DNA from: Isoetes taiwanensis
Lineage: Eukaryota; Streptophyta; Lycopodiopsida; Isoetales; Isoetaceae
DNA: 64,000 nucleotides
Reading direction: 5' to 3'
Assembly (NCBI GenBank): GCA_021234155.1
Contig: JAJEKV010000046.1
Location: forward strand, 6,825,012 to 6,889,011
In this document: positions 1 through 64,000 of the stretch, one piece after another
How the letters are laid out: each line of letters opens with the position of its first letter
Position numbering within the stretch: position 1 is the stretch's first letter
Translations under genes and position numbers: made by a program
Notes under the pieces: generated by a model
Seen by the model: only the letters and a program-made list of their open reading frames with translations
The model's database searches: none
Told to the model about the DNA's origin: nothing

Positions 1-1
1 G

Positions 2-118
2 GAACGTTTGGATAGGGTGATTGCTCGCTTGAGGGGAAGAGATGAAGACGAAGACGAGGGCCGAGCTGATGATGATGATGAAGATAATGAAGAAGAGCTC
101 GCGACCGAGCAACAATGA
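2..118 (+). CDS. C-terminal tail of an unidentified acidic protein (partial)
   Basis: The window opens inside a reading frame that runs 38 codons to a TGA at 116-118. The peptide begins ERLDRVIARLRG and then becomes strongly acidic, with GRADDDDEDNEEEL near its end. Acidic low-complexity tails are common in plant transposases and nuclear proteins; the DUF7869-type transposase later in this window also ends in an acid and serine-rich tail. The N-terminal part lies outside the window, so I cannot assign a family. It faces the minus-strand pseudogene that follows. Confidence 0.5.
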   Translation, partial: ERLDRVIARLRGRDEDEDEGRADDDDEDNEEELATEQQ

Positions 119-553
119 GTCGTTGTATTTTGTTTTTCAATGTAATATCTTTCACAACTTTAATCAAAAGTAACCCTTTTTATTATTATCTTGTAAAGCT
201 TCACACGACGAAGCCACATAAATGCAAGCAATAGCGAACTCCTTTGTCGCGCCTTGCTATGATACAAATAAGATCACACGACACGAAGCTACAGTTAATG
301 CAAACAAGGTTGGAGGCAAGTACTTGGCGTCGTGTGAACATGCTACACATTACAAGTATACTTTACCGATTCTTTGTCTCTTAGATCTCCTTTGTTGCGA
401 TGCTAGTGGGGCCCTAGAATTTTGCCAAGCAACTTTCCGTTTTTCTCAAACATTATGCCAATGGTGTTTACGACTTACGGGTTGCTCCTTAAAGCGACCT
501 TCTTGTCGATTTAGCCATCGCCCTTCTATAAAACCACTCTGTCATCATCTGTC
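119..553. other. Intergenic stretch between two convergent genes
   Basis: AT-rich sequence after the stop of the first frame, with T-rich runs typical of a plant 3' region. I see no open frame with recognisable content. It may include the decayed 3' end of the minus-strand transposase-like gene. Confidence 0.4.
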
Positions 554-2646
554 TTAGAGGGTTGGTTCCCACATTTCCACCCCTCTTTGAGTGTTACGAT
601 GAAAGGTTATTTTAGCTTGTTTATGCGACTTCTCCATGCCTTGTGCACTCCATTAATCGCTAGGCTTCCATACTTCCTAAAAACCAAGGTGCATGAGCCC
701 AAAAGATGTGCAAGTAGTCGTGACTTCACTCTCTCCCCACGCGTCTATGAAAGCTTTAATAAATTTGTTATTCGCTTGCATGAACATTTCGCATCTTCTC
801 TTGTGAGGTCCATTCTCGAATGTATGGGAACAATTGAGACAATGCATCCCATGTTTTTTTTTTTCCTCAATGCCGAGCGAACGCCATCTCAGGCGGTCCT
901 GCTCCGCATCAACCAGCAATTTTCCAAATTCATAGACCTTTTCTCCCATCCGGTTTCCGCTTTGAGCCTCTCTATGATTCTTTATGAAGCGCCGAACTTT
1001 CCCCCTCCAATTCACACCTTACGAGGCACACTTGTTCTTCCTGCCCGTTTCTCATCGAGCTCTAATCTTACATTGCCACCATGCAAACCTGCTTCTGATA
1101 GAACATGTTCAACTCTACGAATTCCTTCCTCTCTTCTCTTCTTGTCTGAAATGTTCCACACGAATCTGCAGCTCAAAAATATCATCTTGTCGATGATTCT
1201 CACAAAGCCGTGCAAAGTGCAGATATGAACCCTCTCTAATGGAATGGGGAAAATGCCATGGAACTTGGGATCTTCTTCTCCTCTATTAGGAGCATTTGCT
1301 TGGTTAAGGGACAAGGTTGAAACAGTCTTCCCAGTACTTGACTTCCTTGCATGATTGCAGTACAGACAACTTTTGCATGTTCCTTGTCCTCCTCCACTTA
1401 TGTTGTACATTGCTTTCTCAGTTTTTAAATCAGACGCCAAGTGAAAAATTACTTTGTAAGATCCATAGTGATCTACTTGCAATTTTTCCCCTCCCTCGAA
1501 TCTAGATATTAGACTCGGGATGTCAGTTTGATTGAACACCCATTTCAATACCTCGTGGGTTTCTTTCTGAACTTTAAAGAGACCTAACCACCAGGTGTCA
1601 TCTTCAGATTGACATGAGAACCATTTTTCCGCACGCTTCTTCTCCTCGTCCGTCACCTCTACATCTTTTTTATTATTCTTGTTGCTCTTTGATTTAGCAT
1701 GTGCAATTGCATTCTCAATTGCTCTATTCATGATGACAACGGATACCCTCTCATACTTCTCAAACTTGGTCAGTTCCATTTCATCCAATTTTATGCAAAC
1801 TTCAATCTCACCATTAGTTTCTGCAACTGTTAAGTCATAATATTTGACAAGGAATTGTAAGAGAGTAACCAGGTCAACCCAAAGATTATTGCGTTCATTC
1901 ATTCCAACTATATCACAACAATCCTTGCCATTCTTATCTTTTATGGCTATGGCAGGACCAGCACATAATATGGCATACACCATCTTTGTCCTAGTAACCC
2001 TTGTATTCTCGACAATTTGTGGACGTGGAGCGAATACTTTTTTTGTGCCCATTCTTTTCAACGCTTTGTGGAATGGCTTGAATATAGAACGGTAACCAAG
2101 CCTACTGATGCCTACATCATCACAAACAGTCTGTACATCTGTCGCTTCTAACTTCTTGTAGATCTCCCCTAGTACCATTTCCAATACCATCTTCTTGAGA
2201 GGAGAGTTGTAGGGCTGACAAATCATGTCCACTATCTCCCTGTTCGTCGCTAGGTTCTTCACTACATAACCAAGATTGCTTCTAGTTTCCCCAGATCTTA
2301 ACTGGCCTTTGCTAGTGTTGTAAACGGACCTTGTGGCCGTGACCCTGCGTCTGAATGCACCTGATCCAAACTTCAGTTCCTCTATCGGTCGATAATGCTT
2401 CTTCCTTTCTCGCAAGCCAAGGGGTGTTTTCTTCAAATTCTTTAACCTACATTGAAGCCCAAAGTTTGCTCTTTCGAGCTCTTGGATCTTTTCTTGCAGC
2501 TGCCCTATCACCAATTTGGACTTGTCCACTTCGTATCTCAAAGAAGTTTCCCTTCCCAAGCCGTCATTCCTTTCCTTCATCACAGTGGAGTAATGAAGCG
2601 AGAGAAAAAAGAGCTGCTGGTTTAAGTTATAATTCTCTTGTGACAA
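554..2646 (-). pseudogene. Decayed transposase-like gene with an RNase H-like signature
   Basis: A 544-codon minus-strand frame (2646 to 1012) continues after a frameshift near 1012 into a second frame (to 677), then after another shift into a third that ends at 554. The N-terminus is coiled-coil-like (IGQLQEKIQELERANFGLQ). Later come EVCIKLDEMELTKFEKYERV, a CxxC pair in CKSCLYCNHA, and FPIPLERVHICTLHGFVRII. The third frame, read separately, holds QGMEKSHKQAK. From memory, this order resembles a widespread uncharacterised eukaryotic transposon-borne family with a D...D...QGxEK pattern, but I cannot name it. The open frame has a TTG, not an ATG, at its upstream end, and the true first exon may lie beyond 2646. 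At least two frameshifts make this copy inactive. Confidence 0.6.
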
Positions 2647-2963
2647 TCGAAGCGGCTCATCTCAAGGAGGCGTATTAGATTAGAATGCCTTCATCCTCTC
2701 TCAATCTCTCACAATATCCCAAGAGGCCGAGTTACCGTCACCACAAAATCAGAATAAACTTGAAAGCGTCGAAATGGCGGTTTCTTGCCACTCAACGGAT
2801 CCAATGGATATAAAGCGCCATCCGCCCGGATGTCGACACTTTTGAGCCCGCAAGGCGCAACATGTCGAGGTCTAAGTTCTTATTTTTTAGACCTCCTTTT
2901 TGCGATTGAAGGCTGGAGCATATTCACGAGTCGGTTGGATCCTTATCCACACATCATTTGGAG
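2647..2963. other. Intergenic sequence with no recognised feature
   Basis: A short region between the transposase-like pseudogene and the foldback element. A frame reading HSNLIRLLEMSRFDC crosses into it on the minus strand and could be a remnant of the upstream exon. Nothing else stands out. Confidence 0.35.
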
Positions 2964-3568
2964 CTTCCATATGGCGTGGATCGCGGCGGCGAAATGAATG
3001 TGTACAATTTGTATGCCCCAAACACAATTAAGCCGTTTGAGGCTCAGTCCGTACTAACCTCGTTTTTGAAATTTGCAACGTGCATATGGAAATCGAAAAG
3101 TCCATTCTCCTACAATCCATGCTTTTATACAAAAGCAAATTCAAAATTCGAATTGTAGGGGGGCGGGAAGCCTGTATTGGGATGAAGTAAAGATCCCGAT
3201 TACGAACTTTTAAGGCGCAATCTTGGCGCCTAAACGAAAAGTCTAATACAAAGCTTCAACCTACACATTCAAATTTTGAAATGTAGAACTCTAAATGAAA
3301 ATAGGGCAAGACAAGAATCGGTGATGCGCATGATTGGTATCTGACAAACCAAGAGACACCGTCATGAGTTGCCGGTATGCTATAATGCAAGTGGCTTTTT
3401 AGAAGCGCCACGTGTTGCGTCAATCTGTCTGACAACCAACAGAATTAAATACATATGGCGCCATAGATATCACGATTCCCCTTATTAGGGAGAATATTCC
3501 AAGCAAATCTGACGGGAAAAAAGGGGCGGAAATATGACGTGGAATGGCTGATAGAAGGCCATTTTACT
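2964..3568 (+). repeat. Left terminal inverted repeat of the foldback element
   Basis: It pairs with 4984-5562 in inverted orientation. Shared blocks include GATTGTAGGAGAATGGAC (seen here as its complement), the CATATGGCGCCAT-type block and TGGAATGGCTGATAG. Confidence 0.8.
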
Positions 3569-4656
3569 TCATAAAACATAATATAACTTGGAATGATAGA
3601 TATTTTATATGCAAATGGGAGACTATTGATGAGGGACTTGTGTTTAATTTTAATTTGACAACAAATAAGAAAGTGGATCACACGATGCGAATTTAGTGTG
3701 TTCCATTTTTGTTGCATATGTACTATTCGCTTGGTGTGATCCTTGAAAAATAATATGCTCTTTGAAAAGGGATAATGACTTAAGAGTGGTAACACATGTA
3801 CAGTAAAAAAAAAGTTAGGTATTCAAATGGAATTAGAAGCAAAAACTTTTTACATTCAAAATTTTTTATGGTCGTATGGCTTTACATCATTTTGTAAATT
3901 TAAATGTCCGGAGGCTTCAACTATTCACAACAAAAAAAGGAGGCTTTGCAAATCATATGGTAAGAAGTCGGAGGCAAGTTTGGAGGCTAAGAACAAGGAA
4001 AAAAAATAAGAGGTGCTCTGCCCCTAACAAATTTCATTCACCGCTTCACCATCGCAAAAAAAAAAAATAAGAAATAACCGTTAGTTGAATGCTTAAGAAA
4101 AGAAAGAAAACATGCATGTACCATGAACTAACGCCATGAGCTCCCCTCGAAGTCGGCCGGATTCGTCTTCAACTTCTTCATCTTCTTCATCATCTTCGGC
4201 TTCTTCTCGTCGGTGAACCACTCATTTTCTGAAGAATCTCCTATCCAGCCTTCAAGAACACACGTGATGAACTCGCTCCAAAATTTCCTCGATTCCTCAT
4301 TTCTCGATTCCTCGTCAAAGGAATCGGAGGAATCGAGGAATCAGAGGCATTCGGAGCAAGAACCGTGGGCAGCGGAGGGAGCTGGAGGGAACACCTCTTC
4401 CAGCCGTAATAGGGCCTCTTGGAGGACACCTCCCGGCTCTTCCGTAGCTGATCTCTTCATGGCGATGGACTAGAGAAATTGGGCGGAGGATTTAGCGAAG
4501 ATTGGGCGGAGATTGGGGGGAGAATGGGCGCCAATCTAGGCTGGAATAGATATAGGCTGGATTAGACGTGAAAATCGTAGGAATGATTCGTATTCCAGTC
4601 CTATCAACCATCATTACATGCCATTATGTGCATATCTCGAAATTTGAGCCATATCT

Positions 4657-4764
4657 TATCTTCCTTTTTTAACCTTATACCTAAATATCCAATATCTTCC
4701 TTTTTTAACCTTATTCCTAAATATCCAATATCTTCCTTTTTTAACCTTATTCCTAAACCTATAT
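4657..4764. repeat. Three 36-bp direct repeats inside the foldback element
   Basis: Three adjacent units each start TATCTTCCTTTTTTAACC and continue TTATNCCTAAA. The first two copies differ at a single base; the third diverges at its end. No coding role is apparent. Confidence 0.85.
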
Positions 4765-4983
4765 GATTTGAGTTTAACCTGAAAATGAACACCGATATAA
4801 TTCGAATTTAACATACTATTTAATACCACGATGCTACGTCACACTATGTCCAATTGAATCGAGAGAAGTGGACAAATTTAAGAGGAAAAAACCACCACAA
4901 AATAGTGTGGGCACTTTAATAGCTTGGAGGAATGATATTCAGGTGTCCTCTACTTATGTTGCATTAGGACGGATTTGGGGTCT

Positions 4984-5562
4984 GAAAATGGCCTCCTATC
5001 AGCCATTCCACGTCATATTTCCGCTCCCTTTTTCCCATGCCACCTAGGATACCAAACTCTCATAATTACAGATTTGCTTGGAATATTCTTCCGGAATAAG
5101 GGGGATTGCACATTCATGGCGCCATATGTATTTAATTCTGTTGGTTGTCAGACGGACTGATGCAACACGTGGCGCTTCTAAAATGCCACTTGCATTATAG
5201 CATACCGGCAACTCATGACGGTGTCTCTTGGTAAGCGTGCGCGTCACCGCCTTCTACATTTCAAAATTTGAATGTGTAGGTTGAAGCTTTGTATCGGATC
5301 GGACTTTCATTTCGAGGCCGCGCTTTAACCGATCTTCACTTCATCCTAATACGGGCTTCCGCCCCTACAATTCGAAATTTGAATTTGCTTAATGTATAAA
5401 AGCATGGATTGTAGGAGAATGGACTTTTCGATTTCCATATGCACGTTGCAAATTTCAAAAACGGTTGAAACGGACGTTCGCTCACACGAAGCTTAATTGT
5501 GTTGGGGCATAAAAATACCACACCTTGATTTAAGCGCCGTCGCGATCTACACAGTATGGAAG
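4984..5562 (-). repeat. Right terminal inverted repeat of the foldback element
   Basis: It is the inverted partner of 2964-3568. It carries a block absent from the left arm (around ACCAAACTCTCATAATTAC), so the arms have diverged by indels as well as substitutions. Confidence 0.8.
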
Positions 5563-5608
5563 TTGCTTGTTGTCAAATTAAACTTAAACACAAGTGAGGT
5601 CGGCACTT

Positions 5609-6109
5609 ACGTGGTTTTCTCGAGGAGGGTTTGGAGTGTGCCTCCGCCTCTAGGCCGGATCTGTTCTCGCCCGAGAACTGTTCGAGTTTCCGGGCTTTCC
5701 AAACATTGCCCAGTGCTGAGTCCACCTTCTTCTGGTAATCTAGGGCCTTAGTGTCCTTCTGCCTGCCGTTTCTATGGTCCGGCGCCTGCTCGGCCTCTTT
5801 TTCGGACTCAGAGTCCGAGGTTGAGCTTGATTCGGAGGTCTCTGTGCTAGGGGACCTCCTTCTCTTACTTCTTTTCTTGTCTTTCCCCGACTTTCGGGGT
5901 GTCGTTTGTGGCCCTGATGATGCTTGGGCTGCTAGTAGGGCCTTTATCTGGTCCAGGTCTGTTCGCATCTGCGACAACTCTTCTTCTGGTGTCATGGGGC
6001 CATATCCCTCGAAGAGGTTCCTTTGAAGGGGTTGCCTGTCAGGAGTTTCTTCATCTCTGTTGGGCCTCCTGTTTTGCTCGACTGTTCGTTGTTCCCTTTC
6101 TGCATACAC
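5609..6109 (-). CDS. Unrecognised Ser/Arg-rich frame, possibly an exon
   Basis: A minus-strand frame with a helical segment (EEELSQMRTDLDQIKALLA), a basic run (KSGKDKKRSKRRRSPS) and then an acidic-serine run. It ends at a good donor, CCAC/GTAAGT. A matching acceptor-like GTATGCAG lies at its upstream edge, so it could be an internal exon. Retroelement Gag proteins and splicing proteins share this composition, but I see no zinc knuckle and cannot assign a family. It follows the frameshifted frames of the same strand in transcription order. Confidence 0.4.
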
Positions 6110-6244
6110 AATTGGTCATGGTTGTACGGTTAGTTTTGTTTGTTCCGTTGCATTATATGTGTTGTTGGTATAGTTGCGGAACAAAGTATATCAACAAAAC
6201 ATTTTAAAAATGCAAAAGAAGTTATATTTATATTATATAATATG

Positions 6245-6250
6245 TTTATT
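6245..6250 (-). terminator. Possible polyadenylation signal
   Basis: AATAAA on the minus strand, about 30 bp after the TAG/TGA end of the frame that stops at 6281. The AT-rich tract downstream fits a plant 3' end. It supports a transcript boundary between this frame and the Ser/Arg-rich frame. Confidence 0.4.
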
Positions 6251-6280
6251 ACAAAAGACTTCCGGTATCAAGATTTCTAA

Positions 6281-7162
6281 CTATTCTTGATAACGCCGGT
6301 AGGATGGATTATCCTCTAGGAACTTCTTCACTTGGGCTGTTCCCACTGAATGACCCAAGTTCCTAAGGACGTTGACTGAAGATCCACCCTGCAAAGCTCT
6401 CGCCAAGTCTTCGACTCTGCGGTCGGAGGTATAAGCTGCGGTCACCGCCAGTCTTCCCTGCCGCCTGTAGGGTATGGCGAAGTCGAAAACATCGAGTGCT
6501 ACGGCTCTCTTCACGAGGATGGCATACTCGGTATTGAGGGGTAGCCGAGCATGCCGGCCAAATCCTGAGAGCGCAATTAGCATCGACACTCCTTCCTCGC
6601 CCCTGGGAGTGAATTTGCGGTGAATTACCGCTATTCTTCCGTCCATCAGCAGGGGAAGGTAATACCGCGAACACTGTCATTGCGTGGCGGGTCCTCGGCA
6701 CTTTCGGTATCCAGCTCACGTAATGCACTTTGCAAAATCATCAACCTCCCAGTGGTGAGCTCCCACGTAGTCCACGGATTTCAAGGCTGAAGCTCTCCTG
6801 AGATCGAACTCGCCTCTTCTCTCCCGGGGAGGTGTTGCCGAAGAGCTTGCCGTTAAGATGTTTGATGTCGCGTGGCGAATCCCCATCTGTTCCTGTAGAG
6901 CAAGGAACTCTTCCTCTGTCGTGTAGTTGTTCCAGCGGCACGGTGCGCCTCCATAATCGCACTTTGATCTCTTCTTTGTGAGGCTTGATATCGGAGGTCG
7001 ACTCCCCGTGTAAGTGTCGGCTTCCCTTACTTGGAGTGGGAAGTCGAGGTTCCTGGACGATGAAGTCGCCCGTGATCCGTTCTTCTGAGTTGGTGCAAGT
7101 AACTCTTGGTCGATATTCCCTTCCCCGCACTCAGGAGGTTTTGGATGTAAACTTAGGAGCAA
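6281..7162 (-). pseudogene. Unrecognised protein, frameshifted (second frame of the cluster)
   Basis: Three minus-strand frames read as one protein if small shifts are allowed near 6730 and 6650. The N-terminal part is hydrophilic. Then come LKSVDYVGAHHWEVDDFAK, a middle piece ending VRGITFP, and a well-ordered C-terminus, LLMDGRIAVIHRKF through AQVKKFLEDNPSYRRYQE. The C-terminal 120 residues look like a folded domain with several beta-like segments. I do not recognise the family. Frameshifts suggest it is inactive, although mis-assembly cannot be excluded. Confidence 0.4.
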
Positions 7163-7204
7163 AAATTCTTCGCGCCGACAATGATGGGGCTAGGCTTGTA
7201 ATGC

Positions 7205-7836
7205 CTAGCCCAAGGGGTGGCTTAAGTCTAAGAGCTTGCCGGCTTCTTTCAAGTCTTGCCACTCTTGTTTACTTTGTCGCGGCTCTTCCACGGGGTCGAG
7301 TTCGACGTAGTCTTCCTCCTCTTCTGATTTCTCTTCTTCTGAATCTTCTTCTTTTCCTTCCTGCTCCTGTTCGTATTGCGTAAGGAGCCGTTGTTCTGCT
7401 GCTATGGCTAATGGGTCTACGTCCATGGGGGGAATGGAGGTTTCTCCCACAGTGTTTTCGGCACGATGGGTAAGAAAAATTGCCAAGGCAGTGTTGAAAG
7501 AGAAGTATTTGGTCCTATTGACAGTTAGGACCATTGGCTCGGCGTCTAGCCGCGCCTTTGTTTGTGAGGTACTTGGCAATGTTTGGAACATCGCCTAAAA
7601 AGTCGCTTGGGGATTGCCTAGGAACAAAGTAACCTACGCAAGGTGGAAGCTGCACTAGAGATGGCTCTACCCTAGCTTGGAATTCAGACAGGACTCTGCT
7701 GTAAGCTGGGGTTGCGTGCAAAGTTGCTTGGACATCTACCAACTTCCGGAAGACATGGAAAATTGCATCGATGTCGGCCCGGCAAAGATGAGCTACCGGT
7801 CTTTGTACCATCCTTTTGAATCAGAGAGGTTGCCAT
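7205..7836 (-). pseudogene. Unrecognised protein with an acidic C-terminus (first frame of the cluster)
   Basis: The likely start is ATG at 7836 (MATSLIQKDG). A shift soon after enters a frame with HLCRADIDAIFHVFRKLVDV and LGDVPNIAKYLTNKG, and a second shift near 7550 leads to EPMVLTVNRTKYFSFNTALA and a long Glu-rich stretch. It ends DLSHPLG followed by a stop. The start lies about 120 bp downstream of a consensus TATA box, so this was a genuine transcription unit. The family is unknown to me. The regular order of three hydrophilic proteins behind one promoter suggests a retroelement or other mobile genome. Confidence 0.4.
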
Positions 7837-7950
7837 GAGTTCAATGCGGAAGAGAGTAGCAAATGGTTGCAAGAACGCCTCAGGGAGCTGGAAAATCGGC
7901 TAAGATGGCAGGAGCAAACTTGTAGGGTGCTGTGTGTGAAATGAGGGACC

Positions 7951-7958
7951 TATTTATA
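7951..7958 (-). promoter_or_regulatory. TATA box for the minus-strand gene cluster
   Basis: TATAAATA on the minus strand (in CTATAAATAGG) is a textbook plant TATA box. It sits about 115 bp upstream of the MATSLIQ start, leaving room for a leader of 80-90 nt. Confidence 0.6.
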
Positions 7959-8261
7959 GAAAAGGGAAAAACCCTAATTTTTGGGTGACTTGGAAAATTC
8001 CTGGGGTTGGGCAACTCTAGTCTATACTGAGGTCAAAATGGGAATTTGAAGACTAGTTCAAGTGTTTGAACGTGGCTGGATTACCTAAAGATTGCTATAC
8101 AACAGGTTGGGAATCATTCGGGCAAGTTCTGGTGAAGAAATGGTAGGAGGTTCACGGCCATGCGCCTTGCTCAAAAACTAAAGTTTAGTTTCTTGACCAG
8201 GCGCGAGCTGTGAGACATCAGTCTCATTTTGATCAAAACATGTCCAATTTGGATAAACTAA
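7959..8261. other. Upstream region of the gene cluster
   Basis: Sequence between the TATA box and the LINE fragment. No reading frame or repeat is recognised here. Confidence 0.35.
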
Positions 8262-8384
8262 GGTTGTGAATGCTCCCATGTCTCCATGAGGAAGATGAGA
8301 TCCATACCGGCTGCCACGGAGTTCAGACTGTCCCCCTTCTGCCAAGGGAAGCCTCGACAATTCCATGAGACCACCCGGAGGCAC
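8262..8384 (-). pseudogene. Start of LINE ORF2 (apurinic endonuclease domain), truncated
   Basis: The frame reads VVSWNCRGFPW, then DLIFLMETWEH. WNCRG and ETW are the first two conserved blocks of the LINE AP-endonuclease that nicks target DNA. The remaining domain is missing. Confidence 0.75.
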
Positions 8385-8389
8385 AATTC

Positions 8390-10025
8390 CTATTTGTCAC
8401 AGGGATGGTATGCATGTACCGAAGTCAGCGGGGAGGACGGGAAGCAGAGGTCGAGGGAGAAGTAGATGGAGCGAGGCAAAGATGTGGTCGAGAGGGCGTG
8501 GGTCGCGAGGGGAGCGGGGGAGTAGGAGCAGTGAGAAGGGGGCCGCCGGTAGTAGAAGCGCAGCGTGGCCGCTGCGTACCGTGGGTGGGGCCGCGGGTCG
8601 GCGCAGCAGTAGCGTGTCGTTGAAAATGTGCATCCCGGCCAACCAATCCCCGCGGCACCCCCTCGCTGGCGTAATGCCTCGGACCGACAAGCCCCGTCAA
8701 GGCCTCCCGCTGCACGCGTGTGAGGTCCCGGCCCACGCATGTGGATGTCCCTTCAACATCGGCCCCCCGCGCAATATGGCATCACGCACTGCGGCCCGCA
8801 ACCGCGGAATATGACAATGCGTCACGCCCGCGGCGGCGAGCCCTATGCCGCCGCCGAGAAATGTGAATGCTCCCGGAATGTCATCCCATCGGAATGTGTG
8901 TTCGATGTGGTGGGCGCAGACTCTCCCCGGGTTTGCTCGCATGCCTCGAACTACCGGGGACAGGGCTCTCCGGGCCAAGGGCCTCGAGTTCCGCCGCCAA
9001 GGGTCCAAGGTGGGCTAAGGCCGGGTCCCGTGGCCGGGGGTGGTGGTGGTGGCCGGGATGGCGGGAGGACTGGAGTGTGGCCGGGATGGCGGAGTGGCTG
9101 GAGAGCTGGGCAAGAAGCGGGGGGCGCACGCACGGGGAGGGCGCGGGCGATAGCGGCCCGAGCCGCTCGCCCGGGCGGAAGCCGGAGGACAGCTCTTGCA
9201 GAGCTCGCCGGGCCGCTTGGCCATCTCCCGCCCGCGACCGCCGCAGCCTGACTATGAACCTCGGAGGGGAGACCCCGGCTCGACCGGTGGACGGCGCTGT
9301 TCGCAACCCCCGGAGCTCCGTGCTCGAGTAGCGAGCGAGCTGCTCGAGCCCCAAAGACACGGGCGCCGAGGGCCGCTTAACGTTCGGGATCTTACCAAGA
9401 TCCCCGCGGTTCCGGCCGTTCGCAAGAGCAGCTCGCGGTCCCCGTGCTATGGTGGTGGTCGCCTCTACCTCGGACTGAAGCCGGAGATGTCGCGGATCAT
9501 CGCCTTCCCGTGATTATGCCCTCTCCCGCGGTCGTCATGGTGTCTAGAGTGATGAACACAGTAGCCAGGGCGGGCCCGCATGTCGCACACCTTCCCTGCC
9601 CGCCTCGCTTTGCTGCCGCTGGTGTGCAAGGCCAAGGCCATCTTCCACATGCAGCGGCGGGTCTCCAAGCTTTGTGATACGGTTCTTTCGACCCCATTTG
9701 CCTTTTGAGCACATGGGATGCCGAGGACTCCATCTCCACCGCCATGCCAAAGGCGGGAATCGTTAGCCTCAACACGAAAGCAATCGTTAGCCTCCATTCC
9801 CGCTTTGACGTGGCTCCAATTCTCTGCCGAGGCAGGAGTTCCTATGTGGTCTGAGCAATTAATCCCTTCCGGCCGGGCTGGCCTCGCTGAGGGGGCCTTA
9901 GCCTTAGCCCGAGCCTCCTTCTTCATGGAGGATGACTCTCCCCTGTCCATGATGGCTGATCGGGACCGTTTGTGCGGCGGGCCCTCGCCTTGGGTTTCCC
10001 AGGCCGGCCCATCTTCTGTGGCCAT
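8390..10025 (-). pseudogene. LINE ORF1 (RNA-binding chaperone-like protein), decayed
   Basis: It starts MATEDGPAWETQGEGPPHKR and contains GESSSMKKEARAKAKAP, shared with copy B. A later frame has SPVVRGMRANPG and DAILRGGPMLKGHPHAW, which match the RRM-like block of L1-type ORF1 proteins (NLVVRGMPE in copy B). ORF1 proteins coat LINE RNA and assist target-primed reverse transcription. At least three frameshifts separate these blocks. Confidence 0.65.
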
Positions 10026-10377
10026 GAGGTGGCACCATTAATAATTTTTAAACTTTCAATCATATAGACCAATGATGGTCTGTAACTGGACTGCAGATAG
10101 TAGTCTATCTTGATTTTTTATAGTAAAAGCTTTTCATATTTTTCCTTGATTCTTTTTGCATTGGTTTCTTGACATGAGATATTTTGAGGATGTGATTTTG
10201 TAAAGTCACACCTGAGGGCACAAATCTAGAACAAACATGGAAGATATAATATAATTGATGCTATCTATTCTAGTACAATCCTTAAGATAATGAACAACAA
10301 ATATTTTTTCTGAACAAAGTGGTCCAAGAGCTATTCGTGTCCCAAAACTCAACTTGAAATGGACTAACATAAGGATA
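10026..10377. repeat. Diverged repeat segment, second copy beyond E1
   Basis: This segment resembles the sequence from about 16,460 to 16,800 on the far side of E1. Shared blocks include CATTA-TCAATTTTT, TTTTTGCATTGGTTTC and GTGATTTT. The two are too different to be a recent target duplication. I see no gene. Confidence 0.35.
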
Positions 10378-10413
10378 TTCCTAGGATGGGTCCTATGATA
10401 CAACTAGTTGGCC
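10378..10413 (+). repeat. Terminal repeat A1 of E1
   Basis: Begins TTCCTAGGATGGGTCC and ends ACTAGTTGGCC; repeated identically at 11,554-11,589. Confidence 0.85.
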
Positions 10414-10954
10414 TGTGAAGTGGTGTTCTCATTGAGCCCTTTGAAATACTGAGTACAAATTGGTTCCCCGTACTAGGAGGTGAAGTTTTGAAAAAATATG
10501 CTCCGAAACTAGACAATCATCGAGAGCATGATGACAAATAAAGAATACAATATAAACAGACGAATCATCTGCCATGTAAGCTAAGCAAGAATGAGACGAC
10601 TGACGACAACTTCTCATCGGGATGAAAAACCCCGCCCTTTTGGGTTTTCGAGGAAAACCCTAATGAGAAACAGTCGCCAATGCTCTCAAGAAAAGTCTGC
10701 GACACCCGAATCAGAATGGAGATAACTTGACATATGTCATGTGAAGACGAAGGGGGATGCTCCACCGCGAACATACGCCAGCCGAGAATTCTCCGATAAA
10801 CAGGATGGCGAGGCGCCTCAAGGATGAAGCACGACCCCTCGCACGGTGATAATCGAGATACTCCAAGAGTAACCTGCAGACTGTAAAAGAAAATGACATG
10901 CCAGGGAGTTAAGTGCCCTGCGCATTAGTACAATATAGTATCAAACCAATAATA

Positions 10955-11185
10955 ATGCTCGGAGGCTCCAGGGCCACGCCGAGAAAGAAACAACAGCCGA
11001 CCAATCGGGGAACCCTCCACGAAATGAACATCGTGGGAAAACCATCCGACTAGTGCTGCCCCGGAGGCTACATCGCCACGCCGAGAGAAAAAGAAAAGAA
11101 ATTATGACTCGGGGGCTTCAGTGCCATGCTGAGAAAGAATGAAATAATAAGTAAACCTCGAAAGCAACAGTGCCACGCCGAGACA
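10955..11185 (+). repeat. Irregular array of short hairpin motifs in E1
   Basis: Four copies of a ~28-bp motif of the form CTCGGAGGCT-CAG-GCCACGCCGAG, spaced 40-100 bp apart. CTCGG and CCGAG pair to form a short stem. E2 carries six such motifs in the equivalent place. Confidence 0.7.
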
Positions 11186-11401
11186 ATAACATATGCACTC
11201 TCAAAAAAGATAGGAGAAAAACATGGATGTTATCATGGGCCTCAGGACGACCCAAGAGGCATAGAAAAATAGATAGACATAAAAATGACGGGTCGATTAA
11301 AAAGGAAATGGAGCAACTTCCGCAAAGGAATATGAGAAAACAGGAAATCAAACGTAGATATGACCAACAAGCTCAGATATGATTGAGGGAGAGGAGGGCG
11401 G

Positions 11402-11589
11402 GAGACTTGTGGAGCCAGAAATGAGGAGAATGGAAAGGAACTCAAGAGAACGCCGATGACGAGAAAAGAGGAAGAAGGCGATATGAGATGCAAGATAGGG
11501 CGTCCCCATCCAAGGAATGTCGGTTCTATTGTGATAGCAATAGAACCGTGGCATTCCTAGGATGGGTCCTATGATACAACTAGTTGGCC
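11402..11589 (+). repeat. Internal junction repeat B1-A2 of E1
   Basis: B1 (11,402-11,553) matches the element's right end; A2 (11,554-11,589) matches its left end. B1 contains a hairpin, GGTTCTATTG / CAATAGAACC with a 6-base loop, then GTGGCA. Confidence 0.85.
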
Positions 11590-14500
11590 GATAGAAGAGG
11601 AATCTACCTCAAAAAGAATGGAGCAAACTAGGACGACGGGGCAAAGGCGAAACGAGGGGAGAGATGGACAACAAAAATGATAAGAACAGATCAAGCAAAG
11701 GGGGGCAGACAAACTGCGAAGCGAGGCTGAAGGAGTAACTGGGATAATCAATGCAGAGGGCAATGAACATGATATATGAACACCAACAAGGAAAAGGAGA
11801 ACTAAAGCGAATTCAAAGAAATCCTGGTAAAAATATAAAAGAAAGTGATGCAGTCGAGAAGGACTAGCATAATAGAATAGTGCAAATGAGCCAAAGATGA
11901 AAGCGAAGGGCTGATGGACTGGGTGAACTAAAGGAGTCAACCAGAAAAAGAAGCAAGCAACAAACTGAGAAAAAACGAGGCAAATAGATGCAAAGACAGA
12001 AAGGGTACGATGTACATGAGTTAACGGGGTCAAATTGGAGCAAAGGAAGAATAGAAAGATAACCAAAAAAGGAACTAGAAACAAGCTACAGTAACTTAAC
12101 GAAAAATCGACAAGGAAAACACCTACAAACATAAAGCACATGACTAAATAATACAGGATAATGCTGCCATGTACATATGCACCATAGCATCTAGAAACCC
12201 CCAAATTCTAAACATATCATGTAATCAAGACAGCTCAAATGCACACAAACCGTAATGTGCAACCAAGTAATAAGCGTAAATATGCTAAATAGAAAAAATT
12301 GAGTAAGAAAGCCTTAGGATGAATGAAACAAAGAGTAAAAACCTTACAAACAAACACAACAAAATATCCTAACGACAAATCTAAAGGAACCAATTTGAAT
12401 GGAAAAAATACTAAAAATAGAATGATATGAAAACAACGAGAGCAAGAGAGATGAGTTTCTGTCAAAGGGATAAGCGAAGAAATTGCTAAATACTAGTTTA
12501 CCTACGAAACAACTGAGCAAATGGGTCAAGATTTAAAGAGACCAAACTGGACCAAAAAATAAAAGGACTTAACAGAACAAATTTGAGTAGACAAACACAA
12601 TGGGTCAAATATAGAAACATGATATGAATAAAAGACCAACGGATCTGGAAAGCAAACCAAATGAAAAAGTCCGAACTCGCGAGGCAAGTGAAACCGCAGA
12701 GACTAATAGGCCTAATGGCCAAATCGGGTAAAATGAGTCGTAGGATGCAAAATGAAGCAAAGGAGCACGCGAACACCTAAGAACAAGTTCGTGGGGATGC
12801 AAGACATACAAAAGGATCTATCTAGCATGAATGATAAAATAATAAAATAATGGACCAAATGGATCAATATCAGCGAAAAAACACGATGTGGCCAATAGAG
12901 CAATGAAAATGATAGAACTAACGTGACCAAATATCTCAAGTAGAACAATTCTATGAAAGGAGCAAAAAGAAACAACATGAAACATCGTAACAAATGAAAG
13001 AATAGGAATCAAAGGAATTCAGAATGAGATAACCAAAAACATGACGAACATGCAAGGAACAAGAAAGACAAGGGCGTCCACATACATAATGGCCTAAGGA
13101 GGGCGAGCACACTCGTAAAGGAGACAATGGAAAGACCATGAGGAATGCAATTGTGTGAAGCAAGGAAGCACGGAACACCTAATAGCAAGTTTGCAAGGAT
13201 GCGAGATGATCATAGCGGCCTATCTAACATGAACGATAAGAACAGAAATTAATGGTTCAACAAATGGGGCAATGTCGGCAAAAAGAACACACTGTGGCCC
13301 AGAGAGCAATAAAGAGACCGAACCAACATGATCAAAAAACGCAAAAAGAACAATGGCCCAAAAGGGGAAAAAAGAACAACATGGAACATAGGAACAAACG
13401 AACGAATGCACAAGGAACAACCTGGAACATAAGAACTATAAGCCCGCAAAAGGCATTCATGAGAAAAGCTGAGAATATATGACAAAAAGCGTGCGTAGGC
13501 CCTCAAATGCAACTGAGAACATATGAAAAAAGGGCGAGCGCTGACCTACGCATACAAAGAAACAAAGCTCCAGAAATATCTAGGACCTTAGAGCAACATT
13601 AGGAAAAACGAAGCGAATGAAGTGGATGGAAAAAATGGGATCAAGAATAGAGGTACGGAGCACAACAACTGGACGATATAGAAGAATGAAAAATAGACGA
13701 AGGGCACATCACAAGATACATGGAATACAAGAACCCACCAAGCAACTGGGCGCACTGATGCAAAAACGGTTGAAGGGGACAAGACATTTATGATAGAACT
13801 GAACACAAAGGAAGAGAAGAGGGGGTTAGCAAGTGAAGGAGAAACCTGATGACAACAGCAAGCCAGATAGAGGGAGAAATCAAGAATAGGGAACAAAGTG
13901 AAAGAACATAGTGAGACTCTAAATTGATAATGATGCTCAAACACATGCAATGTAAGCCGTAAAAATTAGATGCATAGCCTTGAGAATGAACCTGCAAAAC
14001 ATCTAGCGAATCCAATGACCACTCTTATGGGATGACTGACGTATATTAAAATAAGCCAAACAACATGTCAACAAACAGCATCAACCCAGAGCAACCCAAT
14101 GATATGTATGGTTAACAAGTGACAATGAGTCCTGCTAATGTAAGATCAACACCTTACAACCTCTCCAAAAGGTCCATGCACACACAAAGGTGCCATGCAA
14201 AGATAAAATACCTTTAAAGTCTTACCACCAATGGGAATCTTGCATGTCAAGCAGGAGGCACCTCGGATAAACACAATACCGAGCAAAAAACATCTAGTCA
14301 AAGCGTCTCGTGGTGAACAAATGATTTGATGCTAGCATGTTTATTCCCTGGAACAACCTGTCTATATAGAGACTAAATAAAAAGAGTCACCAGATAAGAA
14401 TCCCCTATCACTACGAACTTGACAAACGAAATACGCAATTCTTATGAATATGAAATTAGGTGCGCACCAAGGGGCAATGAACTTGGCCGATGTGACGACA

Positions 14501-14949
14501 CGATTCCTTTCCATCACCATGAAAAAAGGGGACATCATAGATGCAATAAAAAGAGACCACAACATGCCGAAAAATACACAATGTGCCAAAACCTGGGGAA
14601 GGAGGTTGGCCAGGAAGGAAGGCGACTCGTGGATTGTGGCACCCCCAGACAATTGCAGTTAACATTTTAAAAAAGGAAGCAGAATAAAACATAGACTACA
14701 ATGGACGACATGCAAAATAACGACCAAGAACTAACTCTAGGGGCATGAAGGAAAGGAAGAAATGGGAACATAGGATGGGCTCTAAGCTAGAGGGAATAGG
14801 ACAGACGTGAGAAGAGGCAAGGAACGTAATGGACGGATGGATGAAGTGAGCTACCACTGACATGTTCAAATAGAGCCCAACTAATCGTAGATCAACCATG
14901 AAAAACTCAAAGCAATCGATCAACAAAAAATAAAGCTAATAGACCACTA

Positions 14950-15109
<160 letters not shown>

Positions 15110-16308
15110 AAAGACTGGAATAAAAGCAAGCTACATAGAAAATCTCAATCCATAACCAAAGCCATCCTGTTGAAAATAAAATGCAGTGCAACCTTTGCTA
15201 AGTCAAATCATACTATATATCACAACGGTAGTGTAACCACGGAACTGAGAACGGTCGCACAACCACCACTGTAGATATTAATGACTAGCCAATCTACAGC
15301 AAGACAAGGAAACGGCGTGGGGTACTCTGGAATAGGCCTAAGGAGCAACAAGATATAACAAATTCAAATGCCAAGGGTCTAGGAACATTTAATAATTCAG
15401 AGGTAAAAAATCCTGAAATAATCCTTTAAGGTTAAAACTGTAGGAACAAGAGTGAGCACCAAAATAGCGGGGCTCACCAGCGATGGCATAGGCAGCCATC
15501 ATCGCAGCAGTGACTGGGGCTGCTTCCGGTCCGGATGATCCGGGATGGCAACGAGTGGCCGCCACGTGACCTTGCCACGCAAGCAGGTGCCTTCCGCAGA
15601 AACAGAGGCGGCGACAGAAGGCGGAGGGCTGTAAGGCGGTCGATCTCAGAGAAGAAAAAAAATGAAGAACACAAGACAGAAGATCGATCTTGGTAGGATG
15701 AGGCAACAGGGCAAAGGGAGACGATCCAAAAGGCATGCTGCTAGGAAAACATGGCAGGGGATGGAAACTGCCCGGGCCATCAACCACTCAGCCACACAGA
15801 ATCAACTAAACAGCAATCAAATCAAACAGAAATCAGATCAAATCTGGCAACCATCAGTCAGAGCAAATCCCAGACGAGTCTTCAAAGGTCGAAACCTCCA
15901 ATAGGTCCTTCTTGAAACTTATGGCAGCAAGCCACGAAACTGTCCAAATCGATCCGCAAGTAAATCTATACGAGAAAACGTATTTCATGGCCTCCATGCC
16001 AATCATCCAGCAAGCCATCAAGAGGCATATGACAAATCTGCAAGACTAAGTAATTGGAAGGAACATATGGAGTGATAAACAAAAACAAAAAACGTATCAA
16101 ATGGTATTCCACTCTCTCCATGTTGGGCCAAACGACCTCCACCGCTATTCATAGATCGAAGTATCCAACCAATCAAAGGAGCACAAGCTGCAGGTTCTTG
16201 GCGAGCGATGATTGATAATCCATCGAGAACCACCTGGGGCTGAATCCAAAATTTAATAGGAGAAAGAAACAAAGGGGACCTGGTAGGATAGGAAGAAGAA
16301 GGTGAGGA

Positions 16309-16459
16309 GAGATTTGTGGAGCCAGAAATGAGGAGAATGGAAAGGAACTCAAGAGAACGCCGATGACGAGAAAAGAGGAAGAAGGCGTAGGAGATGCAAG
16401 GTAGGGCGCCCCCATCCAAGGAATGTCGGTTCTATTGCGATAGCAATAGAACCGTGGCA
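16309..16459 (+). repeat. Terminal repeat B2 of E1
   Basis: It matches B1 with few differences, including the hairpin around GCGATAGC, and ends in GTGGCA at the element boundary. Confidence 0.85.
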
Positions 16460-19400
16460 TTATCAATTTTTGAATGAACTATGGACCAGTAATGGGCAGG
16501 TACAAATATCGTTTTTTATTTTTGTTTACCATGTCTTTTGCTCTTTCCACGAGCTTGTTTTTGCATTGGTTTCATATCCTTATAAACTTTCATAATGTGA
16601 TTTTTTGGAGGACAACCTAGAATCATATGTAGCAATACTATCCATTTATATAAATTCCCTAAAATTGAAAATAGAAGTAAAAGTCAAAACATCAAATTCA
16701 AACTCAACAAATATTTGTATAAGATGGAGGACCTCGTGAATTACTTATATGCCAAATTTAGACTCAAAATTGATCTCCTTCTGAAAGTTGTTGTTTTTAT
16801 ATCACAACTGCTTTCTGGGAACCTGTGTTGGTTCTCAGAAGGCAGAGAACAGTTTTGACCCTGTCATGTTTGAATTGCTCTATCTTCCTTCACAGAGTTC
16901 GAATTGAGATGTGGTTTTTTGTGCCTTGCTCTATATCTCATGTAGAAAAATAACATTATAACTAAAAAAATCAAAAAATCTTTGCATCAAGACAGTTTTA
17001 CTTTATGTGAACATGAAGCTTTTAGTACCTGACCCCCCCGGGTTTGCTATAGCATAACTCACAAGAATGGGAGCTGATACATTTTTGTGTATTTTTCATG
17101 TGAAGCATGACTGCCATATATGAACTCCTAGAAAGGGTTTGGCTAGTTTTTGTGTTCTTGATTTTATATGATTTTGAACCTTCAAAATGCCCTTTAATGG
17201 TCCATCATGGGACAGGTCTAGTGTTAAGTTGGGGAGCAAGCAAGTAGAAGAGCAAGAATGGGTCAGACAGAAGAAGGAAAAATTGGCACCTTTCCAGCTC
17301 ATGGGCCTGGAGCTTTATGAGCAGAAACCGATTTTCTTTTCCAGCCATGCCATAGGCGGAGCTCTATTAGAGCAAAAACGGATTTCCCGGCATATTTTTT
17401 CAGATTCAGCCACCCAACTTGCCCAAACTTGACTCGGTGGCCCATAAAAAATGGGTCCAGACTCAGAGCATATTGTAGCCGTCGACGCCAAACTCTAAAA
17501 ATAGCCCCCAAATCATCCAGATCCTAGCCTTTCTTCCTCCATAGCCCACCATCGTGTTAAGCATATTGCGTCTTACGTAGCCCCAATCTACTCTAAATTG
17601 CACCGCAACTAGGAAAATGATGCCAAATGCAACGAATTTTCTCCTAAACCGTCACGATCCTGCCCCATCACAATTATAAGTCGGAAGTTTTCCCCTGCCC
17701 CATCAGGATCCTGCTCAGAAAAGCTGTGATTTTCTTAATTAGGTTTACGCTCTTAATACAATGGTTTTAAAGAAAAAAACCTCGTACAAATCTATTTTTT
17801 ATTAAATCTTTTTCCCTTCAACCAAAATTGTGTAAAAAGCATTTGCCAACGTAATGTGAGGCAATATATGTTTTTGGTTTCTAATCTAACTTATCCATAG
17901 GTTTGGCCAAATCATTATGGGTTTTTTTGTTTGCTAAACTCAAAGCCTTAGCAAGGGTTGTCATTCTGAGTTCCAGCTCAATGGGAAAGTCAAATACATC
18001 TTTAGCTTGGAACATGAACATTAAGATTGGAGAATCAGTAGTAATTGTGTACTCACTTGGATCACTGCCACCTTTGATTGAATATATCTTTTAACCTATA
18101 GATAATACATGAAAAGCAACCCCAATCTCTAGATTCTAAGAGTTTTTTTTGGAAACAATGACCTGCATTGGATTATCTAGTTGTTAAGATACAACTTAAT
18201 GACAACTGTCTAACTAGCCGTTCAAACTATCAAAATTAGATACCATTACAATTTCTTGGCTTTGCTTTGATGCCATTGTAAAACAAGACATTGTGTACGA
18301 GACGGAAGAAAGGTCATTTGAGTTCCAATGGAAAACGATGACGAGGATGGCACTCATTCAGCTACCGGATATAGATATTTTCATGATAAGTGAATTGTTT
18401 AGAAGTCTACAAGCAGAGAGCAGGTGGACCTTAATGTGAGGAGGATGTTGGAGATTGAATCTAATTTGAACCTTATTTATATATGAAAAATATACAAGTC
18501 ATTTGATGTGAAAATGCCACAAATAAATATGAATCTCTGTATGACATAAAAAGAAAATAGCAAACTTTTTTCCAAGCTCGAACTGAATCTTTAATTTCAA
18601 AGATATCCTTTGCTAGATTTGTCAGAGAGCAATGCAGAACATCTATAAGCAGAGAAGAGAGGCAAGGGTGAGGAGGGCGGAGCAAATAAATGTACCATAC
18701 AATCCTCTCTACGGTGAGGTTCAAAGGATCTAGACAATGGCCTTGGATATATTGCATGAAGCAGCAGAGGCTCAATTGATTAGCTTTTTTGAAGTCAATG
18801 TCCATTGTGCTTGCATAACACATGGTGACTGTCTAAGATAGGGATTGCCAATCAGTAGTTGTGCGGTTGCTTATGATTTAGGAAGTTATTTTGTATGTCA
18901 AACTTTTCCAATTTTAATAATATATAAGCTTTACTTAACATTACCTTGAAGTTAGCATATGTTTAGTCCTTACAAGAAATTTATCATGACGACCTCTTTG
19001 GTTTCTAGTCTGTTCAACTGGATCCATTATAACATTCCTAACATATTCAATTAGATCCATTATAGTGTCAAATGGTAATAAATTCCCAATTAGGGAGCTA
19101 AATTCTGAATGGTTTCTTTTTGTTTAAACACGTGCAATTAGACTCATTATTAACATCCTAATCCTTCTAACTTTGCTCTCTATAGGTTAGAATTGCTAGG
19201 AATACTTGATATATCAATTCGAGCGGATAGTTTGAAAACATGCAGGAGGTGAACCCACACTATTGCATGTGTCTTGTGCCCGTAGGATAGATAGGCGCTA
19301 TAGTCGACCACGATGGACGTTCTTTTTATTACCCCCTCCCCACCCCCTCCCAAAAACAAAAAAAAAAAAATCTTGCCCCTTCCCTTTTTTTTTTTCTTTT

Positions 19401-19464
19401 CTTTTCTTTTCTTTTCTTCATGTGTATGATGAGAGTTAGTGGGTTTGAGCCTGGGTAGAGATTG
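16460..19464. other. Intergenic sequence with retroelement remnants
   Basis: AT-rich, no convincing exon. The first ~350 bp resemble the segment left of E1. The stretch near 16,800-16,870 (inverted TTCTGGGAACC/GGTTCTCAGAAG) looks like a repeat. A Copia-type primer-site remnant lies near 18,262. Poly-T and CTTT runs occur near 19,380. Confidence 0.4.
18262..18283 (-). repeat. Possible primer-binding-site remnant of a Copia element
   Basis: On the minus strand, ACA is followed by ATGGCATCAAAGC, close to the TGGTATCAGAGC primer site used by many plant Copia elements. No LTR pair could be traced, so this is a decayed trace at best. Confidence 0.25.
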
Positions 19465-19694
19465 CCCAATTATTTGGCCTAGTGGTTAGTCCACTCGTCT
19501 AGCGCATTGAGGTCTCTTGTTCGAACCTCACTAGGATCTTGGCATCTTAGGACCTTTGGCCCCTGGTATCCTTGTAGGGGGCGGTGCTCCTTGAAGGGGG
19601 ATTGCAAGAACATGCCATGTGCCGCCGTATGTCCTAAGGGATGCTGGCTAGTGCTACGACGTAAAAATACACCTTCCTTCCTTCCTTCCTTCCT
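19465..19694 (+). mobile_element. tRNA-derived SINE with a (CCTT)n tail
   Basis: A consensus RNA polymerase III A box, TGGCCTAGTGG (19,475), is followed 44 bp later by a B box, GTTCGAACCT (19,519). A body of about 150 bp ends GACGTAAAAATACACCTTCC in a tetranucleotide tail. That end resembles the 3' end of the local LINE family (GGACGATAAAAGTACCTTC then TTCC repeats), as expected if the LINE enzyme mobilised the SINE. The cloverleaf is too degraded for a functional tRNA. Confidence 0.65.
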
Positions 19695-21280
19695 CTCCTC
19701 CCCCTTCTTCTTCCTTTTTTTTTTTGCATACGATGATAGTCACCTTGGATGGGGGTCGTCCATTACCAATAGTTTGACAACTAGGTTCCATCACGATGGT
19801 TATTTTTTGTTCTTGAGTTAATCTCTTTTTTGTTGCTCACAAAGATGCATGAGGGTAATCCCATGGCAATTGAATAGCACATCATCTATCGTACAGGCTA
19901 GAAAGGGAGTTCTTTTTCCTTTTTTCTTTCTTAGTGTACCTTATATGAACAACTCCATCTTTTTAAATGTGATAGTATCATTTATAGAAGAGTGCTGGAG
20001 AAGTCATGCGCACCTGTGTAGAAAATGGTCGAAGAAACACGCTTGGGATAACTATAAAAGTTGGAGAGTGCGTACTTTATTCGAAGTTTAATTCTTATCA
20101 TTTTCTTGCATGACCTGCGTAGAAAAGAATTGAGGGAGAACATAAATTATCAACATAGCGATTGTTTATGAATGACGTTTTTAGTGCGCTTCATAGTGTT
20201 TTTTTATGAAAGCAAGATGAGCACGACTTCTCTTCTTTGCATGCGACTTATCTCCAAGCTTCCGGTGGGTATGAAGCATAATGGCTAGCTTGATGGATCA
20301 TGCCAATCGTGATTTTAGGGGGCAATTGCTATTAATTAGAATTTTATTTAGAAAGAAAATATTCGGCTCAAGATCATACGTGAAAATACCAAGGAAAAAA
20401 AAATAAAAAAGTAAAAAAGAAAAGAAAAGTACGTAGAGAACCTTTATTTGATTTCAAAAATCCTCTAATGTGAAGGAATTGTGTTGGTTTTGGATTGACC
20501 TTAAGGGCAAATCATCGTTTTCACTGTGGGTGAGGAATTTTTTTAGAATATGTTTTATTGGCTAATGTGGAGAAAATATTTTTATGAGTATACAATTTAA
20601 CATTACTTGCTATATGAAATTTGTAGCTTCTTGGTAGATCCCAGCGGTTCTAAATTCACCAAGCATGAGCTTCTCATCTAGCCCATCCAAGAAGTTTGTG
20701 TTCTTCCAACTGAACAAGCATCTCTATCCCATCTGCAATTTTCAAGAACGAGAGCTTCTTCTACAAGGCTCACATTTGAAGTTGTATTTACTTTAGGTTA
20801 TGATGAATGAGTTTGACATAAAAGCAACACGTTCATGATTATGATGTCAAGTGAACTGTGTCATGGGGTGGGCATTACATACAACATGCAGCACAATAAC
20901 ATCTTCAACAAGCTCGCACCTCTCTCTTACAATCGCTCCTCTTTCATGTGGTCCTTTTAATCCCATGCCTTGTGCTGGCTTTGTTGCTTGTATGATCTTT
21001 CAAGATTTGTACTATCTAAGTACTCTCAAAGGAATAGCTTCTTTAATTGTCCTTTCTGTGGTTCATCTAGTGCGCATACTGTCCGACCTAAACTAATATG
21101 ATATTGTAGCAGGTGTCTGCTTTAGCTTAGTTCTCTATTTGCTAAAACAAAAAATTTGCTTCTCTTTCTTTTCCAAGACCTATTAACATGGTTTGAATGA
21201 GTGTTTATGATCAACACCACCTTGCAAGAATGATACATGTCGTGTTGAAAGGCAAGCACATTGTGATTCCACATTTTTAA
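19695..21280. other. Intergenic sequence, no recognised gene
   Basis: AT-rich, with poly-A/T runs near 20,395 and no coding signal that I can support. Confidence 0.35.
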
Positions 21281-21345
21281 GAATAGAATAGAATAGAATA
21301 GAATAGAATAGAATAGAATAGAATAGAATAGAATAGAATAGAATT
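21281..21345 (-). repeat. Pentanucleotide tail of LINE copy A
   Basis: Thirteen copies of the GAATA pentamer abut the LINE 3' end GATGATAAAA on the minus strand. This family therefore ends in short tandem repeats, not poly(A). Confidence 0.85.
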
Positions 21346-22431
21346 TTTATCATCCACGGAGACCAATTGGCCTATGGGACTCAAACAGAAGGCACAGCAA
21401 GCGTATTACCGTCCGGGTTAAAAAACCCCCTCCCCGCTCTAAAGGGTTATTTGGGGGAAGAACCGTGACAAGAATAGGTTTGCTGTCAAACTACAAATAC
21501 AAATACAAGTATATATCATGGGGGACAGAAATATGTACATGTATCAGATAAGTGCCCGAGGATCGAGCTGATCACGACGATCCATGATCTCTTGAATGTA
21601 TGAGCCCAACCTCCGTACCGAGCTTCTGCTCAGCATCTCATGCAGGGACTGGCCAGGACGGACCAGCTCAGCATAGCGTATCCAAATGTCATCATATGCC
21701 GGACAACTCTGAAGGGTGTGGCATTCATCTTCCACAACTCCAACCTGGCAGCGTTGATAAAGCCTCTCCTGACGCAGCTCCCCAATCCATCTCTGTCTTA
21801 ATCCGGAGATGGTGTGCACCTATGCGGATAAAGGCAATGGATCTGCGCATTTTCATGGGTAGATGAGTGCATAGGTAGCATTGCGGGCCCCGCTCCAACA
21901 TGGAATTTATATGGCTTGATAATGTGCCATTTTGACCTATTCAAGGGTGCTAGCATCCCATACCTTATTGAGAAAGCACGCATCAAGGTACTGTCTGAGA
22001 ATGCAGCGATCTGCCTCCATTTGCACTTGGATGCACTTGTGCTCCTGCACATTCCATCTGGCCAGCCATTGAGCTCTCTTTTCCCGCCAGCAGGCTTTTA
22101 GGTGTTGAGGCCCCATTGCCATAGCATAAGCGAGGTTAGGGAGACGAGTATCATCCATGCTGATCACCTTCTGGAAGTAGACGATGTGTCTGTCAAGGGC
22201 CCCTCTTTAAAGAGGCAAGAAACCTGTTTCCTGCAACAGTATCTGGTATGGGACTGTGGATTTCACCCCCAAGGCCCGTGCCAAGAAAGCTTTCTGCACC
22301 TGCTCCAAGTCATTCCAAGTGGCAAGGGAAATCACCGGGCCCCAGACCTCGCTCCCCGTACAAAAGCACAGGTTCTACTAGCACCTTGAATAGGTGTGAT
22401 TGGTGGGCCCAATCATACAGCTTTGCCTTGT
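21346..22431 (-). mobile_element. LINE copy A, 3' half (ORF2 C-terminus and 3' end)
   Basis: The minus-strand frame starts at the transposon junction with HKAKLYDWAHQSHLFKVLVE and continues through WREKRAQWLARWNVQEH to a terminal zinc-knuckle-like CQ...EDECHTLQSCPAYDDIW. It joins in frame to the 5' half at 45,975-47,070 once the transposon and one TTGT copy are removed. Both halves are therefore one insertion, older than the transposon. The enzyme is a reverse transcriptase for target-primed integration. Confidence 0.85.
22428..22431. repeat. Left target-site duplication (TTGT)
   Basis: It is identical to TTGT at 45,971-45,974. Removing one copy with the transposon restores the LINE reading frame (NNSHKAKLYDWAH), which confirms the duplication independently of the repeat match. 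Confidence 0.85.
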
Positions 22432-22456
22432 AACAAGGTTGCAAATTAAACGGGAG
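22432..22456 (+). repeat. Left terminal inverted repeat of the ParB-MTase transposon
   Basis: It matches the right TIR at 21 of 25 positions. It overlaps a perfect hairpin (22,448-22,475) whose stem is AAACGGGAGTG / CACTCCCGTTT with loop TTGCAG; the right end lacks this hairpin. Confidence 0.85.
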
Positions 22457-22786
22457 TGTTGCAGCACTCCCGTTTGAAAGATTCCTTTAGAAAAAACACG
22501 TCATTCTAAAAAGTGGGCTTTTTTAAGAGAGGTTTAAAGTTTCAGGAGTATCAGTTTTTTTTTGGGCCTAGTTTTGGGGTATTTTTTGGACACGACTTTC
22601 GTTTTTGGAGTGAAGCACGTGAAAATAGCAAAATTGAGACACGAGTACAAAATTATTTGTAGGTGGATGTATAAAAAAACACAAATTTAGTAAAAATAAC
22701 AATAATAATTTCTTTACTGTTTTTTTGTTACATCAGTAATGGCAATCAATAATAAATATCAGTAATTAACCACAGCAAAAGGTCCA

Positions 22787-23233
22787 TCAGAGATCTAAAT
22801 TGTAGTCTTCTTCATTTTTCTTACTGCTCTCTGCTTGGTCGGTTTGTATCTTCTCACCATTTTCTGGTGACTTAGGCTTCTCAGTGTCAATAGTTGATTC
22901 CGGTATGGCAGCAAGAGCTACTTCTTTCAACTCTGCAAAAGTAGCTTCGTCATCTAAGGAGCTTGTAAAGGGAGGCTGTATTTCCGATGATGTCATCTTA
23001 GCAAAATCAGAATTAGACTTTGCCCCCAACTCTTGATTCTCGTCTGGTAGAGTTGGTAAAGCAGCAAGTCCCATTTTAATGAAACTGACAGCCTCCTTAT
23101 CAATATCAATTGCTACACAGTTACGACCCTTTTTTAGTGCACAAGCAATAGTTGTACCAGAGCCAGAAAATGCATCGAGCACCCAATCTCCTGGACGTGA
23201 GAACATGTCCAGAAGATGGTTAATCAACTTCTG
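22787..23233 (-). CDS. Methyltransferase last exon: SAM-binding motif I and acidic tail
   Basis: It begins QKLINHLLDMFSRPGDWVLD and continues FSGSGTTIACALKKGRNCVA. The VLDAFSGSGTT loop binds S-adenosylmethionine, and the following D in AIDIDKEA is the motif II-like acidic residue. The residues before the insertion (NHYQKP) and after it (QKL) fit the bacterial pattern EKPxxLL...PGDxVLDPFxGSGTT with no gap. About 85 acidic residues follow, ending NEEDYNLDL and TGA. Confidence 0.85.
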   Translation of the reverse strand, partial: QKLINHLLDMFSRPGDWVLDAFSGSGTTIACALKKGRNCVAIDIDKEAVSFIKMGLAALPTLPDENQELGAKSNSDFAKMTSSEIQPPFTSSLDDEATFAELKEVALAAIPESTIDTEKPKSPENGEKIQTDQAESSKKNEEDYNLDL

Positions 23234-24599
23234 CATTAGAGTTTTTTTGAGGTCAATTAAGGGCCCTTACTCGATGCCACGTCAAAAAGCTCGCGGCCAA
23301 TGGGGAGCCGAGCTTGTACAGAGTTTTTTTACCGAGCCTTGGTTTCGCCATTCCAGGTGTCAACTGCACGTAGCTTCGGTAATATCCGTGCCTCTAGCTT
23401 CGGGTGTCAGATTACACACGTAGCAATTATGACCGTTAGCTCCCGCCCTCAATTCCCGCTCAGGTATTTTCTTCAACAAAGTTTGCACAAAGATCGATTG
23501 CCCGCGCCAAGGAAACTTCGATTTGCTCGGGAATAGCTTCGACCTGCGCCAAAGTGAGTTTCGACCACAAAAAAGCTTCGGTCAAGGTAAAATCACCGAG
23601 CCTTTCCTAGTATTTCGATTCCGCTCCACATTCTAATTTGAATTCTGTGACTTTAGATGGCTATAAGCTCTATCACAATCGAAAATGACTTTGAAAGCTT
23701 TGTGGTGTGTCGACCGGGAGCTTTGTTACACTCCAACCTGGCATGCGAGGTGAATAGCGAGTCAAAAGATGCAGGAGAAGTGATGTTTCTGCACATTGGA
23801 AGGCTTTGGTGGTCAGTTTTCGATCAGGCAAAGAGATATTTGTACAAGTGAGTCATGTATACACTCCAACAAATATGGCAAAAGAAAAAATAAGCAAGCG
23901 AAGAACTTTCCCACGGTTAGAAGCAAATTGTAAGTATGTACTTCTATGCAATCCATATCTAAATTAGTTCAGTTACTTATCCAGTTCATTCCTATTCTCT
24001 CGGGGTTTGTGTATATCCGATGTGTAGAACACGATCTCTTCACAAAGCAGTGTATTCCATTGCTTTCACCAAGATATGGGCTCCTTGTTGTTCGAAGGTA
24101 GCATACCAGTGCAGCTCACAGAAAAGGAGTATATGGTTTCGAGGTATGAATACTCTCCACCTAAGATCCAAGCTTATTGAGCTTCCATTGCCCACCTGTC
24201 CGAAAGCTATCCGCAGCCTCTGGATGCCACTACGCCTTACTAGCACGGAGTAAGTTGTCACGTGAAATGTTTACGGCATTGAAGGAGAAGGGAGGTTTCT
24301 CGGGCATGTGAAGACAAATTTAGGAATTGATTTGTTCATTGCCTTATTCAAGATGTTTACAGATTCCAATAAATCGATTGGATAGTTTTTAGATAGTCTA
24401 TTTCTTGAAGGTTGGAGTGCTCGACTTCATGATGGAGCTGAATCCATGAATGCGAGGATAAGTCAAGACATGGTTCGGTTCAGATATTGCATCCAGATAT
24501 GAATCTATGTAATATAAATATAAGTGACAATTAATTGGAGATCTATTGTATATTGATTGGAAAGGTTTGCTTTTCAAATGTAACATAAAAAAATTAAAG

Positions 24600-24727
24600 T
24601 AGCTACGATGCGAAAATATGAATACCATAAAATAAGGAAGAGTTGTTTTCGACCAGAGGCACGGGGTGCGAAATTATGTATAACATAAAATATGGAAGAA
24701 GAGCCAAGACCGTAGCTACGATGCTTA
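24600..24727. repeat. MITE-like hairpin unit (GTAGCTACG family)
   Basis: TAGCTACGATGCGAAAATAT pairs imperfectly with GACCGTAGCTACGATGC at the other end. The middle contains TGTATAACATAAAATATGGA, the same core as the 25.55 kb units. Confidence 0.55.
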
Positions 24728-24870
24728 AATTCATTAGAGGTTTGATGGGATCACTTAAGGGCCCAACCCCGATGCCAGCATGGAAACCCACTAGGGTTGA
24801 GGCCTGAGACTCTAGGTTTCTAATGAACAGGTTGTAGATTCAAATCTGTATTTCATTAACAATCTCAAGA

Positions 24871-25333
24871 GCGTGGTTACAGTGCGCATTTGCCATATCC
24901 ATAACCAATGGTTACATGCATTTGCATCTTTGTGGCTATTATGCAACACTTTATTTCTTTCTTTTTAGGGCGTGGCTACGGTTGTCATGTCCACAGCCCA
25001 ATGAATACATGCATTTCCCATTGTAACCACTGTGCCCTTTTTTTACTTTTTTTTAGGGGCGTAGTTACAGTGCGAATTTGCCATGTCCACAGCCCGACGG
25101 ATACATGCATTTCGCACTGTAACCACGCCCTAAAAAAAAAAAAAAAAAAAAAAAAATAGGCCGTGGTTACAAGGTCTTGAATTTGTTATGTCCATGTACC
25201 GACGGATACATGCATTTTCAAAAGACCGTAACCACGCCTTTTTTTTTTTTTTTTTAGGGCGTAGTTACAGTGCAAATTTGCCATGTCCACAACCCAACGG
25301 ATACATGCATTTCGCACTGTAACCACTGTGCCC
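24871..25333. repeat. Tandem array of palindromic MITE-like units
   Basis: Five ~75-bp units share the form GCGTGGTTACAGTGCGAAT - GCCATGTCCACAGCCC - GATACATGCATTTCGCAC - TGTAACCACGCC. Each can fold into a hairpin, and poly-A/T runs separate them. The layout suggests one miniature element amplified in place or inserted repeatedly into its own flank. Confidence 0.75.
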
Positions 25334-25550
25334 ACTCTTTCATAGTCAATTTGACAATAACTAACGAGAGACTACTTTTGAACTCACAAAACACTACTCA
25401 AAATTTAATGAAACAAAAAGAGTTGTCATTGCCTAAATATCAATGTTCATTGCTCTAAATTACTGAAAGCATCCTCATTAACTTCCTCCCTTCAATTGAA
25501 CCTCTTCTTGTATGGCAGCTATAAAATAAGAAAGTGTTGTTTTTGCATTG

Positions 25551-25676
25551 TAGCCACGGTGCATAAATGTGTATAACATAAAATATGGAAGTGTTATTTT
25601 CGCACCGTAGCCACGGTGCGAAATTGTGTATAACATAAAATATGGAAACGTTATTTTCGCACCGTAGCTACGGTGT
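25551..25676. repeat. Two overlapping MITE-like hairpin units (GTAGCCACGG family)
   Basis: GTAGCCACGGTGCGAAA and TTTCGCACCGTAGCTACGG bracket a conserved core, TGTATAACATAAAATATGGA, present twice. Neighbouring units share one arm. Confidence 0.7.
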
Positions 25677-26266
25677 TAGTCACTCTTGCATATCAAGCTG
25701 CTACTAAGGCACTCACCTTCAAACTATCACAAATCAAGGTGTTGCTCAACGAGAATGGTAAAGAGTAAATCAGATAAGACATGGGAGTTGTTTAGCACAT
25801 GGTATGATAATATAGTAGAGAAAGAATAGAATTTTTGTCAGAAGCATCCAAAAGAGTTTGAGGAGGAGATAGAGGAGCTAGTTGATGCAACTACTGTATA
25901 CAATAATTTTTGCCTGACAGTAGATGTTATGGTAGAGTGTAACAGGTTGCATATGGGGGCATTCTTCATAGCTTCATGGCTAGAGCTGGACCTGACCTGA
26001 AACCTTTACTGAACATGTAAGCTTTAATTAAGATATTTCTGAAGGCTGATCAAGACCGAATTAGGAGGTTATTGAGGAGACTACCTGCAGAACTGTGCAG
26101 GAAAAAAGGCAAAGAAAGTTTTTACAGCGTAGATATTATGTTCAACACATACATGATTTACAATAAGTCAAACCAAGATGCCGGTTCTTCAAGTGTGGAG
26201 GTCGCTCAGATAGAATATCCTGCCTCACCAGTAGAGGAGCAAATAGATCCTGCAGAAAAGAAGCTC

Positions 26267-26640
26267 CTATTGGAAAACGAGGAGAATGAGGAGGTATTGG
26301 AAGAGGAGGTCTCTGAGAAGTTGGCCTTTAGCCCAGAGGTCTATATTCATAGCTCCAAAAGCTCGCAATGCATCTTCATCTATTGGTTGCTTCCAAGTGA
26401 ACTTATTCCTGTAAGGCAGGCATCCTTTTGGCAATTGCACTCTAAATTGACCCTCGGAATTAGTTTGATCCTGAAACAGAAGTATTAGAACAAAGAACAC
26501 TCAAAGGAATGCAATGACAACTTGGAAACCAAATACCTTTGCCATCGACATTGCAAAAGACCGAGAACCGGAGCGGAGCTTAGAATTAGGAAGATTCTTG
26601 TCAACAAACAGAGTGAAATTTGCTGGCAAGAATCCGCCAT
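26267..26640 (-). pseudogene. Possible two-exon coding remnant inside the CATTA element
   Basis: On the minus strand, a frame NYGGFLPANFTLFVDKN...SMAK ends at a donor (AAAG/GTATTTGG). A frame starting DQTNSEGQFRVQLPKG follows a TTTCAG acceptor 60-70 bp later in phase 0 and includes NKFTWKQPIDEDALRAF. The peptide looks protein-like, but I cannot assign a family. No in-frame ATG is seen upstream. It could be transposase or a captured host gene piece. Confidence 0.3.
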
Positions 26641-26967
26641 AATTCGAATTCAAACAATGCTTGGGCGCGATGGCAAGGTCGTTGGCGCTCGATGGCGCGA
26701 TGGCAAGCTCAATGGCGCTGAAGCTCGATGGCTGAAGCTCGATGGTGGGAAAAGGAAAATCTTAGATGTAATCATTAAATTTTGTGGTCGTTAGGAAATA
26801 ATGATTGCAAAGTTAGGTACGAGGTTAGGTTCGGAGGGGCGGAAGTTAGGTTAGGGGAGAGTGAAAGTTAGGTATGGAGGGGGGAAAGGTAGGTTCGGGA
26901 TCCTACGTGGCAGCCCCCCCAATATACTCTTACAAGGCCCTTATTTGACCTCAAAAAAACTCTAATG

Positions 26968-27190
26968 TGGCTTCTGATAGTGATTCACTATTCTTCCTTG
27001 TGCACTAGGGTCTTGCAGCTTCTGCAAAACCGCTGGAAACTCCAACACGTTCGAAAAGTTCTGACACGCAACTGTGTTGAAGTGTTCCATTGTACGTTTC
27101 CCATCAAAACTCCAATAAGCGACGTGGAGATATTCGACTTTACTCAACAGTCTAGGGCCTCCGCCATGGTAATTTATATTTGTCTTGTAC
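26968..27190 (-). CDS. Methyltransferase exon 6 (motif between catalytic loop and SAM loop)
   Basis: A CTTAAG acceptor opens the exon; with TG from exon 5 it reads WYKTNINYHGGGPRLLSKVE and ends GRIVNHYQKP at the nested insertion. In beta-class enzymes this region precedes the EKP motif and lies in the target-recognition half of the fold. Confidence 0.8.
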
Positions 27191-27341
27191 CTTAAGAACA
27201 AAAAAAGAAAAGAGGATTTAAGTACAGCCGAAGGAAACGTATTCCGGAATAGAAACTCCTAACATTGCTCGCAGGTGTTACTAAAAGGAAAAGAACTTAA
27301 AACAAATATAAGGACATATGTATTCCAGAATAAGCGCTTAC

Positions 27342-27784
27342 CAAACCATGTTTTCATAACCAACTTGCGTAGGGGAACCAAAATGATTTTTAAAACTAGT
27401 TTCCACAAGGCCGGATTGCATGCTTGAGTGAAATACGACCAATCTCCAATGTTTTGCCGTGGTAATCTGCTTTATGCCGTCGACGAAAGCATTAAACTCA
27501 GAGTTTTTAAATGGCTGGTCGTCGTAGCGGCTGTCTTTGAGCTTGAATCCATATGGAAGGTCAGCTACTACCAAGGTAAAATCTTGGGGCTTTATTGATT
27601 CGGGTAATTTGGTGCAATCACCGTGTACAATAGAGAATAGGTTATTTTGATCGAACATTGTAAACCTTTCGTAATCGAAGGGCTCAGAATCGAGAACACG
27701 CCTGTCCGCCAGCGTCCTCTCTTCTCGCGCTGTCCTGACCAAGTGCATGAAGCCCTCCGACAGGTCTTTGTTTTTCTTTTTGCT
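27342..27784 (-). CDS. Methyltransferase exon 5 (catalytic motif IV)
   Basis: It reads SKKKNKDLSEGFMHLVRTAR, then SIVHGDCTKLPESI, VVADLPYGFKL and later HWRLVVFHSSM. HGDC...LP followed by ADLPYG matches the start of bacterial beta-class enzymes (GDC...L...DPPY). The first proline is replaced by leucine while the second proline and the tyrosine remain, so the amino-methylation loop is atypical but plausible. The exon ends GTTTG/GTAAGC. Confidence 0.8.
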
Positions 27785-27845
27785 CTGCAAAAAAGAACGT
27801 CTTAGTAACAATAAAAACAACAATATAAAAAACAAATCAACATAC

Positions 27846-27984
27846 CCAGCCTTCAAAATTTGAGGCATACTGGACAATCCTTTCGTCTGAGGTTGCGACA
27901 GGATAAAGCTCTTTGCACCTTTCCCAGCTGTCAACATTTAATTGTTCCATTAAGCAGGTTTGACATGTGATGACATTTTTCTGG
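27846..27984 (-). CDS. Methyltransferase-gene exon 4 (cysteine-containing linker)
   Basis: Phase requires the acceptor TTACAG/CCAG. The exon reads QKNVITCQTCLMEQLNVDSW and ends SNFEGW before a GTATG donor. The CQTC pair might bind zinc, but only two cysteines are visible. Confidence 0.7.
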
Positions 27985-28255
27985 CTGTAATACCACACAA
28001 ACGTTAGAAGGAAGAAAACTAAGAAGGAAAGCAACAAGAAAGAACTATTCAAAAAACTGTAAGCCAAGGTGTATTCCGAAATACACTTTGTCTTTCGCGT
28101 GAGGGCCAAAGTGTATTCTCACACACTGAATACACTTTGGCTTTCGTGTGTGAGCCAAAGTGTATTCTGGAATACACTTTGGCTTTCGTGTGTGAGCCAG
28201 TGTTTTTCGAACTACACTTCTCCCTACCAAACAAAAACCCAAAGTGGCATTCTTA

Positions 28256-28486
28256 CTTGTGGAGCTCCTTGGACATTTCTTCGAGAGTAAATTCTTTATC
28301 GACAACCTTTTACAGTAGCCTTTCTAGTATATCCATATCTGTGAAGCCCTGCATTTCTCGCCACACAGTGATTGTCATTTCTTTTTTGGGGACGTCGGAT
28401 CCTTTTTTCTTTTCGGAGACCTTGCCTTTGCTTTTCAAATCACCACGCTCGAACATGGTGAATATTTCGTTTTGGAGGTCCCAAAT
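28256..28486 (-). CDS. ParB-MTase exon 3 (linker, internal stop)
   Basis: Between a CTCCAG acceptor and a GTAAGA donor the frame reads IWDLQNEIFTMFERGDLKSK, a lysine-rich part, and WREMQGFTDMDILERLL followed by TAA, then KVVDKEFTLEEMSKELH. The lone stop in otherwise conserved-looking sequence suggests recent decay. Confidence 0.75.
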
Positions 28487-28553
28487 CTGGAGAGAAGAAA
28501 GCGATATCAGTGGGAGGGCTGCAGGGGTATTCCAGAATACAAAAACAACTTAC

Positions 28554-29932
28554 TCTGCCATCTCTGAAGGCTAGCTGGAACCAGTTGTCGTGTGGTATTA
28601 GAGACTGCCGTTTGTTAGCCTCGTCGTATTTGAGGCAGCACTTCCTTTAGTTCCAATGATTATTGTGGTTTCTTCAAATCATCTCCATATTTTTCTTTGA
28701 ATATCATATATTCCCTGTGCATGAACCTGATTTTGTCGACAAAACTCATTTTCAGCTTATATTCGTTGTCAGCATTGTGCATGTTGGCAACGATTTTGGC
28801 TTCTTCGTCTGTCAGGCCACAGTAAACAGCGCAGAGCACAGAGAGATATCTTGGGTTGTTTTTTTCTTTGTGCAACTGTCTCCTTGCTTTGAAACTGTGG
28901 TTTCCCCCAAGGACGTAGTGCATGTAAGTGTCAGCATTTTCTCTGTCGTAGTCCTTGGGGTCCATGCACTGGGTTCTGTCAACAAGAACAACAATTGGAG
29001 CAACATGGGCATTGGGGTTGCTCCTTATTCTATCCTTCAAATTTCTTAAATGATCAGCATAGATTTTTCGAACCTGAAGGGGGCGCTCACCAGCTTCATT
29101 CTTCGGTGGCAACCTCATGGAAGTTACTGGCAAGTATATTACCCCTTGAACGTACTTGTTAAGATTTATTTGTTCCATCCTCTCTGAGGTCTTATCCACC
29201 TTCTTTTCTTTAATGGCCACCCCAGGAGCCTTGCCCTTTCCCTTCTTCGTTTTTGGTTGTTCCTCGTCGATTTCAGCAACTTCAAGCTGCTTTACCTTCC
29301 GCTTCTTTGGTTCCTTAGCGGCTACGGTGGCTCTTGGCCTGCTTTGTTTTTTTGGCGGCACTGGCGGAACATCTGCTTCTTGTTCTTGGGACCCTCCATC
29401 TGATGACGCCCCTGATGGGCTCCCTGATGGGCTCACTGAAGGACTCCCATTATCTTCCTCTTCCCCATGCTCTGACTCGCTGTAAGCGAAGTTTTCGCTT
29501 GTTGTGCTTCGAATCTCGTTGATTATGACACTGAGCGGTTTCTTGTTGCAATAGTGAGACACATACTTGTAAAGTGCCGGCGGGTTTACTTTGACCATTC
29601 TAAAGTAGGCTTCATCAACATGAATAAATCCTTGGGACGTTGCAAAGGATAGTCTGCCTCGTTGTCTTGACTCCCCGGCTATTTCACTAACAGCTTGTAT
29701 GGTGCCCATGCAAATAAACTCTCTGTCATCGTACCTTTTATTCCCAGCACTCCGACAAACATGCAAGAAGGTAAGGGTACTGTACTTTCCAGATGTTCCC
29801 CTAGTAAAGAACCACTGCGTTTGAGGGTTTTCGTAAATCGCAGGCGCAGCATCGTCTTCAATCCTTCTCTGTGGGTGCGGCTTCTGGGACATCTTGATGG
29901 GCTTCTTCTGATGTTTCTTGCCGCTTTCTTGC
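28554..29932 (-). CDS. ParB-like domain exon (exon 2)
   Basis: After the TACAG acceptor the frame reads MSQKPHPQRRIEDDAA, a cysteine/aromatic N-terminal segment (TFLHVCRSAGNKRYDDREF), an acidic-proline and lysine-rich linker, then the ParB-like part: VQGVIYLPVTSMRLPP, LKDRIRSNPNAHVAPIVVLV, HYVLGGNHSFKARRQL and TDEEAKIVANMHNADN. GNHSFKARRQL corresponds to the G-[ND]-[HR]-R nucleotide-binding loop of ParB, and the DEEA...N segment to the following helix. Near 28,665 the frame hits TAA; the plus-one frame continues KCCLKYDEANKRQSLIPHDN to a GTAAGT donor. Confidence 0.8.
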
Positions 29933-30357
29933 CTGTACACATTTAAGTGTAAACACGACTTTTTTAGTGAAAACAGTGGCAGAAAGCTATTCCAGAATAC
30001 AAAATGTCTTAAACAAAAGACAAAAATAGTACAAAAACAGGTCAAAAAGGCAAAAACAAGAGTGCAACCTTGACACAAAAACAGGCTTAAACAAGTCTAA
30101 AAAGCCTAAAAAACACCTAAAAATAGCGCAAGAATAGACCTTTCAAACCCAGAAGTGGACAGTGTATTCCGGAATACACTTTCGACTTCGCGTGAAGGCG
30201 AAAGTGTATTCCATAATACACTTTGGCTTACACCCTCAGTCGAAAGAAGGCAAAAGTGTATTCCGGAATACACTTTCGCCTTCGAGTGAAGGCGATAGTG
30301 TATTCGGGAATAACAAACAAGCACACAAATGATTGTACGTTGTACTTTCTAACTCAC

Positions 30358-30365
30358 CTCTCCAT
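30358..30365 (-). CDS. First coding exon of the ParB-MTase gene (8 nt)
   Basis: ATGGAGAG is followed by a GTGAGT donor and joins the acceptor at 29,932 in phase to give MERQESGKKHQKK. This start was chosen because it restores phase. An ATG at the MSQKPH codon 13-14 residues later is an alternative. Confidence 0.6.
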
Positions 30366-30699
30366 TTTTCTCTATGTCGATCGGAATACAGTCTTTGAAT
30401 ATTTTAATCGAAGGCGCTGGCGCTGGCGACTTGAGCTCAGAGACTGGAATGCGCTACTGAAGGCGCCGAAATTTCCTTTTAAAGGTATCATTTTCGTCTT
30501 GCACTTTTCCTATGTGAAGCGGAATACGTTTGGCTCTATTATCCTAATCCTGTGTATTCCAGAATAGCTTTTATTTTGACTTTCACTTGATTAGTACTGG
30601 AACTTCTACTTGTACTACGTGGGCGTGTATTCGGGAATAAGAAAAGCTCTGCACTACAGAAGGTTTCTCAAATCTCTTCACTATTTTGCAGTTGTTAAA
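30366..30699. promoter_or_regulatory. Divergent promoter region between methyltransferase and transposase
   Basis: About 335 bp separate the two start codons. It contains two full palindrome sites (30,552 and 30,625) and two half sites, so both genes could respond to the same factor. No clear TATA box is seen in either direction. Confidence 0.55.
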
Positions 30700-32084
30700 A
30701 TGACGAATCGCTTCGTGAACAAGCTTCCACCACCTTTTGTTGTCTCACTCGTCTAGTTCTGAGGACACGCTTGGGAACAATGTTATTTCTACTGAAGACC
30801 GGCATTCTCCGACTCCTACATCGTCTTCATCGTTGTTGCTTCTCGAAGACACACCGAGTCCAGCACGTAACAGACTTCCACCACCCTTCCAACCGTCACC
30901 AAGTCCTGTTCGGAGCATGTTGCCACCACCCTTTGTTCCATCCCCGGGATCTACAGAAGCTCCACAACAACGGGTGTTCAAGAACAAGCTACCCTCCCCG
31001 ATTTGTAGCTTGGCCCCTTCATTCAAACATACAAGGAACACGAGAAAGTAAAGAAGAGGCGTGAGATTCACTACAATTTCTCTCACCGGGACTTCACTAC
31101 AAATGAGGGCGATGCTCCAAAGATGCACTCCTCTTCACACAACGGTTGTGACACATGGCTTTGAATTCGGTCCGCTCTAAAGGAGATGTTTGCAAGAACT
31201 CCTTTTCAAGATGGTACAAGAACAGTGATGCCACAACCTCTTATGGGCCATCACCATCCTTTAACCTTCTTGTACCACCGCCTTTTTAGGGAACAACTTC
31301 CGTGGTCTGCTTTTCCTCTACAAACACACCACTCAGGAGAGGAAGTCACCCCCGAGTAGAAGTTTCATCAAAAGATGAAACCCCGAGATTACATCTCCGA
31401 CCAATCTTGAAGAAATTCAAGGTGGATTTTTGGTTCGGGGCGTGCTCCTCAGAAGAAGAAGAAATCTTATGGATGAACACAAAATGAGGAAACTCTTGAG
31501 AAGTAAATGCTGCTCATTGGGTTGCATTAACAGATTTAACATGGCTAAATTACGCGTTAGAGACAACTACAGTTCCATGACATTGGCGCACTGAATGCCT
31601 ACTTAGCTTATCATGTAAGACCAGACCGCAACACCTTCTTGCACTACATTAACCGTGAAGAAGTTTGCCAGAAATGTTTTATGGTTGTCCACCGTTTAGG
31701 GTCCACCAGAATGTCTAGAATACATAAAAGACTGGACAAAAATCCAGCAATCGATGATCATTGTGGACCAAGAAGAGTTGTAACCATGCATGCCCCTTCT
31801 GGCCGTGTCATGGATGGAGAAATATTTGAGAGAAACATGTGAGAAGCTACTAACAACAAACAACATGTATCATTTAACTGATAACATCACCAAAAAAGAT
31901 GTTTTCAATGAGTACAAAGAGACTTGCACTCAGCTTCAGCACATCTCTTACTCACACTTCACCAGACTGTGGAAAAGTGAATTCGGTCTTGTGAAAATTC
32001 CCAGAAAACATAGAATGTCTGTTTGCTCAAGGTGTGCAGAATTAAAGAGTCAACGAGAAACTGCAAAGACAGAGGTCGAAAGAA

Positions 32085-32151
32085 GTAAGCTCACGTTCTC
32101 CAATCTCTCACTTGTTTTAAAGAAAATGCTTTGACCTGATTTCTTCTACAG
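32085..32151 (+). other. Spliceosomal intron in the transposase gene
   Basis: Donor AGAA/GTAAGC and acceptor TTCTTCTACAG/ATATTG. Removing 67 bp joins EVER to NIVQQNLARHR in one frame. Confidence 0.8.
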
Positions 32152-32961
32152 ATATTGTGCAACAGAACCTTGCCAGACATCGTGAACAACAAGCAGCAGA
32201 GAGAAGAAAGCTTGCCAAGCACAGAAAAAAAGCTCTTGAACGTCCACTGCAATATATGTATGTTGTGATTGATGGAATGGACAAAAAAAAAACTACTCTA
32301 CCACATTTCTTGAACATTCCTAAAGATGTGCCAGAGGAATGTTTTGTTAAGGTCCACCTTGTAGGAGCTATGGTCTTCAAAGGAAGTCTAAAGTGCAAAG
32401 TATTTTTGACATATCCAAACTTGCATGGTGACCCGAACCTCACAATTACAATTCTTAACAAGGTCCTGTGCGAGCAAGAGCAATTACCACCAGTGCTTTA
32501 CCTGCAACTTGACAACACTACAAGGGAGAACAAGAATCAAACACTCTTTGCATACTGTGCTATGTTAGTGGAGCTCGGGATCTTTAGAAAAGGGAAGCTC
32601 GGTTTCTTACTTGTAGGCCACACTCATGATCAAATTGACCAAATGTTCAGCAGATTTTTTGTGCGTCTTAGAAGGAAGAAGGCTTTCTCTCTTCCTACAC
32701 TAGTTCGAATTTTTGAAGATTCTTACACTCCCACTCCAGTGATCGATCTTCTTAAGGAGACTGCTGATTTCAGAGAGTTTGTTTTCTCTCAACGTTCAGA
32801 CAGAGAACAAGTTGTGAACAAGTTGAATGATCTCACCTTTCAACATCACATCAAGTTCTACTTGAAGGATGGCCAGAGTTTCTTACAGGGGAAGAAGTAT
32901 ACCACAACTAAGGACTGGAGTCCACCAGAGGGATTACGCTTCCTTAAATATATTCCAGACA

Positions 32962-32992
32962 TTCCTATGATGGGTCCTATGATAGGCATATA
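32962..32992 (+). repeat. Terminal repeat A1 of E2
   Basis: Begins TTCCTATGATGGGTCC and ends GGCATATA; repeated at 33,926-33,956. Confidence 0.85.
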
Positions 32993-33365
32993 CTGGCTGG
33001 TGTTCTCATTGAGCTTTGTAAAACATTGAGTACAAATGAATCCCTCACTAGGGATAGATAAATTTGGAAATATGAACTTTAAATGATCCGAAACTAGACA
33101 ATCATCGAGAGCATGATGAAACTGAAGAATACAACATAAAAGATGGTTTAACCCGCCACTTGGTCGATGCAAAGTTGAGAAGACCTGGTGACTGCTTCTC
33201 ATCGGGAAGAAAAACCACGCCTTCTTAGGTTTTTGAGGAAACCCAAGCAAATAGTTGAAGCACGACCCCACGCACTATGGCAACCACAAAGCCTTAAACA
33301 ATCCTGCAGAATCAAGGCTGAAAGAAAAATAACCCGTCAATGAGTTAGATGCCATAGGCAAGAAG

Positions 33366-33690
33366 ACTCGGAGGCTCCAGGGCCACGCCGAGAAAGAAAC
33401 AACAGCCGACCAATCGGGAACCGTCCGCGGAATGACCATCGCGGGAAAAAACAACCGATTAGTGCTGCCTCGGAGGCTACAGCGCCAAACCGAGAAAAAA
33501 CAATGAATATGATCTCGGAGGCAACAGCGCCACGCCGAGAGAAAATATGAATAATAAATATTGACTCAAAGGCTACAAAGCCACACCGAGAGAAAACATG
33601 AATGAATAAATAAAAATACTAGTGCCATGCCGAGAAAGAGTAGACCAATAAGTATGCCTCAGAGGCTACAAAGCCACACTGAGGAAATAA
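33366..33690 (+). repeat. Irregular array of six hairpin motifs in E2
   Basis: Copies of CTCGGAGGCTACAGCGCCA then GCCGAG occur at about 33,368, 33,472, 33,512, 33,562, 33,625 and 33,658. They vary but keep the pairing CTCGG/CCGAG or a compensating change (CTCAG/CTGAG). Confidence 0.7.
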
Positions 33691-33772
33691 AGAATGCAAA
33701 ATTAAAGGACATAGAAAAGGAAATAACGAACACGATCAAATGAAAAAACCATCAAGGGAGGGAGGGTGAGGG

Positions 33773-33956
33773 AAACTGATAGGATAGAGAAGAAGAAGAA
33801 ATCTAGCTCAAGAGAACGCCGATGATAGAACAATGAAGAGAGGTCGAATAAATAGGAGGAGTGGAGGGGACGCCCCCATCCAGGAATGTTTCGGTTCTAT
33901 TGTCGCCGCAATAGAACCGCGGGCATTCCTATGATGGGTCCTATGATAGGCATATA
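33773..33956 (+). repeat. Internal junction repeat B1-A2 of E2
   Basis: B1 (33,773-33,925) matches the right end at 39,261-39,413; A2 (33,926-33,956) matches the left end. The B hairpin is GGTTCTATTG / CAATAGAACC around CGCCG-type loops. Confidence 0.85.
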
Positions 33957-36900
33957 ACGTGGGCCGATAGAAGAGGAACAAACTCAAAACTACTCAAAGA
34001 TGGAAACCGAAAAGAAAGGGAAGCTAGAGAGAAATATAGTATAAAGAAAGGGAGAAACGAGTCTACAAGGTCACTCGAAAAGAATGCATAGATAAGGCTG
34101 ATGGCAATCAGAGTAACGAAGGAAGAGGAAACCAAGAAAAAATGGAGGAAAAAGGGGATAAGAAGAAGAAAGAGACAAAGGAACAATGAAGAAGCAGAAA
34201 GAGCAAGTAATGCCGGAATGCAAACAATGGAATGAATAAAAATGAAGGAGAACACGATGGAGGAATGTTATGAGAGATGGAAACGGGAACATAAGAATGA
34301 AGAAGACAATGGAATAGTGCAGTAAGAGATGAGGGAAGGAACTTATGGGACGACAGCAGACAGAGCCACGAACATGATGTCATCATCAGAGTAACAATCT
34401 CAAATGACTAATGTCCAATGAATACTACACTAACAAAGATACCATAAAAGCAAGCGATCCTAACTAGCAATAGAAAAAAGGAGCAAGAAGACAAAGAAAC
34501 CAAAGAAGGAACCAATGTGACTACTATAGTAATAATATTACTAGAGCTAAATGAAACAATAAGCTCAAGAAAATAAATTAAGGAAACAATGCAAACACAA
34601 CCAAAATAGAGAAATGATATCAAATGGAGCTACCGAGATAATGAGGAATGTATAGCAAATGGGAGCACCAAAACCCATAATGAAGCATGTAGAATCTTAA
34701 TACAACCATTGAAAATGGAATAAAGAAAGGGAGGAACGAGTTCTACAAAGGTCAACCGCAACAAAATAGAATGCACAAAATGAAGCTGATGGGACACATG
34801 GAACAAGTGGAGTGAATTCACAAACAGAGACAACAAAGGATCAATGCGAAAGACATAGAAACAAAAAACCCAAGTGACCCAATATAAAACACCTAGAAAC
34901 AAACAAATCGACTGATAGACTGGAACAAATGGAGATAAAGGCACCAAGTACTTGGAAAAAGGGAAAATATGGAACAAAGATGAGCAAAGGAGGGAAAAAA
35001 GCACATTTAGATAATGAAGCAATGGCAAATGGATGGATTAGCCCCTAAAAGCTACCATGTTTAAATAAGAATGTCATGTGTAATTGCAGAGTTAAGAAAA
35101 CAATTGAAAATATGCTTCAAAGAAAATAAGAAACGAATCTACAAGGGTTACTGGACTAAAATGAAAGAGAATGCACAGATGAGGCTGATGGAAAAAGCAC
35201 AACGAATCTAAAAACGAAGATAACACAAAATCAAAGCAAAAACCAGAGAAACAGTTAAAGGGAGCAACGAATACCCAAGTGACAAATGTAACACTCCTAG
35301 AAAGAATAAAGGCATAAAGTACTACAAAACTTAAAGGCATAAAGTACTTAAAAACTGATTAAATGGAAATAAATGAGCAAATGATGCTAAAAAATAAATT
35401 GAGATAATGAAGCAATGGCGAGTGGACCACAGGAAAACAAGTAACTGGAATAATGACATCAAGCAACAAACCTGAAATAACCTAGCATAAAACGACAAAT
35501 GTGATAAATGAACTAAGCATATCGAAGGGATGCAAAAGATACTGAGTGAAACCACTGGGACAAAGGCACAAAAAGAAGATAGAGGGACCAAAACGGGAAA
35601 ATGGCACGAAGGGGTAACATCTATTCGAAGCAAAAGCCCAACTGAATCAAAGGACTAAATGTATCATTGGAGCCAATACATATAAAGGGGTCAAAGGAAC
35701 TCATGAAAACCATGGAGAAAATACAGAGCAAAAAGCCAAAGGGCCAATGGTTTAACGAAGTCAATGGGGCAAACAATGGAACTAACCAAGCAATTGGAAA
35801 AAATGGAACATATATGGCCTACTAGACTAACTGCATTGTTGGCACTGAGATGAGAAACCTAAGTATGGAACAACTATAAGAGAGTATCAGAAACAGAGAA
35901 GAAAAAATGGAATATATGGTCCATCAATATCCAAACCTTGCTTGAGCAATGATGGAGGTAACTGCAGATGACCATAAAGAGGAACGAAGATTGGAACAAC
36001 AAAATCCACGAACAATATACAAGACATCCCTAACGTGGATCAAGTGGTCAAATGAAACAAATGAGTTATAAAAGAAATCAATGCTAAGAATGGATCTATG
36101 GAGAAGAATACTTAATGTGCCAGATGAAACCAGATAGGCACATGTACAAATCCTACGGCACAACCAAAACCATGCACTACACACATTATCTACTAGATGC
36201 ATATAACCAAATTCTGCATTAAACAAACCGTAGAATCTCAAGGTGAAAGGAAACTATATGAATAAAACTATATAAGAATCGATGAAGTGAAAATATTTAA
36301 TGTGAACCTTACTCACCAAATATACAATCAAGAATCCTTACACCCCTTCCTCGAAGTCAAGATAGCTATCCCCTCGCCATCATCTAAATGACAACATAGT
36401 ATGTAAATAGATTTCGACCCAACAATGGAAAACAGGAGTATAATGAATCTCAAGAGGATTACGAGTCAATGGTAGAAAGAGTGGGAAGAACAAAGGACGA
36501 AGTTTAACATGGCGACAACCGACATGCAAAACCAAATGAACATTTAAATATGGAAGCAAAATGGAACAATGAATCGCAAAGGGTCAGGGTCTTTGAATGT
36601 CAATAGCTTAATGTGTTAATATCAAACCAAAGGGACCCATCGAACAAGAAAACAAAGTGAAACCGACAGAAAATGGGATCAGAACAAGAGGAACATAGTA
36701 CAAATGGAAGAAATATTAGAGTTAACGCCAACAAAAAAAGATATAATGGAATGGATGAGGTGAAAAGGAACCAATAACATAAAATGAAATAATTGACACA
36801 AACAAGATTGGACTCCGGTGAGACACATATGACAGAGAGATAGAGAAAAAGGAAGTTTAAGAGAAACGCAACAAAGTGACAGAGAAATCAATAGAAGGAG

Positions 36901-37916
36901 CATATCACTAAAAAGTCAAAAGGAAGCCAATGGATCTAATGCATTAAATAAAAATAAAGAGAAGGCAAAGGTTAGATAAAGCAGATGGATCATATAAAAG
37001 AAAAGAGAACACAAAAAATTAACCGGAGCAAATGGGCCAAATAAGACCGTATTGCCACTAAGGAGCGCCAATATTATAGGAAATAATTGGACAATGCAGC
37101 AAAAAAAAGGGTAGAATAACAACAAAATAATAATAATAACAATAATAAGAAGAAGAACCTCCACCAAGCTAGCCACATATAAAGGAACAACAATATTATA
37201 GCCAACAAGGCGATATGAACGAGAGAAACGAACCAATGAAAGGACAAACGGACTATCCGAAAGAACGGTTTGGCTGACAGTGCTAAACATAATAGATTGC
37301 AATTGGAAAACAAATGAACTAGAGCAAAAAGATCATCGACCGGAATAGAGTAGAAAGAGGCAAATCAATAAGACATACCGTTAATATATCAAGGAAAGAC
37401 GAAAGCAACAAAAGGGAACAAGACCATCATATCACTAGACCAAACAAAACATCCGTCGTTTAAAGCGCCTACCCACCAAAGATACAACTTGCAAAAAGAA
37501 TCATCAACCGTGGAATTAATCTACATGACAAAAGTATACATTAAGTGAAAAACAGGTATAGTTTAAATGACTTAAAGAAACCCACATGGGCCAAAAGATG
37601 TACACATCAAATTATACAATCATGTGAAAACGCCAAAGGATATTGAGGAGCAAAAGGTTGCAAACATGCAAAGAATACTAATCGACCGCAACGTACTTGT
37701 AAATATCCAAAACAATAACCAAATAGCCAAAATCGAGACATACCTCCATTTATATGTTTCTAATGGGAGGCAGATCCACCAAATGATGAAATGAGACCTT
37801 CTTGATGCGCTTCAGAGGGTCCAGCAGAAAATAAGACACAAGATTGAAGGGCGCGTTGATTGCCAGCAAGAAAGGCCCAAACTGGCCGACTCGATTTGTA
37901 CTAACGACTTGTTTAG

Positions 37917-38185
37917 CATCACAAAGGGATAAGGGATCCTGCGAAAGATTTCTTCAGAACAATGCTAAGAAAATGTATATCGTTCATATATAACAAAAAA
38001 TATAGCAAAGAATAACCCCATCGACCCCTTTAACATCATGAAGGGATAAGGGACCCTGTGAGAGATTTCTGCAAAACAATGCTAGGAAAATGTATCGTTC
38101 ATGTATAACAAAAATAGCGAAAAAATAACCCCATTGACTTCTTTAACATCATGAAAAAAATATAACGAAAAATAACCGCGTTGTA
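37917..38185 (+). repeat. Tandem repeat of ~118 bp inside E2
   Basis: Two full units and a partial third share AAGGGATAAGGGA, AACAATGCTA and AAAATGTAT, then AATAACCCCAT. They lie in the part that would be the 5' leader on the minus strand. Confidence 0.8.
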
Positions 38186-38199
38186 CATTGTGTGCTTAT

Positions 38200-38260
38200 G
38201 AAGATTCGAACCCAAGCCCCCATTCAAACAAAGGAGCAACGTTACCAATGCGCCACCAAA
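38200..38260 (-). repeat. tRNA-like segment (pol III A and B boxes) in E2
   Basis: On the minus strand an A-box-like TGGCGCATTGG (38,245-38,255) precedes a perfect B box, GGGTTCGAATC (38,203-38,213). The spacing fits a tRNA, but the 3' acceptor half does not pair. It is probably a SINE head or tRNA pseudogene. Confidence 0.5.
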
Positions 38261-39260
38261 GTAATTGTTATAAATGTGCCCACCGAGTTTAATAGATCAT
38301 CAATCTGTGGTTTAATCAATTTAAAACAGAACATGGCCGGCAGTACCTGAGCTTTCGTCGGCGAGAACACTATCCGGAATTGCTTAACCTGAACGATCCA
38401 AGATTTGGAGCTGGAGAGGCCGTAAGATGGAGCCTGTAGAAGCCCTCAAGCCAAAAAGGAGGGATTGAGGCCATTATAGAGGCGTGGTGTATGGCCCCTA
38501 ACTGTAATCGATCCCTTGGACTAAGAGGATCACATCAGAAGCATCACAAAAAACAGAAGCAATTGAAGTTCTATTACAAAGGGCAACAATCCTAGACTTA
38601 TCTAGGTACCAGCCAGAAAGAAAGCAACAGAACTGGACAGAAAGAATATACAGTTGCCATCCTCTACTAAAGCACAAGATCTCAATCGATTAAATTGCCC
38701 AGATTAGAAACCCCAGACCAAAATATCAAGAACCAAAGCTGAAGCAAACGATGCAAGCATAGCTCTAAATCGGACCAAGAAAGAAGTGCCAAAGCCCCTT
38801 TACCAAATGATCATACTAAAAAACCACCAAATCGTGGAAAGCCAGCAAAAGAACAGAAGACATAAAGCTCCAAATCTAGAACAGAGCCACCGAAAAAAAT
38901 AGAAGAAAAAACATTGTTCTATGATAGCAACTTATCTGGATAGAGTGGGCTCTGTAGACGATACTACCTCACAAAAGATCGCCCCATGCCTTTGGGGATG
39001 ATAATCTCCATCTGAGGTTCTGATGACCACCGTCAAAGGGCCTTCCCCAAGCAAGAAGACATCGTAAGCGATCTCCCTCGATTCAAAGCACGACGGCAGG
39101 ATAAATGATTTCCATGGAATCAATTCGTATAAAGGCCTAAGGCCACGATTGCGAAAATATGCAGAGTGAGTCTCTTCAGAGTCAGGGATGAAGAACTAAG
39201 ATGGGATGTAGTAGAGCAGAAGAACTAAGATGGGATGTAGTAGAGCACCAGCAGCTCAAT

Positions 39261-39413
39261 AAACTGATAGGATAGAGAAGAAGAAGAAATCTAGCTCAAG
39301 AGAACGCCGATGATAGAACAATGAAGAGAGGCTGAATAAATAGGAGGAGTGGCAAAGGGACGTCCCCATCCAAGGAATGTCGGTTCTATTGCTGTCGCAA
39401 TAGAACCGTGGCA
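39261..39413 (+). repeat. Terminal repeat B2 of E2
   Basis: Right end of E2, ending GTGGCA. The hairpin stem is perfect, with a 6-base loop. Confidence 0.85.
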
Positions 39414-40126
39414 CTTCCTTCATAGAACGTGCAGAACAACTTCCTCTCAAAAATCCTAAGGAGTCCAAGCAGAAGAAAAGCCATTGAAAATGGAATTTCC
39501 TCAGGCTTTAAGTACTTCTTAGAAGAAGATTGGATGTGGTGGAGTAATTTCTTTCTCGAACAGAAAATTGTTGTGAAAAATATAGCTCTAAGACAGTTGC
39601 AAGAACCATTTGGATGGCCTAACACCTTCCATCAACCCCAGCACCAAGCAGGTCCAAGCAATGCTACATTAGCACCTGCAGTAGAAGAAGACGAGGATCG
39701 AGTCATGTACCTCGGACCAAGACGCAGGAATGACCCTCAAGGTAATATCACAGAAATTACCAAGGGTATGCTAATTGCTCTTCCAACTGAGGAGGATGAC
39801 AGGTCGACCTTTCTGGATAGCAAAAGTGCTTGACACAGTCAAGGAGGAAGGCTTAGTCACTAAACTCAAGATTCATTGGCTTGCAACACCTCAGAAAATG
39901 CTTTTGAAGGTAGATATGAGTTAGAAATGAGAAGCCAAGGAAAAGGGAGAAAGTCCAAGAAGGTGGGTTGTAGGGATGAGCTGATCCTTAATGACGTGAC
40001 TATATTGTGCTATGATTTTAAATTGAAATCTGACAATCGTCTACGCCAGAGGACTATCAATTTGCTTAAAAAAGCTTGTAATTACGAAGAAGAGGATGAA
40101 GAAGGTGGTGGCAATGCTACACCATC

Positions 40127-40131
40127 TGTTG
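40127..40131. repeat. Copia target-site duplication (TGTTG), left
   Basis: Identical to 45,455-45,459. Keeping one copy joins ATPSV to DSDEEDNSS in frame. Confidence 0.9.
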
Positions 40132-40669
40132 TGTTAGGATTTGAAGACAATATACTCAATAAACTGACCACAAGACTTACAATCCAATGATCTTAGTGAA
40201 AAGCCAAAAAGTGGTCACTAATTTTCACATGATCATCTGCAAATCAATAATTGTTATACAATCAGGCGCTCAAACAATCTCCTGCTTCCATATCACGACC
40301 TGCAAGCGTCCCCTGTTTCTCCATTCTTCCAGCATTTATATCTATATTTCCTTTCCAATCTGGGTGCATCCACTTGTCAACTTGTGCATCCCCTTCATAT
40401 AGTAAGTTCTCCAACTTGCCTAAAAATTCGGAGTAGATAGACTTGCTGTCCTTAAATTTCGGCCCTAGTTGACTTTGACTTTGACTGGTCAATGCAAACC
40501 CTAAGTGGCGGGCAGGGGGTGTCTGAAGATTTCTAGCGAGCCCAGCAACACCCGGGTAGCACTAGCCCGCCACCTTTGACTTTGACTTTGACTTTGACCC
40601 ATCGCCACCGCTTCTCATAGGTCTCCCCATTCAACTCCATAGCTTTGAATAACATGACACCATTTAACA
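40132..40669 (-). repeat. Copia 3' LTR
   Basis: Plus-strand ends are TGTTAGGATTTG and CATTTAACA. It contains a TTTGAC(T) tandem run near 40,577. Differences from the other LTR are almost all transitions. Confidence 0.95.
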
Positions 40670-40679
40670 CTTTCCCTTC
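40670..40679 (-). promoter_or_regulatory. Polypurine tract
   Basis: GAAGGGAAAG on the minus strand lies directly before the 3' LTR, as needed to prime plus-strand DNA synthesis. Confidence 0.75.
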
Positions 40680-40929
40680 ATGTTATTTTTCTTGCAAATT
40701 GATCATTTGTCTCGATCTACTAAATTTTTATTTCACAAAGCCTTTGTCAAAATATTCGCTTAACCAAGATGTCGGGCTTTGAACATATTGCGCTTCAATG
40801 ATTCTTTTTCCTTATGAAATGCATCTCCATTTCGATATGTTTGGTCCTTTTCATGTTGTATTGATTTTTTCGTCATTCCTATGTAATCAGACCTGCCGAA
40901 AAACAATTTCAAAGGTTTTCTTTGCTCTA

Positions 40930-43900
40930 TACCTATTTTTGTAGCAACCTTTCACTCCATACTATTTCCTTAGCAAAGAAGGGTTGGCCCGCGATATTCT
41001 CGCTTCGGATGAAAGTGCTATTGCCTTTTGCTTCCTCAGATTTCCATGAAATGGGCCCTCCTCCTAGCATGCAAATAATTCCCGAAGTTGATTTTTCTTT
41101 CATCGTGGTCTCCACCCCAATCAATCACAAAGATGATAGCAACTCCATGTTATCGTAATTAAATTGTATCCCATAATCCACGCCTTTCAAATATCTTAGA
41201 ACCCTCTTAGCTGCCTCGCGCAAGTGCTCTTTTCCAAAGTTATGACAAGCATCTACTTAGAATATTGACGCAAAATGAAATATCGGGTCTCGCATGACTA
41301 GATAAATATAGTAAGCGTACCAACTAACTCTTGATATGGAATGTTTTCCATTTTCGACTGTCATCATTCAAATTCAAGGTTAGTTTGTTACCTGCAACCA
41401 TGGGAGTTTTTACCACCTTACAATCTTCCATGTTGAATCTTTTGAGCATGCCTGCAATATTCTCACCTTGTGTCAAAGTAAGAAGCTATTTGTCTCTATC
41501 TCTGAAGACTTCAATTCCTAAAAACTTTTTAAGTTCGCCCAAGTCTGTCATTTTAAACCGATTCTTGAGAATGTCTTTGCATTTTTGTAGCACATCAAGA
41601 TTGCTACTAACCATCACATTGTCATCCACATATAGTGCAATATAGCATACTTCATTCCCATCCTTGAACAAATAAATATTTCCATCATCCTTTAGTTTTA
41701 TAAAACCTTGTTCCCTTAAATATGAGTCCATGCAAATATACCATTGTCTTCCAGGACTGCCTCAGCCCATATATATATAACCTTTTTAAGTTTCCACACT
41801 TTGTCTTTCCCTTGCTCAAAGCCGTGAGGTTGCATCATAAAGATATCCTCCTCCAAGTCAAGATTCAAGAAAGCAAAGAGAGACATCCATATGATGTACC
41901 TCAAAATTCTTTTGCATTTGCTATCGCTAACAACATCCCGATACTTGTCATTTTTACTATAGGGGAAAAAGTTTCCTCATAGTCAATTCCCTTCTTTCAG
42001 GTGTGTGTATCCCCGTATACTAATCGAAGCTTTATACTTAATCGAAAGTGAGGTTGTACTCCTTGTTTAATTTTAAATATCCATTTACAACCCACTGCAT
42101 GTCTACCTTCAGGTAAGTTTACAAGCTCATACGTCCCTGTTCTTTTAAAAGCACTCAGCTCATCATTCATGGCAATTTTCCATTCTTTTGCATCAGCAAC
42201 ACTTATAGCTTCTCTATAAGATTTTGGTACTCCAGTATCCAGCAAGGCAAGGATTTCAATAAGGTTTACACCTGCTACTTCACTTTGTATTCTTCTACTT
42301 CTACCTGTGTTATCTCTTCCAAATCTTTCATGGTCAATATTAGCCTCTTGTTGCAAGATCCGAAAGCTGGTAGCTTCTTCTACCAGCCTTTGGTCGTGTT
42401 ATCTCCTTTTCTATAGTATCGCCCACACCGCCTCTGAGCATCTTCAGTACCAACTTGTTGAGAAGAGAGTTTGTTGGCATCCTGCTCATCATCATCATCA
42501 ACAAAGCTCGTATTCAATTTCTGAACTTCCTTTTCTTTAGGGTTAACAGAGAAAAACTTTATGTTTTTATAAGATTGAGATTCGTCAAATGTTACATCTC
42601 TACTGATCAAAATCTTTTTCCTTTGTGGATCAAATAACCTGTATGCCTTGGATTCTTGATCATATCCTACAAGAAAAGCTATTCTTGCTCGATCATCCAA
42701 CTTTAACCTTTGTTGCTTTGGTACATGCACAAAGCTTAGACAACCAAAAACTCTCAGTGTCTCATAGTTTGGTTTAACTCCTGACCATAGCTCATCTGGG
42801 GTCATTCCACTGACTGCTCTATTTGGTAACATATTTTGAACTTTCACTGCTGTTAAGACAGCTTCCTCCCACAAATAATTGGGTAGCCCTGTGTGTTTTA
42901 TCATAGCTCGACAAAGATTTAAAATTGTCCTATTTTTCCTTTCAGCAATGCCATTAGTTTGTGGAGAAAAACTACATGTAAACTGTCTCTTTATCCCCCT
43001 TACCTTGCAAAACTTGATAAACTCAGATGACATGAACTCTCCACCACGGTCAGATCGAATACATTTCACTTTTTTTCCTGTTTCTAATTCCACTTCTGCA
43101 GCAAACATTTTATAAGCCTCAAAGGCTTGATCTTTAGTTCTAAGACACATGCATGTTGTCTTTCTACTAAAGTCATCAATAAAGGTAATGAAATACCTTT
43201 TTTCCTGATATTCCTCTAACATTAAGAGGGCCACAGATCTGTATGCACTAGCTCCAACACTCCTTTGGTTTTTCTCTTTGCCCGCTTAAAAGGCAATCTT
43301 GCATGTTTTCCTAGCATGCAACCTAGGCGCATTCTTGGCTCATCAACTCCATTTTTGCTTTGATTATTTTTGTTTGATCATAGTATCTATGGTGCTATGA
43401 TTAACATGACATAACCTCGGATGCCAAGTGTCCATATCCGAATCATAATGAATTAACACAGGCAAACAACCACTATCCAATGCAAACAAATTACCAAATC
43501 TTCTCGCCAAGAAATTTGATCTCATTATTCAAAAGCACTTTTACATTGATACTTGTCAAAACCAACAAAGTAGTCCATGTCTACTAACTGCGGCAAATGT
43601 AAATTAAATTTCTCGACTAGTGAAGGTACAATACGTAACATCCTTCAAGTTTATCGCTTCTCCCTTGAAGATCAAACAATTCTAACATTCCCGTGCATTG
43701 AACATCTTGCAACTTCCCATTTCCCAACTTGATATGCTTAATTCTTCCTTCTTTTTCCTCCTTGAATAATTTGGCTGAACTGGTCACGGATTTTTCTGCT
43801 CCACTATCTAATATTAACCATTTCATCATCATTGTTAGATTTTTCTTTTGAAACAACCAAAATGTCATAATTACTTACCTCAGCATCTTCATCCTCTTCA

Positions 43901-44110
43901 CTTGATTGTTCTTCAATATCTTGCACCAAATTTACAGCAGACCTTTGTGTATCAGGATTCCTTCCTCGACCTCTAGAATAATTTCTCCCTCTACTTGGTC
44001 TGCCTCTACTCATTTTGCTGCTTGAGCACTTGTTTGCAAAGTGACCTCTCGGCCTCCACAGCTTAAAGCACTCAACCTCTTTCAATTTAGGACAATTTAT
44101 CTTTAAATGC
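40930..44110 (-). pseudogene. Copia gag-pol polyprotein, frameshifted
   Basis: In minus-strand order: a Gag end with a knuckle-like CFKLW...GHFANKC (one cysteine lost) and an Arg/Gly-rich tail; protease WLILDSGAEKSVT; integrase with FIDDFSRKT, IRSDRGGEF and QTNGIAERKNRT (the DDE residues) plus the GVKPNYETLRVFGC block; reverse transcriptase EWKIAMNDELSAF and ALYVDDNVMV (YVDD box at 41,621-41,632); then RNase H pieces such as STSGIICMLGGGPISWKS. Integrase is a single open frame of 284 codons, but RT and RNase H are split over several frames. The copy cannot make a full polyprotein. Confidence 0.9.
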
Positions 44111-44900
44111 CCTTTTGCTTTGCAAAGGAAAACAAGGACCTATTTCACTCTTATCTTTAGCACTTTTTCCTAAAAAACTTTGCTTTGCCCTACCTCGCAT
44201 ACAACACTTCAACATTATCTTCAATGTCATCATCATACAATACCTTATTTTGTTCAAACTCGCTCAATCATTTCTTCTCACGCTTCTCTCTGGTTTTGGC
44301 CACATTCCTAATAAGAGTTGACAACCGCTTGTTCCTTCAACCGCTCTTGCCACATGCAATAATTTTTGTTTGCTTTCAATCAAGAACACCCCAAAGACCT
44401 TCTAAGTCTGCCACAATGTTATCGAACTTAGAGAAAAACTTTGGTAAGTCATCACCTTCTTTTTTACTCTTAGCATCCTAAGTGCCTTATCAAGAACATC
44501 AATCCGAGATGATGTTTTTCCTCATAGTTCTTGAGCAGAAGTTCCAAATATCACTAGGGGACTTTCCCTTATCTTCAAAGAAAATTGAAGCCCCAACTTT
44601 GCCTGGTCAAAATACCATAAGCTTCACCTAAGTCTAACAACTTCATCTTTACCACTTTTACTTGAGTCTACTTCACTGCACTCTCCTTAAGTTTCACCCG
44701 CATTTTCCAGAGGTAGAACTTCTTCTTGCGACCCCACAGAGACCGTGATCCCCACTTGAACTAGTTCCTTGAACTAATTCCTGAGCCCTTCATTTTCAAG
44801 AACATTTTTGATTTGTTCCTTCCAAATCTGAAAAACTTGGTCCCCTTCATACATCGTAATAGAGTTCAACGGCAAAGCCCGCTTCCAAACCCCGCTTGAC

Positions 44901-44914
44901 ATGGCTCGATACCA
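44901..44914 (-). promoter_or_regulatory. Copia primer-binding site (initiator tRNA-Met)
   Basis: TGGTATCGAGCCAT on the minus strand follows the 5' LTR. It matches the usual TGGTATCAGAGCCA with one base missing. Confidence 0.8.
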
Positions 44915-44915
44915 C

Positions 44916-45454
44916 CGTTAGGATTTGAAGACAATATACTCAATAAACTGACCACAAGACTTACAATCCAATGATCTTGGTGAAAAGCCAAAAAGTGGTC
45001 ACTAATTTTCACATGATCATCTGCAAATCAATAATTGTTATACAATCAGGCGCTCAAACAATCTCCTGCTTCCATATCACGACCTGCAAGCGTCCCCTGT
45101 TTCTCCATTCTTCCAGCATTTATATCTATATTTCCTTTCCAATCTGGGTGCATCCACTTGTCAACTTGTGCATCCCCTTCATATAGTAAGTTCTCCAACT
45201 TGCCTAAAAATTCGGAGTAGATAGACTTGCTGTCCTTAAATTTCGGCCCTAGTTGACTTTGACTTTGACTGGTCAACGCAAACCCTAAGTGGCGGGCAGG
45301 GGGTGTCTGAAGATTTCTAGCGAGCCCAACGACACTTGAGTAGCACTAGCCCGCCACCTTTGACTTTGACTTTGACTTTGACCTGCTACCACTGCTTCTC
45401 ATAGGTCTCCCCCATTCAACTCCATAGCTTTGAATAACATGACACCATTTAACA
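44916..45454 (-). repeat. Copia 5' LTR
   Basis: Pairs with 40,132-40,669. The plus-strand first base is C in place of T (CGTTAGG), so one terminal base has mutated. Confidence 0.95.
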
Positions 45455-45459
45455 TGTTG
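45455..45459. repeat. Copia target-site duplication (TGTTG), right
   Basis: Partner of 40,127-40,131; the transposase frame resumes immediately after. Confidence 0.9.
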
Positions 45460-45596
45460 ATAGTGATGAGGAAGATAACTCAAGCACTTCCTCTAGTGAC
45501 AGTGAAAGAAGTGAAGGTGATGAGGATGGCATAAATGAACATGATGACGTCCTGGATCCCTCCTTCATCACTCCTCATACTTTTGCACATAACTGA

Positions 45597-45945
45597 GTCT
45601 TAGAAAAAGACTATAAATTTTGCATGTGAATATGAAGATTCTATCTTCAAATTTTGAGAATATTACAGTTTCAGTTACGGACTAACTTCAATTTTTTGTT
45701 AAATATTTTATCCTCTGAAATTAGGGTTTCTCTCGTAAAATATACTTCAAGAACATTCTATTTGCTAAGAAAAATGACACTTTAAAGAAGTCAATTCTTT
45801 CGTTGCACAAAAAAATTAGTCACTTTTGGGGGGGTCAAAATAGAATTTCATGCATCTTTTTTTTTTAACCTCGTTTTACCCCCTTTTTGTAAAAAAAAAG
45901 GGAATCTTTGAGGAATATTCCTTTCGCTCTCGTTTCGATGATTTG
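45597..45945. other. 3' flank of the transposase gene inside the transposon
   Basis: AT-rich untranslated or terminal sequence up to the right TIR. AAAGATTCC in inverted order resembles a block just inside the left end, so the ends share short subterminal similarity. No gene. Confidence 0.45.
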
Positions 45946-45970
45946 CTTCCGTTTAATACGCAACTTTGTT
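45946..45970 (-). repeat. Right terminal inverted repeat of the ParB-MTase transposon
   Basis: Inverted partner of 22,432-22,456 with four mismatches. TTGT (45,971-45,974) follows as target duplication. Confidence 0.85.
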
Positions 45971-47070
45971 TTGTGGCTATTGTTCTCCATTGCATAGAGT
46001 GCCTTCCAACCTACTGCGGCCAGCTGGATGGAATTGTCCCATTTCATGGCCGACGAGAACTCCACCCCCAAATATTTGTAAGCGGACACCACTTCAACAT
46101 TTTGGCCACGATAAGTGAGGATTGGAGGCTTTGGCTGATGTGCGGACGATATCAAAACTACCTTAGTTTTGGCTAAGTTGACGCCCATGTCAGTCACCTG
46201 GCAAAATGTGTCCAGGGTATTGAGATTGCATTGCATGTCTGCCTGGGTGTGTGCTAGGAGGTCCACATCGTCAGCATAGATTAATTGCCTGATGATCTGG
46301 CGTAGAAGGTGAGCCCTAGTGCCTCCATTATCAGCGAGCCGTCTCTACAGGCCAAATAGTGTGGGAGAGAGGGCATCCCTATCGGACTTCGATACTGCTC
46401 TCGAATGGTTGGCCCGCTGGTTGCAGCCGGCCGGTGCATGTCTCATACAACATGTACACCGCGTTCTGCAGTTCGGGAGGGACGTCTAGCTGCTGCAATC
46501 TTGCCCACAGCTTTTCCTGAGGCACAATGTCAAAATCCTTGGCGAAGTCTACGAAGCAGCAATACAAATCTTGCCGACGGTTCCTGCTATCCTTAACGAG
46601 AGTCTGCAGCGTGAAGATATGATCTGTGGTTGAGTGCCTCAGTTTGAATACTGCCTGTGTGAGTGCCCGCACTTCTGCTGCCTCTGCCCCACCCTGTCAA
46701 CTGTCGCTCGAGGATCCCGGCGAGGAGCTTTGCAAACACTGAGCTGATCATGATGGTCCGGTAATTGGCCGGGCAATGCGGGTCTCCTGCCTTATAGATT
46801 GGGACAACCTTGCTAGTGGTCCATTGCGGGAAAAAATCTTCCTGCAATGCCTTGTTGAACATGTCGGTTAGTATCGGTGCCATGGATGGTCCTGCCCACT
46901 TGAGTAACTCTGCCTGCATGCCATCAAGGTCTGGCGCTTTTCCATTGGCTAGATGTTGCAGCCCCTGCACTACCTCTTCCTCCGTGATTTCCAGTACTGG
47001 GCCCTGCTGGGGGGGTAATGCCGCCCGTGCATCCTCAGGGTTGTAGACTGTTGTAGGTATTGCCCCCACT
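45971..47070 (-). mobile_element. LINE copy A, 5' half (reverse transcriptase), 5' truncated
   Basis: The minus-strand frames read ANGKAPDLDGMQAELLKWAG, FPQWTTSKVVPIYKAGDP, NYRTIMISSVFAKLLAGILE, FVDFAKDFD and, after small shifts, IYADDVDLLAH (YADD box at 46,267-46,278) and VNLAKTKVVLI. These are LINE reverse-transcriptase blocks 0-6. The 5' edge near 47,070 is a normal 5' truncation. The frame continues after the transposon at 22,431. Confidence 0.85.
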
Positions 47071-50000
47071 GGTTTGGAAGGAAAGAAAAGAATTGGATAT
47101 GACGATTGAATATAAGACATTATAAAGTTTAGATATAATACAGGTGATGTGCGTTTACTTCCGTATTTTGTTGAACATGGAATGATGGTTAGTCTATATT
47201 CAAATTGGAGAATTCTCTAAAAGGCTTCTTGTAACATTTAAATCTTCTATTCACAGAACTTAACTGGCATCTACTTTATTGTAGTTGATTGTTGAGGGTA
47301 TATATGCATTAAGTCCAAAGTTACACTCTATTTGCGTAGTTGCTTTGAACATGTTTGATCAACTTAACTTCATAATCCGTGCCTATGGTTATTCGCCTCT
47401 TTGGACTAGTACTAGTTGGGAGTAGTATGCTTCAACTTACTTTCAAAAGTACATCGTGATATGGAAAGACATTTATCACTTGATCATCTATTATGCGGCC
47501 AGGGCCTCTCTCGTGGTCCCTATGTGATCTATCGAATCATGCGATCGACTAGGAAGAAGGAGAAGAAAGAAGTAGCACGCTTACTGATCTATGTAGATTA
47601 TATAGCTAACCCAATAACTGAATTTTTCGTGTAAGGGTACTAGAGCAGATTACAAAAAATAAAATTATTACATTGATTTAAATTATATATCCAGATTTTC
47701 CATGGAAACCCTTCCGAATTTCCATGGAAACCCTTCCGGCTTTCAGTAACCGCTTTAATCTCAAAAATTCTGGCACTTAACACCCAACTATAACATGGAA
47801 CTTCTTGCAAGAGTGAAGCTATTCATAAGATGTTGTCTATGGTGGAGCCATAACCAGCGATTCACAGAGTTCTCGGTTGGTTTTATAATACTATCTCTGT
47901 GTACCAGCCCTTAAAATCTAAATCCCGATACCAAACGACTTGGAAACAAACCAAAGTCTAGAGCTTCTCTGTAAGATTCTATTAAGTTTAATAATGGTGT
48001 AGAGAACAATAGTACACATTACTCTGTACGTCTCTCCCAAGGTACCATATATGCCTATTCACAAATGAACTTTTCTCTTTTTGGGTCATTATTGTTTCCT
48101 CGTATACAAGGTACAAATTATGGGAAGTCCTGGTTTTAGATCATGGTTCTTTTGGCCAAATTATTTTGTTACCAAAACTTAAAATTGAATTGAATTGAAG
48201 GCGTGCAAACATATTAAAGCTTTAGAATCGCGTGTATTAATCTGCCATGCATGTACAATGTTTGACCAGGATAGTGTGTATTACATTTTATCCACAGATG
48301 TGAACATAGGATCCAGAGAAAGATAGCAATTTCCTGCCATGTAGTGTAAATCTGGATGATGTCACTTATTTCCAGGGCCTTATCATGGGAAAATACATGG
48401 TTTGAACATTCTTTCCCGAAGCTATGCGCATTTACAACTGCTCCTCAGTGCTAAAGCTATTCCAAGCATCCTACAAAACACAACATGCTAGAAAATTCAG
48501 AATTCATGCATAGGAGGACTGTGTTAGAAACCCCTCAACGTCAGTAGCTACTTACTTTCAATAGATCAAAAACCTTCTCAGTAATATATTTTTGTTGGAT
48601 ATTGGCACACTAGATGTTCAACTATGGTACAATTTAAGCAGAGAGCTCGAGGAAGTTTTTTGAGCTAGTTTGACAGATGCCTTGGAGGAATGTCAGTTGC
48701 TGGACTCTATCTGATTTCTGGATGTGCCAGTTGCCAGTTTTCCCCTTGGAACAAATGCCACCTTGAAGGTGTCATTTTATGCTTTCAAAACCTAAAGAGC
48801 TAAGATATACTTACTTTAGTTAGTTTTTTAATAAAGAAATTTTTCCTCTGCTTTCAAAACCTAAAGAGCCTTAGATATACTTACTTTAGTTAGTTTTCCA
48901 ATAAAGAATTTTTTCCTCTGCAATGTAGTCTGATATGGCAGTCTTGCTGGCAGGATACTTTTTGCCATTTTAAGTGTTCATATTGCAAGTACAACATCAT
49001 TGATCGACTTGGAATAGAATCTATGAGTGGGCCTCGCACTAAAAGTTAAAGAATATGTCTTCCTTCAACTCTAATAACAAGACAACCACTTCCATTCAGT
49101 TTATAATATCAAAACTCTTTCCTTTGGCCTAAGACCAATAATATGTGAGATTCGGAATTGAGAGATAGGATCAAATAATTTATTTTATTTGTGCCCCATT
49201 TGTGAAACAGAAGCTATAGCCTATAGCCTGCATGTGTCAAATAGCACAATGAAACATAAGAATACAGAGACACATTAATTCAAAACCTAAAATGAGTTGG
49301 GGGCTTCTCTGCTACGGTGAGGAGATTATTGGACGTGGATTTGCTGGAAAAATATAATAACATTATTCTCATAATGCAATCTTTGAACGCCTGCAAATTG
49401 TCAGTAAGTCCATTTAGATCTAACAATTGTGTTAACCTCAATCAGCAAACTATCTAGAAACCCAATTAAAAGCAGCTGTAGTGCATTTCTTTGTACATGG
49501 TTGATAAAACAATCTTTTGGATCGTCTAAAGCTATCTTGGTTTTGTTCAAAGTTCAAAGTCTGACAAACTATACAATAATGTTATTGGCATGTGGTAGTC
49601 CCTGTTCAAACTCAGCTAGCAACAAAATTTGAAATCTTATTTCTAATACATATATAACATTTAGAATGCATCAAGAGAACTTGTATAATGTAGGATACAT
49701 ACAATAGCTTTCAACTAATTCTTTGATATTTGACCAATCCTTGATATCAAAGAATGCTTTCTGCCTTTATTAAGAAGGAGAGAGTAACTCCTCATTCTGA
49801 AAGAATCAGATGGCCTACACCATGAACTCTTTCATATCAATCAATCAAAGAAATGCTTTTGCAACTTCTTATTCTGAAAGAATCAGGTACACACACCAAT
49901 TATTTATCAAATTCAAAAAAAGCACTCAGTCGGAAATAAGTAACTTGATGTACCTTCATTCACAGCTACAAAAAGAGGAATTTTAAACCCGGAAGACCAA

Positions 50001-51362
50001 TTGAATTCTTTCCAAAGTAAGTACAATAGCATAATCTGCAAATCCTATGTTATGCATGGTAATCATGCCAAGCAATCTAAAACCACTGCATCTAAACTGC
50101 AAATAACATGTTCTGGGCATAAGTGAAGTACTCATTAATCCTTCATAATTATCTGCCTTTTCTAGTTAATGCACTTATGATCTTTGCCGTTGCATTTACT
50201 GTGGTTGATTTGTTCGACCTTGAGGACAAGGCATTACTAATGTAAAACATATAACAGACAACATAGACTTCCACATCTAAACAACATCATAATAACTAAG
50301 AAAAACCCAGGCCGTGCTACTTATCCCTGTATAATTCTGATGCTTGAACACTAACGTGAAAACAGATGTTAACAAGTTCAAACTCGATTAGGTGGATTGC
50401 ATACTCTTCCTAGATTTACTAAAGTTCGTTTGCAATCTAGTAAGATGTTATGTGGAACGGGAAGGGGGAGGGCATTCTTGCCAGCCCCTTAGCCTGCAGA
50501 ATCCGGGAGCGTCGTTGAGGCGCGACCGGATTCTCCTTCCTGCTCCACTACGTCAAGGTAAGCCCCAACTTGATTCTCCCAGTTTTTGCATGCCAGTTTT
50601 CATTCTGGATAAGAATGATTCTTGAATCCGTAGGAATCAATACCTACTTACCTTGACATATGCCTGGGGAGTAAAATTGCTTAAAAAAAGAAGATAGAGG
50701 ACCTAAAAAAATGAGCTGAAACAGGAGCGCTAGCAAAGATCCGGCAAGGAGCAACAAAAGAATTATCGCTAGACCGAGTTCCATTACTGTAAGAATAGGA
50801 GACCTACACCATAGTTTTTTACTATTAAGCGGTCCCTTTCAACAGAGAACAGGTTCGGCAGATTTATAAGAGGAAACGACACATTTATAGATAGATAGAT
50901 AGATAGATAGTATTTATAGAGGAAATGGCATGCAAATTTACAGAAATTTTACTGGTTGCGCTTCATGTGCTTACTGCCTTGCCATGGAAACCTTGCAAAA
51001 AAGAAATTACCATCAGTTGCAAAAAAAGCCCAAGGAATTCCGACGGTTTTGATTTGGCTTCCTGCACTCTTATAGAAATTTTGCCTGTTGCTTGCTTGTA
51101 TCTATATCATTATGTAGCAGGGCAGATGCCTAGGAATGGAAGATAAACCAAAAGGAAATGCAGAGGCTGCCTCTGTCCGCTGCCAGATCTGCTTCCTAAT
51201 TTCCTACAAAAAGAAAAAAATTTAAAACACAGGGGCAATGCTTCAGGAACTCCAGAAATCCATGGGAACATTGGCTTCTTCATTCAAACCTGATTGGATC
51301 ACTAAAACTGTTCTTGAATCCCAAAAGCAATTACTGAATATAAACACTTTGTAGAAACACGG
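47071..51362. other. Intergenic region, no recognised gene
   Basis: AT-rich sequence without a supportable exon. It holds paired GGAAACCCTTCC motifs near 47,700, a 68-bp tandem duplication near 48,783, and an (ATAG)n run at about 50,887-50,914. Paired GAATCATTCTTATCC-like pieces lie near 50,610. It could include introns or UTRs of a gene I cannot see. Confidence 0.4.
48783..48919 (+). repeat. Tandem duplication of ~68 bp
   Basis: Both units start CTTTCAAAACCTAAAGAG and include ATACTTACTTTAGTTAG and TTTTTCCTCTG. They differ by a 2-bp insertion and a few substitutions. Confidence 0.9.
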
Positions 51363-51382
51363 AAGGAAGGAAGGAAGGAATG
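51363..51382 (-). repeat. Tetranucleotide tail of LINE copy B
   Basis: GGAA repeats on the plus strand ((TTCC)n on the LINE strand) abut the LINE 3' end. Copy A of the same family has an (ATTCT)n tail instead. Confidence 0.85.
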
Positions 51383-51429
51383 AAGGTACTTTTATCGTCC
51401 ACGGAGACCAATCGGTCTATGGGACCCAA

Positions 51430-54400
51430 TACAAAAACGCAGCAAGCGGATTACTGCTCGGGTTAAAAAACCCCGCCCCGAAGGGTTTTCGAGGGAAAAA
51501 CCGTGGCAGCAATCAGCCTGCTGACAAACTGTCCTAACATACTCTGGAAAGTGTGAGACTCATCCTCAACGGCACCCGTTTGACAGCACTGACAGAGTCT
51601 GTCCTGGCGGGGCTCCCCAATCCACCCGCCTCGCCTCGATCGCGAAGATGGTGGGCACCGTGGCGAATGGAGGCAATGAGTCCGTGCTTTTTCGGGGCAC
51701 CGGGAACGCAGGTAGAGTGTGGGCCTCGGGCTAACACGGGTTGATGTGCTCCTTGTAATGGGCCGTTTTGACATGCTCTAGAGCCGGGGTCCCGAGCTTG
51801 CCAAGGAAACAAGCTGCCTAGGTACTCCCCGCAGCCGCCACGATCGGGTTGCGGGTCCACTGCGACGTGCTCAGGTTCTATGACGTTCCATCCGGGCGAA
51901 CCATCGATCTCTCTTACCCCTCCAACAGGCCCTAAGCATTTTGCGGACCCATTGCCACAAGGTGTAAAAAAGGGAGCCGAGCATCACCCATAGTAACCAC
52001 TTTTCTGAAAATAGACGATGTGTCTATCAAGGGTCGCGGTTGCGCCGCGGCAAGAATCCAGTTTCGCAGCAGCGACCGATAGGGGATAGGGAAGGTTTCA
52101 CCCCAAGTGCCCGGGCCAAAATGCCTTCGCACCGCCCAAGTCATTCCGTGTCGTAAAGAGACGACCGGGCCCCAAACCTCGACCCGCATTGAAGGGACAG
52201 CTCGACCACTGCCCGGAACAGATGTGGACCGATGGCCCCAATCATAGAGCTCGCAGGATCGTTGTTCCGCATGGCATAAAGCGCTTTCCAGCCTACTTTG
52301 TCACACCGCAAGCGGATAGACGCCCTCCCAGAAGCGAGGAGAGGGGAACTCCACCCCTAGGTACTTGTAGGTGGGCGCGATCCACAGGCCGCCCCCCCGA
52401 TATGTGAGTGCAGGAGGCATGGGGTGACGGAAGAGGATATGAGAACCACCCGGTCTTGGCAGATTCATGCGCATGTCTGCGTAGCCCGACAAAATGTGTC
52501 TAGGGCATCCGGTGAGACGCGCATAGCTTCGGGGTGTGGGCCAACAGGCCAACATCGTCAAGATAGATGAGCCGGGCGGATGACCCGGGTGCAAAAGTCG
52601 TGATGCCATCCCCCCCATGCTCAAGAAGCCGGGGCTCTAACCGATCAATGTAGAGGCCAAAAAGTGTTTGAGAGGGGCAACCCCGCCGGACCCCTCGACA
52701 CTATTGGTGAATGCTTGGCCCGCCAAAACAACTCTCATACAACCCGATATGGCATTTTCGCGACAGTACGGGAGCCCTGGGGTTGATACTGATCTAGCCT
52801 ACGGCTTTTTCCCGGGAATCAGATCAAAAGCCTTCGCTAAGTCCACAAAGCAAAGAATACAAGTCCCGCCGATGATTCCGGCCGCCTTCAATCGGTGCCG
52901 CAGTAAAGATATGGTCAATCGTTGAGTGGCTGGGTCTAAAGCCCGCCTGCGGTGAGGGCTCGACATTCGCCGCCTTCGCCCACGGGTCAACCGCTGTTCG
53001 AGAATGCCGACCAAGAGTTTGGCAAATACCGAACCGACCATGATCGTCCGGTAATTGGTCGGACAAAGGTGGGTCGCCCGCCTTGTGAATGGGAACAACC
53101 CCGCTTGTGGTCCATTGTCGGGGAGACCTTCCCCGCAATGCTCGTTGAACAAGGTAGTGAGGACCGGCACAAGCCGCCGCCCGCCCATTTGAGTAACTCT
53201 ACCAAGATACCATCGAGGTCACCGCCTTCCCATTAGCCACCCCGTTGTGTGCCCTCCTCAACATCCTCCTCCACGAGAACCAATGGGGGCCATCCCGTGG
53301 GGGTATGGGCGCACGCTGCCCCCTCGGGCGGGGTCATAGAGCCGCCGCAAGCATCGCTTCCCACCGGCCGGGTGTGATGTCCCCTCGTAGGCTGGGCTGG
53401 CCTTCGGCACTCTCAAGGCCAAAAAGGTTCGAGGATGAGTGTCCGGCCGAGCCGAACATCTCCCCCGATGCTCGCAAGGTACCGCGCTTTGTCTCCTTCG
53501 GGATGGGCGCGATCGTTCGTGGTTATGGCTCGCAAGCGGGTGCCTGGATCCGCATCGTGACCGAAGCTGCCGCTATGCGTTCTTTACACTCGCATCAAAC
53601 CATCGGTTACGCAGAATGTTGCCGACCCCGAGCTGGCGGGGAGGGCCAAAGCACCTCGGCCCCGGCCGCATCCCGTAACAGCCGGGGAAGTCACCGGGTC
53701 TGGCTCAGCTGCTCTAGTGTGGAGGTCCTTGAATTACCGGGAGGGCGCCCATGAGCATCTCGGCAGTAGTCCTCCGCCCGCTCATAATCTAGTCTCAACC
53801 GAGGACGACGAGGGGCTGGCATAGTGGGGGTTCCCGTGGCTTGCCAAACCAGGTTCAAATAAAGTGGGAGGTGATCTCGAAGTCGACCTCCTCATCCCCG
53901 ACCATCAGGCTCCACCCTAAAACGACCGATGAGATGCATATCTTGGCGCAACTACTGAGCACATAGTCCACCACACTAGACCCTCCCCACGATTGTCACC
54001 TGCGCATGTGCACTTATGGAGAATCGGGCCACTTTGGATGAGCCATTGCAAATTATCAAGTCAAAATACCACATAGCAGAGCAACCGTCACAAAGCGAGT
54101 GACCTGGCCGGTCATCCGATCCTCGTGGGCGGGTTGCTTTCATGGGCGTGAAGCCGCAGGACATCGTCGCCTAGGGGGTCAAGTCGCATGGGCTGCGCTC
54201 TACTCCCCGCCCTGCATTGAAATCTCCAAGAAGGACGACCCTACCCAATCGGTGGTGCCGGGCCAGATGTCATCATATAGATCGACATACGGGTCCATCC
54301 TATCCGCATCGGGTGGCTGCGATAGAAGGTGCTCTCTCGCGTGAGGGAAATAACAAAGCGCCGAAAAAGAGGGTTGCCACCGGTATTATGCACACGAACC

Positions 54401-54690
54401 CGCGGTGTACCGGTTGTGTTCCGTCGTCTTCCGGAGGGTAACCGAATGTGCCAAGGTTGTCCGGTAGTAGCAAGCCACTCCACCATGACCCCTCTGTCTG
54501 TATGTGTATTGAAGACCGAGAAATGTTGGTAACCGTTAGATCGTAGCCTGTGCCTAGCATGCTCCCATGTCTCTATGAGGAAGATGAGATCCATATCTAC
54601 GCCACACTGAAGTTTCAGACCGCCCCTTTCTCGCCAAGGGAAGCCTCGACAATTCCATGAGACCACCGGGAGGCACAATTCCTATTTGTC
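51430..54690 (-). pseudogene. LINE copy B ORF2: endonuclease-reverse transcriptase, frameshifted
   Basis: The endonuclease opens LPVVSWNCRGFPW, DLIFLIETWEHA and later VVLLGDFNAGRG. Reverse transcriptase blocks follow: NYRTIMVGSVFAKLLVGILE, GFRPSHSTIDHIFT, CFVDLAKAFDLIP and LIYLDDVGLLAHTP (catalytic YLDD at 52,554-52,565). The C-terminus has CQTGAVEDESHTF, part of the terminal Cys-His knuckle. At least eight shifts separate these blocks. Confidence 0.85.
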
Positions 54691-54699
54691 GCCAGGGAT

Positions 54700-56301
54700 G
54701 GTATGCGCAACCGAGTCATGGGGAGGACAGGAAGCAGAGGCCGAAAGGGAGAAGTAGATGGAGCGGAGGCAAAGATGTGGCCGAGAGGGCATGGGTCGTG
54801 GGAGGGAGCAGGAGTAGGAGCAGGAGAAGGGGGGGCCGTGGTAGGAGAAGCGTAGGTGGCCACGCGGTACCGGGGTTGGGGGCCTGGTTCACAAGCAGAG
54901 CGTGTCCGGGCCGGAAAATGTGCATCTTGCTCGAACCAATCCCGCACCCCCCGGTGGCGAATGCCTCGACTCGACAAGCTCATGTCTGCGTGCCTCCCCC
55001 GTTGCACGGGTGTGAGGTCCCGGCCCACCTGGCTGTGGATGTCCCCTTCAAAGATCCGGCCCCCGGGCGCAATATGGCATCATGCACTGTGCATCCGCAA
55101 TCGGTGAATATGACAATGCGGGCCACGACGGCGCGCCGAGCCCCATGACGGGCCGCCGAGAAATGTGAACTGGCCCCGGGAATGTCATCCGATCGAGAAT
55201 GTGTGTTCGGATGTTGTGGGCGAGACTCTCCCCCTGCTGTTCTGGCATGCCTCGAACTACCAGATTGTGGCCTCTCCGCCTGCGCTCCTGGAGTTCTGCG
55301 GCCTGCGGGTCAAAGGTGGGCGAGGGCCGGGTCCTGTGCTGGGGGGGTGGTGGTGGTGGCTGGGATGGCGTGGAGTGGCTGGAGTGCGGGGCAGCAGTGC
55401 GGGGGCCTGGCTGCCGGCGTGGAGGCTGTGGCGGGGTAGCGGTCTGAGCCGCGTTCTCGGCCCTGTGAAGTCGGGAGCACAGCTCTTGCGGGGCTCGGGC
55501 CAGCCGCTGGGCCATCTCACGCATGCTTTGCGGTGACTATGAACCTCGGTAGGGAGACCACGCTCGTCTATGGATGGTTGCGGGAACCCCCTAGAGCTCC
55601 GGGCTCACGGTAGCGAGGCGTGCTTTCGCCCCAAGCACACGCGCGTCGGAGGGGCTTCTTTGTTCCGATCTTTCACGAAGATCCCGAAGCGTGGTCCGGG
55701 CGTGCCGCAGAGCAGCCTGCGCTTCCCGTGCCATGGTGGTGGCTGCCTCCACCTCTGACTGAAGCCGAGACACCGTGACCATCGTCTCCTGCATTGCGCG
55801 CTCCCTCTCCTGTGTCATGGTGTCCAGAGTGATGAACGCGAGTCAGGGCGGCCCGCATGTCGGCGACCTCTGCACGACATGTTGCCGCCGAAGTGTGCGG
55901 GCCAAGGTCATCTTCCACATGCGGCGTCGCGGGTCTCCGCACTTGTGATGCGGTTCTTCTCGACCACCATTTGCCTTTTGAGCACATGGGATGCCGAGGA
56001 CTCCATCTCCCTTGTCATGCCGGCCGGGGGCACGCTTGTTAGCCTCAACACGAAAGCACCTGTTAGCCTCCACTCCCGCTTTGACATGGCTCCAATTCTG
56101 CCGAGGCGGGGAGTTCCTATGTGGTGCGAGCAATCAATCCCTTTTACGGGCCGGCTGGCCTGTTGGGGGCCTTAGCCTTAGCCCGAGCCTCCTTCTTCAT
56201 GGAGGATGACTCTCCCCTGGCCCATGAAGGCCGATCGGGTCGTTTGTGCGGCGGCCCTCGCCTTTGGGTTTCCCCAGTGGCCCATCTTCTCGTGTGGCCA
56301 T
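54700..56301 (-). pseudogene. LINE copy B ORF1: coiled-coil and RRM-like protein, frameshifted
   Basis: It starts at ATG 56301 (MATREDGP), with GESSSMKKEARAKAKAP. Next is a coiled coil (VTVSRLQSEVEAATTMAREA) and a proline-rich hinge. The RRM-like block ERRRRGHNLVVRGMPEQQGE follows. This domain order is that of L1-type ORF1 RNA chaperones. Confidence 0.75.
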
Positions 56302-56307
56302 GACTTT

Positions 56308-56617
56308 CAAAGTTTGAGGGGTCTCTGATCATGAAAGGGTGCTTAGAATCCAATTTGGGGACTCAAAATGGGCAGAGCACCTTTTGGGGGTGTGGGGGTT
56401 TTGGGGGTTCCAAAGTTTGAGGGGTCTCGGGCCGCCTAAAGGGTGCTTAGAATCCAATTTGGGGACTCGAAAAGGCGCGAGCACCTTTTGGGGGTTTGGG
56501 GGTTTTGGGGTGCCAAAGTTTAAGGGGTCTCCGCTGCCTAAAGGGTGCTTAGAATCAAATTTGGGGACTCAAAAGGCTGGGCAGAAAGCACCTTTTGGGG
56601 GTTTGGGGGTTTTGGGT
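56308..56617 (-). repeat. Three 103-bp tandem units in the LINE 5' UTR
   Basis: Units at 56,308-56,410, 56,411-56,513 and 56,514-56,617 share CAAAGTTTGAGGGGTCTC, AAAGGGTGCTTAGAATC and GCACCTTTTGGGGG. They sit directly upstream of ORF1, the position of promoter monomers in some animal L1 elements. Confidence 0.85.
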
Positions 56618-57847
56618 CTAGAGAGAGATTGTAAACCCTAGAGAGAGAAAGCCAGAAAGGGGCAAATCAAGGGGGTCTATGCAAGGGGAGTGGGGGCGCT
56701 AGAGAGAGGGAGTAGGGCGCTGGGGAGGGCGCTGGGACAAGTGGAGAATTTTTGAAGGGAATCGCCTGAAACATTTCCTGATCTCCTTAATCGCCTGATC
56801 TGCCTGACGCACTTCCTAATTCTCAGTTGCAGGAAAGAAATCCCCGGAACAAGAGGTAAGAAAAAACAAATCCCTTTCTCTAAAAACTCTTCAAGAATAG
56901 CGGTAGGAATTAATTTTTAAAAAATAGCGGTAGGAATTAATTTTTAAGAATTAATTAGCGGTGGATATCTCTTTCCCCCAAAAATAATCTATTTATATTT
57001 TTTATGGAAACCCTTCCGTGCTTCAAGATGTGGAAACCCTTCCGGATTTCCATATTGAAGCCTGGAAGGGTTTCCATTGATTTATTTAATAACGAAATCG
57101 GGAGGAGATAGTGTAATTGTGGGCAAATGCTCTTGTCTAAGATATAAGTATGTTCTCAAGATAAATAATAGTCCGAGATATAAGTATCTTCTTATGTTTG
57201 ATGAGATCAAACAAGCATGCAAACAAATATTTTTTGTTTCAGCTGACTAGGTCATTTGATCATTAAAGAATGCATCACTCCCTAAAGATTAAACCTCCAT
57301 GGCTGAGATTGGGCCTTATCAAATTGATGTGCCTCCAACAACTGTTTAAAGAGGTCAATCCTCCCATCTAGATGATTATCCTTAATAAACCTCTCGACCC
57401 CGGAGGGCGTCTCGAGGGGTGTCTGTAAAGGATGTTGCATTCTAAACCCTTTGATTCTATGAGAATTTAAAATAACCAAATGCACCAAATCCAGACAGCA
57501 AAATGCATTTACAGGGTCAGCTGTTTAGATTTTGGTTTCCCAAAGGACAATCCTCCTGTGCCCTAGCCTGCAGCTTTGAGACTACGAAATTCACCCTGTA
57601 ATTGCAAAGCAACTACAGTTTTGTGGTGTCGTATATGAATGTGGCAGTACTGGAAAATCACCGTAAACAGTAGGCTCGTCATTTCTTTCATCCAAAAAAG
57701 AGGAAGATATTCTGAGTGATTAACATAGGAAAAAACTCTGGGATCAGGGTGAAATATACGTTTTTGTCTATTAGTCAATTCAGTGCTGAAAATTGCTCTT
57801 TACACCTTTGTTGCAAAACAAAGGACTTATAACATATATTACAACCT
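56618..57847. other. Region between the LINE and the ERDJ3A-like gene
   Basis: It begins with the likely LINE leader (GAGAGAGA and GGGCGCT runs up to about 56,745). A hairpin near 57,013-57,080 pairs TGGAAACCCTTCC with GGAAGGGTTTCCA; related motifs occur near 47,700. A minus-strand frame at 57,282-57,488 (VERFIKDNHLDGRIDLFKQL) looks protein-like but is isolated and unassigned. Confidence 0.4.
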
Positions 57848-57853
57848 TTTATT
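57848..57853 (-). terminator. Polyadenylation signal of the ERDJ3A-like gene
   Basis: AATAAA on the minus strand, about 110 bp after the stop codon, in an AT-rich 3' region. Confidence 0.65.
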
Positions 57854-57963
57854 GTAGCTGCCATTATATATATGTACATTTGTACAAGTCAACAATGGAA
57901 TATATCTTTCTTCAGATACCGTGACGCCCTGCAGGGTAGTTCCAGAACACTTGGCTCTTGGCA

Positions 57964-60428
57964 TCAAAGCAAAGTAGGTTTCTGCTTCTGCTTTTGAAAG
58001 ACGATGTCTCCACTCAAGGATCCCGTGATGAAAGTCTCAACACTCTCTGTTTTAAGATCCCCCTTATGAACAGCAAACTTCCCCTTTCGAGGCTTATAAG
58101 CAATCAAAACCATGTCCTGATTACGGATATTCTTGTCCTCAAATGCCTTAAGAAAAGAGGATTGCTTATTCCCATCAAGCAAACAATAGGAAACACTTGG
58201 CTTCAGACTGGTAACCATTCTTAACAAAGTTTTTTTAGACACCTGCATGAAATAGCAAAAGATTTAATATCATGTGATAGTATTAACTTCCTAACTGTAA
58301 TTTGAAATATACTAACCTCCTCCAACATCTTGAACAGCTTATCATGTGATTTTTTTGATTTATAGACTCCAATAACACACAAAGGAGTGCTATCACTACA
58401 TATTTTATGTATGTTAGCTTTTGAAAGGAGAGGCACAGCAGTTTCGACTGGCATGTCATGTACAGCTTCTTTGTTTTTCAACTCGAGGTTTTTAAGCAAT
58501 TCCAATAGATTTTCAGCAGCTGATGCAGGCTTATTATGGTCAATATTATCGCTCAAGAGCAATTGCTCCCCATTAGCAAGAATGCCAACTACAGCAGGCA
58601 CATTATGAAGATTAAACTTCCGTGCAATAGGATCACTCAATGATTGTATCTGCATAACAGAGACATTGCTTTAGTCCTAAGCAACACACATGGCCACTAA
58701 ATAGAAAAACGTAGGAAAGAGAACAACCTGCACATCAAAGAACTCAATGCGATTACTAAAACTTCCACTCAAGTATCGCCAAATGGCTGGAGTCTCGGAC
58801 TTCTTGGTAAGTAAGAGAGCCTTTGGAATATGACTTTGTGTTGCAAAGATTGTGTCAAAGTTGCTAGCTTTCAACCGTGTGGAAAGCCTTGGCAAAAACT
58901 GTGTAAAGTAGCTTAACAAGGCCTTCTCACTCCAGGCACCCGTGTATTCAAGTCCATCCCGTTTCCCAGATGGTATCCAAGGATAAACAAAAAGTTTGGG
59001 AACAGTCATGGGAAATTTAAGCTTTTGACCCTTGCACAACTTCTTTTGAGAATCACAATTTACTGCTGCAACCTGTAAAACCCTTCAAAAACAAAGTTAA
59101 TGTCAAAGATAGAGATCATAAAACTAATCTTCCATTGTCGAAAATGTGCAGTTCTTATTTACGAACCTTGACAATGTTTCCATATTTTCTCGCAACCTCT
59201 TCTAACACAGACACCTTATCTTGAAGCCCTACATTATCAGGCATAAAGAACAAGATTAAGGAAGTGTCTCCTCCATCCACCAGGGTTTTGAATTCTGCAG
59301 AATTGAGCTGCTTAATTTCATTGCTGAACATGTTCGTTTCTTCATTTTTCCCCATGTTATGGAAAAAGCTCTGCTTGAACCCACTTCCACCATGATGCGA
59401 GCCTTGGCTTTTAAATTTGGAAAACGTCCTTCCCATTCCCTCTCCAAACATATTCCCCATTCCCTCTCCAAACATATCTTGCATAAAGTCAGAAAAAGGA
59501 AATGAACCACCCCCTGGACCACCGAAATGAAAGTGAAACCCATTGGGACCAGCCTGCTCCCTGTAGGTATACTGCTGCTGGTGACTCTGCCCCATGTCTT
59601 CGCTTGTGTAGAACCTTTGCCCTCCATTAGGATTGCCACTATGCCTAAATGAGCTGCTGTGCTGACCATAATCTTGCTGTCCTCTTGGTTCATCTCCAAA
59701 CATATCATATTGTTTTCGCTTCTCCTCATCACTTAGAATGTCATATGCTGCCAATAAGTACGTTTAAGTTATCAATTATACTGTTTGGTGCAGGGCAAGA
59801 TAACAATGATAAAAGAAGAGAGAGAATAAAAACTAGGAACAACAGTGGCTACCATTACTAATCTCAGCAAATTTTGACTGTGCATCCTTTGCCTTATTCT
59901 TGTCTGGGTGATACTTGAGAGAGAGCCTGCAACCCAAAGAACGGCAATCAAACGGTGCACATAAGTAGAAACATTTTACAGCCATAAGCATCAAACTGTC
60001 AACCCTAAAACATGAACCCTGAATATTTTATGGTCAAGGATCTAAGCATAATGCATAATATTAGGTCAGTATTTCGTGATTCACAACCTGTCACTTCCGA
60101 ATGCCTCTGAAGTTGGTATAGATGATGAACAATGACAATGGGGATAATGCTTTCTTAATCAAAAGCCACAATGATTCAAAATGCAAAAATACCTATGGAA
60201 AGCCTTCTGTATTTCTCTTTGGCTTGCAGTTTTATCCACGCCGAGTATCTGCCATATCCAAAACAAATAGTTAATTTTTCACAGAAACCAAATTGCCGAA
60301 GACGCAAACCACAATGGGGTACTAATTACCTTATAAAGATCTTTTGCTTGTGCAGCCACTACCCAATTCAAAATGAGCACGGAGAAAAGAGCAAAGACAA
60401 TGATTGCGATAAATCTCGACTTCGCCAT
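57964..60428 (-). CDS. ERDJ3A: ER-resident DnaJ/thioredoxin-like co-chaperone (ERDJ3A/TMS1 type)
   Basis: Seven exons with GT-AG borders and consistent phases: 60428-60330, 60248-60193, 59926-59853, 59747-59167, 59072-58728, 58649-58317 and 58242-57964 (588 residues; Arabidopsis ERdj3A is 572). Residues 1-26 form a signal peptide (MAKSRFIAIIVFALFSVLIL...). A J domain follows (LYKILGVDKTASQREIQKAF, HPD in KYHPDKNK, then AYDILSDEEKRKQYD), a Gly/Phe-rich region with repeated MFGEGMG, and thioredoxin-like segments (LILFFMPDN, VAAVNCDSQKKLC, TVPKLFVYPW). No CxxC redox pair is seen. The HPD motif stimulates BiP-type Hsp70; the Arabidopsis homologue is needed for heat-tolerant pollen tubes. All exons are open, making this the one apparently functional host gene here. 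Confidence 0.93.
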
Positions 60429-62316
60429 AGCCAAAAATCCTGACACTTCTTTGCGGGCAAATACAGGATTTTTTCTTCTAGCGTGATATACGACCGAATA
60501 AAGGGATTGTCGAATAAATCTGGGCCGTTGATAATATCAAAATACAACTTGCTGGGATGCCACGCCAACATTTTCGTCTAGCCCATTCATAGCTGGACAT
60601 GTGGAAAAGGCAACAATATCATAATCAGGTCAAGATTTACTCCGGTGGTGGGTCAAGATTTACTCCGGTGGTGCATTCTTGTGCTGCCACTTCTAATGTG
60701 AAATATCCAGGCTCGAAAATAGCAATATGCCTAGATAATAAAAATGCCGCGGAAAAAACATGAGTGCATCAAACCCTTGCTCATGTGGGTTTTTGGCATA
60801 TCCTAAGTATATGCTAGAATATGCCTAGGATATGCCGAAAAACTGCTCCAAACCTGCGATTCCCTGTAAACTGGCGGTCGCCAGTGTTACTGGGCGGCCG
60901 GTGTGGAAACTGGCTAATCGGCACCGCCCTTGTTTAGAACAAGCAACCAAGCATGCATCCCATCGCTGCAGCACAACAGGCGCAGACATTGATGGGTTGT
61001 GTTAGAAAGCAGATGGTTTGAGCAAGAAACGCGTAGATATGCAGCAAACAGGAACGAGAAGAAAGATTAAGACACAGGAACTAAGATTCAATGCAAAAAT
61101 CGAGTGGGTGGCTTCTGATCCAGAACTAGGCCATGCTGGCTCTGGGATGTCTTGAAGCAGAGGTTCAACGGTTCTTTACATTTAAGGTTTTCTTTCGCAT
61201 TCATATTTTGCTTGGTGATGCTTGGCAGGAGGATGTAAAGCTTTTCATAACCAGGGCTCTGTAAATGCTTGATTGCCACAGGAGAAGGTAAGTTGTGCTT
61301 ACGCTATAAATCCCCATGGATGCAGCGATAATTTTACAACTAATCTATTTCCATCTTTTATCTGATGGACGCATATAAAATTGTTGTACAAGTTGTATAG
61401 GAAGGATGACTTATAAATACAAGGGTACTTCTCTGACTATCAAATTGAGTTGTGAAAACGTTGCTCATTTATTATGCCACATGCATCCATTCAAGTCTCT
61501 GTGGCTGCCAATTGTGTGGGAAGTAGTCCTAAAACAGTGCTAAAAAATCAGTGCTACCTACTATAAAGCCATTATGGTTTTGATGCACTACACATGAAAG
61601 GTTATGGACCACCAACCAATGGTGACTTAAAAATTGAACAGTTAACTTACCACAATATTTAATCATGTAGTTTTAACACTTTAAGAACCACATTCATGAA
61701 GCATTATGCTAAACTATACCTACTAAACATGTTCTAAAACCACCATATTAAACACCATATACAAACCCACTACATTTAGAATGTCAAAATAGCACATTCA
61801 TAAACCATACACATGAAGTGCTACATTAAACCATATCCAAACCATATACTGAAGCCATATATGGTTTTTAATGATATCAACCCACTTACATGTTTTTTGG
61901 TCATAACCATGGGAAAAACCATATAGTGTTTTAATTTTGGGTGCCTTGTGATTCACATCCTAAACGTAGGACAACGTGAAGGATCTTCTAGCAAGAGGAT
62001 TATACTCTGTGATTCCAATATGAGAATTTTCAACGCTTCATGATGCAGTTTTCAAGGAGGGTGTCAAGGAAGAATGGGAGGAATGTAGGGACATAAGACT
62101 ATATGATCAAGTATGAGAGTGCATGATTTTCTTTTCAAGTTTTACATTCTTTCATCCCAAGGTCCACCTTCAAGATGGATTTTCTGCAACTACATCCATT
62201 GAAGTATATAGAATCAAATTGACATGCACCTGAAGTTATAATCCATTATAGTTGGTCATGTAGTGATGCATCATAATCCCTTGCATTGCAAAGGAGGGTT
62301 TGGCAAATGCGCGAGC
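60429..62316. other. Upstream region of the ERDJ3A-like gene and intergenic repeats
   Basis: No TATA box is obvious before the ATG. A palindrome at about 60,797-60,836 pairs GGCATATCCTA with TAGGATATGCC. From 61,540 to 61,930 the sequence is rich in degenerate ACCATAT/CATTCAT repeats and looks like a decayed repeat element. No gene is supported. Confidence 0.4.
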
Positions 62317-62750
62317 TAACTACGAACTTCGCAATTACAAGATTTTGATTGTTCATTTGAACCAACATTTGCTAGAGTGCAAAAAAAAAGATCAACGATC
62401 AAGCTCTTGAGGCGGTATGGGGCCAATACATGCATGGCCTAGTGATAAGGTGGTATTAGAAACATCACATTAATGTTGACAACTTAGAACCTCTATGTTG
62501 ATATAAAATGGAAGAGACAAGGAAGAATAGATAGATAACTAACTACGGACTTCGAAATTACAAGATTTTGATCTTTCACTTGAACCAACAACTGATCGAG
62601 AGCCCAAAAAGGGATTAAGGATCAATCCCTCGAAGTATTATAGGACTAATACATGTAGGGCCTAGTGGTAAGGTCGTATTAGAAACACCACATTAATGTT
62701 GACAATTTAGAACCCCTATGTTGATGTAAAATGGAAGAGACAAGGATGGA
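62317..62750 (+). repeat. 217-bp tandem duplication containing a SINE-like head
   Basis: Two units start CTAACTACGRACTTCG and end AAGAGACAAGG before an (ATAG)n or (GGAT)n run. Each carries TGGCCTAGTGATAAGG or GGGCCTAGTGGTAAGG, close to a pol III A box, and TTAGAACC, a weak B box. The units are about 85% alike by eye. Confidence 0.8.
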
Positions 62751-62794
62751 TGGATGGATGGATGGATGGATGGATGGATGGATAGATAGATAGC
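62745..62794 (+). repeat. (GGAT)n(AGAT)n microsatellite
   Basis: About nine GGAT units pass into ATAG units directly after the second copy of the duplication, as a SINE-type tail would. Confidence 0.95.
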
Positions 62795-64000
62795 AAAAAA
62801 AAAACTTCTTATTAGACAATGAACAATTATTTAACCAATCACTATGTCATATCCATTGTTTAATGTTGAACGCAATAAATCTATAATGGTTTTATCAAGT
62901 CATTACTAGTTTTACATGAAAACCCACTGAGGTACTTGGTTTTCTTCTATCAAATAAATTCATGCATTAAAAACCACATGTACCGTGGTTTTTTTATGAA
63001 GTGGTAGCAGTTAAATATAGTAGTTCATTTTTGGGAGCCTTGTGATAGAGAATTGGCTCATGTATGATTGGAGGGAATTATATAGGAGGATATTCACAAA
63101 AAGAAATTGCATAGAAGGATATTCCACGGTGGAGAATGCCTGTAAACAATGGTTGGGATTATCTCATCTGACGGACGACTGCGATGTTCCACAAAGTACT
63201 CGACTGCGATGTTCTGCAAAGTACTCAACATCTGTCTGGCATTGGTCTGACGTGTTTGTGAGATGATTCCTTCACGAGGGATAATTGCTGGTGATTCTTT
63301 CTAATGGAATATTCTATAGGTGATCCATTTGAGTGAAAACCTATCGGCGATTCTACCGGGTATCTCATAGGCGATTCCATCTAACAGGATAATAAGTTGT
63401 AATTATGTTCGGATGGATTGGTTCAGTGTGATTCTTTGATGTGATTTTGTAGGAAAGGATTAGTTTTGGACAATAAGGATCATCTGAGCAAGCGGGCGAT
63501 TGGCATTGAGCAGAAAGTACTTGCCACTGTTAGGTATTGGAAACGAGGCCCCGAGTCGGAACCCTTGGGGAGGGAATATGCGATTCCGTCTAATTAAGGG
63601 TATCGATACCGTTCCTGCGAAATAAACTATTCATGAGCATTGCGCTTGCTTTTCCACATCGTTGACACTTGTCCGAAAGGCGTCTCGTTGGTGTTGACAT
63701 AGATATGGGCTAAAGAGACATTTCTCATCGACGCCACGCTCAAACCTGGTTCCAGTGGACATAATTTTGGTCGGGTAATGAAGATTAGCATTTGTGCTCG
63801 CTCCGCCAATGATTCTTTGCTTCGTGGTCCCAAGTTTCTGTGCATTCTAGACTCACTTGACATTGGTACTTTCATTATAACAAATTTAGTTAGACCAACG
63901 CCCTTAAACTAATTTGCTTTGATACAATGATAAGAAGAAGGTATACCAGTACCGAAAGGTATGCAATTTTTTTTAAGGGAAGCAGTGTTTACATAAAGCC
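62795..64000. other. Intergenic sequence with a possible Copia primer-site remnant
   Basis: No gene is supported. Near 63,912-63,930 the minus strand reads ATTGTATCAAAGC, similar to a Copia primer site. TTTTGGGNGCCTTGTGAT occurs both here (63,030) and at 61,940, so the 62-63 kb block may be one repeat element with matching ends. Confidence 0.3.

Follow-up and report, generated by a model that had tools for sequence, protein, structure and literature searches.

The genome of Isoetes taiwanensis (1.66 Gb) contains a high-copy cut-and-paste transposon in which a ParB-methyltransferase gene lies opposite the transposase gene, and in which a palindrome, TGTATTCCGGAATACA, forms arrays with 41-42-bp spacing within introns of the methyltransferase gene and in its promoter. 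Palindrome arrays next to a bacterial-type DNA-marking enzyme suggest a jumping gene that marks its own DNA. We give about even chances to the reading that this is a Sola-like transposon in which the ParB-methyltransferase binds the element's arrays and methylates them, in a way of working like that of VANC.

The element was examined in a window of 64 kb (GCA_021234155.1, contig JAJEKV010000046.1, positions 6,825,012-6,889,011 of the forward strand). Positions 22432-45970 of this window were found to be one cut-and-paste element with two divergent genes and three nested insertions, bounded by terminal inverted repeats (TIRs) and a target-site duplication (TSD):

22428..22431, left TSD, TTGT
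22432..22456, plus strand, left TIR, followed by the hairpin TTAAACGGGAGTG..CACTCCCGTTT
22790..23233, minus strand, 3' part of the last methyltransferase exon with the motif FSGSGTT, interrupted by insertion 1
23234..26965, nested insertion 1, with 32-bp inverted ends (97%)
26966..27190, minus strand, 5' part of the last methyltransferase exon, start approximate (homology to L030)
27240..27332, two intron palindrome sites, 27240 exact and 27321 with one substitution
27341..27784, minus strand, methyltransferase exon with the DLPY motif, ends approximate
27846..27983, minus strand, methyltransferase exon m3, ends approximate
28072..28174, remnant of palindrome array A in an intron, sites at 28072 and 28163
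28316..28486, minus strand, methyltransferase exon m2, ends approximate
28528..28539, single palindrome site in an intron
28663..30033, minus strand, first methyltransferase exon (N-terminal domain and ParB-like domain), ends and start predicted
29988..30639, palindrome array B, between the divergent genes and upstream of the methyltransferase, sites at 29988, 30165, 30207 (two substitutions), 30259, 30301, 30555 and 30628
30875..32966, plus strand, 5' part of the transposase with introns, DUF7869 core at 32121-32966
32967..39411, nested insertion 2, within the transposase
39412..40131, plus strand, 3' part of the transposase
40132..45454, nested insertion 3, an LTR retrotransposon, Copia-like by eye, with a 300-bp identical repeat at both ends; its ends TGTTAGG/TTTAACA are flanked on both sides by TGTTG (by eye)
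45455..45596, plus strand, C-terminal end of the transposase
45946..45970, minus strand, right TIR
45971..45974, right TSD, TTGT

The TIRs are identical at 21 of 25 positions (left, AACAAGGTTGCAAATTAAACGGGAG at 22432; right, as reverse complement, AACAAAGTTGCGTATTAAACGGAAG at 45970), and TTGT directly outside each of them forms a 4-bp TSD. When the flanks were rejoined with a single TTGT, a 163-aa frame crossed the junction with a reverse-transcriptase-like YADD motif, recognized by eye, while a Pfam search of the adjoining LINE frame (46593-47120) returned no match. The insertion borders were set by alignment to copy L029, the outer ends being 98.1% and 97.7% identical, and subtraction of the three insertions leaves 8,039 bp. 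The original prediction of a DNA transposon of about 8 kb inserted into a LINE whose halves rejoin in frame is thus borne out. It was noted that an 11-base TIR word, with one mismatch allowed, occurs in the window at chance level (4 seen, 3.5 expected), so the evidence comes from the genome-wide TIR pairs.

Both genes, with the methyltransferase opposite in strand to the transposase, were found between the TIRs in 15 of 15 pairs (L009-L023), all chosen for a spacing of 8.1-8.8 kb; the genome search with the TIRs recovered intact two-gene copies. A chance neighbourhood of the two genes was ruled out on these pairs, with the caveat of their selection by spacing. A perfect 4-bp TSD of varied sequence flanks 24 of the 26 TIR pairs examined (the window and L009-L033), and is absent in L014 and L028. 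Copies taken from the methyltransferase match list, where spacing was not used, possessed a left TIR in 12 of 15 cases, one of them doubtful (511 bp off, four substitutions), and in this sample the transposase stood at the expected offset in only four of 15. Three copies lacking it there were read further: in one it is displaced by an insertion, and in two none was seen within the part read. The same TIRs also enclose gene-less elements, six of which were read, and, in L028, methyltransferase remnants only. Enclosure of a single gene had been named as evidence for chance neighbourhood; such cases exist, but L028 and the gene-less elements look like derivatives of full copies, and all six gene-less pairs keep palindrome sites.

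The transposase matches DUF7869 (Pfam; E 5.5e-49), a domain of which no mention was found in the literature searched, and possesses an RNase H fold compatible with a DDD triad. DUF7869 proteins also occur in ferns (Adiantum) and liverworts (Riccia). Sola elements are defined (PMC10741241) by a 4-bp TSD, a transposase with a DDD triad, a size mostly of 2-9 kb and TIRs of 11-1124 bp. The TSD count above agrees with this definition, as do the 17 full copies, with their 8.1-8.8 kb and TIRs of about 25 bp. The best reading is a Sola-like transposon, likened by TSD, fold and size to the description of Sola rather than to its sequences. Because the 4-bp TSD and the DDD-compatible RNase H-fold transposase fit Sola, the new superfamily implied at first is unneeded. 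Judging from fold and TSD, the DUF7869 transposase probably acts on the TIRs.

The second protein is predicted to be a ParB-like domain, a weak call, joined to a beta-class N6-adenine/N4-cytosine DNA methyltransferase. The methyltransferase half matched N6_N4_Mtase (PF01555) at E 2e-14 in the Pfam search of the window and at E 3.2e-19 in another search; its nearest solved relative is CcrM (E 6e-11), and it matches PHROG 67 (E 1e-28). For the ParB half, TIGR03764 ParB was matched at E 2e-4, far under its curated cut-off, and DUF6551 at E 0.0085; a PDB profile search gave no match, and the structure model (pLDDT 38) was too low for use. The predicted pair of divergent genes stands, the ParB half of the methyltransferase protein being the weaker call. 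The protein is matched by 471 phage records, all below 60% identity, and in the 15 listed the match covers the methyltransferase part only. A viral origin was rejected after two viral_contigs scans, with the methyltransferase and with transposase alignment A1, confirmed no relative.

To characterize selection on this protein, variants among 17 copies (16 for m2) were separated into those shared by at least four copies and private ones. The N/S ratio of shared against private variants was 0.11 against 0.94 for ParB, 0.14 against 0.98 for MT4, 0.13 against 0.78 for MT5, 0.10 against 0.81 for m2 and 0.03 against 1.45 for m3 (Fisher test; p 3e-7 to 3e-23 across the five segments). The ParB-methyltransferase has been under purifying selection during multiplication of the element, for which no earlier report was found.

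The array spacing was observed in 73 neighbour pairs across 25 elements. We found 78 exact palindrome sites in 23 elements, none in about 21 kb of flanks and none in five shuffles of 16 of the 23. With up to one substitution, 198 sites were non-coding and none coding; since zero coding sites are expected for any 12-mer, the only informative comparison is with the rest of the non-coding DNA. In 17 elements, the palindrome word, its parts and its variants account for all of the 21 most repeated non-simple 12-mers. Genome-wide, the exact 12-mer occurs at 4,830 places compared to 65 for a control word, and among 50 of its places listed, 21 lie within copies read. No earlier report was found of this array, its genome-wide excess or its retention in gene-less copies. 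The literature searched, a scope that left out Iyer 2011 and Petroll 2025, proposes no cis target for ParB-methyltransferase transposon proteins. A VANC-type clustered motif in non-coding element DNA is thus present here, as a candidate target of the ParB-methyltransferase.

It could be argued that the methyltransferase has a general regulatory role or is a passenger, and that the palindromes are a functionless tandem repeat spread inside the element. Tandem repeats expand through slippage, array A diverges between copies by a median of 37%, and of the sites counted with one substitution allowed about 60% are inexact (120/198, 23 elements). However, the selection on the enzyme and the sites in six of six gene-less copies speak against this account, as does the core, present in each of the four methyltransferase types and in four types of promoter while the sequence between sites diverges; the core, and not the arms, was partly ascertained by the search itself. 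We regard this account as quite unlikely.

An explanation that we rate as rather unlikely, though the strongest of the competing ones, is that the arrays are bound by the transposase or serve it as an internal enhancer, in transposition in cis, with the methyltransferase acting elsewhere. The gene-less derivatives retain arrays along with TIRs, and of the five that were read over their whole length, four (L025, L026, L027, L032) have arrays towards each end, as this explanation would have it. In the 17 full copies, however, every site (up to one substitution) lies at 1.0-5.1 kb of the element; the left TIR has no site close by, and the right 3 kb or so is free of them, non-coding parts included. 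Moreover, the divergence of array A tracks the methyltransferase types and not the transposase. One transposase module is combined with shuffled modules of methyltransferase and promoter, again with no earlier report found. As the candidate sites of full copies are internal, the suggestion that the methyltransferase marks the element's ends does not fit them.

Heat elements switch on ONSEN, and the core of the palindrome, TTCCGGAA (pattern TTCnnGAA), resembles a heat-shock element. Arrays that recruit a host regulator such as heat-shock factors, switching the element on, would suit a core compatible with two inverted nTTCn units and the position of array B within the divergent promoter. The arms AAAGTG/CACTTT, however, extend past the heat-shock motif, inward half-sites are spaced by 0 and 1 besides 2 (21, 32 and 135 of 190 cases), and arrays also occur within introns and gene-less copies, which leaves host recruitment unlikely. 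A use like that of ParB-parS, in which copies of the element or excised circles are brought together by the protein at the arrays, for segregation or synapsis, and methylation is secondary, would account for a palindromic array and a ParB-like domain within one element. Against it stand the weak ParB similarity and the lack of a partner ATPase, as no third gene was recognized in the copies read; we consider it highly improbable.

Under self-marking by the ParB-methyltransferase, the protein would recognize the palindrome AAAGTGTATTC-CG-GAATACACTTT, which recurs in arrays within introns and promoter of the gene encoding the protein, and would methylate the element at the arrays, or nucleate on them and spread. 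That the centre is changed in half of the sites speaks against this proposal. This self-mark may keep the element's promoters open or set their expression, the job of VANC in VANDAL by other chemistry. Both proteins could act in trans on gene-less derivatives, which on this proposal retain TIRs and arrays for that reason. Silencing in plants rests on cytosine-5 methylation, and escape from it, a role proposed from the outset, is a plausible outcome that the cis sites and the selection now back. A bolder version seems possible but clearly less probable: that a land-plant transposon writes its own 6mA or 4mC at a dedicated palindromic array whose sites number thousands in the genome, the mark being a self/non-self tag that counters 5mC silencing, and does so in a lineage for which loss of the AMT1-6mA pathway has been reported. 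Gene-less relatives would free-ride through the kept array, and methyltransferase cassettes would be swapped between element lineages with one transposase module kept. With a bacterial-type methyltransferase under selection and its candidate target word at 4,830 exact places, the proposal can be tested directly at known coordinates; Nanopore reads of the host have been produced (PMC8566536).

The gene pairing is already in print for algal transposons, contrary to the original prediction that it was undescribed. In the 21.5-kb DNA transposon Sola1-1_Ec32 of the brown alga Ectocarpus, a gene for a ParB-like domain and an N4C/N6A DNA methyltransferase lies on the strand opposite the transposase, as in the Isoetes element of 8.1-8.8 kb, and the authors suggest that proteins of this kind bind and modify the transposon that carries them (PMC12477816). 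They cite cases of similar proteins in transposons of other hosts, namely green and red algae (Iyer 2011, Petroll 2025), and the available text makes no mention of a recognition array, a selection test, module shuffling or a land-plant case. Fungal DNA transposons with TET/JBP likewise carry an enzyme that modifies DNA and passes from lineage to lineage (PMC12730594), but theirs oxidizes 5mC, whereas the Isoetes enzyme belongs to a class of 6mA/4mC writers. Elements with captured DNA methyltransferases, charophyte cases among them, are retrotransposons with C5-cytosine enzymes (PMC5890265). The likeness to VANC, from the MuDR-type VANDAL elements (PMC12730594) of Arabidopsis, concerns the way of working and not membership: VANC is also an element-encoded second protein with a short target motif that is tandemly repeated in the element's own non-coding parts, motif and protein being said to co-evolve (PMC5735166). 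VANC has been demonstrated to bind and to bring about loss of DNA methylation (PMC5735166), whereas the Isoetes protein itself carries a methyltransferase domain and, if the proposal is true, would pursue the VANC strategy by a different chemistry.

The window (G000:C1052:6825012-6889011) belongs to a genome of 1,658,258,908 bases in 1,110 contigs, and its sequence bore out the terminal inverted repeats (TIRs), the target-site duplication (TSD) and the flanking reading frame rejoining across the element at 22432-45970, as originally described. The element's excess length was attributed to three nested insertions, also described earlier and now mapped against L029, a copy from the same genome with 98.1% and 97.7% identity to the window element at the two outer ends.

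Nested insertions in the window element, mapped against L029
23234-26965, nested insertion 1 (3.7 kb), with inverted ends of 32 bp (97%) and short tandem repeats inside
32967-39411, nested insertion 2 (6.4 kb), with a 92-bp near-identical direct repeat at 33773 and 39261, a small hairpin near each, and at about 33924-33955 a stretch of transposase sequence seemingly repeated (by eye)
40132-45454, nested insertion 3

With these subtracted, two divergent genes were left: a methyltransferase gene (minus strand, in pieces) and a DUF7869 transposase (plus strand). It was also noted that a strong subterminal hairpin (TTAAACGGGAGTG..CACTCCCGTTT, 22446-22478) occupies the methyltransferase-side end, and likewise the left ends of copies L009, L011, L029 and L030. 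The transposase-side end was without that hairpin in the copies compared, and the two element ends are therefore asymmetric.

The TIR word ATTAAACGGRAG occurred 860 + 855 times in the genome against 570 + 621 for its reversed control, a modest excess, and many of the 100 matches listed formed inward-facing pairs. Twenty TIR pairs were retrieved, with selection by spacing. All 15 pairs spaced 8.1-8.8 kb, thus chosen by spacing, carried both genes divergently between the TIRs, and 14 of them a perfect 4-bp TSD, as anticipated for further copies; L024 (6.8 kb) had a deletion in the transposase. Three loci picked through the methyltransferase each possessed a TSD, two being full elements (L029, L030) and one having its middle replaced (L031), and overall 24 of 26 TIR pairs had a 4-bp TSD. 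A reverse-transcriptase-like frame (YRMSPPELAELKKQLQELL, Gypsy-type by eye; L030:8409-9401) adjoins the right end of L030, which may therefore have inserted in a retrotransposon.

The last methyltransferase exon gave 2,701 first-look candidates in the genome. The best 150, the ones that were scored, included the window's own copy; their identity was 73% or higher, and an in-frame stop was absent from 129 (a hand count, biased to good copies). From these 150 a sample without regard to spacing was taken at about every tenth candidate (n = 15). The left TIR was found in 12, in 11 of them 341-359 bp from the gene end, compared to 0 of 15 for the reversed-sequence control. The transposase stood at the expected distance in four; among three of the misses, each followed over 9.7 kb, a nested insertion had displaced it in L065, and no transposase was encountered in the stretch covered at L066 and L067. 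The methyltransferase is thus usually within these TIRs and many copies are interrupted, while transposase linkage is not proved by this sample.

The predicted ParB-methyltransferase (METHYLTRANSFERASE) was modelled in L030 as five exons of about 900 aa, with a provisional start and one frame break read through. The domain order was an N-terminal domain, a ParB-like domain, two linker exons and the methyltransferase, whose motifs run from DLPY first to FSGSGTT last, an order we take to be beta-class. Matches included N6_N4_Mtase (E 3.2e-19), the phage methyltransferase PHROG 67 (E 1.1e-28) and the adenine enzyme CcrM (E 6e-11), and the predicted target would be N6A or N4C, the sequence being compatible with either. 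Matches to TIGR03764 (E 2e-4) and DUF6551 (E 0.0085) are only suggestive of a ParB-like identity, and nothing reached the Pfam cut-off in the first ~220 aa (N-terminal exon, window about 29200-29900).

Selection was assessed from N/S ratios across 17 complete copies, or 16 in the case of m2, comparing single-copy variants, taken as mostly post-insertion, to variants in at least four copies.

N/S in coding parts of the methyltransferase gene (single-copy variants; variants in at least four copies)
ParB: 0.94; 0.11
MT4: 0.98; 0.14
MT5: 0.78; 0.13
m2: 0.81; 0.10
m3: 1.45; 0.03
N1: 1.04; 0.28

Single-copy variants were near neutral, while amino-acid changes were strongly depleted among variants in at least four copies (Fisher exact test; p 3e-7 to 3e-23) and ratios for variants in two or three copies were intermediate (0.04-0.67). 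Depletion in shared but not private variants indicates that the methyltransferase stayed functional while the element multiplied. Recurrent CpG mutation could create false shared sites, but should affect both N/S classes. The transposase exon, with fewer shared variants, had a weaker contrast (0.49 to 0.30; p 0.04).

Across the 17 copies, the transposase half was of one type (mean nucleotide divergence 0.09), compared to four types of the ParB-methyltransferase part (0.25-0.29 between, 0.12-0.16 within) and four of the N-terminal exon and promoter region (0.29-0.44 between), in which that exon swaps jointly with the promoter array. L011 and L010 had a common methyltransferase type (0.11-0.15) and unlike promoter types (0.36-0.50), while L011 and L030 had unlike methyltransferases (0.25-0.30) and a common promoter type (0.08-0.16). 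Mantel correlations (rho) were 0.10 for methyltransferase-transposase (p 0.20), 0.31 for methyltransferase-promoter (p 0.004) and 0.50 for promoter-transposase (p 0.0005), against 0.62 and 0.86 for within-module controls. These discordant combinations and Mantel values show cassette exchange among copies, though the modules are not wholly independent.

Across 23 elements totalling 171 kb, the palindrome TATTCCGGAATA had 78 exact occurrences, rising to 198 when one substitution was allowed. None was encountered at either threshold in ~21 kb of element flanks (one had two substitutions) or in five Markov shuffles of 16 elements. The window held one site with one substitution outside the element (5087), and a half-site at 24049 lies within nested insertion 1. 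Genome-wide, 4,830 exact places were recorded against 65 for the reversed word, also a palindrome of equal base composition but without CpG, and at least 21 of the 50 places listed fall in element copies read. An unsupervised count of repeated 12-mers placed the palindrome, its parts and variants at ranks 1-21, with the TIR word lower.

All 198 sites were non-coding (87,058 bp, against 84,146 bp coding), which is expected in itself. In the 17 full copies they were confined to 1.0-5.1 kb of the element, within methyltransferase introns, the region upstream of the methyltransferase and the divergent promoter; no sites were found in the transposase half or near the left TIR. The arms of the extended palindrome AAAGTGTATTCCGGAATACACTTT, past the 12 bases searched, were ~50-79% conserved over all sites, and those adjoining the core ~80-99% in array A (in a methyltransferase intron) of type 4; outer arms vary by type yet remain symmetric. 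Facing half-sites (n = 190) had a spacer of 2 in 135, 1 in 32 and 0 in 21, and consecutive sites in 25 elements were spaced 42 bp (49 cases) or 41 bp (24 cases), about four helical turns. The central CG was changed to CA or TG as the single change in 93 of 198 sites (78 being exact), matching the expectation for CpG decay, and CG was probably the ancestral centre.

Six TIR pairs possessed neither gene, and all six retained palindrome sites.

Palindrome sites (at most one substitution) in gene-less copies
L025: 12
L026: 6
L027: 6
L032: 10
L033: 4
C2 (known only as L003 and L004 with a gap between): 9

Compared to three coding copies, L025 and L027 had ~300 bp of common left end (L026 none at the cut-off), and L025-L027 had ~260 bp of common right end and the arrays, with an m3 remnant in two. 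Between the arrays, their interiors hold 2-2.5 kb without a match to either gene or to any of the three coding copies. Site retention would be expected if the array were needed in cis for a function supplied in trans; the six copies are few and might descend from a single deleted ancestor. A separate palindromic derivative, L028, had methyltransferase remnants and no TSD, with two methyltransferase fragments inverted between identical ends (1-4201) and the 8 bases outside these ends also inverted copies.

Given its methyltransferase domain, the ParB-methyltransferase would, on the most economical interpretation, mark the palindrome arrays of its own element; we infer this marking, along with binding, the modified base and an effect on silencing. 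In rival readings the arrays might act as a transposase enhancer, recruit a host factor, serve ParB-type clustering or be an inert repeat. This family, with its ParB-methyltransferase and palindrome arrays, offers an unusually testable mechanism. The host group is stated to be without the AMT1-6mA pathway (PMC12695648). The gene pairing had at first not been recognised as a described superfamily, but PMC12477816 already reports it for a brown-algal Sola1 element and cites green- and red-algal cases; no land-plant case or cis array was found described in the literature searched, which was mostly outside subscription journals. For VANC in the VANDAL elements of Arabidopsis, binding and methylation loss were shown (PMC5735166). 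The protein here differs in carrying a methyltransferase domain, but both systems have one element-encoded protein and a short repeated word limited to the non-coding parts of its own element.
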